From Cyanomargarita calcarea GSE-NOS-MK-12-04C (GTDB taxonomy: Bacteria > Cyanobacteriota > Cyanobacteriia > Cyanobacteriales > Nostocaceae): a stretch of 64,000 nucleotides of DNA. Location of the stretch: contig JAHHGZ010000031.1 in NCBI GenBank assembly GCA_019359595.1, forward strand, positions 42,358 through 106,357. Reading direction: 5' to 3'. Positions within the stretch are counted from its first letter, which is position 1. Every line of letters begins with the position of its first letter. The notes below the pieces were generated by a model. The model was not told where the DNA came from. It worked only from the letters and a program-made list of their open reading frames with translations, and ran no database searches. Below, piece by piece: positions 1-64,000 of this stretch. The position numbers and the translations under genes are program-made.

Positions 1-1
1 A

Positions 2-340
2 ATAATCGGAACGGTAAATTTTACCCGCGCTCAAGGTGCAGATGCCTTTGATGCCAACGATTTGGCTGATTTGAGTGCTTTGTGCTTGCACTTATCAGCA
101 AAACTGGCTAATTTGCGAGCGAAACCAAAAACTAGCGACTCACCCTTTGCCAGTCGCTTGACACCCCGTGAGTTAGAAATCGCCGAGTTGGTGGGGCAGG
201 GGTTAACTAATGGCGAAATTGGTGAAAAACTTTGGATTAGCCAAAATTCGGTGAAGCAAGCTTTGAAGCGGATGTTTCGGAAGTTGGAAGTTTCGGCACG
301 AGCGGAAATGGTCGCGAAGTTGCAGGATGTGGTGGACTAG
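2..340 (+). CDS. LuxR-family transcriptional regulator, C-terminal part
   Basis: The reading frame is open to the left edge, so only the last 112 residues are present; a TTG at 62 is inside the frame and need not be the start. The C-terminal 60 residues are a typical LuxR/GerE helix-turn-helix: LTPRELEIAELVGQGLTN, then IGEKLWISQNSVKQALKRMF and a final helix. The preceding segment ends in a helix that could link to an upstream sensor such as GAF, which lies outside the window. In this family the HTH binds DNA as a dimer. The family call is firm; target and sensor are unknown. Confidence 0.88.
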   Translation: MIGTVNFTRAQGADAFDANDLADLSALCLHLSAKLANLRAKPKTSDSPFASRLTPRELEIAELVGQGLTNGEIGEKLWISQNSVKQALKRMFRKLEVSARAEMVAKLQDVVD

Positions 341-410
341 TGCAACAAGGCAAAAGTAAAAAGTAAAAACTAGTAGTCCATGTCATTAATTTTGACAAGT
401 CGTGAGGGTC

Positions 411-617
411 AGATCCCCGACTTCTTAAAGGATACCGTTGGCGAATGGTAGGTCTAACCCCTCACCCAAGGATTTAATAGGGTTTAAGGGTGTCGATAGG
501 ATAGCGATACCTTACGGTAAGCTGCGCTAACGCATTCCTCAAATCCTTATTTTTCGTCGCGTTAGGGGGTATTACCCCTTATTCGCTAATGGCATCCGTA
601 AAAGTTGTCGGGGATCT
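411..617. mobile_element. MITE-like element with AGATCCCCGAC termini
   Basis: About 207 bp bounded by AGATCCCCGACTTCTT on the left and its imperfect reverse complement (AAGTTGTCGGGGATCT) on the right. The arms continue imperfectly for about 36 bp (left ...GGATACC..TTGGCGAAT, right ...GGATGCC..TTAGCGAAT). It has no coding capacity. A second element with the same termini lies at 14606-14830. The interior carries a short palindromic insert around CCTTACGGTAAGCTGCGCTAACG. No target-site duplication could be fixed by eye. Confidence 0.7.
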
Positions 618-734
618 TGAGCCATAGATTGGCACGTAGTGATGCCTCGTCCTGCATCATCTTACGCAGTTTATTGGCATTAAAAAATACCAAGTATTGT
701 TACTAGTTCACCAATGTCTTACCCGTAAGAGTTA

Positions 735-2060
735 ATTTTTGGTCATTCAAAAGTCACAAAGGTATGTGTTTAAAAGGCTTTGGAAATATCTAAATTGTCA
801 GCAATTTCAACTTGACTCAAATACTATAACAAATCTTCATATTGAGTATGTTTTTTAACTAGCCAAAACTCACGAACAATATGAAATGCGGTTTATAACT
901 CCGCATCAGCAAAAATTTACTATACATTTATAATACTTGTAATTTGAAAATATTGATATCAATAAATACATATCTATTCAGTAGTTTACCGAAATTTTGC
1001 ACGAGGGAAAAGTTGCTGTAAACCTTGGCATTTAGGGATGACATTTCTACCGAGAGAGAAATACTATACAAATATCGAAACCGAAGAAACACGCACATAA
1101 GGTTTCAGCACTGTAACTAAAAAAACAAAAATTAAATATGTCAAAACTATCTCAACTCGTAAAAGTACTCGTAGCATCGACTCTCGGTTTAAGTGTTCTT
1201 GCTAGTATGCCAGCGGCAAAAGCAGGTGTAAGTATCGTTCCAACTACAGAAGGTGAAATTAAACTTCTAAATAACGGTGACTGTCTATCCCTCGCACCTT
1301 GTATTGATACAACATCACTCGGATATACAGTTACCAGCTTGTCTTACAATCAAAATAACAAAACCTATAGTCCTAGCCTGTTATTTTCTGATGACATTTC
1401 GACTGAAAATACTTGGGGCTTTGGTATTAAGTTTGATTTACCTGACGCTGGTACGAATCCACTCACTGGTATTAACACTTTCCGTCCTGTAATGATCAAG
1501 AACGGTAAACCAGATGAAAATGGTCAGTTAGAAGTTGGTCATTTCTTGTTTGATTTTATGGGTAAAACGATTAACGAAGTGACATTGGATTTCCATGATG
1601 TGGAAGTCTCTGGTTTTAGCGGTATTTTGAAAGTAAATGGAAATCCTTTCAGCCAGCTACTTGGAGAAGGTCCTAACAACAGCGTCCAAACCTTGGTATT
1701 GAAAGATGTAAAATCCTTTGAAGTTCAACTTGGTAAAGTTGGCAGTCCTTTCCCCACTGGTGATGGTGTTGATTTGAATGTTGAGAAGGTTCCCGAACCC
1801 ACAACCACTGCCAGCTTGGGTTTATTGGCTATGACAGGGATGTTTGGTTTGCGCAAACAAAAGAATGTTACCAAGATTTCTTAACAGGCTTTATCAGTTA
1901 TCAGTGGCATTCAATGCGTGAAAAATTACATCAATTCATCGGGATGTTGCGCTTGTGTTGCAATTAGTAATCCTTGAGCCAACATCCTCGCTGAAGATTG
2001 TTAGGTGATTGAATTCGGTTAAAAGGATGCATCAACCGATACCAGCAATAATGGTCAATT
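735..2060 (+). repeat. Inverted 1.3-kb duplication, copy A
   Basis: This segment matches the reverse complement of about 32230-33560. The match covers about 400 bp upstream of the PEP-CTERM gene (for example the tract from GAAATGCGGTTTATAACTCC on), the whole gene, and about 170 bp downstream ending near GCATCAACCGATACCAGCAA. By eye identity is high but not perfect, with small indels, so the copies have diverged. The two copies face each other across about 30 kb. Confidence 0.85.
1138..1884 (+). CDS. PEP-CTERM sorted secreted protein (paralog A)
   Basis: A 248-residue exported protein. Residues 1-29 form a signal peptide ending in ASMPAAKA. The C-terminus is a PEP-CTERM signal: VPEP at about 218-221, a hydrophobic stretch (GLLAMTGMFGL) and basic RKQK. 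In this system exosortase processes the protein for the envelope or exopolysaccharide. The body shows no enzymatic motif I recognise. Two cysteines near residues 49 and 55 (NGDCLSLAPC) may pair. A close paralog is encoded at 32432-33166 on the opposite strand, with conserved upstream DNA, so both probably keep the same promoter. The ATG follows an A-rich leader without a clear Shine-Dalgarno sequence. Confidence 0.88.
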   Translation: MSKLSQLVKVLVASTLGLSVLASMPAAKAGVSIVPTTEGEIKLLNNGDCLSLAPCIDTTSLGYTVTSLSYNQNNKTYSPSLLFSDDISTENTWGFGIKFDLPDAGTNPLTGINTFRPVMIKNGKPDENGQLEVGHFLFDFMGKTINEVTLDFHDVEVSGFSGILKVNGNPFSQLLGEGPNNSVQTLVLKDVKSFEVQLGKVGSPFPTGDGVDLNVEKVPEPTTTASLGLLAMTGMFGLRKQKNVTKIS

Positions 2061-2234
2061 GTTTATCTTTTACCTATGAGGAACTGCTCCCGTCAGTTTT
2101 GCAATTCCTCATTAAGACTAAACTTTAGCAACTATTTGAAATTTTGCTTCAATTACCATATCAATGAAAGTTACTAACAAAAATAAAGTTTATTCAGCTT
2201 CGCAAACATATCTAAAGAATCTGAACAAAAAAAA

Positions 2235-2495
2235 GTGGTATATAGGACAGGTATAACTTTCTTGACTCCAGTAAATACTTTTTTCATAAGTAGTTCTTTA
2301 CTTGTTCTAGTTGCTTCCAGCGTAGGAATGTTCTCTTCTTTTGCTTTATCATCATCTTGGTCTACAACTAAAGACCAAGATAACTTTTATCCAACATCAC
2401 TTCCTTGGATACAAGATAAATCAGACTGTGAATATCGTGGAAGAACTTGGGAAGATGCTAAATGCTGGGATAAAGAACATAGTCCAACGTTTTAA
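2235..2495 (+). CDS. Small hypothetical protein with one membrane segment; N-terminus possibly frameshifted
   Basis: From a GTG at 2235 the frame encodes 86 residues: a hydrophobic segment (TFFISSSLLVLVASSVGMFS) and a C-terminal CEYRGRTWEDAKCWDKEHS with two cysteines. There is no ATG start in this frame. In another frame, ATG 2164 gives a basic N-terminus (MKVTNKNKVYSASQTYLKN) that reaches the A8 run at 2227-2234. A -1 shift there would join it to this frame, giving about 110 residues. This could be programmed slippage, a sequencing error in the homopolymer, or a real frameshift. I do not recognise the family. Confidence 0.5.
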   Translation: MVYRTGITFLTPVNTFFISSSLLVLVASSVGMFSSFALSSSWSTTKDQDNFYPTSLPWIQDKSDCEYRGRTWEDAKCWDKEHSPTF

Positions 2496-2654
2496 AATAC
2501 AGCCAAGAAACTGCGACCCGATGCTGTGTAGGTAGTTGACTAGAATCGCTTATTGAACACCCACAAGCGCTTAAACTGCGAGTTCTCCACTATGATATTC
2601 CATTGCTGTTATATTCCTGGCATTCCAACAAATCTAGGAAGTTGCTTAACAGGG

Positions 2655-3410
2655 CTACGGAGCCTTATTGTCTTTGGTGAAAGCTGCGCTGAACATTGCT
2701 ACTATTTCCGACCAAGCAGAGGTAGTAGCAGCCGAATCATAACGATAACCGTCATCACGCATGAAGGTATGTTCTGCTTCATACAAGAAAACCTTGTGAG
2801 GTATGCCAGCATTTACAATCGCTCTAATTAAAGTTTCGCGATCGCTTTCCGGTATATGAGGGTCAAGAGTACCGAACACAAATAGCACTTCACTTTTGAT
2901 TTCACTCACTCGTTGGATTGTATCAGCGACACCCTTACCCAGCTTGCCACTGGGAATGCCAGTAGGGTAACAGCAAACTGTTGCCTTAATTTCGCTTTCA
3001 AAGGCTGCCCGGAAAGCTAAGTGCCCACCAATACAAAAGCCGAGGCTGCCTATTTGACCTGGAGAAACCGAACTCTCTGCTTTCATCCATTCAATTAGAG
3101 CTTGGCAATCGCGATCGTAATCAGCTACTGAGGTTCGACGGGCATTGTCATTTCCGCGCATTCGACCGAGGTCGTCTGGCTCAATAACTAAACCAACAGG
3201 CTCAGTCCGATGAAAAATTTCTGGGGCTGCTACTACATAGCCATATCCTGCTAAATAGTTAGCTAAACGAATCATTGCCCCACCTAACTGATAAATATCA
3301 CTGTAAAAGAGAATACCAGGATAAAGTCCGGGGGAAGAGGGGGCTGCGACATAAACACGCATCAAACTGTCATCTACTCTCAACTCGACATTCCGTTTGG
3401 TGATTTTCAC
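2655..3410 (-). CDS. Dienelactone hydrolase family protein
   Basis: A 251-residue alpha/beta hydrolase. The nucleophile elbow GFCIGG places the catalytic Cys at 126. The acid is Asp183 (FGTLDPHIP) and the base His214 (AEHTF), the Cys-Asp-His triad of dienelactone hydrolases. The length is normal and there is no signal peptide, so it is cytoplasmic. In the family these enzymes open cyclic lactones, but many cyanobacterial members have no proven substrate and no aromatic-degradation genes are nearby. It starts with GTG and is divergent from rlpA. Confidence 0.88.
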   Translation of the reverse strand: MKITKRNVELRVDDSLMRVYVAAPSSPGLYPGILFYSDIYQLGGAMIRLANYLAGYGYVVAAPEIFHRTEPVGLVIEPDDLGRMRGNDNARRTSVADYDRDCQALIEWMKAESSVSPGQIGSLGFCIGGHLAFRAAFESEIKATVCCYPTGIPSGKLGKGVADTIQRVSEIKSEVLFVFGTLDPHIPESDRETLIRAIVNAGIPHKVFLYEAEHTFMRDDGYRYDSAATTSAWSEIVAMFSAAFTKDNKAP

Positions 3411-3651
3411 TTTTGGTTTCCCTACGAGTTATATCGGGATTCGATTCTAATATTAGCGAAACTCAAGATTCTGATGGACTATATTTTTTGAGCAATGTAA
3501 AAAGCACAGAGTTATTTGCCCTTGATTAGTACGATAGAAGTTTTTTTAATTGAAAAATAAAAAATACTTATGACAAAATAACCACTTAATGTAACGGTTT
3601 TATCTTGGAAATTGTGATTCGATTTTGGTAAATTAACTAAGTTGAACCCAA

Positions 3652-3684
3652 AAGCCTTGATTTTAAAGCTCAAGGCTTGTTTTT
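3652..3684 (+). terminator. Orphan intrinsic terminator upstream of rlpA
   Basis: A 9-bp perfect stem, AAGCCTTGA / TCAAGGCTT, with a 9-nt loop, followed by GTTTTTC, is a + strand intrinsic terminator. No + strand gene ends before it, and rlpA begins about 105 bp downstream. It may be an attenuator in the rlpA leader or the end of a short unannotated RNA starting in the AT-rich DNA at 3540-3640. The rest of the 3411-3788 gap shows nothing else I can name. Confidence 0.6.
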
Positions 3685-3788
3685 CTGTGTTTCAGTCCCT
3701 AAGAAAAAGTGAAGTTCGAGTTGTTGGGTGATTTCACTTAACCCAAGAAAACACAATCGGCAGTTCTTCAGTTGCTAAAAAATCGAAC

Positions 3789-4757
3789 ATGAATCAAAAA
3801 AAATTGTGGTCTGTTGTCGCTCTGTCAACAACTGTTGTGGGAATACCGTCAGTTGGTCGTGCTGCAACGACCGACGGAAATTCTCCCACTCAACCACCCA
3901 CGCCGAATGGTGATGCGGTGAATGTAGAAAAGTCTCCATCAACCACGGCAAAACTTGGCTCTCGTACTGTTGAAGTTACTCAAGTTCATACTCATAACTT
4001 AGCAGGTCGTCAGGCAACAACCCTGTATGTCCGCAATATTCCCTTTCTCACCTTTGTGAGCGAACAGGGAACTGAGAAAGCTAATGCGATCGCGGCTAAA
4101 ATTAATCAGTTAATCTCAGACAAAGTTGACGGCAGTCAAATTACAGTCAGTCAGAAAGTCGGACGTTACGTCATTCGAGTCAATGGCGAAGAATTGGTAG
4201 AAATTGATGGCAACACACGTCTACCAGACACAACTAATAACCTTTCACAAGATGCACTCCAAGCTACCAATCGTCTGCGGAGGCTAATCAGCGGCACTAG
4301 ACCCTTAAGTGAGGTCGTTAATATCCCCGGACAGCAGGAAGTACCGAAGCAAGTACAACAAACTGTAAAGCCAGCAGAACAAACTGTTAAAAAGCCACAA
4401 CAAACTGTTAAAAAGCCGGAGCAAGCAACTAAAAAGTCAGAACAAAATACTGCTAAGAAAGTACGAAGCTCTGGTAAGGGTATGGCTTCTTTTTACGGCT
4501 ATGGAGATAGTAGCCGTACTTCTACTGGTGAAAGGTTTAATCCTGAAGGACTCACCGCAGCACATCGCACTTTACCTTTTGGTACAAAAGTTCGTGTAAC
4601 TAACACTGGGAATGGTCGTTCTGTAGTAGTGCGAATTAATGACCGGGGTCCATTTATTCGGGGTCGAGTAATTGACGTTTCTTTGGGTGCTGCAAAGCGA
4701 CTGGGAATGATTAGCAGTGGTGTTGCGTCAGTGCAAATCGAAGTTTTGGAAAATTAA
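3789..4757 (+). CDS. rlpA: RlpA-like septal ring lytic transglycosylase
   Basis: A 322-residue exported protein. Residues 1-26 are a signal peptide (ending GRAA). The N-terminal half has no named domain. A lysine-rich linker at about 185-225 is built on [14 protein letters not shown] repeats. The C-terminal 92 residues are a double-psi beta-barrel with GMASFYGYG, the [11 protein letters not shown]is motif and INDRGPF, containing the Asp of the RlpA family. RlpA proteins cleave denuded glycan strands at the septum. The linker probably lets the barrel reach through peptidoglycan. The ATG follows a weak ribosome site. Confidence 0.9.
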
Positions 4758-5138
4758 CAATATTTTGTGCGTTGGGTTAGCAACGAAACGTAGCTTGTGA
4801 ACCCAACTACAGCCATCGTGACATACTGCTACATCAACCGCAAGGGGTGTGATGTAGGCGAATCGCAGTCCTGTTAAGGATATACGAAATTTCGTCCGTG
4901 CTACTTTTTTAATCCCATAGGGCGCGTTTTATACTCAATAAATGCTCAACACTTAATTGGGTTGAGCATACAATTATTTTGACAAAAACTCAACTGCCCC
5001 TCTCCTATAAGAAGCTACCGTGTACACACAATTTGAAAAAACCTTAATTTGTCCCTGAAAGCCCCTCACCCTGGAAGGGTGAGGGCGATAGGATTTGTGT
5101 GTACACCGTAGCCTGTAAGAAGAGGGGGAATGGGGGAG
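4758..5138. other. Convergent intergenic region with hairpins and a MITE
   Basis: It lies between rlpA and the convergent Ycf45-type gene. There is a hairpin GTTGGGTT/AACCCAAC at 4771-4807 with no T-run. A second hairpin, GCTCAAC/GTTGAGC at 4944-4967, is followed by AT-rich DNA and may terminate rlpA. A third stem, CCCCTCT (4997-5003) with AGAGGGG (5121-5127), is split by the element at 5014-5112. No gene is seen. Confidence 0.6.
5014..5112. mobile_element. 99-bp MITE with GTGTACACACAA inverted ends
   Basis: The terminal inverted repeats are GCTACCGTGTACACACAA on the left and GCTACGGTGTACACACAA on the right strand, 17 of 18 identical. The flanks CTATAAGAA (5005-5013) and CTGTAAGAA (5113-5121) look like a 9-bp target duplication with one difference. 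The core is a palindrome CCCTCACCCTGGAAGGGTGAGGG. It appears inserted in the loop of a C-rich/G-rich terminator hairpin. Confidence 0.7.
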
Positions 5139-6878
5139 TTAAGCCGGATAAATCCTCAATCGGCGATTTGGCTCATCACCAAAACTGTGGGATTTCAGTC
5201 GGTAATGCTCCACAAGTTCGTGTTGCATTTTACGTACCTGAGCAGAACGGGGCAGTAATTCTACGGGTTGACCCTTGGGAATCACAATCTGCTCTACCGC
5301 CAGTCTGGCTTCTTCCAAGGCATCCATCTCATCATCGCTGCCATTGTGAAGAAACAATTGCAAATCCGGGTCATCCCCCATTTCCGGGTCGTCCATATTC
5401 AGCAACCGGCGCAAACCACGAGTAATTTGGGGGATGGTGCTGGACTTAATCATGTGAATTGGCACTTGACGGGCTTTTGCCATTTGCCGGAGTTTGGCGT
5501 GGTTTTTGACGTGCGATCGCAGTGCCAAAATTGCATCAGCACTATCAATATCCTTTGTCATAACCACTGGCAAATTGAGCACGCTAACTACCTGTTCCAG
5601 TTGGTGACGGCTCACACCATAGGGGTAAACGTGTAGGGGTAAATCCTCGCCGTTTGGTCCCGAGTGTTTGCTAGTCTTAACGAAATCAACACTGTCGGAG
5701 AAATTAAAGGACTCATCAAGCAAGCGGTCAAACTCGCTTTGGACGCGATTTTCTGGCGACAATGCCGGCAGGGCTACCATTCTTCCAGACTCACGCCAGC
5801 CATTTGACTGACGTGCCTGTGTGAAAGATTCTTCTACACCTATAGGATGAGGATGTGCTGCACCACGACCATTGACTACAGCTAACTGGCGGACAATTGC
5901 CACTTTGCCGCTGTCGTCGGCAGTTCTCACCTGCGGACTCGGCTGACGACCCCGCAGGAGACTATCTACCGTGTCAGCAACATTTTCATGCACTACCCAA
6001 CGCTGCCGTTCCTGCATTTCTACGGCAATTTCAAAGGTAGGAGGTGCTTTGCGTTCCAAAACCGACTTTTGAGTGCCCCGCCGTCTTGCTTCGTCGTCTC
6101 CCAGAGTCACAGCCTGAATACCACCAACTAAATCGGAGAGGGTGGGGTTTTTGAGGAGGTTTTCAATCTGGTTACCGTGTGCCGTACCTACCAATTGAAC
6201 GCCTCGTTCGGCAATGGTCCGTGCTGCCAAAGCTTCGAGTTCTGTACCAATTTCATCGATAACGATCACTTCTGGCATATGGTTTTCCACTGCCTCAATC
6301 ATCACCTGATGCTGGAGTTCAGGACGAGTTACTTGCATCCTCCTGGCCCGACCAATGGCGGGGTGGGGAACATCACCATCTCCAGCTATTTCGTTGGAGC
6401 TGTCAATAATCACCACTCGTTTATTCAGTTCATCTGCTAAAACACGGGCGATTTCTCGTAAGGCAGTGGTTTTACCCACGCCAGGGCGGCCAAGCATGAG
6501 AATCGATTTACCAGTTTCTACCAAATCGCGGATTATGCCAACAGTGCCGTGTACCGCTCGACCGACCCGACAAGTTAAACCAATAATCTTGCCTGTACGG
6601 TTACGGATGGCGCTAATCCTATGCAGAGTTTGCTCAATTCCTGCCCGGTTATCGCCGCCAAATATTCCGACTCGCCCAATGCAATCATCTATCTGTTCTT
6701 GAGTAATTGGTGCTTCACACAGATACTCAGCTGCCAAGGGAAAGCGAGCTTCTGGGCGGCGACCCAGATCCAAGACCACTTCAACTAAACTATCTCGTTG
6801 GGGATGATTCTCTAACAACAGCCGCAGGTCTTGGGGCAAAATGTCTAACAACTTTTGGAGATCGTCTGTAATCGTCAT
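5139..6878 (-). CDS. R3H domain AAA+ ATPase, Ycf45/SpoIIIAA-like
   Basis: 579 residues from the ATG at 6878. The longer open frame would overlap the upstream gene; this start leaves 19 bp. Walker A GRPGVGKTT is at about 130-138 and Walker B PEVIVIDEIG at about 202-211, in a SpoIIIAA-type ATPase core. The C-terminal 60 residues form an R3H nucleic-acid-binding module (RKMQHELVEHYRLKSHSFG). Cyanobacteria and some plastids (ycf45) carry this protein; its exact role is not established as far as I know, but single-stranded nucleic acid binding is likely. It is probably co-transcribed with ldpA. Confidence 0.88.
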   Translation of the reverse strand: MTITDDLQKLLDILPQDLRLLLENHPQRDSLVEVVLDLGRRPEARFPLAAEYLCEAPITQEQIDDCIGRVGIFGGDNRAGIEQTLHRISAIRNRTGKIIGLTCRVGRAVHGTVGIIRDLVETGKSILMLGRPGVGKTTALREIARVLADELNKRVVIIDSSNEIAGDGDVPHPAIGRARRMQVTRPELQHQVMIEAVENHMPEVIVIDEIGTELEALAARTIAERGVQLVGTAHGNQIENLLKNPTLSDLVGGIQAVTLGDDEARRRGTQKSVLERKAPPTFEIAVEMQERQRWVVHENVADTVDSLLRGRQPSPQVRTADDSGKVAIVRQLAVVNGRGAAHPHPIGVEESFTQARQSNGWRESGRMVALPALSPENRVQSEFDRLLDESFNFSDSVDFVKTSKHSGPNGEDLPLHVYPYGVSRHQLEQVVSVLNLPVVMTKDIDSADAILALRSHVKNHAKLRQMAKARQVPIHMIKSSTIPQITRGLRRLLNMDDPEMGDDPDLQLFLHNGSDDEMDALEEARLAVEQIVIPKGQPVELLPRSAQVRKMQHELVEHYRLKSHSFGDEPNRRLRIYPA

Positions 6879-6897
6879 GCTTTTTGTGGTGACGTTT

Positions 6898-8055
6898 TTA
6901 GAGATAGCGAATTGGTGAAATTCGCTCCTGCTGTGACTTAATCTGGGAAACGAGTGAATGCGCAAGCTCTACAGCCTGCCATAACAATTCGGGTTCTTCT
7001 TCCAGGCGGACAGGGACAGTCGTCGCCTTTTCATTGACGTTCATCACCTCCTTTGCTTCTAAAGAATCGAAAATTGATGACAGCAGTACCCGAGCGTAGC
7101 TACCGTATGCCACACCAGCGATCTGGGAGTGCCCTGAGCCTTGAGTAGTTGAATTAGACTCAGGACTCTTGAGCATTCCCATTGCCTTTAACTTAGCAAC
7201 GGTGTAGCTGTTTGTGCCTCCTGCTAGCTGGACATATCCGGGTAATTTAGCTGCCAAAACTTTTTGCCCCAATTTCACGGCGGCTAAGGTGGTGCCATCT
7301 CCTATATCACCACTCATTGGGCGACCATCCGTTTGCCAAATTATGGTTTTCTGACTCGGGGCAATCAATTCGTAAAGGGCGCGAAGATAGTCAATTAAAT
7401 CTTCGCCATCAGGACAACTGATAGCCACTACCTTCAAACGATCTACATGGGGCTCTATAGCCTGCCACAATCGTTTAAATTCCGTTAAACGCCCAACATG
7501 TGTATGAATCTCTACTGCATCCACCCCCGTTGACAGTACTAATGGTGCGATCGCTCCCGGCGTTGATACATACGTTCTTGTATAAATTATATCATAAGGA
7601 CAGATGGGGATGCAACGACCGCAGCCGTAACATTTTTCCGAAAAAACTCCAGAAAAGTTATCTTTTATACTATTAAAAACAATCGCTTGTGCTGGACAAA
7701 TTTTTTCGCATGGTCTGCTACACTCATGGGGGCATTCAGTGGAATTAAATTCTGCTTTGCGAAAATGGGGGTCTTCACCATCGTTGAGGCTAACCATCAA
7801 AAATGGCGATTTTCCCGGTTCACCAAAGCCGAGCGCTTTAGCTTCTGGTGCTAGAGCAAAAGCTACTTGAAGCGCTTCTTGAGCTACTGCAATCACAGAT
7901 GGATCGCAAGCGACATCTATACAGTCAGCACCAGCCAATGTGTAGGCCAATGTTAGATTTCTGACCGCAGGCAAATGTTGGAAACTGGCTCCGCAAATAA
8001 GTTTGAACCAGTATCCATTTTTTAGGGAACGTAATGGGTCTAACAGATCGGTCAC
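6898..8055 (-). CDS. ldpA: LdpA, iron-sulfur circadian input protein
   Basis: A 385-residue protein matching LdpA (light-dependent period). Two Cys clusters are visible: Cys108/112/116/120 (ECPHECSRPCEKICP) and Cys142/145/148/152 (KCYGCGRCIPICP), enough for two Fe-S clusters. The C-terminal part is the LdpA-specific domain with LAGGTNSYTVAKLKAMGM. In Synechococcus LdpA senses redox state and adjusts clock period. It starts with GTG at 8055, placing MTDLLDPLRSLK at the N-terminus, and lies 19 bp upstream of the Ycf45-type ATPase gene in the same direction. Confidence 0.93.
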   Translation of the reverse strand: MTDLLDPLRSLKNGYWFKLICGASFQHLPAVRNLTLAYTLAGADCIDVACDPSVIAVAQEALQVAFALAPEAKALGFGEPGKSPFLMVSLNDGEDPHFRKAEFNSTECPHECSRPCEKICPAQAIVFNSIKDNFSGVFSEKCYGCGRCIPICPYDIIYTRTYVSTPGAIAPLVLSTGVDAVEIHTHVGRLTEFKRLWQAIEPHVDRLKVVAISCPDGEDLIDYLRALYELIAPSQKTIIWQTDGRPMSGDIGDGTTLAAVKLGQKVLAAKLPGYVQLAGGTNSYTVAKLKAMGMLKSPESNSTTQGSGHSQIAGVAYGSYARVLLSSIFDSLEAKEVMNVNEKATTVPVRLEEEPELLWQAVELAHSLVSQIKSQQERISPIRYL

Positions 8056-8132
8056 ATTTTCTATTATGACTGAAAATCGTAATGAGTTGTCTCGAATTGA
8101 CTAACTCCACCTCATGAGCAACGCTATTTTTC

Positions 8133-9440
8133 TTAATATTCTGGTTGTTCTACAGGAATTTCGATGAGAAACTCTGCTCCTTGGGCTAGTGATGAACGTA
8201 AAGAAAGTTGTCCTTGATGTTTTTGCACTATAATTTGATGACTAATAGATAATCCCAGCCCACTACCTTTACCTACAGACTTTGTGGTGAAAAATGGGTC
8301 AAAGGCACGCGATCGCACTGATTCTGGAATACCTGAACCGTTGTCAGCGATGCAAATCTTAACAGTATGATTTTCAGATTTGGTGCAAATCCTAACTTCA
8401 GGAGTAGGATACTGATTTTTCAGCATTCCCGGCTCCCCACTCCCAACTCCCTTGTCTAATGCATCAATCGCATTGTTTAAAAGATGCATAAACACTTGGT
8501 TGAGTTCACCGGGATAACAAGCCACCAGTGGCAAGCAATCATACTCTTTGACTATAGCAATAGCGGGACGGTCTGCTGTTTCCTTAAGTCGATGCTGTAA
8601 CATTACCAGACTGCTCTCTATGCCTTCATGAATATTCACCTTTTTCATTTTTGCTTCGTCATGTCGAGAAAAGTTCTGTAGTGCCAATACAATCGAACGG
8701 ATGCGCTCGGCTCCTCTATGCATGGCTCCCATCAAGTCTTGCAAGTCGAGTGTCAAAAAATTTAGGTCTGTATCCTTAACTATTTGCTGAATTTTTGGTG
8801 TAGGTTTTGAATATTCTTCTTTGTAAACTTCAATTACATTTACTAAATCCTGCATATATTGACTGACATACTGGAGATTCCCATAAATAAAACTAATTGG
8901 GTTGTTAACTTCATGGGCAATTCCAGCGACCAATTGCCCCAAGGCTACCATTTTTTCCTTCTGAATCTGTTGAACTTGAGATGCTTTCAAGTTGTCGAGA
9001 GCCTGTTGTAGCAACAAATTTTTTTCTTCGAGTTTTAGTTGTAGCAAACGTAATTTAATTTGATTTTCAATCCGCAATACTACTTCTGCTGCATGAAAAG
9101 GTTTTGTAATATAATCTGCGCCACCAACATCGAAGGCTTTAACTTTATCCAATACATCATCAAGAGCGCTAATAAAAATTACTGGAATTTGGCTAGTTTT
9201 CTCGTCTGCTTTTAAGTGTTTGCAGACTTCATACCCGTCCATTACCGGCATATTAATATCAAGTAAAATTACATCAGGTAAAACCATTTGACATGCAGTC
9301 AGTGCCATTTTACCGTTTAAGGCTTTACGCACTTTATAGCCTTCTGTATTTAACATTGCCGCTAAAAGACGCAAGTTATCTGGGGTATCATCAACCACCA
9401 AAATATTTGCTTTATATTCGTTAGTTTTATCAAAATTCAT
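8133..9440 (-). CDS. Response regulator-histidine kinase hybrid
   Basis: 435 residues. An N-terminal REC domain has phospho-acceptor Asp61 (VILLDINMP) and Lys113 (ITKPF). A coiled coil at about 125-165 leads to HisKA with His176 ([10 protein letters not shown]) and a HATPase_c domain with [14 protein letters not shown] and GKGSGLGLS. There is no membrane segment, so it is a soluble relay kinase. Inside the ATPase domain, just after [10 protein letters not shown], is an extra loop ([16 protein letters not shown]) encoded by G-rich tandem repeat DNA at about 8405-8455. It heads a run of three signalling genes on this strand. The signal is unknown. Confidence 0.92.
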
Positions 9441-9676
9441 TTCTGCAAAATATTATTTTAATTTTTTCCTAAATTCTTCGATACAGATTTCAAACACCTT
9501 ATATAGCAAGGAAGAAGGAAAATCGACAAAAATATGTTTCTTTCATCCCTTGCTAGTATACAGGGGCGTAAATAAAGCTACCATCTAAAATTCCTGAAAA
9601 GCCCACAAAATCATATTTCTTTCTTTTACCTTTTTACTTTTTACTTTTGCGCCAAGCTGTACTAGTTGATTAATTG

Positions 9677-10783
9677 TTAGCATTGCCGCTCCTGCTTTTT
9701 CCAAGATTTAATATCTCCTGCAACAGGTTTATCTCCACTACATAAGTAATCAGAAGCAGATATATAGCCGCAGTACTCATTCCGTCCCCGTAATTTGGCT
9801 GCATACAGTGCCCGATCGCTATCAGCAAGTAAGGTTAAAAAAGAAAAATGATGGCTGGGTATGCTCGCAGCAATACCAATGCTTAATGTCAGGTGTTTAC
9901 TCACAGCAGATGCGGGATGATATATTTTGAGTTTTTGCAGGTCTGACTGAATATTTTCAGCTACCCGGACTGCTCCTTCAAAGCTTGTGTTGGGCAAAAC
10001 GACTGCAAACTCTTCTCCACCATAACGAGCGACTAAATCTGCTGGACGTCTGACGGTAGTATTAATAGCTTGTGCTACCTGCTTTAAACAAGCATCTCCA
10101 GCAAGATGTCCGTAGGTATCGTTATAAGATTTAAAATAGTCAATATCGCATAAAAGCAACGACAGCGATATTTTTTCTCGTGCCGCTCGCTGCCACTCTC
10201 GTTGTAAATAATCATCTAAGTAACGACGATTGGCAATTTGTGTTAAACTATCCGACCAAACCAACTCATGTAATTTTTGATTAGCTTCTTGTAAGGCTAT
10301 TTCGGCTTTGGTACGTCGTTCGATTTCTGATAGCAATAAAGCATTTTGCTGAACAAATTTTTGCTTTGTAGAGGAAAGTTCAATTTGTAAACGTTGGATG
10401 GTTAATTGATTTTGTACCCGTGCCATTACTTCTTGAAATTGAAATGGCTTCGTGATATAATCAACAGCCCCCATATTAATTCCTTTAATTTTGTCCGTAT
10501 CTTCATCTAAGACGCTAATAAAAATTACGGGAATATTGGAAGTTTCTGGGTTAGCTTTCAAACGTTCACATACTTCATAGCCGTTCATGTCTGGCATATT
10601 GATATCCAGCAAAATTAAGTTTGGCTGTTTTGTTTGACACGCAATCAAAGCCATTTGTCCGTTGAGAGCTTTGCGAACCTGATAACCCTCTTCTGCTAGT
10701 ATAGTAGACAACACGCGAAGATTATCAAGCTTGTCATCAACTATGAGAATGTTATCTTTTTCAAATGGAGCCGATTTGCTCAT
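9677..10783 (-). CDS. REC-GGDEF diguanylate cyclase
   Basis: 368 residues. The REC domain has Asp60 (LILLDINMP) and Lys112. A coiled-coil linker at about 125-175 leads to a GGDEF domain with the active motif GGEEF at 255-259. An inhibitory-site motif RPAD lies five residues upstream, so product feedback is likely. The family makes cyclic di-GMP from two GTP when the receiver is phosphorylated. The neighbouring kinases are plausible phosphodonors. A heptamer-like AAAAGTA tract lies downstream at 9620-9650. Confidence 0.94.
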   Translation of the reverse strand: MSKSAPFEKDNILIVDDKLDNLRVLSTILAEEGYQVRKALNGQMALIACQTKQPNLILLDINMPDMNGYEVCERLKANPETSNIPVIFISVLDEDTDKIKGINMGAVDYITKPFQFQEVMARVQNQLTIQRLQIELSSTKQKFVQQNALLLSEIERRTKAEIALQEANQKLHELVWSDSLTQIANRRYLDDYLQREWQRAAREKISLSLLLCDIDYFKSYNDTYGHLAGDACLKQVAQAINTTVRRPADLVARYGGEEFAVVLPNTSFEGAVRVAENIQSDLQKLKIYHPASAVSKHLTLSIGIAASIPSHHFSFLTLLADSDRALYAAKLRGRNEYCGYISASDYLCSGDKPVAGDIKSWKKQERQC

Positions 10784-10992
10784 ATGTTCTGACTTTGTAC
10801 AAGTGTTGATAATTACCAGTGAGGCGAATATCTAATCAAGTTTAGAAGCATTCGTTCTTATAAAGGTTCCGAAAACAGGTAACAAGAAGCAAAATCACAG
10901 TTGAAACTTCTAAGTTGAGCTAACTGTTGTCTTGTTTTTAGACATGAGAGCGATCGCTATCATAGACACACAGTGGGCAATGCCAATTGATA

Positions 10993-13900
10993 TTACTTGC
11001 AATCTCTGGTCAATTGCATTATTTTCTCAAACTGATAGTTATTGGCTAAATCCCTGAAAACGAGAAAAAGCTGAGTAAATTCTTGAGGAATTTGCTCCAT
11101 CAACTCTAAAATAGTGTCATCGCTACAGCTTGCTGCTGCACAATGTACCTGCATTACCCACTCATCAGACATTTGGGATAATAGTCCGCTAATATCATCT
11201 GAAGTTGCAATTATCTGCGTTCCCTGACAAACTACTTCTGTATTTGCAGTTTCGACTTGATTAATATATTTTACCCCCAGATGGTCGCCGACTTTTTGCA
11301 ATAGTATTTGGGCATTGAAAGGCTTGGGAATAAAATCATCGCAGCCGGCTGACAGAATTTTCTGCCGTTCTTCCTCAAAGACGCTGGCTGTAAGAGCGAT
11401 AATTATTGTTTGAGGAGTGGGGAGAGAAAAAGCTACATTTCCCCCTTGTCCTCCTTGTCCCCTCTCTCTCGCTTTAATCTCCCGAGTGGCTTGATAACCA
11501 TCCATCACCGGCATCCGCATATCCATTAAAATTAGGTGTGGTTGCCAATCTGACCACATATCAACCGCCTCAGAACCATTTACGGCTTCTTGGACGAAAA
11601 AGCCAATGGATGTGAGTAGTTTGACTAGCAACAAACGGCTTTCAACGCGATCGTCAACTACTAAAATGCGATAGTGCGGTTCATTTGGTGCTAAACCAAT
11701 AATTTTGTGTTGATTCCAGATTTCAATCTTGCCTTGGTCGGCAATATTTATTTTTAAATTAAAAGCGAATGTACTACCGACAGAAACAGTTGATGAGACG
11801 CTAATATCTCCACCCATTAGCTGTATGTATTTGCGGCTAATTGCTAAACCCAGTCCTGTTCCTTGCTGAGATTTCCTGCCACTTTCAGTTTGCCTAAATG
11901 CTTCAAATAGCAGCTTAATTTCTTCTTGTGAAATACCTTGTCCTGTATCAATTACTTCAAAATTTAGGGAGTGAAGAGGGGGAGATGCGGTGAAGTTTTC
12001 TCCTTGTTTCTCGTGTTTGCCCATTTGCACCCTTAATGTCACACTTCCGGTATTAGTAAATTTGATGGCATTTCCCAAGAGGTTAAGCAGAACTTGACGG
12101 AGTTTGCCGGAGTCGGTTTGGATGTATTGGGGAATATCTGGAGCAATGTCGAAAATTAGCTGTAAATCTGTATTGATTGCACGCAAGCGTAACATTTCTT
12201 CAAGGCTTGCAAGCAGACGAATTAAATCGAAACTATTGACGTTGAGTGTCGTTCTCCCTGCTTCAATTTTGGACATTTCTAAAATGTCGTTGATTAAGCA
12301 CAATAAATGTTCCCCTGCACGATTGATGATTGCGAGGTTTTGTTGGTGTTCAAGAGATAATGTGGAGTCACGATTCATGACTTGGGTGAAGCCCAAAATG
12401 GCGTTAAGTGGAGTTCGCAATTCATGACTCATATTAGCGAGAAATTCACTTTTAGCACGGTTTGCTCGTTCGGCAGCTAGTTGTCCTTGTGCTGCAATTC
12501 TTTGGGATTCAATCAGTTCTTGTTGGGCAGTTCTCAGTTGATCGATGAGTTTTAATAAATCTAGGGTACGTTTTTTTACTTGGGTTTCTAAGATGCGGCT
12601 GTACTGAGCTAACAATTTTTCTGCTTCTTTGCGTTGAGTGATGTCAGTAAAGACAACGATCGCAAAGGCAATTTTACCCGATTCATCATAAATTGGCTTT
12701 ACTGACGCTTCAATCGGAATAATTTTATCGGGATGCCGGATTTCCATATCTTCGAGCGTAAAGCTTTCCCCTTTTAATGCTCTCAATATAATGTGGCGAT
12801 CGCTCGGATACAGTTCATCAGTACCAGCTAAATAAGTTTGATAGAGTTCTGCCAATTCTTCCACTCTGGCTCTGGGCACTATTCCTTGACCGAGAATTTG
12901 CTCGCCAACTTGATTTGTATAATAAGGTTTACCATCAGCATCAGTGATAAATACACCCACTGGCATCGCTTCTAAAAATTGCGTCAATCGACTCTTACTT
13001 TCAGATAGAGCATCATTTAAAACTTTCAACTCCGTATTTCTGGCTTCTAAAGTTGCAAAAGATTCTTGAAGTTGCTTTGCCATACTGTTAAATGACTTGC
13101 CTAATTCTCCCAGTTCATCAAAGGGTTCAATTTCTGTGATTTGCTCCCATTTACCTTCAGCAATTTTCTTCGCAGACCTGTTTAATTGTCGAATTGGTCT
13201 GATTATCCAACGAGCAGTTAGAATCCCAATTTCTGTTGCCATTAATAATGCCGCAACACACAACAAGATGCTGGTGAGAGTATTAGCGTCTATTTGCTCC
13301 ATAAAGTCGGTTTCGGGAATCACGACTACAACTATCCAATCCAAACCAAACTTATCTTGCCAAGTTTCTACTTGGACAAAATAGCGTTCTGCCGGAGTTG
13401 TCAACATTAGTTGTTGTTTGGTACGGATAAATTCGAGGCTACCAAAACGTTTTTTCAAATATTGGGTTGTCAATCTTATTAAAGAATCTTGACTATCTGT
13501 TGCTGCTAAACGTTTTGCTTTACCGTTAATGATTGTGTACGAGGGCTGCTGAGTTGAAGAAGCTACTATCAAACCAGAACGCTCTAAGATAAAAATTTTC
13601 CCCGACTTACCAACTTTTAGTTTGCCTAAGAAAGTGTTAATCTGTGAAAGAATTAAATCAACACTCATCACTCCAACAAGCTTCTTAGTTTTATCGTAGA
13701 AAGGATAACTGGCAGATATAGATAATACTTCATGCTTATCTTCCCATTGATAAACTTGGCTCCAGATAGGCTTGGCTATTTTGACAGCATCCGAATACCA
13801 AGCTTCTAAACGGGGATCGTAGTCTTTTATTTCGATCGTTTTGGTGCGTTTTCCTTTATTGTTTGTACTATAAAGATAAAGTCTATTCGGATTCTTTTGG

Positions 13901-14340
13901 GAAACTTCGTTAATTAAAAGGCTTCCATCATTCAGCCGTTCAACTCCGATGAATTCGCCTTTAGGGTTGCCAAAGCTAATATATCCAACATTAAACACCT
14001 GCATTTGTTTCCAAAAGTAATGTCCGGTTGTTTCAAAGTCAGAAAGATTTACCAACCCTAGATCAACCGCATCCACATTGATTTGATTAATTTGCTTCGG
14101 GATTGTCAGGTAGTTATGAAGATGTTGCTGAACGCGATCGCTCACTTCATTTTCTAACTCTTTGGCAAGCTCTATTACAGCTTTTTGACCATTTTTAAAG
14201 GAAAGATACCCCACAAGTCCCACTGCACCGCATATTTGCAATACAAACGGCACTATTACAACAATTTTCAGGGGAAGGCTAACATAAACTTTACTTATTA
14301 AGCGATTGAGAGATTTGATCGGCTGAAGGTTTGATAACAT
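10993..14340 (-). CDS. Membrane hybrid histidine kinase (Cache-HAMP-PAS-HisKA-HATPase-REC)
   Basis: 1115 residues from ATG 14340. The frame also extends to a TTG at 14430, but the ATG follows a GGGGAGA stretch. A membrane segment lies at about 25-45, then a large extracytoplasmic dCache-like sensor to about 350, a second membrane segment at about 357-377, HAMP, PAS (EAMPVGVFITDADG), HisKA (SHELRTPLNAIL, His near 637), HATPase_c (GNAIKFTN, DTGQGIS, GTGLGLAIS) and a REC domain with LILMDMRMP. A loop in REC (ERGQGGQGGNVAFS) is encoded by tandem-repeat DNA at 11420-11465. A C-terminal tail of about 110 residues may hold an Hpt-like remnant. The ligand is unknown. Confidence 0.92.
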   Translation of the reverse strand: MLSNLQPIKSLNRLISKVYVSLPLKIVVIVPFVLQICGAVGLVGYLSFKNGQKAVIELAKELENEVSDRVQQHLHNYLTIPKQINQINVDAVDLGLVNLSDFETTGHYFWKQMQVFNVGYISFGNPKGEFIGVERLNDGSLLINEVSQKNPNRLYLYSTNNKGKRTKTIEIKDYDPRLEAWYSDAVKIAKPIWSQVYQWEDKHEVLSISASYPFYDKTKKLVGVMSVDLILSQINTFLGKLKVGKSGKIFILERSGLIVASSTQQPSYTIINGKAKRLAATDSQDSLIRLTTQYLKKRFGSLEFIRTKQQLMLTTPAERYFVQVETWQDKFGLDWIVVVVIPETDFMEQIDANTLTSILLCVAALLMATEIGILTARWIIRPIRQLNRSAKKIAEGKWEQITEIEPFDELGELGKSFNSMAKQLQESFATLEARNTELKVLNDALSESKSRLTQFLEAMPVGVFITDADGKPYYTNQVGEQILGQGIVPRARVEELAELYQTYLAGTDELYPSDRHIILRALKGESFTLEDMEIRHPDKIIPIEASVKPIYDESGKIAFAIVVFTDITQRKEAEKLLAQYSRILETQVKKRTLDLLKLIDQLRTAQQELIESQRIAAQGQLAAERANRAKSEFLANMSHELRTPLNAILGFTQVMNRDSTLSLEHQQNLAIINRAGEHLLCLINDILEMSKIEAGRTTLNVNSFDLIRLLASLEEMLRLRAINTDLQLIFDIAPDIPQYIQTDSGKLRQVLLNLLGNAIKFTNTGSVTLRVQMGKHEKQGENFTASPPLHSLNFEVIDTGQGISQEEIKLLFEAFRQTESGRKSQQGTGLGLAISRKYIQLMGGDISVSSTVSVGSTFAFNLKINIADQGKIEIWNQHKIIGLAPNEPHYRILVVDDRVESRLLLVKLLTSIGFFVQEAVNGSEAVDMWSDWQPHLILMDMRMPVMDGYQATREIKARERGQGGQGGNVAFSLPTPQTIIIALTASVFEEERQKILSAGCDDFIPKPFNAQILLQKVGDHLGVKYINQVETANTEVVCQGTQIIATSDDISGLLSQMSDEWVMQVHCAAASCSDDTILELMEQIPQEFTQLFLVFRDLANNYQFEKIMQLTRDCK

Positions 14341-14605
14341 TTTGTTTAATTTTCTCCCCAGCGCTAAACTTCCGAGATTAAAATTGCAATTAGCTAGATT
14401 TATATAAGGTTTACTTTTGTGTAAAATCAAACATAGCCATTATAACAAGCCTATCTATTGTATGAAAATACACTATTTTGACATATTTTATTATTTAGCT
14501 TTTGCAATGTTGAATTTTAAAATTTGTCATAAGACCTTCACGGCTTACGCACTCTTAAAATTATCGATTGGGTCGGCAGGATGTCCACCCCATGCTGTGA
14601 GAGTC

Positions 14606-14830
14606 AGATCCCCGACTTCTTATAGCGATTTTCGTTTGGATAAAATACACTATGGCGGGCACCGAAGCCCAACCTAAGGTGCTACAACGGGGCGGCAGCT
14701 TATGTTCCTCCGCTTCCCCCCAAAACGTGCCTTGGGAAAATAAGCAACGCACTGGCTCCCCCACAAGAGTTTCATTATTTTGCTTTGTATCCCACTCAAC
14801 TGAGAACCGCTATAAAGAAGTCGGGGATCT
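14606..14830. mobile_element. MITE with AGATCCCCGAC termini, carrying a nested repeat
   Basis: Same termini as the element at 411-617: AGATCCCCGACTTCTTATAG on the left and the inverse of AGATCCCCGACTTCTTTATAG on the right, with GCG and TTC matches continuing inward. The interior 14667-14767 is a 101-bp sequence that reappears almost unchanged and inverted at 21972-22072, so one repeat has inserted into another. Short open frames here are not genes. Confidence 0.75.
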
Positions 14831-14849
14831 TGCAGCTTCGTACTTATAA

Positions 14850-15010
14850 ATGCAACGTATGAAAATACAAACGTCAACTACCTACACCGCCCTAGCCTTC
14901 GGCAACGCCAAGGGTTTATTAGAGTCAGCTTATGAGGAGTGTTTGTATTATGAGTGTGCTGTTGAGCTAGACAACGAAGTTGAAGCGATAAATTGGCGAA
15001 ATATTAAATT
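14850..15010 (+). pseudogene. Remnant of a GxxExxY-type protein
   Basis: The frame contains GLLESAYEECLYYE (from 14913), the N-terminal signature of GxxExxY (PDDEXK-related) proteins. It is followed at once by a stretch (AVELDNEVEAIN) resembling a later conserved block of the same family (VELK.V.AIN), so the middle seems deleted. It is preceded by a palindromic GCCTTCGGCAACGCC repeat and runs into the 3' end of the MOSC gene on the other strand. Too short to be functional. Confidence 0.45.
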
Positions 15011-15798
15011 AACTCAGAAAATATTTCAACTTCGTCGCCGATTTGCAAAATTTTCCCAGCTTCTGATGCAGGTAAGCGTGTATTCACACTCAACCGATAA
15101 AAATGATTAAAGCGGGATGATGCAACCCATTCTGGTAACGTTTCTTTTCGTTTATTGACAAATATTTTCTGGAAATTTGCGTAACGTTCTCCAGTCACAG
15201 AATCCCTTGTTGGTACTACACACCGCGCACAAGGATTAATTCCCAAGAATCGAACTTTTCCCACGCGAAAAAAGATGTGATTCTCCGCTTCAGCAAATAA
15301 TTTATCTTCCCAAAATGGTGGTATGTCACCCCCAATTTCAATATTAGCACGGAGGCGGCGGCGCATTTCATCTAAACTTATATCGGGGAACCAAGAAGTA
15401 ACTTCTGTTAAGGTTGCTGTGCTAATTACCGTGGAACCTGGAGAGTCGGTATCATCAGGAAAGCCCATCACAGAGTTTTTTTGTAATTTCACTGCAAAAC
15501 CAAAGTATTCGCTCAAAGCTGCCTCTGGTGCCTGTTTCTCATCGTCTAGATGAAAGGTTTGCAATGAGTTATTTCCTGGGATTTTCAGTGAGACGGTTCT
15601 ATCTTTTAGGGTAAAATGCGATCGCACTAAATGTATCTTGGCATTGCGTTTCCCATTCACAAACCTATCTTGGTCGTCGCAGATAGCATACTCGCGGTCA
15701 TGCTTTAATGCGCCACTAGGGAGAATTGTTGCTTTTTCAACTTCAACGGCATCAAGTGATTTAATTGGGTAAAGTCGAATATTGCTTACGTAAGGCAT
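15004..15798 (-). CDS. MOSC domain-containing protein (YcbX-like)
   Basis: 264 residues from ATG 15798 (MPYVSNIRLYPIKSLD); the open frame extends 15 codons further but the extra residues do not fit the family. The N-terminal MOSC_N beta-barrel runs to about 120. The MOSC domain follows, with the conserved Cys in INPCARCVVPTRDSVTGE. MOSC proteins bind or transfer sulfur for molybdenum cofactor-dependent reactions; YcbX-type members detoxify N-hydroxylated bases. Whether it works with the YdeP-like oxidoreductase at 24.5 kb is only a guess. Confidence 0.88.
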   Translation of the reverse strand: MPYVSNIRLYPIKSLDAVEVEKATILPSGALKHDREYAICDDQDRFVNGKRNAKIHLVRSHFTLKDRTVSLKIPGNNSLQTFHLDDEKQAPEAALSEYFGFAVKLQKNSVMGFPDDTDSPGSTVISTATLTEVTSWFPDISLDEMRRRLRANIEIGGDIPPFWEDKLFAEAENHIFFRVGKVRFLGINPCARCVVPTRDSVTGERYANFQKIFVNKRKETLPEWVASSRFNHFYRLSVNTRLPASEAGKILQIGDEVEIFSELI

Positions 15799-16077
15799 TA
15801 TAAAAATACACAAAAATAACCCCATATTTAACATATAGGGCATTGAATATTATCTAATTCCATCTTGAAATAAATTTACAAGACTTCACTTTTGCCTATA
15901 ATCTCAGAATTAGGGCAACCAAACTAAGTCATAGATGCAATTTCTAGACTTGTGCGTATATGGTAGTCCAAAAGGGAGGAGTTGATTTTTTCGTTACTAT
16001 ACAAGGTTGTGGTTTATTGTCCAGTTTTGTCCATCAATTGGTCAACTTAGGATTACTCCCTGAATAATAATCTTTAA

Positions 16078-16707
16078 CTATGGATACACTGGAGTTTTAT
16101 CAATTCCGCCAACCTGATTTAGAGGCCAAAAGCGAACTACAGCACGACCGATGATGTTTCCTTTGGGGACAAGACCCCAGCACCGACCGTCATAACTTTG
16201 CGTGCGGTTATCCCCTAATACCAAATAATGGTCAGAAGGGATGGTTTGGGTTTTAGATAAAAAAGGTGGATTTTGTCCTGATGTGCAAACATCAATGACT
16301 GTGGTCTGCTTGTCACTTAAGTAATTACTTTCCGGTAAGGCTTTGTTGTTGATATAAACCTTGCCATCCTTCAGTTCTACTTTTTCTCCGGGTAAACCAA
16401 TTACACGTTTAATAAAAGCGTCGTTATATTGTTCTTTTTGTAGTTCTTCTGTAGGTGAAAATACCACAACATCGCCTCGGCTTGGGCTAGAAAATTTATA
16501 ACTCAACTTATCGACTATAATTTTGTCTGCTTCCCACTGGTTTGGAGTACCATGTAGAGTCGGTTCCATTGAACCGGAGGGAATCCAACGGGCTTCGGCA
16601 ACAAAGGTGCGAATTCCTAAGGCAAGAACAATGCTTAATACAACTGTTCTACCTAGTTCTGCGATCCAAGAATTATCAGGTTGTTGACTGGAGTTGTTAT
16701 CAGACAC
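16078..16707 (-). CDS. lepB: Signal peptidase I
   Basis: 209 residues. A membrane anchor lies at about 20-37. The catalytic Ser46 is in WIPSGSMEPTL and the general base Lys100 in AFIKRVIGLPGE. Later boxes include YLVLGDNRTQSYDGRCWG and the C-terminal GRAVVRFWP. It cleaves signal peptides outside the plasma or thylakoid membrane. The start is GTG at 16707; no in-frame ATG lies nearby upstream. Many proteins in this window with signal peptides would be its substrates. Confidence 0.95.
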   Translation of the reverse strand: MSDNNSSQQPDNSWIAELGRTVVLSIVLALGIRTFVAEARWIPSGSMEPTLHGTPNQWEADKIIVDKLSYKFSSPSRGDVVVFSPTEELQKEQYNDAFIKRVIGLPGEKVELKDGKVYINNKALPESNYLSDKQTTVIDVCTSGQNPPFLSKTQTIPSDHYLVLGDNRTQSYDGRCWGLVPKGNIIGRAVVRFWPLNQVGGIDKTPVYP

Positions 16708-16968
16708 TTTATTCTGTATTAAATTACTTAAATAAAAGAAAAATGCAGGTCATTCAGCCGCCCGGTCAGGAAGACTATATTAGCTAATCTTAACGTTAGA
16801 AGTTAAATTTCCAGGTTATGTTGCCATCTTGACAAGGTTGTTCCTAATTAAAAAATAAACTTTTTTGTCGAGAACAGTAAAAGTTTGCGCAATACGGGGC
16901 AACCAAGTTTAACCTAAAAAGATACTTCTCAGTCTCCTCCTGGTTCCCAAAATAAAGCTGTCAACTCC

Positions 16969-18291
16969 ATGTCATCTCCTACAAGTTTACTAATTCGTCG
17001 CGCCCGTATCTACCTACCCACTAGTGAATTTACCATTGGGGATGTGCTGATCCGCGATCGCCAAATTGTCGAAGTCGCACCAGAAATTTCCCCGAATGCT
17101 ACGTCAACCAGAGAAATTGACGCATTTGGGTTAACTTTGTTGCCAGGAGTTATAGACCCGCAGGTACATTTCCGCGAACCAGGGCTGGAATATAAGGAAG
17201 ATTTATTCACCGCCAGTTGTGCCTGTGCGAAAGGCGGTGTAACATCGTTTTTAGAAATGCCCAATACGCGCCCCCTGACAACTACCCAAGCAGCTTTAAA
17301 CGACAAGCTAGAACGCGCCTCCACTAAGTGCCTTGTTAATTATGGCTTTTTTATTGGGGCAACGGCTGAGAATTTACCCGATCTACTGGAGGCAAACCCC
17401 ACACCGGGAATTAAAATTTTCATGGGGTCGATGCACGGACCATTGTTGATTGACCAAGAAGCGGGACTAGAGGCTATATTTAAAGAAGGAAAACGCTTAA
17501 TTGCTGTCCACGCAGAAGACGCTTCGAGAATCAGCCAACGACGAAAACAATTTGCGGGAATTCACGATCCGGCTATTCACTCCCAAATTCAAGACAATCA
17601 AGCTGCCTTGTTAGCGACGAAATTAGCGTTAAAACTTTCGCAAAAATATCAGCGTCGTTTGCATATTTTACATATGTCAACCGCAGAAGAAGCAGACTTG
17701 CTGCGTGAGTATAAACCCAGTTGGGTGACAGCAGAGGTCACACCGCAGCATTTGTTGTTAAATATCAATGCTTATGAAGAGATTGGCACCTTGGCGCAGA
17801 TGAATCCACCTTTGCGATCGCCCCACGATAATGAAGTACTTTGGCAAGCTTTGCGCGATGGTGTGATTGATTTTATTGCTACAGACCACGCACCACATAC
17901 TTTAGAAGAAAAAGCCCAAGAATATCCAAATACACCTTCGGGAATGCCGGGGGTGGAAACTTCCCTCGCTTTGATGTTAACTGCGGCAATGTCGGGAAAA
18001 TGTACCGTTGCTCAAGTTGCTAATTGGATGTCAACGGCTGTAGCTTCTTCTTATGGTATCCCGAATAAAGGGGCGATCGCTCCTGGTTATGACGCTGATT
18101 TAGTGCTGGTAGATTTAAATACTTATCGTCCCGTATTGCGCGAACAACTATTAACTAAATGCGGTTGGAGTCCATTTGAAGGTTGGAACCTCACAGGTTG
18201 GGCACATACTACTATCGTCGGTGGTCAGCTTGCTTATCATGAAGGTAAGGTAAATACTGAAGTACGGGGACAAGCTTTAAGTTTTAGTTAA
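16969..18291 (+). CDS. pyrC: Dihydroorotase (class I)
   Basis: 440 residues, full length for class I dihydroorotase, the third step of pyrimidine synthesis. Metal and substrate motifs: DPQVHFREPG near 62-71, IKIFMG with the likely carboxylated Lys, AVHAEDAS, LHILHMS and FIATDHAPHT. The first His of the usual HxH pair is Gln here (QVH). I recall the same change in some other class I subfamilies, so it is not proof of inactivity, but an inactive ATCase-partner role cannot be excluded. Monocistronic, preceded by about 260 bp. Confidence 0.92.
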   Translation: MSSPTSLLIRRARIYLPTSEFTIGDVLIRDRQIVEVAPEISPNATSTREIDAFGLTLLPGVIDPQVHFREPGLEYKEDLFTASCACAKGGVTSFLEMPNTRPLTTTQAALNDKLERASTKCLVNYGFFIGATAENLPDLLEANPTPGIKIFMGSMHGPLLIDQEAGLEAIFKEGKRLIAVHAEDASRISQRRKQFAGIHDPAIHSQIQDNQAALLATKLALKLSQKYQRRLHILHMSTAEEADLLREYKPSWVTAEVTPQHLLLNINAYEEIGTLAQMNPPLRSPHDNEVLWQALRDGVIDFIATDHAPHTLEEKAQEYPNTPSGMPGVETSLALMLTAAMSGKCTVAQVANWMSTAVASSYGIPNKGAIAPGYDADLVLVDLNTYRPVLREQLLTKCGWSPFEGWNLTGWAHTTIVGGQLAYHEGKVNTEVRGQALSFS

Positions 18292-18870
18292 TGGCTCAGA
18301 GTTTCTTGTATTAGTCGAAGAATGTATCTCCCCACTCCCTAATAAAAAAATGCTCAGAAGCATTGAAACGACTTATCTACAGATTGATTGTCGTTTTGAT
18401 TTTCTGGGCGATTTTTTTGTGCTAAACAATCCGGATTTGTTTTTTAACAAGAGTAAAAAGAAACCAATATTCATCAACGTGGCAAAGTTCTGTAAAAACT
18501 CTGATTTCAATTCACAAACCCTTTAAATACACTTTACTCATACACCTTTAAAGTCTAGTTCTTTATCACTTGCTACACCTGAGAGTTTTTTCTCATCTGA
18601 AGTCAATGCGACATTGAGTCTTTTATTTCAGCAATATCGAGTCGCAATAACTTAGATGCAAGAGTCCTTCTTAATTGAGGCACTCTCATTTTGTAATGCC
18701 AGAAAATCCTCTTTTATATTCCGTTAGCAATATTTTCCAAAAGAACAAAAACAATTAATAAACTCAACCGACATTATGAAAATCTACTTATCGAACAAAG
18801 ACGATCCTGAAATATAAAATATTTCAATTTTTCTGCAATATCGTCTGGAACATTACGTAAATTCTAACAT
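18292..18870. other. Intergenic region after pyrC
   Basis: About 580 bp without a credible gene. A small hairpin AATGCT/AGCATT near 18348 and a stem AACGAC/GTCGTT followed by T-rich DNA at about 18365-18420 could end the pyrC transcript. The rest is AT-rich and featureless to my eye. Confidence 0.4.
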
Positions 18871-19089
18871 CTATCCGTAATAATACCACCAGATGGTAAT
18901 GCTGAATATACTAACTAGAGCGAAATTGTCAAACAATATTTGAGTAATAGAGATTACAATGTTACTGAATTTTTGTAGCGAACGGGGTAGCGGCAGATAA
19001 ACCGGATTAGGTTTCTGCCCATTTATTGAGTTTGGATAAGGATTTTGAGCCAATTGTAGATTTACAGGAACGATTTCCGTAAATGTCAA
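18871..19089 (-). CDS. Small hypothetical protein with C-terminal membrane helix
   Basis: 72 residues starting at a TTG that overlaps the tsaE stop codon (TTGA), so translational coupling is possible. The N-terminal half is polar and proline-rich; residues 43-70 (NIVISITQILFDNFALVSIF) form a hydrophobic segment. I do not recognise it, and the TTG start makes it uncertain. It may simply be an open frame downstream of tsaE. Confidence 0.3.
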   Translation of the reverse strand: MTFTEIVPVNLQLAQNPYPNSINGQKPNPVYLPLPRSLQKFSNIVISITQILFDNFALVSIFSITIWWYYYG

Positions 19090-19541
19090 AGCAAAATTTC
19101 CTTACTAACAGTGCAATTGAATGGAGTTATTTCGACTTGGCGTTCGCCGTCCAAACCATAGCTTAGACTTACAGCTAGATAGCTATGTGGTTTGTAAGGC
19201 ATCCGCTTTGCCCACTCAATCGCCACAATTCCTGGCAAAACTTCGATCCCTTCCCAATAGGTTTCTAGGTTCAATGCTGCGACTTCTGGTGGTTCTAGGC
19301 GATATAAATCAAGGTGATAAAGGGGGATGCGTCCTTCTGCATATTCGTTAATTAGAGTAAAAGTGGGGCTAACAATTGGTTCTGCGATTCCCAAACCTTC
19401 CCCAATACCTTGAACGAGGGTAGTTTTACCAGTTCCTAAGTCACCTTCTAATAAAATTACACTGCCTGCATTTAGGGATTTACCTAGATTTATACCTAGT
19501 GTTCGGGTCGCGAAAGCATCTGCAAGAGAAATTTTTATCAT
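19086..19541 (-). CDS. tsaE: tRNA threonylcarbamoyladenosine biosynthesis ATPase TsaE
   Basis: 151 residues. Walker A GDLGTGKTT at 33-41, followed by VSPTFTLINEY and YHLDLYRLEPPE, the signature blocks of TsaE, and an IVAIEWAKRMP strand. It is the ATPase that works with TsaB/TsaD to make t6A37 on ANN-decoding tRNAs. Length is normal. It lies downstream of the YvcK-type gene on the same strand, separated by a heptamer repeat tract. Confidence 0.94.
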   Translation of the reverse strand: MIKISLADAFATRTLGINLGKSLNAGSVILLEGDLGTGKTTLVQGIGEGLGIAEPIVSPTFTLINEYAEGRIPLYHLDLYRLEPPEVAALNLETYWEGIEVLPGIVAIEWAKRMPYKPHSYLAVSLSYGLDGERQVEITPFNCTVSKEILL

Positions 19542-19560
19542 AGGTCCAAAAGAAGCGGAG

Positions 19561-19656
19561 TTTGGAATTAGGAATTAGGAGTTAGGAATTAGGAATTAGG
19601 AGTTTGGAGTTTGGAGTTTGGAGTTAAAAAATCATAACTCATAACTCCTAACTCCG
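19561..19656. repeat. Tandem short repeats (GGAATTA/GGAGTTT heptamers)
   Basis: A run of seven-base units, GGAATTA, GGAGTTA and GGAGTTT, repeated about nine times, followed by an inverted set (ATAACTC, CTAACTCC) that could fold back on it. Similar units occur at 41255-41290, 46780-46810, 48830-48850 and 59345-59375. These are the short tandemly repeated repetitive sequences common in Nostocales. The unit disappears at the tsaE and YvcK gene ends. Confidence 0.8.
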
Positions 19657-19667
19657 TTGGTTAAACA

Positions 19668-21035
19668 CTATTTATTTTTTGCAGTTCCACTGTACCAACG
19701 GAACAGCACTCGCGCTAGTCTTTGTGAATCGTGACGCACGCAGCCAAATTCATCTTCATGCATCACATTTGCTAAGACAATTCGTCGCCCTAGTTTGGTA
19801 ATATCTTCTCGATCTAAAGATACCGGATGAGAATTCCCGATTGCATAGCGAACCATTGCACGAGGAGATACCGATTTTTTTTGTACCAGTACAGCATTAA
19901 ATAGGGGTCTGCCGCAAGCAGCATCAATTGCTTTGATGTGATCGGCAACGCTGTAACCTTGGGTTTCTCCCGGTTGAGTCATGATGTTACAAACATAAAT
20001 CCGGGGGGCATCTGTAGAGGCGATCGCATCGGCAATTTCTGGTACCAACAAATTCGGAATTACGCTGGTATATAAACTGCCCGGACCCATGATAATATAA
20101 TCTGCCTCTTGAATTGCCTTAATTGCGGCTGGCAGGGCTGGTGGATTGGCCGGAATGCAGCCGATTTTGACAATAGTACCCCCAGCTCCCGTGATGCTGG
20201 ATTCACCCTCAATCAGCCGCCCATCGGATAATTCGGCCCAGAGACGAACATCACTTAGGGTTGCTGGCAGCACTTGTCCCCGCACTGCTAAGACTTTGGA
20301 ACTGGCGGCGACCGCTTGTTCCAAATCCCCAGTAATTTCACTCATTGCTGTCAGAAACAAATTACCAAAACTGTGGCCCATCAATCCATCTCCAGCCTGG
20401 AAGCGGTACTGAAAAAGTTCTGTTAATAACTTTTCTTCATCTGCCAGTGCTGCCAAACAATTGCGAATATCTCCTGGTGGTAAAACTCCAAATTCCTGAC
20501 GCAGCCGTCCAGATGAGCCACCATCATCGGCGACGGTGACAATCGCGGTAATATTGGCGCTGTAGGTTTTGAGTCCCCTGAGTAATGTGGAAAGTCCAGT
20601 GCCACCACCAATCACCACAATTTTCGGTCCCCGGTACAATCGACGATGTGCCAGCAAGACATCAATTAGTTCTTCTTCGCTACCACCTGGGCGGAGGACT
20701 TTAGTAATTGAGCCGACAGTGCGACTTTGCCCCCAAAGAAGCAACAACAAGCCGGTAAGCATCACCAAAGGTCCACTGATATAGTTGGGTAAAATACTGG
20801 CGATGACTCTCAGAAGACGTTTAAGTAACTGAATCAGCCAAAAAATCGGTGTTAACTTAATCCAAATAGCTAATCCCAGACTCGCCAGCAGTACACCCCC
20901 AACACTGATTAGCAACCAGCGTTTCACTGATAGCCCAGGGGACAACCACTTGAACCATTGGTTAACCCGATGGGAAGTGCGACGCGACTGCGGTTGCAGG
21001 GCGTTTAAGGCTTGCCTGAGAAAACCGATTGACAT
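19668..21035 (-). CDS. YvcK/CofD-like gluconeogenesis factor
   Basis: 455 residues from ATG 21035 ([16 protein letters not shown]); the frame continues nine codons upstream but this start fits cyanobacterial homologs as I recall them. Two membrane segments at about 45-65 and 75-105 precede the CofD/YvcK fold, with [45 protein letters not shown] and [14 protein letters not shown]. YvcK proteins bind nucleotide sugars and control carbon flux and envelope synthesis in firmicutes; the role in cyanobacteria is less clear. The N-terminal membrane anchor differs from the soluble bacillar form. Confidence 0.9.
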
Positions 21036-21202
21036 ACCCAAAAAAAAGGAGCAGTGGTACAAACAATGATTAACAGAAAATGTACACTACTTGCCTTAAA
21101 GGCTGAGTGTGGAATTATTACATTTATCAATTCTATTCTGACAAAAGCCTGTAGCTAAAGTTGCCAATCTGCCCAGTGAAACAACTATGTAAGGCTTAGT
21201 TC

Positions 21203-21694
21203 ATGGAAAAACGAATTTTAGGATTAGATCCCGGACTGGCAATTTTAGGTTTTGGGTTAATTAGCTGCACCCAAAATCAAGATAAGCCACTAGAAAACTC
21301 AGTGAATATGCTGGACTATGGTGTGATAACGACTTCATCGAAGACGGAGATGGGGCAACGTTTATGTACCATATACGATGATTTGCACACCGTGATTGAG
21401 GAATTGCAACCCGACTTGGTATCGATTGAGAAATTATTTTTTTACCGAATGGGAAACACTATCTTAATTGCTCAGGCGCGGGGTGTCATCATGTTGGTGT
21501 TGGCACAGTGTCGCGTCCCGATTGTTGAGTTTACCCCTGCTCAAGTTAAACTGGCTTTAACAGGATATGGTAATGCTGATAAAAAAGAGGTGCAAGAGGC
21601 GGTAGCGCGGGAGTTGGATTTAGAGGATATACCGAAGCCTGATGATGCTGCTGATGGTTTGGCTTTGGCTTTAACGGCTTGGTATCAGCTTTAG
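21203..21694 (+). CDS. ruvC: Holliday junction resolvase RuvC
   Basis: 163 residues. The catalytic acids are visible as Asp9 (GLDPG), Glu76 (SIEKLFF), Asp148 and Asp151 ([12 protein letters not shown]). The loop [15 protein letters not shown] is the usual DNA-binding helix region. It cuts Holliday junctions made by RuvAB. Full length. Divergent from the YvcK-type gene, with about 170 bp between. Confidence 0.96.
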
Positions 21695-22150
21695 TTGTAT
21701 GTAGAAACAATAGTATAACTTTCGTTTCCAATATTGCGTTTCTGTTTTGACATAATCATCCTGACTTTTCAAGGGATCTGGAAAACCTCTCCCCTACGAC
21801 GGTATGCATTAGTCACATCTTTCTTTACAATCTTGAAACCCTTATTTTACGAGCATCTTAAAGATTGAAAGTTTTTCTGATTCTAGCCACTGTTGCGATC
21901 GCTCGTAAACGCGCTTGATTGTTATATAACTAAAACACATTTAAACTGCATAATCTTAATTTCTCGCTCTTCTTGTGGGGGAGCCAGTGCGTTGCTTATT
22001 TTCCCAAGGCACGTTTTGGGGGGAAGCGGAGGAACATAAGCTGCCGTCCCGTTGTAGCACCTGGCGTTGGGCATCCCGAACTGCCCGAATGTGTAAAGTA
22101 AATGTGGAACAGCTTATGATTGTAAAACCAGTGTATAAACGGGAGACAAC
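21695..22150. other. Intergenic region between ruvC and the DUF433 gene
   Basis: About 455 bp with no gene. The main content is the 101-bp repeat at 21972-22072. A Shine-Dalgarno-like GGGAG lies just before the DUF433 start at 22151. Confidence 0.5.
21972..22072 (-). repeat. 101-bp interspersed repeat, second copy
   Basis: Nearly identical to the reverse complement of 14667-14767, for example GGGGGAGCCAGTGCGTTGCT and GCGGAGGAACATAAGCTGCC, with only a few changes near the GTTGTAGCACC end. Here it stands alone; at 14.7 kb it sits inside a MITE. Non-coding. Confidence 0.85.
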
Positions 22151-22453
22151 ATGAGTAGTGTAAGATCACAGCATATTGAAATTACACCGGGGGTCTGTGG
22201 TGGCAAGCCCCGCATTGCCGATCATCGCATTCGAGTTGAGGATATTGTCATTTGGCACGAAAGAATGGGATTGTCGCCGGATGAAATTGTTTCACAATAC
22301 CCGACCATTACCCTGGCGGATGTCTATGCTGCTTTAGCCTATTATCATGACCATTCTGAGGAAATCAGGCAACAGATTCGTGAGGATGAAGAATTTGCCC
22401 GTGATATGCAAGAAAAAACACCGTCCTTGGTTCGGCAAAAGTTGACGCAGTAA
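22151..22453 (+). CDS. DUF433 antitoxin-type protein
   Basis: 100 residues of the DUF433 family: HIEITPGVCGGKPRIADHRI, then VEDIVIWHERMGLSPDEIVSQYP and a C-terminal helix. DUF433 proteins have a winged-helix-like fold and act as VapB-type antitoxins for DUF5615 PIN-like toxins. GGGAG six bases upstream supports the ATG. The partner toxin directly downstream (22455-22559) is truncated, so this looks like an orphan antitoxin that may still repress its own promoter. Confidence 0.88.
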   Translation: MSSVRSQHIEITPGVCGGKPRIADHRIRVEDIVIWHERMGLSPDEIVSQYPTITLADVYAALAYYHDHSEEIRQQIREDEEFARDMQEKTPSLVRQKLTQ

Positions 22454-22454
22454 G

Positions 22455-22559
22455 ATGCCCCAGACAATTCGGTTTCATATGGATGAGAATGTCAACAATG
22501 CCATCGCTGACGGGTTAAGGCGCAGAAAGATTGACGTTACCACCATCCAATCCTTTTGA
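22455..22559 (+). pseudogene. Truncated DUF5615 PIN-like toxin
   Basis: One base after the DUF433 stop, ATG opens a 34-residue frame (MPQTIRFHMDENVNNAIADG...) that matches the N-terminus of DUF5615 toxins, including the first acidic position (HMDEN). It ends after RRRKIDVTTIQSF, where family members continue for about 80 more residues to the other acidic sites. The rest is not found in the following 40 bp before the ybaK remnant, so the 3' part is deleted. Surely inactive as a nuclease. Confidence 0.75.
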
Positions 22560-22596
22560 GGTGGCAGTGAAAATTCAGAATCATCCGACAGCCGTT

Positions 22597-23168
22597 TTAT
22601 CCTGAGCAATTAGTCCAACTAACTGTGCCTTTTACCGCTCGAATGTAATCGCTGGGTGCCAATAGAATTTGCGTTCCACGGACTCCAGCAGAAATGGAAA
22701 TAACATCATACAATTCTATGAGTTCATCAATATAAACGGGATAGTCTTTCTTACATGCTAAAGCCGTCACACCACCGCGAACATAGCCTGTAAGCGACTG
22801 AACTTCCTTGAGCGGAACCGTTTCAATTTTGCGATTTCCCGAAACTTGAGCCAGTGTTTTGAGATTTACAGCACTTTGCAAGTAAATGAAGTACACCCCC
22901 TCCCCTTGGCAAGGGGAGGGTTGGGGAGGGGTATTTCTGTACCTCACAAAGTTGAAATTTGCTGTAACTGAGTGTTTCCAGGAATTACGGCAAGACAAAC
23001 ACCCTGTTTATCACCCCGTGCTACCAATGTTTTGAAAACTTGTTCTGGGGGTAATCCAATCTTTTCGGCAACCGATTCAGCCGCTAAATCATTTGGATCA
23101 ACTTCATAGTCGCGCAACTCATAGGTGATTCCAAGTTTATCTAGAATGCGAACAGCATTTGTCTTCAT
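22597..23168 (-). pseudogene. ybaK: YbaK/EbsC Cys-tRNA(Pro) deacylase, split by a MITE
   Basis: The N-terminal part ([20 protein letters not shown] to VIPGNTQL) and C-terminal part (LKTLAQVSGNRKIETVPLKE to the end) lie in two frames separated by the 96-bp element at 22869-22964. Removing the element and one TA copy restores an uninterrupted frame ...GNTQLNLKTLAQ..., a normal-length protein of about 157 residues. YbaK hydrolyses mischarged Cys-tRNA(Pro). As it stands the first part ends at a stop inside the element after 74 residues, so the gene is disrupted. Confidence 0.88.
22869..22964. mobile_element. 96-bp MITE inserted at TA in ybaK
   Basis: Ends CAGCACTTTGCAAGTAAATG and, inverted, CAGCAAATTTCAACTTTGTG; both arms reach GTAC about 26 bp in. 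The core is a C-rich/G-rich palindrome around CCCCTTGGCAAGGGG. It is flanked by TA on both sides (22867-22868, 22965-22966), the duplication made by Tc1/mariner-IS630 type transposases. It has no coding capacity, so it was mobilised in trans. Confidence 0.85.
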
Positions 23169-23292
23169 AAACTATCGGCAAAACCAGAGCGGTTATAAGA
23201 AATTATACGCCTCCATAAGTTGAGCGATCGCATTACTCCCCAACAGTGTCAGCGCTAAAATAAACCCATAAACACCTGATGTACAGTCAGCC

Positions 23293-23970
23293 ATGTCCCT
23301 TGCCAAAGAATTAGATCCTCAAGACATCTCATCCAATGTTATCTTTCCCCTTAGCGATCTATACAGCGACGAGCCACCCTTGGAAACCGAACTGCATCTA
23401 CGGCAAATAATCCTACTTTTCAAATGTCTGGAATGGTTGTGGCGAGACAGAAACGATTTCTACACTGCTGGCAATCTTACCATCTACTACAGTCCCCACC
23501 AACGTAAATCAGAAGACTTCCGAGGCCCAGACTTTTTTGTAGTATTAGGAACTGAGAGGAAAACTCGTAAAAGTTGGGTAGTTTGGGAAGAAGATGGCAA
23601 ATATCCCAATGTAATTGTCGAAATTCTGTCACCAAAAACTGCTGATACTGACAAAGGTTTAAAGAAACAAATTTATCAAGATACCTTTCGCACCCCTGAT
23701 TACTTTTGGTTCGACCCAGTGACATTAGAATTTGCGGGATTTCACTTAGTTGATGGCGAGTATCAACCTCTCGAAGCGAACGAGCAAGGGCATCTGTGGA
23801 GTCAACAGCTAGGTTTATATCTGGGAGTTCACAATGGAGTAGTGCGATTTTTTACACCACAAGGACATTTAGTTCCAACACCAGAAGAAACGGCAGAACA
23901 CGAAACTCAAAGAGCAGAACGCTTGGCTGCAAAATTGCGAGAGTTAAATATCGATCCAGATAGTATTTAA
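23293..23970 (+). CDS. Uma2 family (DUF820) endonuclease-like protein
   Basis: 225 residues of the Uma2/DUF820 family, a PD-(D/E)XK fold greatly expanded in cyanobacteria. The core is visible as GPDFFVVLG (Asp), then VIVEILSPKTADTDKGLKKQ with the Glu and downstream Lys. The C-terminal 30 residues form a charged helix (PEETAEHETQRAERLAAKLR), typical of this group. Biological role is not settled; many copies sit near repeats as here. It ends one base before the MITE at 23971. Confidence 0.88.
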   Translation: MSLAKELDPQDISSNVIFPLSDLYSDEPPLETELHLRQIILLFKCLEWLWRDRNDFYTAGNLTIYYSPHQRKSEDFRGPDFFVVLGTERKTRKSWVVWEEDGKYPNVIVEILSPKTADTDKGLKKQIYQDTFRTPDYFWFDPVTLEFAGFHLVDGEYQPLEANEQGHLWSQQLGLYLGVHNGVVRFFTPQGHLVPTPEETAEHETQRAERLAAKLRELNIDPDSI

Positions 23971-24100
23971 TATAGGACTTACGATATTGTCACAAACCAT
24001 CGTCAGTGCGTGACGCTACAAACCTTAATTTACCTTGCAGTATTTATCTAAGCGTCACACACCCTACGGTTATTGATCTGACAGTTACGTAAGTCCTATA
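23971..24100. mobile_element. 130-bp MITE with TATAGGACTTACG ends
   Basis: The left end TATAGGACTTACGATATTGTCA pairs with the inverted right end TATAGGACTTACGTAACTGTCA, about 22 bp with few differences when read from each side (listed here in shortened form: TATAGGACTTACG is exact). It begins directly after the Uma2 stop codon. No coding capacity. Confidence 0.75.
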
Positions 24101-24214
24101 ATACACTCAACTTTTGCTTCCCTCACAAAGATGAGAGGTTAAATTTACGTATAAAATTCTATTGGTTAGATTATTACGTAATATATTTTACATTAAAAAA
24201 TAAGGCTTTGTAAT

Positions 24215-24270
24215 AGTCCTCTTTAGAGGACTTTGGCTATGAGACAGAGACTTTGAGTCTCTGGCGGACG
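24215..24270. repeat. Double-hairpin interspersed repeat
   Basis: Two adjacent perfect hairpins, AGTCCTC-TTTA-GAGGACT (24215-24232) and AGAGACT-TTG-AGTCTCT (24246-24262), followed by GGCGGAC. A related sequence, inverted, is at 29711-29774. The rest of 24101-24550 holds no gene I can see. Confidence 0.7.
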
Positions 24271-24550
24271 AGAACACAGTCGATAAATTTGTGAATACTT
24301 AGTTCATTTTGTATTTGACGTTCTAACGGGTGTAAAATGTCAGCCTATGTAATTATTTCGACAATTCATCTGTCGGATTGATTTATCCAGCAAGAGCATC
24401 CGTTCCCATTTCCACCTTTGTCACAAAAGAAATCTCTCGAATGGCACATATTACCAATCTAAATTTAAGATAATCTCAGGTAAAGAATGTGACCAGTGAT
24501 AGGTTGGTTGAACAATCTATCTTTTCAAACCGAAGCAGAGGCCTTTTCTC

Positions 24551-26824
24551 ATGGACAGCAGCAAGCAAAATATTCAACCCAAACCCCCTTTCGACGAAAA
24601 AAATGAGGAAACACCAGATATTGGGGGTGGCTTGCCCGTCATTCAGTTTTGGGCAGAGCATACGCTGTCACCGGAAGGCCCCAAGCTCTGGAAGACCTTA
24701 TTCCATAAAAGCGCTTGCTTATCCTGTTCTTGGGGGACTGGTGGGCAAAAAGGTGGTTTCACCAACGAGGATGGAGAAAAACTTCAGCGCTGTATGAAGA
24801 GCGTTGAGGCAATATCGTCGGAAATTAAACCAGGGGTAAAGGTTCAATTTTTTGAGGAACACAGCATCACTGAGCTACAAAAATTCACGTCGATGGAAGC
24901 AGACCGATTGGGACGGTTGAGTTTTCCCATGATTCTCAGAGCGGGTAAATCCCACTATGAACGCATTTCTTGGTCAGAAATTTATACTATTGTCGAAACA
25001 GGCTTCCGTAAATCCCCGGAACGAGTCGCTTCTTACAGTTCCGGTCGCTCTTCTAACGAAGCCGCTTTTTTGCTCCAACTGATGATGCGATCGCTCGGTT
25101 CTAATAATCTTGCCGACTGTTCGGATTTGTGCCACGCTCCCTCGACTTTTGGGTTGAAACAAATGTTTGGCACTAAAACCTCCATCGTTAGCTTGGAAAG
25201 TTTGAAACAAGCAGATTGTGTTATTCTCGCTGGTGCAAATTCTGGTTATAATCATCCGCGTTTGATGAACGAATTGATTAAACTGCGGGATGAACGTGGG
25301 GGTAAGGTAATTGTTATCAATCCGGAGATGTCTATTGGCTTAGTTAAGTTTGGTTCCCCGGCTTTCCCGATTAAATCTTTAATCCCTGGTTCTGATATTG
25401 CTTCCCTATATCTGCAACCAATTCCAGGTAGTGATGTAGCGTTATTTGTCGGAATTCAGAAATCCTTAATTGAGCAGGGATTTGTCAAAACAGAGTTTCT
25501 GGCAGCCCACACGGAAGGATGGGAAGCGGTTCTAGAGACTGCAAGAGGAACAACTTGGGAGACGATTACAGAAACTTGTGGGGTTTCTCAGGTAGAAATT
25601 GAGACAGCCGCAACTATTATTGGCAATGCAAAAGGGGTTGTATTTGGTTGGGCAATGGGTATCACCCAGCACGAAAATGGTGTAGACAACGTATATAGTA
25701 TCGCCAATACGGCCCTTATAAGCGGCAATGTGGGAAAAGAAGGTGCAGGAGTAATGCCCGTGCGAGGACACTCGAATGTCCAAGGGTTTGGCTCAATGGG
25801 GGTGACTGCACAAGAATTGAAAAAAGAACTGCAAGAAGCTTTAGAGAAATTATTAGGACGTTCCCTCAGTCGCGTTAAAGGGTATGATACTCGGGCGTTA
25901 ATTGAAGCCGCAGATGAGAAAAAGGTAGACACTTTGATTTGTCTGGGCGGAAATTTGTATGCTGCCAATCCTGACTCCACTCAGGCGCTTCGGGCACTTG
26001 GCAATATTGAAACTATTATCTACCTAGCAACTAAGCCGAACTTGGGGCATTTTCATGGGTTGGCTAAGGAAAATACAATCGTCATTCCAGTATTGAATCG
26101 ATTTGAAAACCCTTATAAAACTACCACAGAATCAGGTAATAACTTTGTGCGGCTGAGTGATGAAGGCGAAACCCATCTCAAAGACGGGGATTTAATTCCA
26201 GAAGTGGAGTTTCTGACTGAGTTAGCGCATCGAGTGCATGGAAACTATCCCGTCGATTGGCGTAAACTCCAGGATACAAGATACATCCGGCAATTAATCG
26301 CCCAAACCGTTCCCGGATTTGAGAAGATGGCGACGATTGACCAGACAAAGGAAGAGTTTACGATTAGTGGACGTATTGTTACCGAACCGAAATTTCAAAC
26401 ACCCTCCGGTAAAGCCTCAATGTTTGTCACTCCTCTGCCCAAATTAACCCTTCCTAACCCAGAAGACTTTGAAATCCCTCAACAAACCCGTGGTGTGATG
26501 GTGGCGTTAATGACGGGACGCAGCTATTCTCAGCATAATACTGTAGTGTATAAAATTAACGACAAGTATCGGGGAATGCCTCACCGTAACTGCATTTTGA
26601 TGAATCGATTAGATGCCGAAAGCGTAGGTTTGCAAGCACATCAGCGCGTGACGGTACAGGGCAATGCAGGCAAATTGGAGAATGTTGAGATTATATATGG
26701 TGCAGTTCGACCGGGAGCTGCGGTAATGTTTTATCCAGAAGTGAATGTGATTTTTAAAGCCAGGATTGAGACGCGATCAGGCACACCTGCATTCAAGCGA
26801 GTTCCTGCGTTTGTTTATGCGTAA
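24551..26824 (+). CDS. FdhF/YdeP-family molybdopterin oxidoreductase
   Basis: 757 residues of the YdeP branch of the formate dehydrogenase/DMSO reductase superfamily. The N-terminus carries HKSACLSCSWGTGG. Molybdopterin domains include GRSSNEAAFLLQLMMRSLGS, LGGNLYAANPD and MPVRGHSNVQGFGSMG. The C-terminal domain (MTGRSYSQHNTVVYK..., RLDAESVGL) binds the second pterin. YdeP is linked to acid resistance in E. coli; the substrate is unknown. No partner electron-transfer subunit is adjacent; the next gene is a P450 285 bp downstream on the same strand. Confidence 0.9.
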   Translation: MDSSKQNIQPKPPFDEKNEETPDIGGGLPVIQFWAEHTLSPEGPKLWKTLFHKSACLSCSWGTGGQKGGFTNEDGEKLQRCMKSVEAISSEIKPGVKVQFFEEHSITELQKFTSMEADRLGRLSFPMILRAGKSHYERISWSEIYTIVETGFRKSPERVASYSSGRSSNEAAFLLQLMMRSLGSNNLADCSDLCHAPSTFGLKQMFGTKTSIVSLESLKQADCVILAGANSGYNHPRLMNELIKLRDERGGKVIVINPEMSIGLVKFGSPAFPIKSLIPGSDIASLYLQPIPGSDVALFVGIQKSLIEQGFVKTEFLAAHTEGWEAVLETARGTTWETITETCGVSQVEIETAATIIGNAKGVVFGWAMGITQHENGVDNVYSIANTALISGNVGKEGAGVMPVRGHSNVQGFGSMGVTAQELKKELQEALEKLLGRSLSRVKGYDTRALIEAADEKKVDTLICLGGNLYAANPDSTQALRALGNIETIIYLATKPNLGHFHGLAKENTIVIPVLNRFENPYKTTTESGNNFVRLSDEGETHLKDGDLIPEVEFLTELAHRVHGNYPVDWRKLQDTRYIRQLIAQTVPGFEKMATIDQTKEEFTISGRIVTEPKFQTPSGKASMFVTPLPKLTLPNPEDFEIPQQTRGVMVALMTGRSYSQHNTVVYKINDKYRGMPHRNCILMNRLDAESVGLQAHQRVTVQGNAGKLENVEIIYGAVRPGAAVMFYPEVNVIFKARIETRSGTPAFKRVPAFVYA

Positions 26825-27109
26825 AATTCTGGCTCTTGCGTACTTAGCGTGCTAAATTTGTTGAAAAATAAGCTTGCAACCCTTGCTGGGCTATCATAGC
26901 AGGCATTATTTCCGGCATTTTAGGTCAGATTACTAAAATTTTGACTATAAGCGCCTGTAAGCCTTGATTTTAAAGCAATTTTATCGACTTTAATTAAAGA
27001 TTTAGCACGATATGTACGAAAGAACCACATCTACCGCAACATGAGATATCATCAACCGATTTCCCTCATGTAGACTTGAGTTATAGGGATAACTCAAAGG
27101 GGAAATATT

Positions 27110-28468
27110 ATGTTGAGTAAGTTACCCAATAGTATCACCAGCCCTTCTTGGTGGCAACTTATAAATTGGATTGCCGATCCGATCGGATTTCAGCACAGAT
27201 ATAGCCAAAAGTATGGAGATATTTTTTCCATGCATCTGAGTGGAATCGGATCTTACGTAATCATTGGCAATCCGCAAGCCATTCAAGAAATTTTCAACCA
27301 AGATTCTAAATTTGATATCGGTCGCGGGAACGAACTTGCAAAGCCTCTCCTCGGACAAAATTCTTTGCTGTTAATGGACGGCGATCGCCATCGACGAGAA
27401 CGAAAATTATTAATGCCTCCTTTTCATGGAGAAAGACTACAAGCTTATGCCAAACAAATCTGCTTAATTACCGAGCAGATTGCAAGCCAATGGCAAGTCG
27501 GTCAACCATTTGTAGTTCGGTCTGCCATGCAGAAAGTTAGTCTAGAAGTGATTTTACAAATCGTCTTTGGTTTAAGTGAAGGAGAACGCTATCAACAACT
27601 TAAACCCCTACTTACGACTTGGCTTGATATGATCGATTCTCCCCTACGCTCCAGTATGTTATTTTTGCATTTCTTACAAAAAGATTGGGGAATGTGGACT
27701 CCTTGGGGACGGATGAAACAAAGACAACGCCAGATTCATGATTTGCTCCAAGCAGAAATTGCAGAGAAAAGAACAAAACAAGATGATTACGGCGGTGATG
27801 TGTTGAGTCTGATGATGGCAGCACGAGATGAAAATGGGCAAGCGATGAGCGACGAGGAATTAAGAGATGAACTGCTCACAATTTTATTTGCTGGGCATGA
27901 AACTACTGCAACAACACTTGCCTGGGCTTTCTATCAAATTCACCAACATCCAGATATTCTAGAAAAGTTGCAGCAGGAACTAGACAGCTTGGGGGACAAT
28001 CACAACCCAATGGAAATTGCTCAACTTCCCTACTTAACAGCAGTTTGTCAAGAAACGCTACGAATGTATCCAGTTATTCCAGGGCTGTTCTCACGCATCA
28101 CCAAATCATCCATGAAGATTGCCGGATATGAGTTTGATGCAGAAACTACCCTCATGCCGAGTATCTACCTCGTGCATTACCGGGAAGATTTGTATCCCAA
28201 TGCTGAACAGTTTAAACCAGAACGTTTTCTGGAGCGGCAGTATTCTGCTGGAGAATACTTACCTTTTGGTGGTGGAAGTCGGCGGTGTTTGGGATCTGCC
28301 TTAGCTCAGTTAGAAATGAAATTAGTCTTAGCAACGGTTTTATCCAAGTATCAACTTGCAAATTCAGAGGATAAACCCATTAAAGTACAACGTCGTGGGT
28401 TTACCCTTGCTCCTGCGGGCGGCGTACGGATGTTGATGACTGGAAAACGAGAAAGCAATCAACCTTGA
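27110..28468 (+). CDS. Cytochrome P450 (CYP110-like)
   Basis: 452 residues. The I-helix motif AGHETTAT lies at about 262-269, the ExxR motif ETLRMYP at about 314, and the heme-binding loop [17 protein letters not shown] with Cys near 393. AAGGGG eleven bases upstream supports the ATG. The first 60 residues lack a membrane anchor. CYP110-type enzymes of Nostocales hydroxylate fatty acids and alkanes; that subfamily is my reading, not proven. Redox partners are not encoded nearby. Confidence 0.92.
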
Positions 28469-28729
28469 AGCTTGTCTAAGTAAGTCAGCACAATAAAACC
28501 AAACTGTGTAAAGAAAAGTAAACAAGGCTTAAACCCTTTTTGCCCCCGCCCCCTGCATTATCCCAGCGATAATTATTTACATTCATACCTACTTAGTTGT
28601 GTTCGGAGTTAACAGAAAACGATAAATGAATTTGGAATTGCTGCTTTCGTAGTGGGCATAGTTGCCAAACACACTCCTTTCAGTCTCGACGGAAAGAATG
28701 TAATTAATGACACTTAGGTTCCGGAGTTT

Positions 28730-29617
28730 TTATGAGGATGTTGCCTTAGCCCAGCCATCCACATACTTGGATCTGTTCTTGTCTGATTTGGCAAAGAGAA
28801 TTTTATGCAACAAACTTGCTAATTTTTTGGTAAAAATATCACTACTTCCAAACAATCCTCTTTTACGTATAATTTGCAATCTACGATATAAATCAACATT
28901 ACTTTCATTAATATCAACATTTTTAGCAAACTGCCCGTAATGGATAAAGCAAGGCTGATACTTACTATCCAAAACTGCTACTTCAAATCCATAACTTTCC
29001 TTTAATGCTTTTTGCAAATAACCTGCATCATCCCAGACATTGCGTCGAACCGGATCAGATAATATTTCTTCATAATAAACATGAGACACATTGCACTGAA
29101 GTGCCTCACGTTTGTAAATACAAAACCAAGTGTGCCAACGTTCATTAAGGCAGATTACCTCATCTGAATAAGAATCGTAGGATTCTGGTTGAGTTGCAGA
29201 ATAGTCAGTTGAAATTGCTACCAAATTGGGATTGGTATCAAGCTTATCTAACATTACTGGGATAAATTTTGCATCTATAATCTCAAAATCTGCGTCTACA
29301 GTTGCATGATAAGGAGTTTGAATCTTCTTTAATTCTCTATCCCAAATAGTTGCCCCCAACTCAAATGGACCTTCCAAGGTATGATCTAAAGGTTTTTTAT
29401 CGTCGGTCTGCCACTGATTTTCTACTATTTCTACAAATTCAAATTGACGCCAAACGGGAAAATATTTTTGTTTGAGTGCAGAACTAATCCAATTAGAATA
29501 CACACGTAGCTTAAATGGGGTACTCTTAATTTTGGCATAGCTTTTTACTGCGTAATCAGCAATTACCATGTCACGGTCAGTGACAATCATAAAGAAAGTA
29601 ATTTTCACATCATCCAT
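28730..29617 (-). CDS. Glycosyltransferase-like protein (GT-A fold)
   Basis: 295 residues with no signal peptide. Residues 1-60 (KITFFMIVTDRDMVIADYAV...) look like the nucleotide-binding start of a GT-A fold, and DADFEI near 108 is a DxD-type metal motif. WHTWFCIYKREAL and DDAGYLQKAL resemble the acceptor side. A strong AGGAGG site six bases before ATG 29617 decides the start and suggests good translation. No other sugar genes are near. I infer a glycosyltransferase; sugar and acceptor unknown. Confidence 0.6.
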   Translation of the reverse strand: MDDVKITFFMIVTDRDMVIADYAVKSYAKIKSTPFKLRVYSNWISSALKQKYFPVWRQFEFVEIVENQWQTDDKKPLDHTLEGPFELGATIWDRELKKIQTPYHATVDADFEIIDAKFIPVMLDKLDTNPNLVAISTDYSATQPESYDSYSDEVICLNERWHTWFCIYKREALQCNVSHVYYEEILSDPVRRNVWDDAGYLQKALKESYGFEVAVLDSKYQPCFIHYGQFAKNVDINESNVDLYRRLQIIRKRGLFGSSDIFTKKLASLLHKILFAKSDKNRSKYVDGWAKATSS

Positions 29618-29710
29618 TTCAGACCTCCTGGAATTGCTTAATTGTATGTATAAAAATACACTTTTATAGATACTACTTCAACAATTAACTGTCAAGTAAA
29701 ATAAATCACA

Positions 29711-29774
29711 TTTGTCCCTACCCGCCAGGGAGTATAAATCCGTGTCTAAGAGCATAAGTCCATTTAAATGACTA
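29711..29774. repeat. Interspersed hairpin repeat, degenerate copy
   Basis: Contains CCGCCAGGGAGTATAAATCC and the hairpin AGTCCATTTAAATGACT (29757-29774), the inverted and diverged form of the double-hairpin repeat at 24215-24270. The rest of 29618-30049 has no credible gene. Confidence 0.55.
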
Positions 29775-30049
29775 AAAATGAGATTTGTTATTATCGTATT
29801 TTTCGTAACTTCAAAAATTAGAAATTTCTGGTTTATACGCAAGCGGCAAGATATCAATTCCGCCATACGTAGAACTACTGAGTCCTCAGCGGCTATTTAC
29901 TTGATTTTAGGAGGTGTATTGAGTGTTGGAGAATCCTTCTTATTTTTGAGTATATTGCACTCCTAGCTCTTATCCAGTAAGAAACGCACCCCGAAATGAC
30001 TTATGCACAGCCGTGATTTTTCGCTTCTAAAAGTGCTTAAATTGTCCAC

Positions 30050-30733
30050 TTATGCTGGAGGAGCAAAAGCCCTTGACGGAATCGGCACAAGCTGAGGGGT
30101 TGACAAGCTCGTTCCTTGTCTGTACCAGATACCCTCAACCTCAAAAGCCTCAAATTGGGTTGTCAGAATTGCCCAAGCTTGCTCGTTTAGCCCAGCAGAA
30201 TAAGTCCAAGTGAATTGGCGATCGTTATGTAACCTTTGTTCCAGCTCTGCCAAATCCTCAGGTAGCCAAAATTGGGTCATTACCCTTTGAGTAGCAATCT
30301 CAGGAGGAGTCTGTAACATATCAGCCATTGGCTGATTCACAATGATTTGCTTGCGAGTATCTTGTCTGACAATGCTAATCGGACGCTCATTTTCAGCGGC
30401 TGCAACCATTCGGTACAGCAACTCTATTGGTACGTGCAATTGGCTGCAAAAAACAGAACCACCAGAATGCAAAATGCGTTCGGCGGTTTCGGAGAGTGTA
30501 GGCGCTTTGGTAGATGCCATCCATCCATAAAATTCAATGGGACTCTTGCAGCCCCTCCATTTAATTCGCACCTTCCCATTAATTTTTGCCGCAGTTTCAC
30601 TGAGAGCATCTCCGTAGCTTTGCGCAAGATGTGTCGCATCTCGCTTTGTCGGGGCAAGGATAGAAACTCCCTCGTGGGACATTTTATAGTTCCAGCCCGG
30701 TAGGTTCAGAGTTTTGAGAATGCTCACGCTCAT
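30050..30733 (-). CDS. PAS-like hypothetical protein paired with an RHH regulator
   Basis: 227 residues, unknown family. The second half (RPISIVRQDTRKQIIVNQPM..., then MTQFWLPEDLAELEQRL and FTWTYSAGLNEQAWAI) has the pattern of a PAS domain. The first 60 residues are rich in basic and polar positions. Its start lies inside the end of the regulator at 30684-31169 (50-bp overlap), so the two are co-transcribed and probably act together, perhaps as sensor and DNA-binding partner. No enzymatic motif is seen. Confidence 0.6.
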   Translation of the reverse strand: MSVSILKTLNLPGWNYKMSHEGVSILAPTKRDATHLAQSYGDALSETAAKINGKVRIKWRGCKSPIEFYGWMASTKAPTLSETAERILHSGGSVFCSQLHVPIELLYRMVAAAENERPISIVRQDTRKQIIVNQPMADMLQTPPEIATQRVMTQFWLPEDLAELEQRLHNDRQFTWTYSAGLNEQAWAILTTQFEAFEVEGIWYRQGTSLSTPQLVPIPSRAFAPPA

Positions 30734-31169
30734 CTTCTTTTATACATTCAGTTCCTTTATATATATTTACACTCGGAGAATCGGAAAACACGGAAATTTT
30801 AAAAGTTTTTTCCCAAATCATTTTACGTTCTTCCTCAGGAATACATAGAGCGGATGTGATGATAGCGAAGTCTCCTTGTGTCGGCAGCACTTCTCCTCTC
30901 GCAAGCGCTTGTAAATTTTTTACCCCACAGCGCTTAAGTTTTGTCATGTTAGCTCGAACCAAATCGGCGATCGTTCTTGGGGGGGCCACTTTCTCTTTTG
31001 AGGAGCTAGAATCGCATCTTTTGGCTGTCCACTCACGAGTCATCTCTTCTAATGCGTCGCTTTGGGATACTCCTTCACGAGCGCAGATGCTCTTAAACTC
31101 CCGTGCCAAGTCTATTGGAATATAACCACTAACCTGCTTGTAATCATCAGAACGTCTTCTGTCGCTCAT
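30684..31169 (-). CDS. Ribbon-helix-helix-type regulator
   Basis: 161 residues. Residues 8-50 (YKQVSGYIPIDLAREFKSIC, then REGVSQSDALEEMTREW) resemble a ribbon-helix-helix DNA-binding module as in plasmid CopG/Arc proteins. Residues 65-125 have an XRE-like helical pattern (NLQALARGEVLPTQGDFAII). It overlaps the downstream PAS-like gene. Upstream lie an inverted repeat and a strong promoter of the opposite strand (31233-31290), a plausible operator. Function and targets unknown. Confidence 0.62.
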   Translation of the reverse strand: MSDRRRSDDYKQVSGYIPIDLAREFKSICAREGVSQSDALEEMTREWTAKRCDSSSSKEKVAPPRTIADLVRANMTKLKRCGVKNLQALARGEVLPTQGDFAIITSALCIPEEERKMIWEKTFKISVFSDSPSVNIYKGTECIKEDEREHSQNSEPTGLEL

Positions 31170-31232
31170 ATTTTTGACTGCTCAATATTACGCCTATTTG
31201 TATTTTCTCTCATGACATCCCAAAAGCAGGAC

Positions 31233-31290
31233 AATCTTGTCAGGTTTTTTTAAATGACATATTGACAAAAATAAATGACAAGATTAGTAT
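31233..31290 (+). promoter_or_regulatory. Consensus sigma70 promoter with inverted-repeat operator
   Basis: TTGACA (31262-31267), a 17-bp spacer and TAGTAT (31285-31290) make a near-consensus promoter for the + strand. A perfect 10-bp inverted repeat flanks and enters it: AATCTTGTCA at 31233-31242 and TGACAAGATT at 31276-31285. TGACA occurs four times (31213, 31255, 31263, 31276). The RHH-type gene starts 64 bp away in the other direction, so this may be its operator. Confidence 0.65.
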
Positions 31291-31296
31291 AAAGAT

Positions 31297-31380
31297 GTGA
31301 AGCAGTAAGCGACTGCTGAAGAGCAAGAAAAGGCAGAACACCCTAAAAGCTAGCTCCTCACTTTTATCGCTAGCTTTTAA
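31297..31380 (+). ncRNA. Candidate small RNA with two stem-loops
   Basis: Just downstream of the strong promoter are AGCAGT-AAGCG-ACTGCT (31301-31317) and an 11-bp perfect stem TAAAAGCTAGC/GCTAGCTTTTA (31344-31379) with a 14-nt loop TCCTCACTTTTATC. The loop region includes CTCCTCAC, an anti-Shine-Dalgarno-like sequence. There is no open frame of note before the gene at 31663, nearly 370 nt from the start site. It could be a roughly 85-nt regulatory RNA or a structured leader of that gene. Weak T-tract, so termination is uncertain. Confidence 0.45.
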
Positions 31381-31662
31381 CTTCAAGTAAGGAATCCAAG
31401 GGTTTTTCCTCCCTCTTATATTCAGTATATATGCTTGCACGCATTTCGCAACAGAATACAACTTAAATTCAGTAACGGATTCGACATCTGTTCCAAATTT
31501 AAAGAAAATTGGCTCAATCCTAACTGGGATTAGAGTTGACTGCACTTGCATAAAGCAACAATCGGCAGTATTGCACCCTGGAACGGTCAGTTTACCTTGT
31601 TTTGGTAACGCAGGCTTTACCTGGGGTTTGAACTAGTTTAATGTATCGACCCGACCAAAAGC

Positions 31663-31977
31663 ATGACCCAATTAACCTTTGACCAATTTATTCACCCGCT
31701 ATCAGAGTTTCCAAAAGTTGTCAATCTAGACGGTAGTGATGAGCCGATGTTAGATTTGTACACAATGGCAGGGCTGATGCTTTACAGCGCTTGTGCAAAT
31801 AACAACCAATCAGCCAGCGATCGCGCTATCTCAACATCAGCACTCAACGCTGGATTGGTGGATGTTCAGTTGTTATTTGAGCGGTGTAAGACGGGTGATA
31901 GAGCCGCAATTTTACAGATGACTACTTTGATAGTCTCAGGGCTGGAAACAAGCCTACACAAGCTTAAACCAGTGTAA
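31663..31977 (+). CDS. Hypothetical 104-residue protein
   Basis: Begins MTQLTFDQFIHPLSEFPKVV and is mostly helical, acidic in the middle (DGSDEPMLDLYTMAGLMLYS), with no signal peptide or metal motif. I do not recognise the family. The stop codon sits in the loop of a perfect 8-bp hairpin AACCAGTG/CACTGGTT (31967-31989), and a second hairpin at 32020 ends the unit. It lies downstream of the promoter at 31262 and may share control with the RHH-type pair. Confidence 0.6.
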   Translation: MTQLTFDQFIHPLSEFPKVVNLDGSDEPMLDLYTMAGLMLYSACANNNQSASDRAISTSALNAGLVDVQLLFERCKTGDRAAILQMTTLIVSGLETSLHKLKPV

Positions 31978-32019
31978 AAAACACTGGTTGAGGATGGTTA
32001 AGAGAGCATAGGATATTCA

Positions 32020-32062
32020 GCGGAGACATCGCTAAGTTGGTGTCTCTGCTTTTCTATTTTTT
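32020..32062 (+). terminator. Intrinsic terminator
   Basis: Stem GCGGAGACA / TGTCTCTGC (one mismatch) with a 12-nt loop, followed by TTTTCTATTTTTT. It lies 42 bp after the stop of the gene at 31663 in the right orientation. Confidence 0.75.
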
Positions 32063-32229
32063 AGCGATAAACTGACCGTTCTAATTTCTATTTCTAAATT
32101 TAACTGTATATTTTGCTTTCTCGGAGAGATACGAAGATGATAGACATACGGTCATGGCATTGTAGTTTTTTTTTAATAAAATCAGTGTCGTAGTCAACCC
32201 AGTCTATTCAATAAATCGGGTTAATGTTT

Positions 32230-33560
32230 TATTCGTCTGACCATTATTGCTGGTATCGGTTGATGCACACCTTTAACATTGTTTTAACTCATCTTTCTAT
32301 TGTCGGGTGCCAATTAAATCACCTAACAGCGACTACCGAGGACGTTGGCTCAAGGATTAGCGATCGCAACATCCCCATGAATCGCTGTAAATTTTCACGC
32401 ATTGAATGCCCCTGATAACCGTGAAACCGTGTTAAGAAATCTTGGTAACATTCTGACGTTTACGCAAACCAAAGACACCTACCATAGCGAATAAACCCAA
32501 GCTGGCAGTCATTGCAGGTTCGGGAACCTTAACATTCAAATCAACACCATCACCAGTGGGGAAAGGACTACCAATTGTACCAAGTTGGACTTCAAAGGAT
32601 TTCACATCTTTCAATACTAAGGTTTGGATGTTGTTGTTAAGTCCTTTTGTAAGTAGCTGGCTTAAAGGATTTCCATTTACTTTCAAAATACCGCTAGAAC
32701 TAGAGAGTTCCACATCATGAAAATCCAATGTCACTTCGCTAATCGTTTTACCCATGAAATCAAACAAGAAACGACCAACTTCTAACTGACCTTTTTCATC
32801 TAGACCAACCTTTTTCATCGCTATAGGACGGAAAATGTTAATACCAGCAAGTGGATTGGTACCAACATCGGGTAAATCAAACTGAATACCAATACCATAA
32901 TTATTTGCAGTCGAACTGTTATCGGCAAATAACAGGCTGGGATTATAGTTTGGATCGTAATCCAAGCTGGTAACTGTATATCCGAGTGATGTTGTATCAA
33001 TACAAGGTGCGAGGGATAGACAGTCACCGTTATTTAGAAGTTTAATTTCACCTTCTGTACTTGGAACAATACTTACACCTGCTTTTGCCGCTGGCATACT
33101 AGCAAGAACACTTAAACCGAGAGTCGATGCTACGAAAAATGATGCGAGTTTAGATAGTTTAGACATATTTAAATTTTGTTTTTTAGTTACAGTGCTGAAA
33201 CCTTATGTGCGTGTTTCTTCGGTTTCGATATCTGTATAGTATTTCCCTCTCGGTAGAAATGTCATCCCTAAATGCCAAGGTTTACAACAACTTTTCCCTC
33301 GTGCAAAATTTCGGTAAACTACTGAATAGATATGTATTTATTGATATCAATATTTTCAAATTATAAGTATTATAAATGTATAGTAAATTTTTCGGGATGC
33401 GGAGTTATAAACCGCATTTCATATTGTTCGTGAGTTTCGGCTAGTTAAAAAATAGACTCAGTATGAAGATTTGTCACGATATTTGAGTCAAGTTGAGATT
33501 ACGGACAATTGAGGTATTTCCAAAGCCCTTTAACTACCTATCTTTGTGGCTTTTCTATTG
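32230..33560 (-). repeat. Inverted 1.3-kb duplication, copy B
   Basis: Reverse-complement match of 735-2060, including the PEP-CTERM gene, its upstream 400 bp and about 200 bp downstream. The downstream arm has small indels, with the shared tract GCATCAACCGATACCAGCAA at its far end (32240-32262). Together with copy A it brackets about 30 kb in inverted orientation. Confidence 0.85.
32432..33166 (-). CDS. PEP-CTERM sorted secreted protein (paralog B)
   Basis: 244 residues, close paralog of the protein at 1138-1884. Signal peptide ends ASMPAAKA; the PEP-CTERM tail reads VPEPAMTASLGLFAMVGVFG then LRKRQN. The differences cluster in the region after the conserved TTSLGYTVTSL and before the C-terminus (for example KKVGLDEKGQLEVGRF against KNGKPDENGQLEVGHF), while signal and tail are nearly unchanged. 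Exosortase substrate by family. Upstream DNA is also conserved, so regulation is probably shared. Confidence 0.88.
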   Translation of the reverse strand: MSKLSKLASFFVASTLGLSVLASMPAAKAGVSIVPSTEGEIKLLNNGDCLSLAPCIDTTSLGYTVTSLDYDPNYNPSLLFADNSSTANNYGIGIQFDLPDVGTNPLAGINIFRPIAMKKVGLDEKGQLEVGRFLFDFMGKTISEVTLDFHDVELSSSSGILKVNGNPLSQLLTKGLNNNIQTLVLKDVKSFEVQLGTIGSPFPTGDGVDLNVKVPEPAMTASLGLFAMVGVFGLRKRQNVTKIS

Positions 33561-33642
33561 ACAAAAATTACCTCTTTTGGACGAGCTATTCGTGGAACAG
33601 TAAATATAGTTAGTTATATTTATTGCAAACTTACTACGCATG

Positions 33643-33727
33643 AATTAACCGCCAAGACACCAAGTACGCCAAGGTTAATCTTCTTTATTTCTTACTTTGC
33701 GTCCTTTGCGTCTTCGCGGTTCATTAA
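33643..33727. repeat. ACCGCCAAGACACCAAG inverted repeat
   Basis: The left arm AACCGCCAAGACACCAAGTA pairs imperfectly with the right arm GCGTCCTTTGCGTCTTCGCG. The same family occurs at 37280-37436, 50271-50361 and, inside a coding region, at 40385-40425. It can form a long hairpin. The rest of 33561-33815 has no gene. Confidence 0.7.
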
Positions 33728-33815
33728 ATTAAGTATTCTTCACAGCACCAAAGGGAGCGATTGCAACGATGAACTCAAAAGTAGGGAAAGATGAAATTTA
33801 TTCCTTTACCCGACC

Positions 33816-36800
33816 TCAATCCTCCCCATCTTCCCCGATTTGGGCTGGAGGTTGTCCGGAAACGACAATGAAGCCGACAGAATCAAGCCTGATATTCGGA
33901 CAGCGAATTCCTTCTAAAATGGCTTGAGATAAAGCAGTTTCAATGTTGAGTTCCTTCGCTAATACAGGATCTTCCAGTTTTCCCAGACGCAGACGCAGTT
34001 GATTGATCCGGTTTTCTAGTTTATTTGCGGCAGTTGTTTTCGATTGTTGACACATTTCGATGAAGTCTGGGCGATCGCGCAATAATGTTTCTGATGTACT
34101 CCGCGCTTTTCGACAAGTCTCTTGCCATTGACTTCCATCAATAAATTGATCCAGAATTACCAATCGATTTTTTGCTAAGTTATAATCTCGGTTATTATTT
34201 CTACTTTTTTTCCCATTGTAAGAACGTTGCAATATGTTCAGCAGTGGTTCCGAATCAACGATACTCATTGTCGGGGAGCGAGCATCAATAAATACAGTCT
34301 TGATGATTGAGGGAAACAAGGCATCGGTGCGACGACGGAGAATTTTGTATTGGCTGTTGTCCAGTCCATATTCTGCAAACACTTGTTTGGCGAATTCCAA
34401 GTTGCTCTCAACTATATAATTGAAGCGGAATCCAAACCACTCCATACCTTCTGACGCATCCCAAGATTCATCCGTGCGCCACATTGCAAAGGCTTGACCC
34501 CGGTCATCCCAACGAATGTATGATGTCAGTGATTCTACTAGACCTTCGCCAATCCGGTATAGACGTACACCAGGATTTTGGTTGGCGACAGAGCGGTTAT
34601 AAGTACCGGATTGTTTGAGATAGGGGACAAACTGATTCTTTAAGTGGTCTGCGGGAACCAGGGTGCGTCCTGTTGGTTCATAACGGAGGACACCTTGTAA
34701 GTTAATGTCTTGACGCTGTTGCAAATGCAGTGCTTGGCAAATCCAACCTTCTATTCCTCGTTGAATATCTTGATGTTTAGCATCACACTCATCAAGGGCT
34801 TGAAAATATTTGGTGGCACTTTCATCTTGGGCATCAATTTCATCAAGGGCATTCTGTTCGCTAATTTTTACCTGTTCAGTAGTAATTTCACCCTGAATCA
34901 CTGGGATGGTTTCTAAGAGTCCTTTTGCCCCAAGTTCAAACAAAGTTGCGGCTAATTCTGGCAGTTTTTCTTCTGCGTAAAACTGCAAGCTGGATATTGA
35001 TTGCTTAAATATCCGAAATCCATCCTTTAACAATTGATACCAAGCATCGTGGAAACTATCATCTAATTCCACACCCGCAAAAACGGTAAATTCCATTGAA
35101 AGCGGCCGTCCGATGCGATCGCACCTCCCGATTCTTTGTTCGAGACGGTTTGGCGACCAAGGTAAATCGAAATGAATCATCCAGTCAGCAAATTGCAGGT
35201 TGCGACCTTCTTCACCAGATGGGTCACAGACTAGGATAAAGCAGTTGGGGTCAGTTTTGAACTGTTGGAGACTTTTTTCTACTTGTGCCCGTGTTTTGCC
35301 TAATTGATGGGCAGCTATAGCCTTTTCTCCAAAGCTTTTCTGCAATTCTTTGAGGATTTCGGCGCAACTTTGCCCAAAACTGGTGAAAATCAGAATTTTG
35401 GGGAGATTATCGCCAGGAATCGGTCTTGTGAGCCGCTGTTGTACCCTCTCAAGTAATTTGCTGGGGTTGCTGCGATAAGATTGTAGTCCAAAGCGTTCGG
35501 CGAAGTGATATAGCAGTACTATTCTGAGTAACTCAATGCGATCGCCATCTTCTGATGGTTGTTCAATAATTTTTAGCAGCTTTTGGAGAATTTCTGCTTC
35601 TTGGGGAAATAGTTCAGTTCTGGTCAAAAGATTGACAGCTTCAGCACCAAATTCTTGCGTAAGTGCTGGAGTCGATTTCCCGCTCAAACGTGCTGTGATG
35701 ACTCCTTTGAGAACCCCCAGCCAAGTTCCAGCAGCACGGAAGAATAGCAGAAATATCTGTGTAAATTCTGCATCCTTAGGGGCCGATGTCCGCCAATTAT
35801 CCAGGACTTCGTGGATGTCAAAGGAGCGTTCATCTAAATCGTACTCAACTTTTGGCGTGACATTGCGGTCATAGATAACATCTTCAACTGTAGCGCGATA
35901 ATTGCGGAGCATCCGACGGTGGAGTCGGTAGGTATCGGTGATGTGGGTGCGAATCGTCTGAATAATTTTATCTTTGGTTTCTGGTTGTCCTGTGAGAGAA
36001 TTTTCTAGTTCTTCGGCTTTTTCCAGGACATATTTATCTTCCGCAAACAGATTCCGCAGTTGATTGAGGTTGGTTTTCAAGATAGAGGGTTCTGCACCTT
36101 CTCTAAAAGAAAGCAAAACTTTACCGATTGAGGCCCGTTTTTGCACCCGGTCACGGAAACCCTCTAAATCATCCAGACGATAGGTATCAGGATCTAACAG
36201 ATGCAGCATCGTCAGAAAACCCTGTTCGTTGTTGAGAACAGGAGTCGCAGAAAGTAAAAGTAGGCGATCGCTTTTATGTGCGAGTTGCTTGCAAGTGTCA
36301 AAATACCTCCGCTGTACAGATTCGGAAGATGTTGCCATTGCCGCAATATGGTGCGCTTCATCGATAATCAGCAAACCTAAACCAGCATGACGGCTGACCT
36401 GATTTGCATCCTCAATCGAATATATTTTAACGCGATCGCCAAAGTGGGAGATGTAAAACTTATTCTCTAATTCTGTCTGCCATTGTTCCAGTAAATATTG
36501 CGGAACTAGCACCACCGCAGGACCAGAAGGTTCATCTAACAGGTATTGACGTAAAATTGCACCCGCTTCGATAGTCTTCCCCAATCCCACCTCGTCTGCT
36601 AACAAATAGCGTTGAATCGGGTCAGACAGCACACGACGGACAACTTCTACTTGGTGGGGATAGAGCTTGATATTTGCTGAAATCAAACCCGTCATGCCGT
36701 CACTAATAGCACGTTGTGTTTGGCAAGATTTGACGAAATTTAAGCGTTTGTCATGGAAGTAAGGTGTTTCGTGACCCTTCATTGTCAGAATTTCAATTGG

Positions 36801-37136
36801 GTCAGCAATGGGTATATTGCAACGAACGTAAACATCTGGCTCACCCACCAAAATCGTCTTACTATCTGGTAAGTCGATTTGATATAGAGAATGTTCTTCG
36901 TCCCACTCGTAAACCCTGCCGATAATCCATGTTTCTTGGCTTTTATTCCAAATGTAGCATCGAGTTTGGCGCGGGAGTTTTACCTTACCAACAGAATTTA
37001 AGGGTAAGGATTGTTCGATGCGTTGCCCAACTGAGCAAAAATACTCAACTTTCACTTCGGTGTCAGATAAGTTTAAGACTTTTCCTACACCCAAGTTATT
37101 CTGAAGGGAACGCACCAGTAAACCAAGCTGTGTCAT
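33816..37136 (-). CDS. SNF2/RapA-type helicase (DpdE-like)
   Basis: 1107 residues from ATG 37136; a TTG two codons upstream is less likely. Superfamily 2 motor: motif I DEVGLGKTIEAG near 179, DEAHH near 256, LLLSATP, and the second lobe with ILIFTSFGQSC and motif VI QRIGRCDRIGR near 667. The first 150 residues include a small beta-barrel as in RapA; the C-terminal 400 residues lack a recognised domain. It most resembles DpdE, the helicase of dpd deazaguanine DNA-modification loci, but none of the other dpd genes is visible, so DNA-repair, RNA polymerase recycling or defence roles stay open. Confidence 0.78.
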   Translation of the reverse strand: MTQLGLLVRSLQNNLGVGKVLNLSDTEVKVEYFCSVGQRIEQSLPLNSVGKVKLPRQTRCYIWNKSQETWIIGRVYEWDEEHSLYQIDLPDSKTILVGEPDVYVRCNIPIADPIEILTMKGHETPYFHDKRLNFVKSCQTQRAISDGMTGLISANIKLYPHQVEVVRRVLSDPIQRYLLADEVGLGKTIEAGAILRQYLLDEPSGPAVVLVPQYLLEQWQTELENKFYISHFGDRVKIYSIEDANQVSRHAGLGLLIIDEAHHIAAMATSSESVQRRYFDTCKQLAHKSDRLLLLSATPVLNNEQGFLTMLHLLDPDTYRLDDLEGFRDRVQKRASIGKVLLSFREGAEPSILKTNLNQLRNLFAEDKYVLEKAEELENSLTGQPETKDKIIQTIRTHITDTYRLHRRMLRNYRATVEDVIYDRNVTPKVEYDLDERSFDIHEVLDNWRTSAPKDAEFTQIFLLFFRAAGTWLGVLKGVITARLSGKSTPALTQEFGAEAVNLLTRTELFPQEAEILQKLLKIIEQPSEDGDRIELLRIVLLYHFAERFGLQSYRSNPSKLLERVQQRLTRPIPGDNLPKILIFTSFGQSCAEILKELQKSFGEKAIAAHQLGKTRAQVEKSLQQFKTDPNCFILVCDPSGEEGRNLQFADWMIHFDLPWSPNRLEQRIGRCDRIGRPLSMEFTVFAGVELDDSFHDAWYQLLKDGFRIFKQSISSLQFYAEEKLPELAATLFELGAKGLLETIPVIQGEITTEQVKISEQNALDEIDAQDESATKYFQALDECDAKHQDIQRGIEGWICQALHLQQRQDINLQGVLRYEPTGRTLVPADHLKNQFVPYLKQSGTYNRSVANQNPGVRLYRIGEGLVESLTSYIRWDDRGQAFAMWRTDESWDASEGMEWFGFRFNYIVESNLEFAKQVFAEYGLDNSQYKILRRRTDALFPSIIKTVFIDARSPTMSIVDSEPLLNILQRSYNGKKSRNNNRDYNLAKNRLVILDQFIDGSQWQETCRKARSTSETLLRDRPDFIEMCQQSKTTAANKLENRINQLRLRLGKLEDPVLAKELNIETALSQAILEGIRCPNIRLDSVGFIVVSGQPPAQIGEDGED

Positions 37137-37279
37137 CGTCAAAGTCCACTAAGTGCGTTTACCACAGTAGCAGAAATTTCCTTACTGGCTTGCGCTCGAA
37201 GTCAGGTTTGTTGGAGAATACTTTTACAGGTGTCAATCTAATTTTTTGTTAAAATTAGGGTATGTGATGAAAGCTTAAC

Positions 37280-37436
37280 GCAAAAACTCTCTGAAACCTT
37301 TCTTTCTTGGCGTACTTGGTGTCTTGGCGGTTAATTCCTAAATGCTTCATCATTACGAGTTTTGTAAAAGAATTAAAAAAATAACCGCCAAGACGCCAAG
37401 TACGCCAAGGTTAGGAAAGTTTAAAAGAGTTTTTGC
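37280..37436. repeat. 157-bp long-hairpin repeat
   Basis: Arms of about 55 bp: the left begins GCAAAAACTCTCTGAAACC and contains TTGGCGTACTTGGTGTCTTG; the right contains CAAGACGCCAAGTACGCCAA and ends GAGTTTTTGC. It lies between two divergent genes, so it sits in their shared upstream region. It belongs to the ACCGCCAAG family. Confidence 0.8.
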
Positions 37437-37610
37437 ATGATATTGCCTAATTAATTATAAATCGCCAAGAACCCCTCCCCACGCTTCTGGGGTTGAGTGA
37501 TGAGTCCAGTTCATAGGAAAATGTAAATTTTTGTCAAAGTAGTCAGGAATATTGCATAAAACTCAGGAATCAGACGATTAGTTAATTAGGTGTCCTTAAG
37601 GATATATAAT

Positions 37611-37934
37611 ATGAAGAAGCAAATTCTGAGTTTAACGTTAGCTTTAGCGGCTCCTCTTGGGAGTATTGTGTTTGCTAGTAGTCTTCCTGCTTTCGCTGGT
37701 ACACCTATTGTTCAAACAGTGAAACCAAAAGTTCCTATTGTTCAACAAGGTTTAATTAACCCAGGTGAAAGTGTAAACGCACCAGGTCCTGGAGGTAATT
37801 CAGTCAAAGGACCAAAAGGACCAAGACCACCCAGACGTGAAGTTGATGGATTGCGACTCCAAAATCTAGGTACATTATCCCAATCTGCTCAAATCAATCA
37901 GAACATAAATGTTGCTCCTGTGCAGGGACGTTAG
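37611..37934 (+). CDS. Small secreted proline/glycine-rich protein
   Basis: 107 residues from ATG 37611 (preceded by AAGGATATATAAT); a TTG seven codons upstream is less likely. A signal peptide ends SLPAFA near 29. The mature part is low complexity, with [20 protein letters not shown] in the middle and an NQN-rich tail. No known domain. Its last 41 bp overlap the 3' end of the convergent caspase-WD40 gene, so the two messages are complementary there. Confidence 0.6.
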
Positions 37935-40900
37935 GATTAGTTTGGAGATAATTATGTAAGCGATCGCAACTGCGGACAAGTAAACTATTTAGGTCGAATG
38001 TTCGCAGCTTTATATTGTCTAATCGCCAAACTTTGATGGTACTATCGAAACTGGCGGAGGCAAGAAGTTTTCTATCGGGTGCAAAGCTAACATTCAGGAT
38101 GGCGTCGTCATGTCCGCGTAATGTGTTAATTTGTTTACCTTGAATGCTCCATATTTTCACGGTTTTATCGCTGCTGCCGGAAGCGATTAAGGTTCCGTCA
38201 TTGTTGAAGTTTAGACCCCAGACGGCATCTGTATGTCCTTCAAAGGTGTTGATTAATTGACCGTTATTTAGTTGCCAGAGTTTGATGGTTTTGTCTGAAC
38301 TTGCGGAACCAATCATTTGGCTGTTGGGTGTGAATGCAATACTATTGACAGCGTTAGTATGTCCTCTGAGGGTATGAAGAAGTTTCCCTGTGCTAACTTG
38401 CCAAAGTTTGATGCTGTTGTCTCGACCGGCAGAGGCTATAATTTTACCGTCTGGGCTAAATTTGACTGCGAGAATTTCTTCTGGTTGGGTTGCTAGAATT
38501 TTGAGTAAAGTTCGATTTTTCAAGTTCCATAATCTGATTTTGCCATCAGCATCTGCGGAAACTAAAGTTTCACCATCTGGGCTAAAGTTGACATTATTAA
38601 CTTCGCGATCGCTTCCCAATAATGTCTTCATCATATAGCCATCGCGGACTCGCCACAATTTCACCCAAGTATCTTGTCCGGAAGACACTAAGGTTTCACC
38701 ATCTGGACTAAAAGCTAAATTAAGGACGCTATTTCGATGTCCAAGCAGATATTTACTACTATATTCTGCATAAGTTTGCCGCAAGCTGCCATCGGGAATA
38801 TTCCAGAGTCTAATTTTTTTATCTTTACCACCGGAAGCAAGCAAATCACCCTTAGGGTTAAAGGCAATTGTATATACTTCTCCTTGGTGTCCTAGCAGTG
38901 TTTTCCACAGACTATTATTACGCTGCCAAATCCGAATCGTTTTATCTTCGCTTGCTGAGACTAAGGTTTGACTATCAGGACTAAAGCTGACATCATATAC
39001 CCCAATACTGTGACCTTGTAGAGTTTCTAACAAGTCTCCATCATTAACACTCCAGATTTTGATGGTACTATCGGTACTTGTTGAAGCAAAACTTTGTCCG
39101 TCGGGACTGAAATTAACGCTGCGAACTTCGGCACTATGCGCATTAATTGATTTAATTAGAGTAGCATCACTAATCCGCCATGACTTCACCGTGCGATCGC
39201 CTGAAGCTGAAGCTAGAATTTTTCCATCCGGACTAACTGCCACACGATATACTATCGAAGCATGAGCCGGAATATCTCGCAACAGTTTACCATCACTCAC
39301 TTGCCAAAATTTAATCCTGCCATCGCTACTTCCAGATATCAAGGTTTGATTATCGGGTGTGAAGGTAACGGTTGTCACGTTGTTTGGATAGGCTTTAAAT
39401 GTTTTCTTCAAAGAATAATCGCTGAGTTGCCACAAATTGATTGTTCCATCGGCACTTGTTGAAGCTAAGATTTTGCCATCAAAGCTAAATGCGACACTAA
39501 GTACTTCTGCTTGATGTCCGCTCAAAGTTTTCAGGAGTTTTCCGTCCTGACTATTCCAGAGCTTTACCGTTTGGTCGAAACTAGCAGAAGCAATGATTTT
39601 ACCATCCCGACTGAACCGAACACTTTTGACTGAAGCGGTATGTCCTTGGAGATTCCATAGCAAAGAACCATCACTGCGCCATACTTTCACGGTATTATCA
39701 TCGCTACCTGAAGCGATCATTTTACCATCAAGACTGAAACTGACACTACTGGCGATCGCATTATGTCCTTCCAAGCGGTTAAGTTCTTGGGTATTGCTAA
39801 GTGCTTGCGAGATTGTATTGATAGTCTTCTCACGAATATCAGCAGGTGTAGCAAGGGTACTTTGGAGTTGTTTCCCAGCTTTGACCGCAACAATTAAGGC
39901 TTCAAGCTGTTGATTTGATAATAAATTTGCTTTGGATGAAGAATTTAACGCTTCGATTTCCCTTAAATTTGCTTCACGTCCTTGCCAATAGGCTAACCCA
40001 CCAAAGGTACAAGCTGCAATACCCAAGACGCTTAACCCAACTACAGCACGTTGTGCTTGACGCAAGCGTTTCTTTTCTTGAAATTGCAGACGTTCCCGTT
40101 GTGCGAAACAAGCTTCTAAATATTTTTGCACATCTTTTGAAAGTTCATCCGTATATTTAATATAGATATCTTCCGCTTCCGCAAGTCTTACACCTTGCAA
40201 GAGAAAATCTGGTTGTTCGTTACTTTGCAACCAATTTTGAGTAGCTTGTTCAATTTGTCGTTGTTTTCGCAAACGTTCTCGATTTTCCTCCAACCACCAT
40301 CGCAATGTAGACCAGTGACGGATGAGAATTTCGTGAGCAACTTCCACTGTGACGGAATGAGAAGACAAGGGGATTAATTCCTTCCTCTTATTCCTTTGCG
40401 TCCTTTGCGGTTCATTATTCCATAACTCGTTATTTTGTTGATTTAAGTAAATTCCTCTACTGGTTGCTTCGTTCGGTATTTCAGCTTCTTCAAGATTAAC
40501 CACAATCAACTTGGCATTAGTCAAAGCTTGTAAAGTTCTGTCAACCAATTCTTTTGGATACTTTTTAACTATCAACTCAGACTTAAATACACGTCGTCGA
40601 GTGTCTTCTGTACCTTCTCCCAACTGAGTCAAAGCAAGAAAAATCCATTTCGCACAATCTTGCAGCTTTGGTTCTAAACTTTCATATAAAGCTTGGGAAG
40701 AACGTTCCAAAGCACCTTGAATTCCACCAAGTTGTTGCTGATATGCTTGTAAAGTTAACTCACCACCAACTCGATGCTGCCAAAGTTGTTCTAAAACAAA
40801 CTCCAGTAAAGGTAAATTACCTACCGAATTGTCAAGTTCTCGCAATAAAACTTCAACTAATTCCGGTTCGACTTTTAATCCGACTTGTTGAGCGGGTTTC

Positions 40901-43260
40901 GTAATGACTTGGCGATAATCATCTAAACTGAGTTTGGGTGAAACCATTACACTCGATTCCTGTAAAGCTTGAGCGAGTGCGGGTATTTCCAAACAAGGAG
41001 CAATAAAATCCGCTCGTAAAGTGATAATTAACTTAAAGCGATCGCTTGCGTATTTTATTGCTCCCAACAGCAATTCTAAAAATTTTTCTCGGTCAATATC
41101 TTCTGCAAGGGTGAATAATTCCTCAAATTGATCCACCACCAACACAATCATCGGATGTGGTTGACTCCGCAACCAGTAGACAAAGCCTTCCACACCTTGA
41201 TGTAATATTCCCTCTAGCAAGAGAGGGGGAGAGAGAGGGAGGGGGAGAGAGGGGGAGTTAGGAGTTAGGAGTGAGGAGTTAGGAGTTAGGGAAGAGAAGA
41301 GAGAAAAATTATTTTCTTCTTCCCTTCCCTCTTCCCCCTTCCCCTTTTCCCATTTCTCCCTTCCCCCTTCCCCCCCCTTTCCCCTTCCTCCTCCCCCGAC
41401 TCCTAATTTTTGCGCTAAAGCGAACAACGGATTAGCACTGGGACGGATAGTTTTAACTAACCATTGTTCGCTATTGGGAATTTGTTTGCCTAAACGTAAT
41501 TGCGGTATTACACCAGCTTGGACAACTGAAGATTTACCACTTCCGGAAGCACCGATAACAGCTAAAAATGGGCTATGCAATGAGCTAATTAACTCTTGGG
41601 TTAAGCTATCTCGGCCGTAATAGTACTGAGCATCTTCTTCGGAAAAAGCATTCAATCCCATATAGGGACATACGTGTAAATCTAACCCTTGGTTTTGTTC
41701 TAAACCCTGTAAATCAGCAAGTGGTGGTAGAATTTCGATGATACCTTGAGAACCTGAAAGCGAGACTTGAAAGGGGATATTACTACCTGCTAGAGACAAT
41801 TGGAGTTGTGCGATCGCGTAAGCTGCTGATAGTCCATCGGGTTGAGAAGCTGAGGTTAAAATATCGAGGAAAGTTTGGGCAAATCTTTCTGGCTGTGAAT
41901 TGCTGGAAACACACGATATTATACATTGTCCTTGCTGAGAATCAATTTGTAAATCCTCTACCCAATCTTGTAAACCAGGTAAGGAAGAGTTTCTTTCCCC
42001 ATATTTCTCAACGGAACAATCTAAAATAAGAATCTGCTTAGTGTTGCACAGACGTAGCTGTTGTTTCAACCAGGAACGTTTAATGCGGATATCGTCTCCT
42101 AATACCAACCCTTCCCAAGCTTCGGTATCTTCGATTCTTCCCCGCAGATAAAGCAAGATAGTTTCTGAATCTGAAAAATTTAGGTGACGAGCGATCGCTG
42201 TTCGTACCTCTGATGCGGTTGCTTTGATTGCGGGTAGATATTCTAATTCAAAACCCCCCACACTACCCAGAAACTTGCTAATATCTAATGTTGTCTTACT
42301 CGCTGATAAACCCTCGATTACCAACCCGACTCGACGATCCATCGAAGCAGCAGTTTTATCTAATTTTCTGCCTAAGATTAATTCTCCCACTCCTTCAACA
42401 ATTCGCTTGGGAGTTTGTAGGGAATATTCTCGGTTAAGTTGAGTTTCCCCTTTGTTGTGTTTCTGCTGATTGATGAGACGCAATTGCTGATTAGTTTTAT
42501 CGATATATTGCAGGGTTTGATGATAAACATATCGATAAAGACTATCAGCAGAAATCACGCTATTAACATCAATCGCATCACCCCGCAGTCCTCGCATCAA
42601 ATAATATGTAAATACACCATGTCCCAATTCGGGGAATTCCCAAGATTGCTGATTGGTGTCGCAAGAAAGCAATGCATAAAAACCTTTACTTATCGCAGCA
42701 CGTTGCTGTAGAACTTGCACTAACTGTGGTGTCGGACTCAAAAAGGGTTCTACGGTTGTTCCCCTCAAGGTCATTCCTCCACTATGGCAAGCATCTAGCC
42801 ATACTAACTGATTTTGGGCTGCACAATGACTTAAAGATTGTAATAAATCCTGTAAAGCGAAACCTGTATTTTCTAAATTTGATTTTTGAGTATCTGCCAA
42901 ACACAAAAATGCTTGTTGACTGTTTGGTTGCAAGATACCGTGTCCAGAAAAATAAAATAGAATTGTGTCGTTTTGTTTCGCAGCAGCGGTGATTTCCCTT
43001 AAACTGGCACTCACCGGTTTTAAAAGTGGTAATTGGGGAGCAAAATCGTGATAGATTTTCACCTCTTTTTGGGAGAATTGCCCCACAGAAGCATCTATCA
43101 AAGCTTCCGCTAATCCCTGACAATCTACTGCTGAATAACGTAATGAGGGTATTTGCTCATCCTGATATTCATTTACTCCGACAAGCAATAACCACAGCTT
43201 GGGGATATTTGTTTGTTTGCTTTGACTTGAACGACTAGTACCAACACCGATAGGAGACAT
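37894..43260 (-). CDS. Caspase-like / pseudo-caspase / STAND ATPase / 14xWD40 protein
   Basis: 1788 residues. Residues 20-260: a C14 caspase-like domain with His in FSGHG (about 105) and Cys in LDACHSGG (about 157). Residues 300-520 repeat that fold in degenerate form: LLYLRGRIE stands where FYFSGHG would be and LILDCSVEK where LDACHSGG would be, so the His is lost. Then an nSTAND ATPase: [11 protein letters not shown] (Walker A, about 570) and [10 protein letters not shown] (Walker B, about 703), with a membrane-like stretch at about 1080. The end holds 14 WD40 repeats (about 1160-1755), enough for two propellers. STAND proteins oligomerise on binding a trigger, which would activate the protease. 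Defence or programmed death is the likely role. Confidence 0.9.
40385..40425 (-). repeat. Interspersed repeat inside the caspase-WD40 gene
   Basis: The tract CCTTTGCGTCCTTTGCGGTT is a member of the ACCGC(C/A)AAGG repeat family found between genes elsewhere. Here it is read in frame and encodes [12 protein letters not shown], near residue 945, in the linker after the STAND ATPase. The insertion kept the frame. Confidence 0.65.
41215..41400 (-). repeat. Low-complexity, heptamer-rich insert inside the caspase-WD40 gene
   Basis: A purine/pyrimidine tract with GGAGTTA heptamers and GAGGGGGAGAG repeats encodes about 60 residues ([20 protein letters not shown], then [17 protein letters not shown]) between Walker A and Walker B of the ATPase. 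It keeps the frame. It replaces what should be a short loop. Confidence 0.75.
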
Positions 43261-44168
43261 TTTTTGCTTTCACACCGTGCAAGTAAGAGACGGGACTGTG
43301 TTAGGTAAATTTAGCTTTTCTATATTGATGTTACCAATAGGAGAAATAATTCCAGCTTTTTTGAAACCAAATTTAACACCCCATCAAATCCTAATTTTGG
43401 GTATGTATAGACCAGGCACTGCTTAGTCTCTTATTGTTTGAAATATCAATTTATTTGTCAAAACCTTCGCAGTATTAAGATAAGACTGGAAGTCAATATT
43501 TACTCTTTGTCACAAATTCCGGTAACTACCAAAGCGAACTCAACACGATTAACAACATCTATGCAGTCGCAATTTAGGTTAAAAGCACCAAATTTCATTA
43601 TAATAAGTGCTTTAGCCGACTTACTTACGGGCATCGCTTAGAGGAACAGAAGGAAAACTTCTTTGTTAACCTTAGCGAAGCTATCAATGCCAAGAAGACC
43701 AACTTTCGGCTTTGGGGTTGGTCGTAAATGCTTTAGTGTTATGGAATACATATTATATGGATGCTGCACTTACTTTTATCGGCTCGCAGCAAAGCATAAA
43801 TCAAAATGTCATATTTTAATGTTTCAACAAATATTACAAAAAAACGTTGATATCATTAAGTATTAACACTTCTATTTCCTAGGCTTTTGACCATCCCTAT
43901 TCAATCGGCATTAGGTCAACAATTGTAATATTGCCCATCTAAAACTTATCAATTATTAGATTTTTATCATGCCGCATGACATTTACAAGACTTTGCCGAC
44001 GCTGCTTTTAGCACAAATGATGACCCTCAAGAATGGTTTATAAAAGCTCGCAAAACTTTCAAAAAAGGTCATACCTTAAATTTAATTACAAAATTGAAGC
44101 ATTAAATTTAATCAAAATCTATTTTTACAGTAAATATTGATATACAAAAACACAAAAATTGGTCATCA
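43261..44168. other. Intergenic region with a transposase remnant
   Basis: About 900 bp between the caspase-WD40 gene and the HTH regulator. Apart from the remnant at 43929-44105 it has only short, low-quality open frames, and the promoter of the caspase-WD40 gene must lie at its left end. Nothing else recognised. Confidence 0.5.
43929..44105 (+). pseudogene. Decayed transposase-like fragment
   Basis: Translated from 43929, the frame reads TYQLLDFYHAA-stop-HLQDFADAA, then DDPQEWFIKARKTFKKG. The pattern DFYHAxEHL plus a WF..A...LK helix resembles the catalytic region of ISKra4-type or related transposases, with the Glu codon changed to TGA. No flanking ends of an IS are visible. The family is a tentative recollection. 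Confidence 0.4.
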
Positions 44169-44552
44169 TCACGCAGCGACTACTTTTTTATCGCCATCCT
44201 TTTTCTTTTCGCCATTCAATTTCGATTTCTTGTATTCCGAGCGAGGTGGGTACTGATAATCAAATATATCAAAATCCCGTTGCTCGTCTTGGCGAAATTC
44301 AACCAAATCCTTGAGTTCAATAAACATATCACGATATCCACGTAGCTTGCATATTTCATTAATAGCACTTACTATTTGCAACCAGCGAATTTCATTGATT
44401 TGGGGCAAATACTTCGCTTGTCGCCACCTAGTAACGGCACTATTATCGATTTTCAAGACACGCGCAAATTCAGTCGTGCCTATATCACGCTCATCCATCA
44501 ATCTTTTTAAATTCCAACGCACCGCGCCCAACGACTTTTCTTCAGTATTCAT
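44169..44552 (-). CDS. Small XRE-like helix-turn-helix regulator
   Basis: 127 residues from ATG 44552 (MNTEEKSLGAVRWNLKRLMD); an in-frame ATG 12 codons upstream is possible. Residues 10-60 are an XRE-type HTH: RWNLKRLMDERDIGTTEFAR, then DNSAVTRWRQAKYLP. The C-terminus is highly charged (KKSKLNGEKKKDGDKK). It is divergent from the gene at 44754 across a promoter with a hairpin-like dyad, so it may control that gene and itself. Confidence 0.72.
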   Translation of the reverse strand: MNTEEKSLGAVRWNLKRLMDERDIGTTEFARVLKIDNSAVTRWRQAKYLPQINEIRWLQIVSAINEICKLRGYRDMFIELKDLVEFRQDEQRDFDIFDYQYPPRSEYKKSKLNGEKKKDGDKKVVAA

Positions 44553-44660
44553 TGCAATCTCAATCAGCGCAATAATGAATGCTTTCATTTTAAAACACTA
44601 TTTATCCTAACAGCGTCTTGATTCAACATACAAAATTGTTAAGATTTATTACATATTTTT

Positions 44661-44725
44661 TTGATGTGCAGGTTCAGCATATATAGTATAAAGGAATGTA
44701 GTTGGCTACACATATGTAACCAACT
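44661..44725 (+). promoter_or_regulatory. Promoter with overlapping dyad, upstream of the gene at 44754
   Basis: TTGATG (44661-44666), 17-bp spacer, TAGTAT (44684-44689). The start region carries a dyad AGTTGGCTAC-acatat-GTAACCAACT (44700-44725) with one mismatch. TAGTATAAAG here is identical to the -10 region at 31285. A good operator candidate for the divergent HTH protein. Confidence 0.55.
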
Positions 44726-44753
44726 GCAAAAATAATTAGTAACTTATATTATC

Positions 44754-45848
44754 ATGACCAACTCAACCTATACACCAGTATCGCTCGATAAAATTGATAC
44801 ACTAGATTCATCAACACTTGGAATAATCCAGTTCGCAAAAGCATTATTAGCCGATAAACAATACTTACCCAAGACTGAATTTAACAAGTTGGTGCAATCT
44901 TTTGGGTGGGGAAGAGAATTGGTTCGAAGCTATATGAAGATAGCTCTAGCCTTTGGGGATGTGGAAATAAACAAGTTGGCAAAAATCGAACCACGCACGT
45001 TGTTTAAAATTACATCGACCAAAAAGTTTGCCCTGGTGGTGGAAGGGATAAGGAATAGTGTGGGTCATGTGACGCAGCAACTGGTGGAGAATTTAATTGA
45101 GGCTTGCAAAAGACCACGCACAGCAAAACCTGACAAACCAAGTATATGGCGAGCCGAGAAAGATGGGTCGAGAAGCTGTGTTGTCCCCCCAATCAAGGAA
45201 GATGACCATTACACGGGAATATCCATACAGCGAGCGATGGATAACGAAGGGATGACAGCACAATCGTTTGTAAGGGAAGCAGCTGCATTTCGAGAAGCAT
45301 ATTTATCTGGTGCGTTCTTATTGGTGAGTGAATTACCACCACATTTGCAAGCGATATTGGGTGAGAAGTTGAAATATAGCGCACCAACACCAGTCGATGA
45401 TGATATTGAAGTTAAAACTTATACTGACCAAAGCGAAACTGACGAAACAACAGTGGAAGTGGTGGAAGTTGTTGAAAGTATGGAATATTCTGTCGAACAG
45501 GTAGAAGTAGTCGAACCAATGGAAGTACCACAAGATATCGAAACGAGTATCGAGAAAAATGAAGATTTGCCATTGCACAATTCAATCGAAAGTATGTCGT
45601 TCGAGAAGATTGCTGCGTTGTTAGTTCAATGCACAACATGGAACGAAATCGTTGCAATTACTTCAAAAATTGACGAACAGGTTCGACTTCATAGTTGGAA
45701 AGTGCTTTCAGAATCGGAACAACGACGCATCATTGCTATGAAAAAAGCGGCCGAGCCATCAACAATAAAAGTTGCGGACAAGGTTAATTGGGCAAACCAC
45801 TATCCCGACTTAAGTGCTGGGCTACCCCTCGAAGTGCAAGTCCCTTAA
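44754..45848 (+). CDS. Hypothetical 364-residue protein
   Basis: I do not recognise the family. Residues 1-140 are helical and begin MTNSTYTPVSLDKIDTLD with FGWGRELVRSYMKIALAFGD, which looks like a DNA-binding or plasmid-type replication-accessory region. Residues 225-265 are an acidic low-complexity stretch (VEVVEVVESMEYSVEQVEVV). The C-terminal 90 residues (IAALLVQCTTWNEIVAITSK, then LHSWKVLSESEQRRIIAM) resemble short helical repeats. It is divergent from a small HTH gene. Its gene partners and site of action are unknown. Confidence 0.68.
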   Translation: MTNSTYTPVSLDKIDTLDSSTLGIIQFAKALLADKQYLPKTEFNKLVQSFGWGRELVRSYMKIALAFGDVEINKLAKIEPRTLFKITSTKKFALVVEGIRNSVGHVTQQLVENLIEACKRPRTAKPDKPSIWRAEKDGSRSCVVPPIKEDDHYTGISIQRAMDNEGMTAQSFVREAAAFREAYLSGAFLLVSELPPHLQAILGEKLKYSAPTPVDDDIEVKTYTDQSETDETTVEVVEVVESMEYSVEQVEVVEPMEVPQDIETSIEKNEDLPLHNSIESMSFEKIAALLVQCTTWNEIVAITSKIDEQVRLHSWKVLSESEQRRIIAMKKAAEPSTIKVADKVNWANHYPDLSAGLPLEVQVP

Positions 45849-46164
45849 CAATGGGCAAGTCAAACTCGAATTGTGCGATTATAAGAGTGCCAATCGAAGA
45901 ATTGTCATTTAGGCGATTCTCATGATTGAGATGCTGCTTATCAATAATTATCAATAAATCAAGACTATTGACAATAAAATATCGGGAGGGAAAAGTTGAG
46001 ATACTAACCTCACTCGTAATTGAACGTAAAATGAAGGCTTTTGGGATAGTTGCACCCACCAAGAACCGGGCTAGCGTAGCGGCAGACCCTACATACAAAA
46101 AGGACACAAATTAGAGATTTTGTATCCTAATTAGATATTAAAACTAATACGCTCTCGTTTAAAA
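45849..46164. other. Intergenic region
   Basis: About 316 bp. It contains the short palindromic repeat GGGCTAGCGTAGCGGCAGAC around 46067, a type often found in Nostocales, and no gene that I would support. Confidence 0.5.
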
Positions 46165-46584
46165 TTAACGCTTCAATATTTCTTGAGAAGCATAATTTTG
46201 TCGTCCGCTTTTATCTGTAAACTGGGTGAAGTTTTGCAGGCTAATTTGTTTGTTTCCAGTCAGGCTAAAAGTGACGAGAGTTTTAGAAAAGCCTTTATCA
46301 TAACTTGCTGTTGCAAAGCGATGGTTTGTGTCTTGTACGTTATTACCATAAGTTAACAAAGTTGTTTTTCCCCAATCGCAATCGGTAGGAGAACATTTGC
46401 CAAATACTTGTACATTTAAGGTATTAGAACCAGCAGAAGTCACAACCACACGAGTAATACCACGAGTGTTGGAATTGGTGTTAACCCAAGTACCAACAAA
46501 ATCAGCAGGTGCCGCAAAAACCGGACTAATTAAAGCAGCGGTTAAAGCAACACTAGAAGCAGCAATCAAAGAACGTTTCAGCAT
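46165..46584 (-). CDS. Small secreted beta-rich protein
   Basis: 139 residues. Signal peptide residues 1-24 (ending PVFA). The mature part begins APADFVGTWVNTNSNTRGIT and contains two cysteines in FGKCSPTDCDWG, probably a disulfide. The alternation of strands suggests a lipocalin- or avidin-like barrel. I recall similar exported proteins in cyanobacteria without a proven function. Monocistronic; it precedes the secreted protein at 46815 on the same strand. Confidence 0.7.
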   Translation of the reverse strand: MLKRSLIAASSVALTAALISPVFAAPADFVGTWVNTNSNTRGITRVVVTSAGSNTLNVQVFGKCSPTDCDWGKTTLLTYGNNVQDTNHRFATASYDKGFSKTLVTFSLTGNKQISLQNFTQFTDKSGRQNYASQEILKR

Positions 46585-46814
46585 TTGAGTTTGACTCCAT
46601 TAATAATTGTGTAGGAAATGAGAAATATGAAAGTAAACTATTAGATATAGCGGTTCCCCTTTGCATAAGGTATACGTAAGAGTTTAAAACCGCAGTAGGC
46701 GCTGTACACCTTCTGTGTAGGGTAAAATACGGATGGATGCAGATAAACCCTGATTTTATATATAGTCAAATTCGAGTTATGAACAATAACTCATAATTCC
46801 TAACTCCCAATTTT

Positions 46815-47588
46815 TCACTTCCGCCATTTTTCACTCCAAGCACCTGTAACATCAAACCCACCAGAAACAGGAGTCAATTTCAATGAACCATAGCCAAAGG
46901 TATTACAAATAGAACCCAAACCAGCCGCACAAATATCACCGGCACCGTAACCATTAGAAGAACGAGTGCCGATATGCGAATAAGTAGAACCACCCCAATT
47001 GCCATTACCAAACCAAGTCGTATTTTTTGTGCCGACACGTAGAACGCAACGCAAACCTTCACCTTGACGATTTCCGGCTAAGTCAGAAACTTTGTATTCG
47101 TCGAAATATTCACCGCAAGTTTTCGGTCTTGGCAAAGCATTATAATTAGTAGATTGAACTAATTGCCACTCCTCATTCCATGCACCAGTGACACGAATTC
47201 TCGCTGGATTGGTAATATTTACTTTGAGATTTCCATCAAAGTTGTTGTTAATATTTTCCCCATTTCCATGAATATCAGAAGCAAAACCAATGAGGTTAGA
47301 ATTTCTATAAATAGCCTGTCCAACATGACGATAAGTTGCACCACCCCAATTGCCTTCGCCGTACCATGATAATGTAGGAATGGAAGTGCTTCTTGGTTTG
47401 CCATCGCTAAATTTGACACAACGAATACCTTGTCCTTGACGATTATCAAGCGGTTTGACAATATAGGTGCGAAGGTGGGAAGCACAGCTAAACCTTGGTG
47501 CTGGAGGTAGTTGTGCCAAAGCTGTAGAAGCTGTAGAAAGTGCTACTAAGCTACTTAGAGCTAATTTTACAGAAAGTTTATGAAACAT
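46815..47588 (-). CDS. Secreted protein with a duplicated domain
   Basis: 257 residues with a signal peptide to about 25. Two similar blocks of about 105 residues follow: CASHLRTYIVKPLDNRQGQG...GEGNWGGATYRHVG and CGEYFDEYKVSDLAGNRQGE...GNGNWGGSTYSHIG, each ending in VTGAWNEEW or VTGAWSEKW. Each block keeps an early Cys pair (for example CASH...IRC). No catalytic motif is seen. It is divergent from the sigma-like gene, 81 bp away. Role unknown; a carbohydrate- or envelope-binding module is possible. Confidence 0.7.
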   Translation of the reverse strand: MFHKLSVKLALSSLVALSTASTALAQLPPAPRFSCASHLRTYIVKPLDNRQGQGIRCVKFSDGKPRSTSIPTLSWYGEGNWGGATYRHVGQAIYRNSNLIGFASDIHGNGENINNNFDGNLKVNITNPARIRVTGAWNEEWQLVQSTNYNALPRPKTCGEYFDEYKVSDLAGNRQGEGLRCVLRVGTKNTTWFGNGNWGGSTYSHIGTRSSNGYGAGDICAAGLGSICNTFGYGSLKLTPVSGGFDVTGAWSEKWRK

Positions 47589-47669
47589 GATTTAGATTTG
47601 TTGTAGTAAAGTTTGTGCAGGTGTCGTTTAACACCTTCACTTGTTCTCTATGTTGTATTCCTATTTTTT

Positions 47670-48830
47670 ATGCACCCTCGGCAAAGCATTATTGAAATCT
47701 TCTCGACATTTGTGCAATTTGAAAGCGATCGCTTCCATAATTGGGCGACGGATGCTAGATTACGTCGTAGTATCCAAAGTTGTGTTAGTAAGAACCCACA
47801 GGAGCAAAGCGAAAATTTTTGGGTGCTGTACTGGTATAACTGTATATCAAAGCCGGAACTCAAGATGTTTGGCAAACAACATCTAACAGCTTACCTACAA
47901 GAAGCTTGTTACTGGGCATCACAAAAAACATCTGCGGGGTTTAACAGTACGCAGTATAAATTATCTGACTGTTTTCAAATAGCGATCGCAAAAGTTGATA
48001 AATTACTCAAAGGGTTTAATCCCAGTCAAGGCTCTACCCTAAAAAATTACGCTCGGGCAACTTTTGCTTGTACAATCCGAGAAACTCTGCGTCAGCGTCA
48101 TGAGGTTGATATCTGTACACCTTGGGGACTGTTACGCAAAATCAGTCAAAAGCGTTTGTTTGAGTCTTTGGAAGCTGCTGGTTTATCAAAGGATACGATT
48201 AATCTTTATATAATAGCTTGGGATTGTTTCAAAACGCTTTATCTACCAAGTCCAGGTAGCACCCGTCAGCTAGTCAGACCGGACGCTGAAATCTGGGAAG
48301 CTATAACTCAAGCTTACAATTCTCAAAACAGTCAGAAAGCAACCCCAGAAATTTTAGAAACTTGGTTGCTAGATTGTGCCAAACATACACGCAGGCATCT
48401 TTATCCAAGCACAAATTCCCTAAATAATCCTAAAAATGACGACGATTCATCTGAATGGTTAGATAATCTGTTCAGTGGGGAATCTGTACTCACTCAACTG
48501 ATTATTCAACAAGAAGAAGAAACCAGATTTTCGCAGCAAACCGAGATTCACACGCTTTTGATTAGTGCGATCGCTCTGTTAGAAACCCAATCGCAACAAA
48601 TGTTGGAGTTGTGGTATCGTCAGGGGTTGACTCAGCAGCAAATTGCCAAACATCTAGAGATTCCACAGTACACTGTATCGCGGCGATTTACCAAAATTCG
48701 AGAAACTTTGGTGAAAACCGTAGCTAGCTGGAGTAAGGAAAAAATGCATATTTCCCTCACCTCAGACATATTGAAAGAAATGACTGCCGTAATTGAGGAA
48801 TGGCTGCAAATATATTACACGCAAAGTTAG
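47670..48830 (+). CDS. Divergent sigma70-like protein
   Basis: 386 residues from ATG 47670; the frame runs 19 codons further without family support. The C-terminal part (about 297-350) is sigma region 4: LYRQGLTQQQIAKHLEIP-type helix-turn-helix (WYRQGLTQQQIAKHLEIPQY). The middle (PSQGSTLKNYARATFACTIR) matches a weak region 2, and IDQ-type promoter-melting residues are not clear. This group often sits upstream of a DUF1822 gene, as here (167 bp). It may direct RNA polymerase to the protease genes nearby, but no promoter motif was tested. Confidence 0.75.
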   Translation: MHPRQSIIEIFSTFVQFESDRFHNWATDARLRRSIQSCVSKNPQEQSENFWVLYWYNCISKPELKMFGKQHLTAYLQEACYWASQKTSAGFNSTQYKLSDCFQIAIAKVDKLLKGFNPSQGSTLKNYARATFACTIRETLRQRHEVDICTPWGLLRKISQKRLFESLEAAGLSKDTINLYIIAWDCFKTLYLPSPGSTRQLVRPDAEIWEAITQAYNSQNSQKATPEILETWLLDCAKHTRRHLYPSTNSLNNPKNDDDSSEWLDNLFSGESVLTQLIIQQEEETRFSQQTEIHTLLISAIALLETQSQQMLELWYRQGLTQQQIAKHLEIPQYTVSRRFTKIRETLVKTVASWSKEKMHISLTSDILKEMTAVIEEWLQIYYTQS

Positions 48831-48996
48831 GAGTTGAAGGGAGTTAGGAATAATGTTAGTCCAAAAAACCGGATTTTTTCCTAACTAAGCACCAGTATTA
48901 TCGACTCCTCACTAGTAGAAACCCGTTGTATTTTACGAAGCAAGAGGCTTTATACTCCCCCACCTCCCCATCTCCCTATCTCCCCCAAAACCTATT

Positions 48997-50169
48997 ATGA
49001 CAAACACTACTATATTCACCTTCACGGCCCCGAATGACCTAATTTTAGAAATACCAAGCGATGTACAAAATCAAGCACGTCGCAAAATGCAATCTTTTTC
49101 TAACCCTGCTTCCCAATATCAAGGGTATATAAACGAACTTTGCCTTTTGACAATCTTGCCTTGGTTGCGAGAAGAATTTACACCGCAAGCTGTTGTTTAT
49201 CCCTCTAACGCTGCTTTGTCAAGTTTTTGGGAACTGGTAAATGGTACAGCCATTGCATTCAGTGGAAAGCGATTAATATTAATCCCCAGCGAAGCTATGG
49301 ATTTAAGTGAATTGCGAGTTCCTCAAGAATGGGTAGATATACAGAGTTTATCTGGTGATTATTATTTAGCAGTGTATATCGAACCAGATGATAATTACGT
49401 GCGAATTTGGGGTTATTGTACTCATGCACAACTTAAAACTAAGGGAAATTATTATGCAGGCGATCGCACTTATTCATTAGATGCCAGCGACATAGTAGAG
49501 GACATTACAGCTTTAGTTGTAGCGTACCAAATATGTCCAGAAGAAGCTACAAAAAGTCCGATTGCACCGCTTCCAATTTTACCGCAAGCACAAGCAGAAA
49601 ATCTGATTTCTCGCCTCGCAAACCCGGATATCGTTACATCCCGACTCCATATACCATTTCAACTGTGGGGTGCATTAATCGAACATGGTGGTTGGAGACA
49701 AAGTTTATATCAACAACGTTTGGGACTCCCCGAACAATGGTCAATTTTACAGTGGTTGCAAAGTGGAGTTTCTCAAGTTGCTCAAAATATGGGTTGGGAG
49801 AGCTTGAATATGCAGTTGAGTGCTGCTGGTGCAAGAAGTATCGAAGAAAGTCAAGCAGGGGTGATGCTATCTCGACGTTTAGCGATCGCTGGTCAATTTT
49901 ATCAATTGTTTATTATACCACAAAATGGAGAAGACACAACAATTTGGCGCTTTGAATTGCGGAATGCTGCTGTGGGGGCATTAATTCCCGGTGGTTTCAA
50001 ACTCAGATTACTCACCGAAGATTTACAACCATTCCCAAATAACGAAGATATAGCGACAACAGCAGTGGAGCAACTCTTTGTAGAAGTCGCACTAGAACCA
50101 GGTGAAGGAATAGTTTGGGAAGTAGAACCAAAAAGCGAAAACTATGACCGAGAAATTTTGAAGTTTTGA
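48997..50169 (+). CDS. DUF1822 family protein
   Basis: 390 residues. Starts MTNTTIFTFTAPNDLILEIP and shows the cyanobacterial DUF1822 pattern, including SFSNPASQYQGYINELCLLT, RLILIPSEAMDLSELRVPQE and ADYYLAVYIEPDDNYVRIWG-like WVDIQSLSGDYYLAVYIEPD, then LGLPEQWSILQWLQ. No signal peptide or membrane segment; cytoplasmic. The function of DUF1822 is unknown to me. It follows the sigma-like gene on the same strand and faces the caspase gene across a long hairpin at 50271. Confidence 0.85.
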   Translation: MTNTTIFTFTAPNDLILEIPSDVQNQARRKMQSFSNPASQYQGYINELCLLTILPWLREEFTPQAVVYPSNAALSSFWELVNGTAIAFSGKRLILIPSEAMDLSELRVPQEWVDIQSLSGDYYLAVYIEPDDNYVRIWGYCTHAQLKTKGNYYAGDRTYSLDASDIVEDITALVVAYQICPEEATKSPIAPLPILPQAQAENLISRLANPDIVTSRLHIPFQLWGALIEHGGWRQSLYQQRLGLPEQWSILQWLQSGVSQVAQNMGWESLNMQLSAAGARSIEESQAGVMLSRRLAIAGQFYQLFIIPQNGEDTTIWRFELRNAAVGALIPGGFKLRLLTEDLQPFPNNEDIATTAVEQLFVEVALEPGEGIVWEVEPKSENYDREILKF

Positions 50170-50270
50170 AAAATCACTCTTGTGAAAAATTATATCAGGT
50201 TCGGATAATAAATAACTTGTACTTCCCATAGTTTTACTAAGCTTATCCCGCTAGCCTAGGGTATACAACT

Positions 50271-50361
50271 TCTTTCTTTGCGCACTTCGTGTCTTCGCGG
50301 TTAGAATAAAATATATTCTTTTTTTAACCGCGAAGACGCGAAGACACGAAGAAAGAAAGAG
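50271..50361. repeat. Long hairpin between convergent genes
   Basis: Arms TCTTTCTTTGCGCACTTCGT... and ...GACACGAAGAAAGAAAGA meet around an AT-rich centre; the ACCGCGAAGACGCGAAGACA core is of the ACCGC repeat family. It lies in the 309-bp gap between DUF1822 and the caspase gene and could end both transcripts. Confidence 0.75.
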
Positions 50362-50478
50362 ATTGTTTTTGTCCACCGCTGAAAGCCTTATCTAGAAACG
50401 AACAAGTCAATTTGTACACTGTAGGTGCTTCTGTGCAGGGACTATTGCATAGCTTCACAGGGTTGAGTGAAGAAGGTA

Positions 50479-52764
50479 TTATTTCCCAACCACCTCGAAA
50501 GCGATCGCCATTGCTGCTAATTTCTGAGTATCAACACCACGAATACCCGTCGGAAGTTTTATCCCTTCGGCTGTAATTCCACCACGAGTCCCTGCATCCA
50601 GGTCATTTAGCAAGGTATCGGCAATATTTAATAGTTGGTCTTCAGTGACTGGAACTAGGGTGCGAGTATTCTCCAATCCCCTTGATTTTGCAATGTCTTT
50701 TAAAGCTTTCAGGGAATCTCTTAGGGGTGTTGTACTGGCAACAATTAATGCTTCGGAAAACCCTAAAGGTTCACTGACGGTAAGTACAAAATCATCAACA
50801 TCAGTTTGAGGAATCACCAGTCTTTTTCCTGGGTCTAACAATGCTGCATCATTGGAAACTGACCAATCATTAGGAAAGACGACTGCCATATCTCCAGAGG
50901 AGTCAACTACTAAAATGCTGACATATAGGGGCACAGATTCATCATTTCTAACTTCAAAGGCAATTTTAGTTCCTAATGATAATTTAGGCACATTAGAATC
51001 TGAGGAATTTACAGGTTTAGGTGCTGGTCGAGTTGTCTCAGTGGAAACTTTCTTAACACCACGAGTTGGGTAAGTTTCACTAAGTATTTTTGTACTTCCC
51101 GCAACAGTCATTGATGTTGTGACTGCAACTCGTGATGTACTAGTATTACCCAGCATCTGTTTCACAACTTTAGCTGCTAGAAGTGATTTAAACTTTGGCT
51201 GCAAGCGAGTTATTGCACCGTTTACAGCTTCATTTCTCTCTCCAAAAGAATTGGGAATAATCTGGTTTAGCATTGGTAAAAATAAACCCAAACTACCTAC
51301 ATCAGGAAGCTTTGGCGACTTTATTTTTTGTAAATCTTGATACTTCGCTTCCGTCATTCGACCAAAAATATATTGCACCTCAGTAATTCCCAGAGGTAAA
51401 ACTTCAATCCGCTTGATTGATTGTAGAGCTTGTTTGGCTTGCTGTAAGGCATTATTATCGAGGGAGGTATCATCCAGCCCAATTTTGAGAGTCACATCAT
51501 TAGGAATGCTGCGGAGACGTTCCTGTAATAAGATACCTGGTTGTAATTGTGACGACGGCCGCGACTGTGTGGTATTAACTAATCTGCCATAACCCATCAA
51601 TCCTTCCCGAGATTCTAATTGTACCAGCGCGGGTGTGCCTCCTTTAGTATCCAAGACTGTAAAGATAGCATCTTTCTCAAAGGCTTCCAACGCTTGTGAA
51701 TCAATTCCACCCAACCATAAATCTACTTTGTCACCGTTAACTTTAGTAACTACCGCATCTGCCGATTGTGTAGTAAGAGGAGTAAAATATATAGGTGGAG
51801 TTGCATTTTTTTGGCTAAAATTTGATTCAAATTCTGGGTCTTGGTCAATTTGTTTTGAACCCCTTGCATAAACTTTAGTACTCCGACCAATATTTAAAAT
51901 AGCGCGTTTTAAAGATTCATCACCAATTTGTTGCCAAAGATATTGAGTGAATAGAAAACTAAAAGCTCCTGCACGAAAATTGCTAAAATTAGCATCAACT
52001 GCATATTGCTCGCGTTTAGCAGATGCGATTACAACTCCTTTTGCAATTGACTTTCTGCGTCTATCAACAAACTCCTGGGGTGAAATGTTGAGCTTTTTTA
52101 ACCATTGACGTTGATATTCTAATTCTTCCGAACTCGGCTCATATAAATTTGAATTACCAACAGAACGCACCAGGAAATTTCCTCGTTTTCCCCCTCCAGA
52201 ATGACAGCTATCTAATACAACGGTAACATTTTCTGTCTTGAGTGCAGACATTAATAAAAACAGCGTATGTCCCATGATTTGCTTCACACCACCCTCTTGA
52301 TTTTGACCATCAATGGGAACTAGGGTAGAATTAGCACATTCTTTGCTAAGTTTTAAAGCAATTTCATCACAGCTTGGTTTATCGCTGACTTGGGAACCAT
52401 GTCCAGAAAAGTGGAAGACTACCACATCTCCTGGCTTGGCTTGTTTAATTAAATGTTCTTCAAAAGCAGTTAAAATCCCTTTACGGGTGGCTTGGGAATT
52501 TGTAACGGTCAGGATATCTTTTGGGTTAAAACCAAAACGGTGAATTAATAATTCTTGTTGTAATTGTACGTCATTTACACAACCGCGTAGGGAAGATGTA
52601 GGATAATCATTGATTCCGACTAATAGCGCTAGTTTACGTGGTGTATTTTGTGCCAAAACTTTTGCATATTTATCACCTTGTTGTGTAATATCCCACTGAC
52701 TTAAGCCAATTGTTGCAAGTGTTGAACTAGCAAATTGGAGAAATTGACGGCGTTTGATGTACAT
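50479..52764 (-). CDS. Exported caspase-like protease with DUF4384
   Basis: 761 residues. The N-terminus has a twin-arginine signal (IKRRQFLQFASSTLATIGLS). The C14 caspase domain has His in FHFSGHG (about 120) and Cys in LDSCHSGG (about 188), both intact. The C-terminal third contains DUF4384 (KIAFEVRNDESVPLYVSILV...). Tat export means it folds in the cytoplasm and is active outside. Unlike the STAND caspase it has no sensor of its own beyond DUF4384. It lies 119 bp upstream of no gene on its strand; the subtilisin gene at 52884 precedes it in transcription. Confidence 0.9.
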   Translation of the reverse strand: MYIKRRQFLQFASSTLATIGLSQWDITQQGDKYAKVLAQNTPRKLALLVGINDYPTSSLRGCVNDVQLQQELLIHRFGFNPKDILTVTNSQATRKGILTAFEEHLIKQAKPGDVVVFHFSGHGSQVSDKPSCDEIALKLSKECANSTLVPIDGQNQEGGVKQIMGHTLFLLMSALKTENVTVVLDSCHSGGGKRGNFLVRSVGNSNLYEPSSEELEYQRQWLKKLNISPQEFVDRRRKSIAKGVVIASAKREQYAVDANFSNFRAGAFSFLFTQYLWQQIGDESLKRAILNIGRSTKVYARGSKQIDQDPEFESNFSQKNATPPIYFTPLTTQSADAVVTKVNGDKVDLWLGGIDSQALEAFEKDAIFTVLDTKGGTPALVQLESREGLMGYGRLVNTTQSRPSSQLQPGILLQERLRSIPNDVTLKIGLDDTSLDNNALQQAKQALQSIKRIEVLPLGITEVQYIFGRMTEAKYQDLQKIKSPKLPDVGSLGLFLPMLNQIIPNSFGERNEAVNGAITRLQPKFKSLLAAKVVKQMLGNTSTSRVAVTTSMTVAGSTKILSETYPTRGVKKVSTETTRPAPKPVNSSDSNVPKLSLGTKIAFEVRNDESVPLYVSILVVDSSGDMAVVFPNDWSVSNDAALLDPGKRLVIPQTDVDDFVLTVSEPLGFSEALIVASTTPLRDSLKALKDIAKSRGLENTRTLVPVTEDQLLNIADTLLNDLDAGTRGGITAEGIKLPTGIRGVDTQKLAAMAIAFEVVGK

Positions 52765-52830
52765 AATTAATTTTGGATTTTAGATTGGTTAACGGTGGAG
52801 TTTTTGCTTCATTAACAAAAAATAGATAAT

Positions 52831-52867
52831 TAACCGCAGGGTAGTACGCTGATGGACGCAGATGAAA
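52831..52867. repeat. TTAACCGCAG...ACGCAGATGAA repeat
   Basis: AATTAACCGCAGGGTAGTAC, then GATGGACGCAGATGAAAAAA. Related copies precede the TPR protein and the CHAT proteins (55053-55112 and 59279-59305), so the protease genes share this spacer repeat. Confidence 0.6.
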
Positions 52868-52883
52868 AAACTGGGGATTTGGA

Positions 52884-54998
52884 CTATTTTTGCACTGCGC
52901 TAATTGCAGCGTCAGCGTTAATCAGCCCACTACCAAAGAAGTACTGTTTATCAGTTACGGAAGAAGGTACTGCACCTTTGTCAATCTGCGAGCGATACAT
53001 TTGCTCTTCTTCTTTAGAAATACTCAACCCGTCATAACTAGCTGTGGATTTGAGAATATTAATTAATTCTTGACGGCTGAGTTTTCTGTTTGTATCTTCT
53101 CCCTTCATTAAGGCTACTACCCCAGCCACAGCAGGAGAAGAAAAGGAGGTACCTTGCACCCACCAATATTTCCCTCTCAAATCAATTACAGGGGACCAAC
53201 GAGAGGTAGGGTTGGATAAACCTTGCCAAAATCCGTCCACCCAAGTACCTCCTGTAGTGGGAATTCCACCCAACCATCCTGGTGCATCCAAGTCTCCACC
53301 GGGAGCAACTACACCTAATCCATTGCCGTAATTACTGTAGGGTGCGCGATCGCCAAATAAATTACTTGCACCAACTGATAATACTCCTGCATAACCGGAA
53401 GGATAAGCGATTTTAGTTGAGTTTTCGTTTCCAGATGAAGCAACTATCACCAATTTCGGGTTTGCTTCCAAAAGTTGGGCTAGAGCTTGTTCTTCGACAT
53501 CTGTTGGCAAACTTGCACCCAAGCTTAAGTTAATTACGTCTGCACCACGGTCGGCAGCATAACCAATTGCTTCGATGTAAGCTGAGGTGAATATACTACC
53601 ATTCAAGCCAAACACCCGCACGGGTAAAATTTTTGCGTTCGGAGCTACCCCTATTACCCCTTGAGTATTTTGTTGAGGTTTTGCAGCGATAACACCACTC
53701 ACCCAAGTACCGTGAAATTCGCTACCTACTTCATGAGACCGAATCAGGTAACGAACAATCTCAGCCTGTTCTTTTTGGGATAATTTCGGATTAGCTTGCT
53801 TTACTTCGTTAGCTTGTTTGGAGTATTGACTGAGCAATTGTTGGTCAGATAGCTTGAAGGTATTTTGAAATTTTCTCTTTAAGATGGTGAGTTCTAAGGG
53901 ACTCATCCGTGTATCAGGGTCGCCAATCTCACAAGGTTTGCTGCTGTCACTTGGCTCAGAGAAATCCCATCCGTGGACTTCTCCAGGACATTTGTCCGAG
54001 TTTTGTACGGTGTATAAACTATTTTGTAAGTCGGGATGATTCCACTGAATTAAGCTGTCAATCACCGCTACAACTACACCTTGTCCCCCTTTGCTGTGTT
54101 TCCAAGCATCGGTAACTCGCATATCTGTGCGGGGTACGTTCGATTTTGTCTGTGCAGTTTGTGTTTTCAAGCAGCTTTGCAGTGAGTCAAAGCTAGATAA
54201 TTTTTGTTCTAGGCACTGTTTGATTGGTGTACTATCTAAATGCCACTGCCACCCCAATAAATCTGTTGTAGGGGTTATGTCTTTGTTCTGTTTGTTGATT
54301 CCTTGAGTGTTGAGTCGTTTGATAGCCTGTTGTCTCATTGGATCAGAAACAGATTGGATAAAATTCGGTGCCGCAGAATTAACACCTTTGACTTGGTTTA
54401 ACTGGTTGGCAACATTCAGGATGGAAACGCCAGAGGCAGTAGTAGATTTGACTATATAAATGTTGCGATTGAAACGTAGGGGGCGGATGATCGCTAAATT
54501 ATTTTGTTGGAGAATTGTCTGTTTTTCGCTGTCGGAAGTTCCTGGTTGAAAGTTGATAATAATCTCGTTAGGTAAGACAATTGTTTCCTGGGTTTGGTTG
54601 CGAGTCAGTACGGGTAGGGAAGCTTCAACGTAAGGTTGCTGTTGAATTTTTTGCTGAATCGCTGCATCTCTTACCCCGGTCGGTAGGGTAACTACAGCAT
54701 AGTTTCCACTTAAGGGGCTCACTGCGACTTGGGAAGCAATGCTACGGGTGCCACCTTGTAAATCTTCTTCCAATTGGAGGTACAGGGGGGTAATGTTACG
54801 GGTATTATTTTTAAAGGAAACGGCGATCGCATCTTGTCGCTGGTTCAGGGGGATGCGTTGTCCTTTATATATGTAAAATAATTCGTTATTATTTACTACC
54901 TGTGCCGGTTGAGCGGAGGCAATTGTATTTAGTGAGAAAATACTTGTCAGTGCCCAAATACTGCTAGTTAGAAAAAGGCCGGGGAAAATGTTTTTCAT
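52884..54998 (-). CDS. S8 (subtilisin) family serine protease
   Basis: 704 residues. Signal peptide to about 28. An N-terminal region of about 190 residues resembles a pro-domain (IINFQPGTSDSEKQTILQQN). Catalytic triad: Asp near 315 in VAVIDSLIQWNHPDL, His near 425 in EFHGTWVSG, Ser near 617 in GTSFSSPAVAG, with the oxyanion Asn in ASSGNEN. The Asp motif is DSL rather than the usual DTG/DSG. Secreted or periplasmic. It is the next gene upstream of the caspase gene, with a repeat between them. Confidence 0.92.
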   Translation of the reverse strand: MKNIFPGLFLTSSIWALTSIFSLNTIASAQPAQVVNNNELFYIYKGQRIPLNQRQDAIAVSFKNNTRNITPLYLQLEEDLQGGTRSIASQVAVSPLSGNYAVVTLPTGVRDAAIQQKIQQQPYVEASLPVLTRNQTQETIVLPNEIIINFQPGTSDSEKQTILQQNNLAIIRPLRFNRNIYIVKSTTASGVSILNVANQLNQVKGVNSAAPNFIQSVSDPMRQQAIKRLNTQGINKQNKDITPTTDLLGWQWHLDSTPIKQCLEQKLSSFDSLQSCLKTQTAQTKSNVPRTDMRVTDAWKHSKGGQGVVVAVIDSLIQWNHPDLQNSLYTVQNSDKCPGEVHGWDFSEPSDSSKPCEIGDPDTRMSPLELTILKRKFQNTFKLSDQQLLSQYSKQANEVKQANPKLSQKEQAEIVRYLIRSHEVGSEFHGTWVSGVIAAKPQQNTQGVIGVAPNAKILPVRVFGLNGSIFTSAYIEAIGYAADRGADVINLSLGASLPTDVEEQALAQLLEANPKLVIVASSGNENSTKIAYPSGYAGVLSVGASNLFGDRAPYSNYGNGLGVVAPGGDLDAPGWLGGIPTTGGTWVDGFWQGLSNPTSRWSPVIDLRGKYWWVQGTSFSSPAVAGVVALMKGEDTNRKLSRQELINILKSTASYDGLSISKEEEQMYRSQIDKGAVPSSVTDKQYFFGSGLINADAAISAVQK

Positions 54999-55052
54999 TT
55001 TTGCGATTAATTAGTTGCTAGAGAGTGAAAATAGAAAACAAAATACGGAATA

Positions 55053-55112
55053 ATTAACCGCAGATAGACATGGTAGCCGCTTCGGCTTCCCGTAGGGTAG
55101 GACGCAGATTAA
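55053..55112. repeat. TTAACCGCAG repeat with a palindromic insert
   Basis: AATTAACCGCAGATAGACAT is continued by the palindromic insert GGTAGCCGCTTCGGCTTCCC and then GGACGCAGATTAAAAAGATT. The same repeat without the insert is at 59279. It lies between the S8 protease and TPR genes. Confidence 0.6.
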
Positions 55113-55184
55113 AAAGATTTTTGCATCCTAACAGTACTTTGTGGAAACCAATACCACTGTTAGGAGCGCAAAATCCAAAATACT

Positions 55185-55856
55185 TTAAGCCTGATTGATT
55201 TTCTCAATTACATCAAGTGCTGCTTGGGCTGAGTCGTTTTTCCCTTCTTGCTTATAGAGATTAGCTGCTAACTGCAAATCTGCAAGGGCTTTTTGTTTTT
55301 CTCCTACATAATAATACGCAATACCTCGGTAATAATAAGCGCTAGCAAATTTTCGATCGAGTTGGATGGTTTTATTGAAATCTGCAATCGCACCCTTGTA
55401 GTCTTCCAGGACCCCACGGCTCAAACCTCGGAAGTAATATGCATATGTATATTTGCTGTCAATCTCTAGAGCATTGCTAAAATCGACGATTGAACCCTGA
55501 TAGTCTTCTAAATAAGTACGAGCGATACCTCTACCCAAATAAGCATCGGCAATTTTGGGATTAATTTCCAAGACTTTGGTAAAACTATCAATTGCCCCTT
55601 TATAGTCTTCTGCTTCTAAAAGTTCAAAACCTTTATCTAAGTATTTCTGGATATCGTTGGTAGTAGTCGAACGGGTGTTAGCGGGGACTGGTTTCGGTTT
55701 AAAGTCTAATGACTCTGGCTTAAATGCTGGTAATTCTGGTTTTGCTTGTGCCAGGAGCAATTGTTGAGCATTGGGTAAACTTTTCGCTTCAGTATAAGGG
55801 CTTACAAGTGTAGTTCCCATTACCAACAAGCCTAATGTTAATGTGAGTTTCTTCAT
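55185..55856 (-). CDS. Exported TPR repeat protein
   Basis: 223 residues with a signal peptide (MKKLTLTLGLLVMGTTLVSP). From about 70 to 200 there are four TPR units (YLDKGFELLEAEDYKGAIDS, AYLGRGIARTYLEDYQGSIV, AYYFRGLSRGVLEDYKGAIA, AYYYRGIAYYYVGEKQKALA). TPRs are protein-binding scaffolds, so it may hold one of the neighbouring proteases or their substrates. No catalytic motif. Confidence 0.88.
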   Translation of the reverse strand: MKKLTLTLGLLVMGTTLVSPYTEAKSLPNAQQLLLAQAKPELPAFKPESLDFKPKPVPANTRSTTTNDIQKYLDKGFELLEAEDYKGAIDSFTKVLEINPKIADAYLGRGIARTYLEDYQGSIVDFSNALEIDSKYTYAYYFRGLSRGVLEDYKGAIADFNKTIQLDRKFASAYYYRGIAYYYVGEKQKALADLQLAANLYKQEGKNDSAQAALDVIEKINQA

Positions 55857-56041
55857 TTTTGTGTATTCCTTGGTTAGTTAATCAATTCAAATATCGAAGT
55901 CTACAATCGAGCAAGCCAAGTTTTATCAATGGTGTTACTTTGCTTGCTAAAGGTTTATATATCTGGGCTTTAAGAGCATATGCAATTTTATGAGTCGCTA
56001 TTTCCCAGCAAAACTGGGCAATAGTCCTAAAAGCCGCCAAT

Positions 56042-56689
56042 CTACTTTGGTTTACACAATTGTTCGGTTATTTCTTGACGAATTTTTACCAATTCAGGAG
56101 AAGGTCTTTCCAGGAAGTAAGCTTGCTGCAATGCATCTGACCACAGATTTTTTTGGATAAAATAATTAGTTTTAGCCAGAGCGATCGCTTCAGTATTTTC
56201 TCTTTTTGTCTGAAATTGATTTTCTAGATTCCTTAATTCGTCTGTAATTTGCTGCCGTTGTGGTGCTGGCATTACTTGAAAGCGAACAAATATACTACCG
56301 ACAACCCACTCATAATTTTTACCGGGTTCTAGCAGTTTACCTGTATAAGTTGTACTCTCAGTTCCGATGACAGGTTGAGTTCTCAAAACATAGCCATTTG
56401 GACGACGAACTGTGATTGTATTTACCTTGCCTTTCCAGAGAAATAATGGGCGATCGCTCCAAATAGTTCTACTTTCATCTGGAGAAATCAGACAAATAGT
56501 ATCTGTTGGACGACCAACAGCTTTTCGTGGTTTAACTGGAGGTTCTGGTTTCGATAGGGGGAGAAAAATCGTTGTCCAAGACAATGCTGATGTTGTTTCT
56601 GCTTTTAAAGCTTGGCTTGATACGGACGTTAATACAGGAATAGCTATTGACAGCACTAAAGTCGGTAATGTCCAGTTAGATTTACTCAT
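56042..56689 (-). CDS. Exported hypothetical protein (DUF928-like)
   Basis: 215 residues. The N-terminus is a hydrophobic signal or anchor (PTLVLSIAIPVLTSVSSQAL). The middle (RPTDTICLISPDESRTIWSD, then YEWVVGSIFVRFQV) is similar in style to DUF928, a cyanobacterial exported family found near CHAT genes, but the match is my impression. The C-terminal half is helical. It overlaps the CHAT-CHASE2 gene by 8 bp (ATGAGTAA), which implies translational coupling and a joint function. Confidence 0.65.
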   Translation of the reverse strand: MSKSNWTLPTLVLSIAIPVLTSVSSQALKAETTSALSWTTIFLPLSKPEPPVKPRKAVGRPTDTICLISPDESRTIWSDRPLFLWKGKVNTITVRRPNGYVLRTQPVIGTESTTYTGKLLEPGKNYEWVVGSIFVRFQVMPAPQRQQITDELRNLENQFQTKRENTEAIALAKTNYFIQKNLWSDALQQAYFLERPSPELVKIRQEITEQLCKPK

Positions 56690-59102
56690 AAGCTTTTTTT
56701 CTCAAGAGAGCAGGTGTTACATATAACCAAACAATTAGCGACGGTAAAAACCAAGGAAAAAGTAATGCAATTGATGAAAGGTAAATCTGCAAACTCACCA
56801 GTCCATAAATTGTTGTAGATGTGCCTAAAGCGACCAAAATTCGCCACCGAAGATGGGAATTTTTTTGGATTATATCAGATAAATATTTCCCTATGAAAAT
56901 AGCTACTACAATCATCCACACATCAGGGATGGGTACAACCAATCTGTTCGTCAGTAAATGATGTACCATGTATGCATGGAATTCACCACCAATGAAAACC
57001 TTGTTTTGATTATCTGGATTTTCCTGCTGTCGCCAGTATTTTACCGCAGGTGGTACCTCAAAATTATCTTCACCTTTAGCATTCATTCCGGCTTCATTAT
57101 TTCCTCCGGGTGCAATAATGACAATTTGCTGTTGTAAGTGAGATAAAGACGAATTATTACTATTTTTGTCTAGCAGTTTCCAAGCAGGGAGTCGCTGATA
57201 TATCTGATTTGGTGGAATAGAAAAGTCAAGAATGGGATGCAACCACATTTGATGAAAACGATAGCTCAATTGCGTGAGTGGTTGTAAGTGGTTTCGTGGT
57301 GATGTGAATATTCTCTCTTGGTTAAAATTTTGTTTGTTTAGCTCTTGCCAAAAATCTGTTTGACTATTTAATTGCGGCTGTTTGACTGAGAATCCTCTTT
57401 TCTGGGAACTGAGGTTATTCAACTGATGGGACAAAGCCAATAAATTAGCTAAGTATAACGGCTGAGAATTATCATAATTCAAAGGTAATAGTTGCATATA
57501 ACCAGGTAGAACCTCGATTTCTCCATGCAAACTCCAATTATTTTTGGTAATTTCAGGTCGTGCTTTTATCCAATCACCTGTAGCAGAGCGAGTTGTCGCA
57601 AATACAAACCAAGTCGGGTTAATTGAATTAACGCCATTTTGAATTGATTTGGCTAAAATTTTATCTTTTTCGGCTTGATATCTATCTAGTAGATAATCAA
57701 TCCCAATTACCTTTGCACGATTCGCTACAAGTTTATCGATAATACTTGCCAGATACTCACGATCCATCATCGGTATCGGATTAATGTCTGCTTTTTGAAT
57801 AGACTTGTCATCAATTTGCACCAAAAGCACTGGTGGAGTTTCTACCACTGCAATTTGGCCTGTAAGCTGACGAAACTTAGCCTGTGTAACTAAACGCTGC
57901 TCTAATAAAAAGCTCTGCACAGGCAATTGTAGGCTAATTAAAAGTAAACTCGAAACAACGATCGCTTCATTGCGAGTTGGTATTAATTTTTTGAGACGTT
58001 GTCGAATACCAAATGGTTTTGGACGAAATAGCTCTGATTCTGGATGCCGAAATAATGAGGGAATTAAGTAAGCACTCGGATATGTGAGGTTCTTTTCTAG
58101 TTTCAGATACTGAGAAGCCGTTTGCAAAGCTTCATGGACATCTTTATATTCAGTTAAAGTTTGTAAAAACTGGAGTAAAAACTCCGAAGCAACGCTATTG
58201 TGAATCGGTTCTCGCATCACCGCAACTTGACTTAAACCCATATCAATTAATGTATTGGCAATACTCAAACCATTACAGGAATTGAAAATTGCAAACTGCA
58301 AACCTCTTTTTAGTGCAGTAGTTAGTGGCTGGAGTAATTCATTAATTGATAAAGCCACATTGGGAGCGATCGCTATTTCTCCACCAGTTAAGGTAGTTTC
58401 ATTGCTGTGTCCGGCAAAGAAAAGAATATCCCAACCTTTTTCTGATGATATGGCATCTTTTATCTCATTTTTTAATTCCGGAATATTTTTTCCCGGTTCC
58501 CAACCGATAAATACCACATCTGCAATAGTAGAAAGTTGGTATATTGCTTCTTTTTCTACTTGAAAATTTAAGCCAGTATCATCACCCAAAATTGCTAATA
58601 ATCTAATTTTACTGCTCCGGCGATGATTTTGATTTTTTATTGGATTATGAATATTTTTGGGTGTGCGGACAATCCGAATCTTTTCAGAAGCGAATTCTCT
58701 ACCAATTTCCCATACTTCCCAAGGTAATCGCTCTAATTCTAGCGAGTTACAAGTGAGGAAAATATTAACTGTTGACTGGGAACTATGAGCAATTACAGAC
58801 CGAATTTCATATAATTCACCACTGCGTAACCATTTATGAAATTCAGATAACAATTTTGCTTCAGATTGCACCAATTTTGCATGCCAATCAATCGTAGCCG
58901 GTGCAATAGTGCCAATATTCACTACCCGTCCCCGGATTGCTGTTTTGTAATAACTTAAATAAGCCCGTTGCCATTCTTTATATAGTGTAGTGATATTCTC
59001 AGGATAGGAAACTGTGACACTAAGTTGCTGTCCTTTTCCCCAAGATAATTCAAATAAAGAAACTTGTTCAATCCGCTGAATTTTTAACTTTAAGTTAGTC
59101 AT
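56682..59102 (-). CDS. CHAT-CHASE2 membrane protein
   Basis: 806 residues. Residues 160-350 are a CHAT protease domain with His in FFAGHSNE (about 228) and Cys in FNSCNGLS (about 276). A membrane segment at about 380-400 leads to a CHASE2 sensor domain (TPPVLLVQIDDKSIQ...AKVIGIDYLLD), followed by three more membrane helices at about 715-800. The CHAT domain is N-terminal and cytoplasmic, the sensor outside. This is the reverse of the usual CHASE2-first order. It could cut a cytoplasmic target when CHASE2 senses an outside signal. Confidence 0.88.
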   Translation of the reverse strand: MTNLKLKIQRIEQVSLFELSWGKGQQLSVTVSYPENITTLYKEWQRAYLSYYKTAIRGRVVNIGTIAPATIDWHAKLVQSEAKLLSEFHKWLRSGELYEIRSVIAHSSQSTVNIFLTCNSLELERLPWEVWEIGREFASEKIRIVRTPKNIHNPIKNQNHRRSSKIRLLAILGDDTGLNFQVEKEAIYQLSTIADVVFIGWEPGKNIPELKNEIKDAISSEKGWDILFFAGHSNETTLTGGEIAIAPNVALSINELLQPLTTALKRGLQFAIFNSCNGLSIANTLIDMGLSQVAVMREPIHNSVASEFLLQFLQTLTEYKDVHEALQTASQYLKLEKNLTYPSAYLIPSLFRHPESELFRPKPFGIRQRLKKLIPTRNEAIVVSSLLLISLQLPVQSFLLEQRLVTQAKFRQLTGQIAVVETPPVLLVQIDDKSIQKADINPIPMMDREYLASIIDKLVANRAKVIGIDYLLDRYQAEKDKILAKSIQNGVNSINPTWFVFATTRSATGDWIKARPEITKNNWSLHGEIEVLPGYMQLLPLNYDNSQPLYLANLLALSHQLNNLSSQKRGFSVKQPQLNSQTDFWQELNKQNFNQERIFTSPRNHLQPLTQLSYRFHQMWLHPILDFSIPPNQIYQRLPAWKLLDKNSNNSSLSHLQQQIVIIAPGGNNEAGMNAKGEDNFEVPPAVKYWRQQENPDNQNKVFIGGEFHAYMVHHLLTNRLVVPIPDVWMIVVAIFIGKYLSDIIQKNSHLRWRILVALGTSTTIYGLVSLQIYLSSIALLFPWFLPSLIVWLYVTPALLRKKAYE

Positions 59103-59278
59103 CGGTCATCGTTTGTTTGTTATATTAAGTTCGGATAATTTCCTTGTAGCAAGTTCTCTTACGGTGTGATACGAAATCCAACAAGTTCTGGCATCCTTAT
59201 AATATTGCTACCCTTGCTCTTAATTAACCTACAACCCAATTTATAATAGAGTTCTTGTAAAAGTGCCAAAAAATAAAT

Positions 59279-59305
59279 AATTAACCGCAGATACACGCAG
59301 ATGAA
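59279..59305. repeat. TTAACCGCAGAT repeat
   Basis: AATTAACCGCAGATACACGC then AGATGAA. Third copy of the spacer repeat of this gene cluster. Heptamer-like CAACTCCTAACTCCTAACTT follows at 59348. Confidence 0.6.
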
Positions 59306-59377
59306 GAAGATTTGATTAAGATTAGGTATTCTTTAAATTCTTTTCCCCTCAACTCCTAACTCCTAACTTCCAACTTT

Positions 59378-62300
59378 TTACAACCCATTTCCAATTAAAA
59401 TAAATGGTGCCCAATAATAAGGGTGTGAATATCCAGTTCCGCTGTGTTGATTTCTAGGGCTTTTTCCTGCAATTGGTTTCGGTTCAATAGCACCACGTTC
59501 GCGATCGCTTGTTTTTTTGGAGTTCTTCCCATACAGTAAACTAAGCTGCGACTGACGCAATGCTTCCGGTTTTGTCGGGTGATTATCTGTAGCTAGATTG
59601 GTGTAAAATTGTTGCATTAATTGAGTTGTACTGGCATCATTTACCAACCATAAAGAAGCGATTACCGCTTTAGCTCGACGATTAAGAAAATAAAAGCTGA
59701 TACCGGAGATTTCTATCCCATCTTTTGCTGTTTCTCCGAGTGCAGTTTCGCAAGCAGATAGCACTACCAAATGGACATCACTCAAATCTTCCAAATTTTC
59801 GATTTTGGAAATTGGTAATTTTTCACCAGTGCCTAATAATAGATAAGATTCATTTTGCCGTCCTGGGACAAATACTCCGTGAGTTGCTATGTGTAAAATC
59901 TTACGACCCTTGAGATTATCTCGCAAAGTACGATAGTCAAACTGTTGATTAAGAAATTCATCTCCTGGATAAACTCCTCTTCTATCGTTGGGTTTTTGAC
60001 GAACAATTGCATTTAATTCTGCTGGGACATTCGGTAATGCACTAAAACCCGGTACAGGATTGGATAAACCCAGTGCTAAAACTTGTGTATTTGCTGTTCC
60101 TACAGGTAAGCGTGATTCAGTATCTGTTAAACCTGCTGATAGGACTGTAGAAATATTATAATTTTCAACTAAATATTGATTGCCATCAAATAAAGCACTG
60201 ATAGGAATATAACGTGCAGCACGGTCTAAGGAAAATACCAAGTTTTGAATCTTATTTGCTTTTAATTCTGGCTCAATAGGTCTAATCAACCAGTCATAGA
60301 GTTGTTTGCCAGTTGCTTTTATCTGATTTATGTCAGAATTAGGGTTTTGCAGTAATTGCCGGAATTGATTAACGGTTTCTCGCAACTTTGGCTCACCTAA
60401 GGGAACCTCTAAACTTTTAACAACACCTCCTTTGGATACCCACAATAACCAGGTTTTATCCTGGACAACAAAAATATTAATCAGTATCGTACCTTCTTTT
60501 GCTTCGACAATTTTTTTGCCAATACTTCTGACATCTTGAGTATCCAGATTACCACGGTCTTTAGAAAGGCGATCGCGTACATCTTTTTCTAATCTTTGAA
60601 CTGTTTGGCTAAATTCTGAAATTAAAGCATCACGCTCATCTGCAAGTTTAGTTTTTTCGGGACAATTATTTTTTTGGCATTCGTCAACTTTTTGTCCAAA
60701 GGCTATTAAGCTACCATATTTCTTGGTAATCTTATCTTCAATTCGAGTTTGAACAACAGGTTTTTTACTAGCTGTTATACTAGGATTATTCTTAAATTCG
60801 CTTAATTCTTGTACTTTCAATAACTCCAATACTTGACTTGCTTCTAAATTACGTCCTTGGGACAGAAGTAAATTTGCATACTCCCGATAGATATCAGCAT
60901 TACTAGTTCTATCGAATTCTTGAAGAGATTGCAGAAAAGATGTTTGTAATTCTCGTGATAATCCACGGATTTTGCCACGGGACTCTTCTATATCATCGAT
61001 AGCTTGCTGGTAATAAGTAATCGCAGCAGTTGGTTGATTTAGATCCCGATAAACCCTTGCCAAACCAGCGTATACTAAGGCCAAACTTCCGGAATATTCT
61101 TTTTGTTTAGCTAAATCCAATACTTGGAGATATGCAGCTAATGCTTCCTGCTTTTGTCCGAGTCCTCTATAAAAAGCACCCAAAAGCCTTAGCGCATATC
61201 CTTGAGAAATTGGTTCATTTAAATCTTTTCCTATTTGCAAATCTTTTTTGGCAAATTCAATAGCTTTTTGGTAATCTTTCAAACCACCATACCCTATAGA
61301 CAACAAGCGATAATTCCGCATTAAAAACCACTGTTTGTAATATGGAGTTTTGATGGATGATGCAATATCTAAACTCTCCTGAGCATAAGTAATTGTCTTT
61401 TTATAATCTCCCTGAATAAACTGATTAACACTGGCAAGCAAGAAAGATGCCGCTTCAACTGTCGGATTTTGCTTGACTTTTCTAACAGTTGCTAATGCTT
61501 CTTGTGATAATTGATTAAACTTTTGATATTCTCCTAAGTCTACATAAACACTAGCTAAAGTGAATAATGGTTTTACTATCGCAACAGGATCTTTGCTTCT
61601 CCTCGCAATTACTAAACTAGCCTCTGCAAATTCAATTGCTTTTTGATATTCTTCTAATTTAGAGTAAATATCAGCTATTTCATTTAAAGCTTCAGATTCA
61701 ATAGCCTCATTTTTAGTTCGACGTGCGATTGTTAAAGCTTCTTGGGCAAATGTCAAAGTTTTCTGGACTTCTGCATCAGAAATGGCTATGGATTTGTAAG
61801 TATTGGCTAAAATTATTAAAGCCGCTCCCTGAATATCAGTATTTTTAACTTCTTTAGCAATTTTCAACGCTTCTTGAGTTAGAGGAATTGCTTTTTGATA
61901 TTTTCCAGATTGATTGTAAGCGTTACCTAGTAATAGTAAACCACCCATCTCAGAAGTTTTCTTTGATATATCAAATGAAGTATTATCCTTTCGTTCTAAA
62001 AAAATATTGAGTGCATTCCACTCATCTTTACTGATACTAAATTTACGAATAATTCCTAAAGCTTGTTCACCGACATTTATAACTTTCGGATAGTCAGTAA
62101 TATCGTCATATAATTGTAGCAGTTCTAGTAAAATCCTAAATTCAAAAACTTTTTTGATTGTGTCTGGTGAAAGAGCTTTTCGGTCTATTTCTGATGAACT
62201 TGTCAGTAAGAATACATCTTCCTCACTCAGGTTTACTTTGCGAATCTTCTCTAATGCTTCTTGACCAACGTCAATAGCTTTTTGAGATTCTTTTTTCTGA

Positions 62301-62953
62301 CTATAAACTTCTAATTGACTATATAAAAGGATTGTTTCTACTAGCTTAAATACTTCCGGAAATTTAGTCCTAAATTTCTTTTGATATATCTGTGCTTTTG
62401 CGATATCACCTTTAGCAGTATAAGTTGAACTTAACTGCGACAAAACTTTAAACTGCAGCTCACTACTCTTCATTCCCTGAGCAATTTCCCAAGTTGGCAG
62501 CAAGAATTCTAAAGCCTTGTCATAATTTTTTATACTGTTGTAGACAATGCCTAAATTCAGCAGATTTCTTCCTTCTAAATCACTGTCTTTAATTTCCCGT
62601 GCAATTACCAAACTCTGTTCATAGGCTTCAATTGCTTTCGCATTGTCTTTTTTATTAGTATAAACATTGCCTAGGTTTTTTAGCGTTTCTCCCTGCCCCG
62701 GACGGTCTTTAATTTCTTTATAAATAGCCAATGCTTGTTGCAAAGACTGCAATGCCGCATCTACTTGCTTGATATTAAGCTGTTTAATTCCCTGTTTTAA
62801 AAGCCTATCCGCTTCTGATTTGCGATTTTGTCGGGGTGGACTACTTGCAGCTTGAGCTAAAGTTTGCTCATTTACCGAGTCTTTAGTTGCTAGTGCAGGG
62901 GAACAAATCAGGGAAAGCACTAAGGCAAGGTTAAGGGATTGTAAGCGGCCCAT
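59378..62953 (-). CDS. Exported TPR-CHAT protease
   Basis: 1191 residues from ATG 62953; TTTGGAG nine bases upstream supports it over the TTG at 62968. A signal peptide ends PALA near 22. About 15 TPR-like helical pairs (for example AIEAYEQSLVIAREIKDSDL, TLTFAQEALTIARRTKNEAI) occupy residues 40-700. A CHAT domain follows at about 880-1190, with His in LHIATHGVF (about 1021) and Cys in VLSACETALG (about 1066). In the family CHAT is a caspase-like protease. TPR-CHAT proteins also serve as the protease of Craspase complexes; here no CRISPR gene is present in the window. Confidence 0.93.
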   Translation of the reverse strand: MGRLQSLNLALVLSLICSPALATKDSVNEQTLAQAASSPPRQNRKSEADRLLKQGIKQLNIKQVDAALQSLQQALAIYKEIKDRPGQGETLKNLGNVYTNKKDNAKAIEAYEQSLVIAREIKDSDLEGRNLLNLGIVYNSIKNYDKALEFLLPTWEIAQGMKSSELQFKVLSQLSSTYTAKGDIAKAQIYQKKFRTKFPEVFKLVETILLYSQLEVYSQKKESQKAIDVGQEALEKIRKVNLSEEDVFLLTSSSEIDRKALSPDTIKKVFEFRILLELLQLYDDITDYPKVINVGEQALGIIRKFSISKDEWNALNIFLERKDNTSFDISKKTSEMGGLLLLGNAYNQSGKYQKAIPLTQEALKIAKEVKNTDIQGAALIILANTYKSIAISDAEVQKTLTFAQEALTIARRTKNEAIESEALNEIADIYSKLEEYQKAIEFAEASLVIARRSKDPVAIVKPLFTLASVYVDLGEYQKFNQLSQEALATVRKVKQNPTVEAASFLLASVNQFIQGDYKKTITYAQESLDIASSIKTPYYKQWFLMRNYRLLSIGYGGLKDYQKAIEFAKKDLQIGKDLNEPISQGYALRLLGAFYRGLGQKQEALAAYLQVLDLAKQKEYSGSLALVYAGLARVYRDLNQPTAAITYYQQAIDDIEESRGKIRGLSRELQTSFLQSLQEFDRTSNADIYREYANLLLSQGRNLEASQVLELLKVQELSEFKNNPSITASKKPVVQTRIEDKITKKYGSLIAFGQKVDECQKNNCPEKTKLADERDALISEFSQTVQRLEKDVRDRLSKDRGNLDTQDVRSIGKKIVEAKEGTILINIFVVQDKTWLLWVSKGGVVKSLEVPLGEPKLRETVNQFRQLLQNPNSDINQIKATGKQLYDWLIRPIEPELKANKIQNLVFSLDRAARYIPISALFDGNQYLVENYNISTVLSAGLTDTESRLPVGTANTQVLALGLSNPVPGFSALPNVPAELNAIVRQKPNDRRGVYPGDEFLNQQFDYRTLRDNLKGRKILHIATHGVFVPGRQNESYLLLGTGEKLPISKIENLEDLSDVHLVVLSACETALGETAKDGIEISGISFYFLNRRAKAVIASLWLVNDASTTQLMQQFYTNLATDNHPTKPEALRQSQLSLLYGKNSKKTSDRERGAIEPKPIAGKSPRNQHSGTGYSHPYYWAPFILIGNGL

Positions 62954-63900
62954 TGGTAATTTCTCCAAACAGGGTACTATAGATTGCTTAATCCTCTATA
63001 TTTCTACGCACACAGAGGTTATGCAAAAATTTTGTCTATACCGATAAAATAGACCTGCCTATATGTTCATAGCAAGGAGCGGACTATACCATTTGGAGGG
63101 AAGGGAAAACAAGATTTTTATTTACCAAACTCTTTATACACAAGGGTTTCACAATCTATAATCCAAAATCCTATTGGGGTAGGGTTCAATGTCCGACGTC
63201 AAATGTAAACAGCAGCAATGTCACCTCAACACTATCCATTAGACTCACGTTGACAAGAAATTTGTCATCCCAGCGAGTATAAGCAGATCGCAATAAGCGT
63301 TCAAAGGAGCGTGCCCCATGCAAGTGCAGTCCGGGTACGCGATCGCAAGGGAATTGTGACGTTGCTGATTATAAATATGAATACACAGGAGTTCTCAAAG
63401 CGGGGATTTATAAACCTATGGGCTGCGGTTGTACAATGATTGCTTTAAATTCTTCAAAATAGCGATCGCGTACCAGCTCGGATTTCTTCTTCGGGTGCAA
63501 AGCTAAGTAAAAGAACTCAAGAGGGTTCTGATTGCTAACTGATTCAATTCATCCTACAACCAATATCCGACAGCACGGGTTCACTTTCCAAGGAAAATCC
63601 CTACGTCACTTATGGTGCGAATTAGATTTTGCAGGAGAAGCACTATATATATAGATGGTGAATAGATGGTGAAAGATATGGCATTCCTTTCCTGTTCGTA
63701 CCCGATTGTTGCGCTTGCGTTACTGAGTTAGTCGGAATTTACCCATTGCCTGTGGGACTAGACCAACGAAGAAGGCACCGAAAAAATAAGAGTCAAAAAT
63801 CGCCAAAAGCGTTGACTCATAGACATTTCCTTCTAAATAACCAAGCAAAGGGGGATACAAATTTTTAACCTAGCCAAAATAAATTTCCAGAAATCTTGGA
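62954..63900. other. Intergenic region before the right edge
   Basis: About 950 bp with no credible gene. A hairpin GAGTCAA/TTGACTC lies at 63789-63817 without a T-run, and a short tandem (TAGATGGTGAA twice) at 63653-63675. Otherwise AT-rich and unassigned. Confidence 0.5.
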
Positions 63901-63907
63901 AAAAGTA

Positions 63908-63936
63908 TTGACAGGAAATTAATCGCCCAGTACTAT
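63908..63936 (+). promoter_or_regulatory. Strong sigma70 promoter at the right edge
   Basis: TTGACA (63908-63913), a 17-bp spacer and TACTAT (63931-63936). Transcription would begin near 63943 and run off the window through GAGAGACGGGACGCGAAAGC, which contains a CGC-GAAA-GCG tetraloop hairpin, and then ACCTTGAAAAT. There is no start codon in the remaining bases. An RNA gene or leader outside the window is likely. Confidence 0.55.
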
Positions 63937-64000
63937 AAATAAGTGCCTGAGAGACGGGACGCGAAAGCGGAGGTCACAAAGGAAATCGAACCTTGAAAAT

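Follow-up and report, generated by a model that had tools for sequence, protein, structure and literature searches.

The roles of CHAT and caspase-like genes in cyanobacteria are debated, and their products are often seen as cell-death proteins. In RseA/RpoE and FecIR-type surface signalling, an envelope signal acts through a regulator on a sigma factor. In Craspase, a type III-E CRISPR system, the TPR-CHAT protein Csx29 cuts Csx30, an inhibitor of a sigma factor (PMC10028731), and an account of conflict systems places ECF sigma factors and DUF1822 beside EACC2-caspase proteins, some of which carry CHASE2 (PMC8195603). A metacaspase-CHASE2 protein of Trichodesmium keeps its caspase fold inside and CHASE2 outside, with one helix before and three after (PMC3501461). 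Besides PMC8195603, the literature available on DUF1822 comprises a genome-comparison table, and a paper on DUF928 mentions WD40, CHASE2 and DUF928 clustered together, along with a cited response of a DUF928 protein to acid stress.

The locus described here lies in a 64,000-nucleotide stretch of the Cyanomargarita calcarea genome (the window). It resembles Craspase in that a CHAT protease is found with a sigma factor (CASP-sigma in Craspase) and with a conserved third protein that has two domains and a flexible linker between them. It differs from it in that the CHAT protein is a predicted CHASE2 membrane receptor and does not belong to an RNA-guided complex, DUF1822 takes the partner's place, and the predicted regulon consists of exported proteases; no Cas protein such as Cas7-11 was found among 19 window proteins compared with Pfam and ten compared with NCBIfam. 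The adjacency of sigma, DUF1822 and a caspase-fold protein is present in the window too, whereas the available portions of PMC8195603 speak of EACC2-caspase rather than CHAT-CHASE2 and contain neither a promoter nor a regulon. In the window protein the C14 domain begins at residue 43, straight after the Tat signal, leaving no room for a preceding EACC2. The Trichodesmium protein shares the inside-outside layout and helix arrangement predicted for CHAT-CHASE2, with C14 where CHAT stands here, and no sigma link is described in what is available of that paper. As in RseA/RpoE and FecIR, an envelope signal would reach a sigma factor through a regulator, but a helix scan of the window DUF1822 found no membrane helix, and receptor and protease would be one protein. 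We found no paper combining CHASE2 and CHAT with cyanobacteria or a sigma factor in a search of mostly open-access literature, and no account of the motif or regulon presented below in the mostly open-access literature on DUF1822, CHASE2, CHAT and DUF928.

Gene order and proteins of the window

The genes that a sequence-only reading had named (a Tat-caspase, a subtilisin, a TPR protein, a small exported protein, CHAT-CHASE2, TPR-CHAT, two secreted proteins and a sigma factor) are all open frames at the positions and with the domains it assigned (Table 1). Its sigma70-like protein with DUF1822 has to be divided, however, into two separate adjacent proteins, and the small exported protein among the proteases is the DUF928-like gene, which shares 8 bp with the end of CHAT-CHASE2. 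Operon B consists of six minus-strand genes that follow one another in the same direction, in the order TPR-CHAT, CHAT-CHASE2, DUF928, TPR, subtilase and Tat-caspase; from the sequence they are predicted to make up a single transcription unit that also has an inner promoter. Convergent to it lies module A, composed of sigma and DUF1822 (47670-50169, plus strand) and two small exported proteins divergent from the pair. Upstream of operon B the contig continues for 1 kb and stops at window position 64000; it does not include operon B's own sigma head.

Table 1. Features of the locus, in window coordinates
Feature	Position	Strand	Evidence or context
small139, exported, 139 aa, module A	46165..46584	-	no Pfam; export predicted
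sec257, secreted, 257 aa, module A	46815..47588	-	no Pfam; divergent from sigma; secretion predicted
Conserved block TTGTAGTAAAGTTTGTGCAGG, candidate promoter of module A	47601..47621	+	between sec257 and sigma
Sigma70-family sigma factor (SIG), module A	47613..48830	+	PF04545, TIGR02937
DUF1822 protein, module A	48997..50169	+	PF08852 2.8e-116
C14 caspase-fold protease + DUF4384, Tat-exported (predicted), last of operon B	50479..52764	-	PF00656, PF14326
S8 subtilisin-family protease, secreted (predicted)	52884..54998	-	PF00082 2.4e-47
TPR protein, exported (predicted)	55185..55856	-	PF00515; signal-peptide-like start
Second sigma-type promoter-like site	55958..55984	-	~100 bp upstream of TPR-S8-C14
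DUF928-like protein, exported (predicted)	56042..56689	-	PF06051 3.4e-5, 24.1 bits
CHAT-CHASE2 membrane receptor-protease (predicted)	56682..59102	-	PF05226, PF12770
TPR-CHAT protease, exported (predicted), first of operon B	59378..62968	-	PF12770 4.3e-59
Sigma-type promoter-like site TGCATAAC-N11-TAGAAATA	62999..63025	-	31 bp upstream of TPR-CHAT

The window sigma, whose probable true start is the ATG at 47670 (386 aa), belongs to the sigma70 family by matches to its sigma2 and sigma4 domains. Its structural model matches sigma2 at residues 67-163 (1.9 Å over 93), as well as whole sigma chains with an rmsd above 20 Å, because the domains are placed differently.

Both CHAT proteins carry the His-Cys dyad expected of CHAT proteases: H232/C276 of CHAT-CHASE2 is present in 41/41 sequences, and in 71 of 72 rows of a larger set, the remaining row being a gap, while H1030/C1073 of TPR-CHAT is kept in 37/38. 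CHAT-CHASE2 is predicted to have a cytosolic CHAT domain, one helix, an outer CHASE2 domain and C-terminal helices. The C14 protein, a caspase/orthocaspase by its dyad H122/C187 within Peptidase_C14, has the N-terminal Tat motif KRRQFLQ, and K4R5R6, H122 and C187 are kept in 6/6 sequences; in the S8 protease, D314 and H429 are present in 7/7, and the protein has a GTSFS motif. The DUF928-like protein is 44-50% identical to DUF928 proteins of sister operons, its Pfam match lying below the cut-off of 26 bits. TPR-CHAT, DUF928, TPR, S8 and C14 are predicted to be exported, these signal peptides being sequence predictions of which a simple rule missed S8 and C14, both called by eye.

Recurrence of the neighbourhood and a promoter-like motif

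Forty loci were chosen by CHAT-CHASE2 alone, and 20 other loci in these genomes served as controls. SIG was found in 33/40 against 0/20 and DUF1822 in 36/40 against 1/20; full S8 (9/40 against 1/20) and C14-DUF4384 (5/40 against 0/20) are accessory, most loci lacking them. Of 110 DUF1822 rows, 71 are followed by a same-strand CHAT-CHASE2 gene no farther than 12 kb away (63 of them within 1 kb), many of these loci having been selected for that gene. Across 38 DUF1822 loci of four genomes, the window included, a CHAT gene was no more than 15 kb away in 23, against 5.0 expected; the counts were 6 for C14 (1.9 expected) and 6 for S8 (1.5 expected). Queried against genome contigs, the S8 protein itself returned one related locus only (L057).

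Many sigma genes from CHAT-CHASE2 loci are preceded by a bipartite motif, TGCATAAS-N11-BRGADHTA, which stands before genes of this sigma-factor family in about twenty related genomes. Its core occurs 40 times in 1.53 Mb of test loci and not once in 0.40 Mb of controls, with a spacer-length peak at 11; by chance, 0.11 core sites per window are expected. Among about 128,000 window positions, the site before TPR-CHAT scored best (24.4 bits, with the site left out of training) and that before TPR-subtilase-caspase second (22.3 bits), compared to a maximum of 11.1 bits in 398 kb of controls. Since the motif is found at two operon B gene starts and before sigma genes, the six genes are likely co-activated by such a sigma.

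Beyond the window, 388 genomes contain 420 strict sites, with at least two in 57 of the 103 genomes that have the CHAT-CHASE2 clade, compared to 5 of the 285 that lack it; 35 of the 103 have none. Of the seven strict sites of this genome, five precede TPR-CHAT genes by 15-86 bp (one of these genes decayed), one stands before a sigma remnant/DUF1822 on contig C39, and one is 395 bp ahead of a glycosyltransferase gene. In genome G368 a Tat-caspase gene outside the sigma operon has the motif 40 bp ahead of it, and in G003 the genes behind the motif also include those for two-partner-secretion exoproteins, a C39 peptidase exporter and a trypsin-like peptidase; G077 and G103 have many sites without a TPR-CHAT or sigma gene behind them.

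One could ask whether common gene families merely came to lie side by side, given that CHAT matches number 39-60 per genome in four cyanobacterial genomes (48 in this one) and caspase-like matches 11-19. The control loci, the conserved order, the shared motif and its uneven distribution among genomes contradict such a chance neighbourhood, which we regard as barely credible. That the caspase-fold proteases are effectors of abortive infection or programmed death in a defence island would fit the conflict-system account in PMC8195603, at least in its available parts. The predicted export signals of the proteases, the secretion and export genes behind the motif in G003, and, in a model-by-model PADLOC comparison of eight proteins, matches to single generic models (caspase, subtilase, IetS and TPR) argue against it; we regard this reading as improbable.

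A sister module beside operon B

The sequence-only reading had joined all these genes in one envelope-protease system. This is borne out insofar as CHAT, CHASE2, DUF928, TPR, S8 and C14 recur together with sigma-DUF1822 and parts of the system have the promoter-like motif in common. It fails for the window pair, which falls in a clade other than that of the operon-type pairs: its nearest relatives keep sec257, small139 or both, and motif scoring of the window did not find the bipartite motif at its gene starts. Relatives of small139 (63-64%) adjoin the orthologous sigma-DUF1822 in loci L038 and L043, and in L041 and L043 the orthologous sigma gene is divergently flanked by a relative of sec257 (74-77%), so that each of the three closest relatives of module A keeps one or both small genes; none of them shows a CHAT gene. 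The block between sec257 and sigma is conserved in the window and in all three loci, and has no other match within the window.

Alongside the relatives of operon B's CHAT-CHASE2 stands a sigma-DUF1822 pair of another type than the window's. The operon-type DUF1822 genes of this genome lie on other contigs, C52, where open sigma and CHAT-CHASE2 frames accompany the gene, and C39, where the sigma is reduced to a remnant. Judged by these sequence comparisons, the window pair is a neighbouring sister module, not operon B's own head, a role for which the window sigma was rejected as the simplest reading by its clade and motif-free upstream region.

As the nearest pair, the window sigma-DUF1822 might still drive an operon B that has lost its head pair. 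It is the convergent neighbour, no other operon-type pair lies near the contig end, and clade-mates occur near C14, S8 or CHAT-CHASE2 in L037, L045, L040 and L046. Considering its different clade and the other conserved block in place of the motif, we hold this to be unlikely, a shade less so than the defence island; it would be compatible with the model below.

A possible protease-to-sigma switch

We propose that operon B is read by a motif-recognizing sigma whose restraint by DUF1822 is ended by a CHAT cut, a model deduced from sequence to which, as a whole, we give about even chances. DUF1822 would hold the sigma factor inactive until an envelope signal reached the outer CHASE2 domain of the CHAT-CHASE2 receptor; the cytosolic CHAT domain would then cut DUF1822 at a conserved linker arginine, and the freed sigma would transcribe the exported proteases from motif promoters. 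We infer the recognition of the motif by the sigma family as well as the restraint and cleavage steps, and the trigger would be the envelope signal sensed by CHASE2. The cognate sigma in this genome is likely that of contig C52, acting in trans.

In the DUF1822 model, a linker of low confidence connects two domains; a structure search gave no clear fold match, and Csx30 was not among the structural matches listed. The linker arginine (Arg280 in the window protein) is present in 102 of 110 distinct proteins, the next-best linker column reaching 66%, and cleavage after positively charged residues is described for orthocaspases (PMC6426788). Among 43 CHAT proteins, E255 and D287 set the four with a Gln linker partner apart from most of the 39 others. 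A co-variation of the CHAT pocket with linker Arg/Gln was nevertheless dropped when it failed on 71 pairs, position 287 being N, S, A or K in many Arg pairs.

The regulon could also exist without any protease switch, the sigma reading the motif, DUF1822 serving as a positive partner or scaffold and CHAT-CHASE2 having other targets. The motif and regulon evidence is independent of cleavage, DUF1822 usually adjoins the sigma, and the linker arginine could contact it; however, the arginine sits in a variable, low-confidence linker, and the following gene often encodes a CHAT protease in which the dyad is conserved. This alternative appears possible, if rather unlikely. A bolder form of the switch model, somewhat short of even chances in our estimate, is a membrane-built, CRISPR-free counterpart of Craspase, in which the cytosolic CHAT domain of the CHASE2 receptor would cut DUF1822 after its linker arginine and the sigma would drive a genome-wide exported arsenal. 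In that reading the arsenal comprises exported TPR-CHAT proteases, Tat-caspases, subtilases and secreted exoproteins.

Read by one sigma family, the shared motif would give several genes for exported TPR-CHAT proteins a common regulator, and their role could be tested directly. If CHAT-CHASE2 cuts DUF1822, an outside signal would need few steps to act on transcription, and the switch from CHAT to sigma would extend beyond the one CRISPR type in which it is known.

Gene units of the window

All ten genes named by the sequence-only reading are present with the domains it gave them, as judged from open frames and domain scans, but the single cluster that it drew from them divides into two units, module A and operon B (see table). 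Within operon B, the gene for DUF928 shares 8 bp with that for the membrane receptor-protease CHAT-CHASE2. The window corresponds to positions 42358-106357 of contig C57 in an assembly of 7.9 Mb; since this contig is 106357 long, it stops 1 kb upstream of operon B. Just outside the cluster lies a caspase-STAND-WD40 gene, whose product looks like a cytosolic signalling caspase and which forms a possible defence pair with the adjoining helicase gene.

Features of the window, including the three best-scoring motif positions
Feature	Position	Strand	Remarks
Sigma, module A	likely start 47670	+	
DUF1822, module A		+	
sec257 (secreted, 257 aa) and small139 (exported, 139 aa), module A		-	divergent from sigma-DUF1822
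Operon B: TPR-CHAT, CHAT-CHASE2, DUF928, TPR, S8, C14-DUF4384		-	convergent to module A
Motif, top window position	62999	-	24.4 bits; 31 bp before TPR-CHAT
Motif, second window position	55958	-	22.3 bits; ~100 bp before TPR-S8-C14
Motif, third window position	46212-46238	-	15.8 bits; inside small139
1788-aa protein: N-terminal C14 caspase, nSTAND1 NTPase, WD40 repeats	37894-43260	-	just outside cluster
SNF2/type III restriction-like helicase	33816-37142	-	adjoins caspase-STAND-WD40 gene
Cytochrome P450 adjoining molybdopterin oxidoreductase	24551-28468		

A tree built from 64 DUF1822 proteins joins the window protein to those of three loci, L038, L041 and L043 (98/91); this group belongs to a 13-row clade (100/100), which stands apart from the DUF1822 proteins of B-like operons. 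Two of these three nearest loci keep sec257 and two keep small139, while CHAT, S8 and C14 had no match in the 17-20 kb fetched for each. The intergenic block between sec257 and sigma, TTGTAGTAAAGTTTGTGnAGG, shows few changes among the window and the three loci and occurs once in the window. Judged from sequence, module A is a unit of its own. Elsewhere in the same clade, C14 or S8 genes lie near the pairs of L037, L039, L042, L044, L049, L050 and L045, and CHAT and CHAT-CHASE2 genes near those of L040 and L046, so that the clade overall is not free of such neighbours. Named DUF1822 relatives come from Nostoc, Calothrix, Scytonema and similar genera; together with the Rivularia locus L057 they mark the host as a cyanobacterium of this kind. 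A sec257 relative (47%) is encoded on contig C62 of the window genome (L131:13626-14357), near another pair of DUF1822 and CHAT-CHASE2. The model of the window sigma (mean pLDDT 87, pTM 0.57) matches sigma2 at residues 67-163 with 1.9 Å; its top structure matches are whole sigma chains, but with an rmsd above 20 Å.

Sister operons of operon B

A search of 388 genomes of the order at 1e-40 found relatives of the window CHAT-CHASE2 in 134, of which 103 also had one at 1e-100. We took 40 of the listed matches, for the most part the top-ranking ones, and compared the surrounding 14-20 kb with 20 control stretches from arbitrary places in genomes of the same set, scoring gene presence with iterated profiles. 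A sigma70-family gene (SIG) was present in 33/40 test loci versus 0/20 controls, DUF1822 in 36/40 versus 1/20, DUF928 in 32/40 versus 0/20, other CHAT genes in 27/40 versus 0/20, full S8 in 9/40 versus 1/20 and C14-DUF4384 in 5/40 versus 0/20; CHAT-CHASE2 itself, by which the loci were selected, was found in 40/40 and 2/20. Three loci scored as SIG-less (L088, L090, L091) carry the gene just beyond the stretch (L128, L142, L143). A frequent order is SIG, DUF1822, [TPR-CHAT], CHAT-CHASE2, DUF928, [TPR], [TPR-CHAT], [S8 or C14], with S8 and C14 occurring together in L102. The nearest relatives of the window C14 are in L102, L104 and L118 (52-60%), those of S8 in L057, a Rivularia assembly (64%), and in L098 and L045 (60%), and that of TPR-CHAT in L101 (39%). 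A 15-kb neighbourhood count around DUF1822, made at 38 loci of four genomes, window included, exceeded expectation for all three families: at least 23 loci for CHAT (5.0 expected), 6 for C14 (1.9 expected, p ~0.01) and 6 for S8 (1.5 expected, p ~0.004).

Sequence prediction places three helices in CHAT-CHASE2, at 381-399, 721-739 and 764-782, where several relatives have four, and gives it no signal peptide; the predicted topology thus has CHAT inside and CHASE2 outside, and a metacaspase-CHASE2 protein is described with the same one (PMC3501461). The H232/C276 dyad of CHAT-CHASE2 is present in 41/41 proteins and in 71/72 rows of a larger set, the remaining row being a gap. A crude sequence rule for signal peptides passed 31/32 DUF928 and 32/38 TPR-CHAT proteins of the sister operons and 4/6 S8 proteins, compared with 71/260 control frames, 1/33 SIG and 0/34 DUF1822 proteins. 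KRR stands near the N-terminus in 6/6 C14 proteins.

A promoter-like motif and its predicted regulon

Alignment of 16 regions upstream of operon sigma genes revealed TGCATAAG in ten of them and, 11 bases past it, an AGA-TA element. The core TGCATAAS-N11-BRGA has 40 sites in 1.53 Mb of test loci, 20 of them at most 350 bp before a SIG start, in 20 genomes, and 0 in 0.40 Mb of controls. Spacers of 12, 13 and 14 gave 20, 9 and 6 matches in the test loci, two before SIG. None of the 20 spacer-12 sites precedes SIG; these are perhaps the promoter class of a sister sigma. The strict form, TGCATAAS-N11-BRGADHTA, has 53 sites in ten operon-bearing genomes (reversed control 2) and 0 in two genomes lacking DUF1822 (G012, G019). 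Across 388 genomes it has 420 sites in 103 genomes (reversed control 35). At least two sites occur in 57/103 genomes of the CHAT-CHASE2 clade versus 5/285 others (Fisher p ~1e-33, only a guide, as the genomes are related and membership was defined by our own cut, a CHAT-CHASE2 match at 1e-100); 35/103 clade genomes have none.

A matrix built from 39 of the 53 strict sites, the window site left out, was applied to ~128,000 window positions; the control maximum was 11.1 bits in 398 kb. The starts of module A, CHAT-CHASE2, S8 and C14 all scored below 5 bits. With these low scores at its starts and its separate DUF1822 clade, module A gives no support to the window sigma as master of the protease system. 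The genome has 14 DUF1822 matches, and a comparison of gene places with contig ends put none near an end, so operon B, which lacks a sigma-DUF1822 head of its own on this contig, is probably served by a sigma in trans. On contig C52, DUF1822 (L117) lies between open SIG and CHAT-CHASE2 frames in operon order, with 26.0 bits upstream of the sigma gene. The contig C39 DUF1822 groups in the tree with operon heads of G230 and G370; its locus (L130:9046-13195) is a remnant of a B-like operon that retains the motif, with the sigma cut down to 67 residues before DUF1822 and TPR-CHAT fragmented.

All seven strict sites of this genome were read, and part of those in other genomes. Five of the seven stand 15-86 bp before TPR-CHAT genes (C50, two on C69, the window, and a decayed gene on C80), four of these outside every locus used for motif discovery; the others precede the C39 sigma remnant/DUF1822 and, 395 bp off, a glycosyltransferase. 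The 14 sites of G003 include one before SIG, four before TPR-CHAT genes, others before three two-partner-secretion exoproteins and an unscanned lookalike, one 335 bp before a trypsin-like peptidase gene, one before a histidine kinase and one without any gene. Downstream of the G003 sigma operon (C1:2536-2550 kb; L241, L242), two scanned and one unscanned exoprotein genes of this type stand in a row, one site each. Further G003 sites precede a peptide with a double-glycine-type leader (L238:2116-2412; by eye, no Pfam) and a C39 peptidase ABC exporter (L248:5007-7214), as if a secreted peptide were part of the motif regulon. On contig C97 of G368 a site lies 40 bp before a Tat-caspase gene. Ten of 20 sites read in G077 include three before TPR-CHAT and one before SIG; nine of ten read in G103 include two before whole and one before broken TPR-CHAT genes, the tenth preceding SIG. 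Among the other sites read in these two genomes, some stand before genes for an AAA-like protein, an ABC ATPase and small exported proteins (called by eye), some before different genes and some before nothing clear; a G370 site (L272) lies at a gene without evident link. The proposal of one envelope-protease system is supported, and now takes in a predicted regulon beyond the gene neighbourhood.

The DUF1822 linker and a possible protease-sigma switch

The DUF1822 model (pLDDT 82, pTM 0.71) has an alpha/beta domain (15-242) and a beta-sandwich (288-390), joined by a linker whose residues 273-285 fall below 50 in confidence. Neither the length nor the sequence of the linker is constant, yet 102 of 110 distinct proteins have Arg at one aligned column (next-best column, 66%), preferably with F, M, L or A before it and S, G or D after; Arg lies a few residues away in 4/110, and 4/110 have Gln. 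The Gln linkers (L121, L122, L123, L124) belong to two separate lineages, and 0/4 of their genomes (G021, G339, G109, G050) have a strict motif site. A co-variation test did not support CHAT cutting at the linker Arg. Orthocaspases are described as cleaving after basic residues (PMC6426788), and the TPR-CHAT protease Csx29 as cutting Csx30, a two-domain sigma-factor inhibitor (PMC10028731). We infer that CHAT would cut DUF1822 at the conserved linker Arg. With a close mechanistic precedent, a protease-to-sigma switch acting through DUF1822 is plausible.
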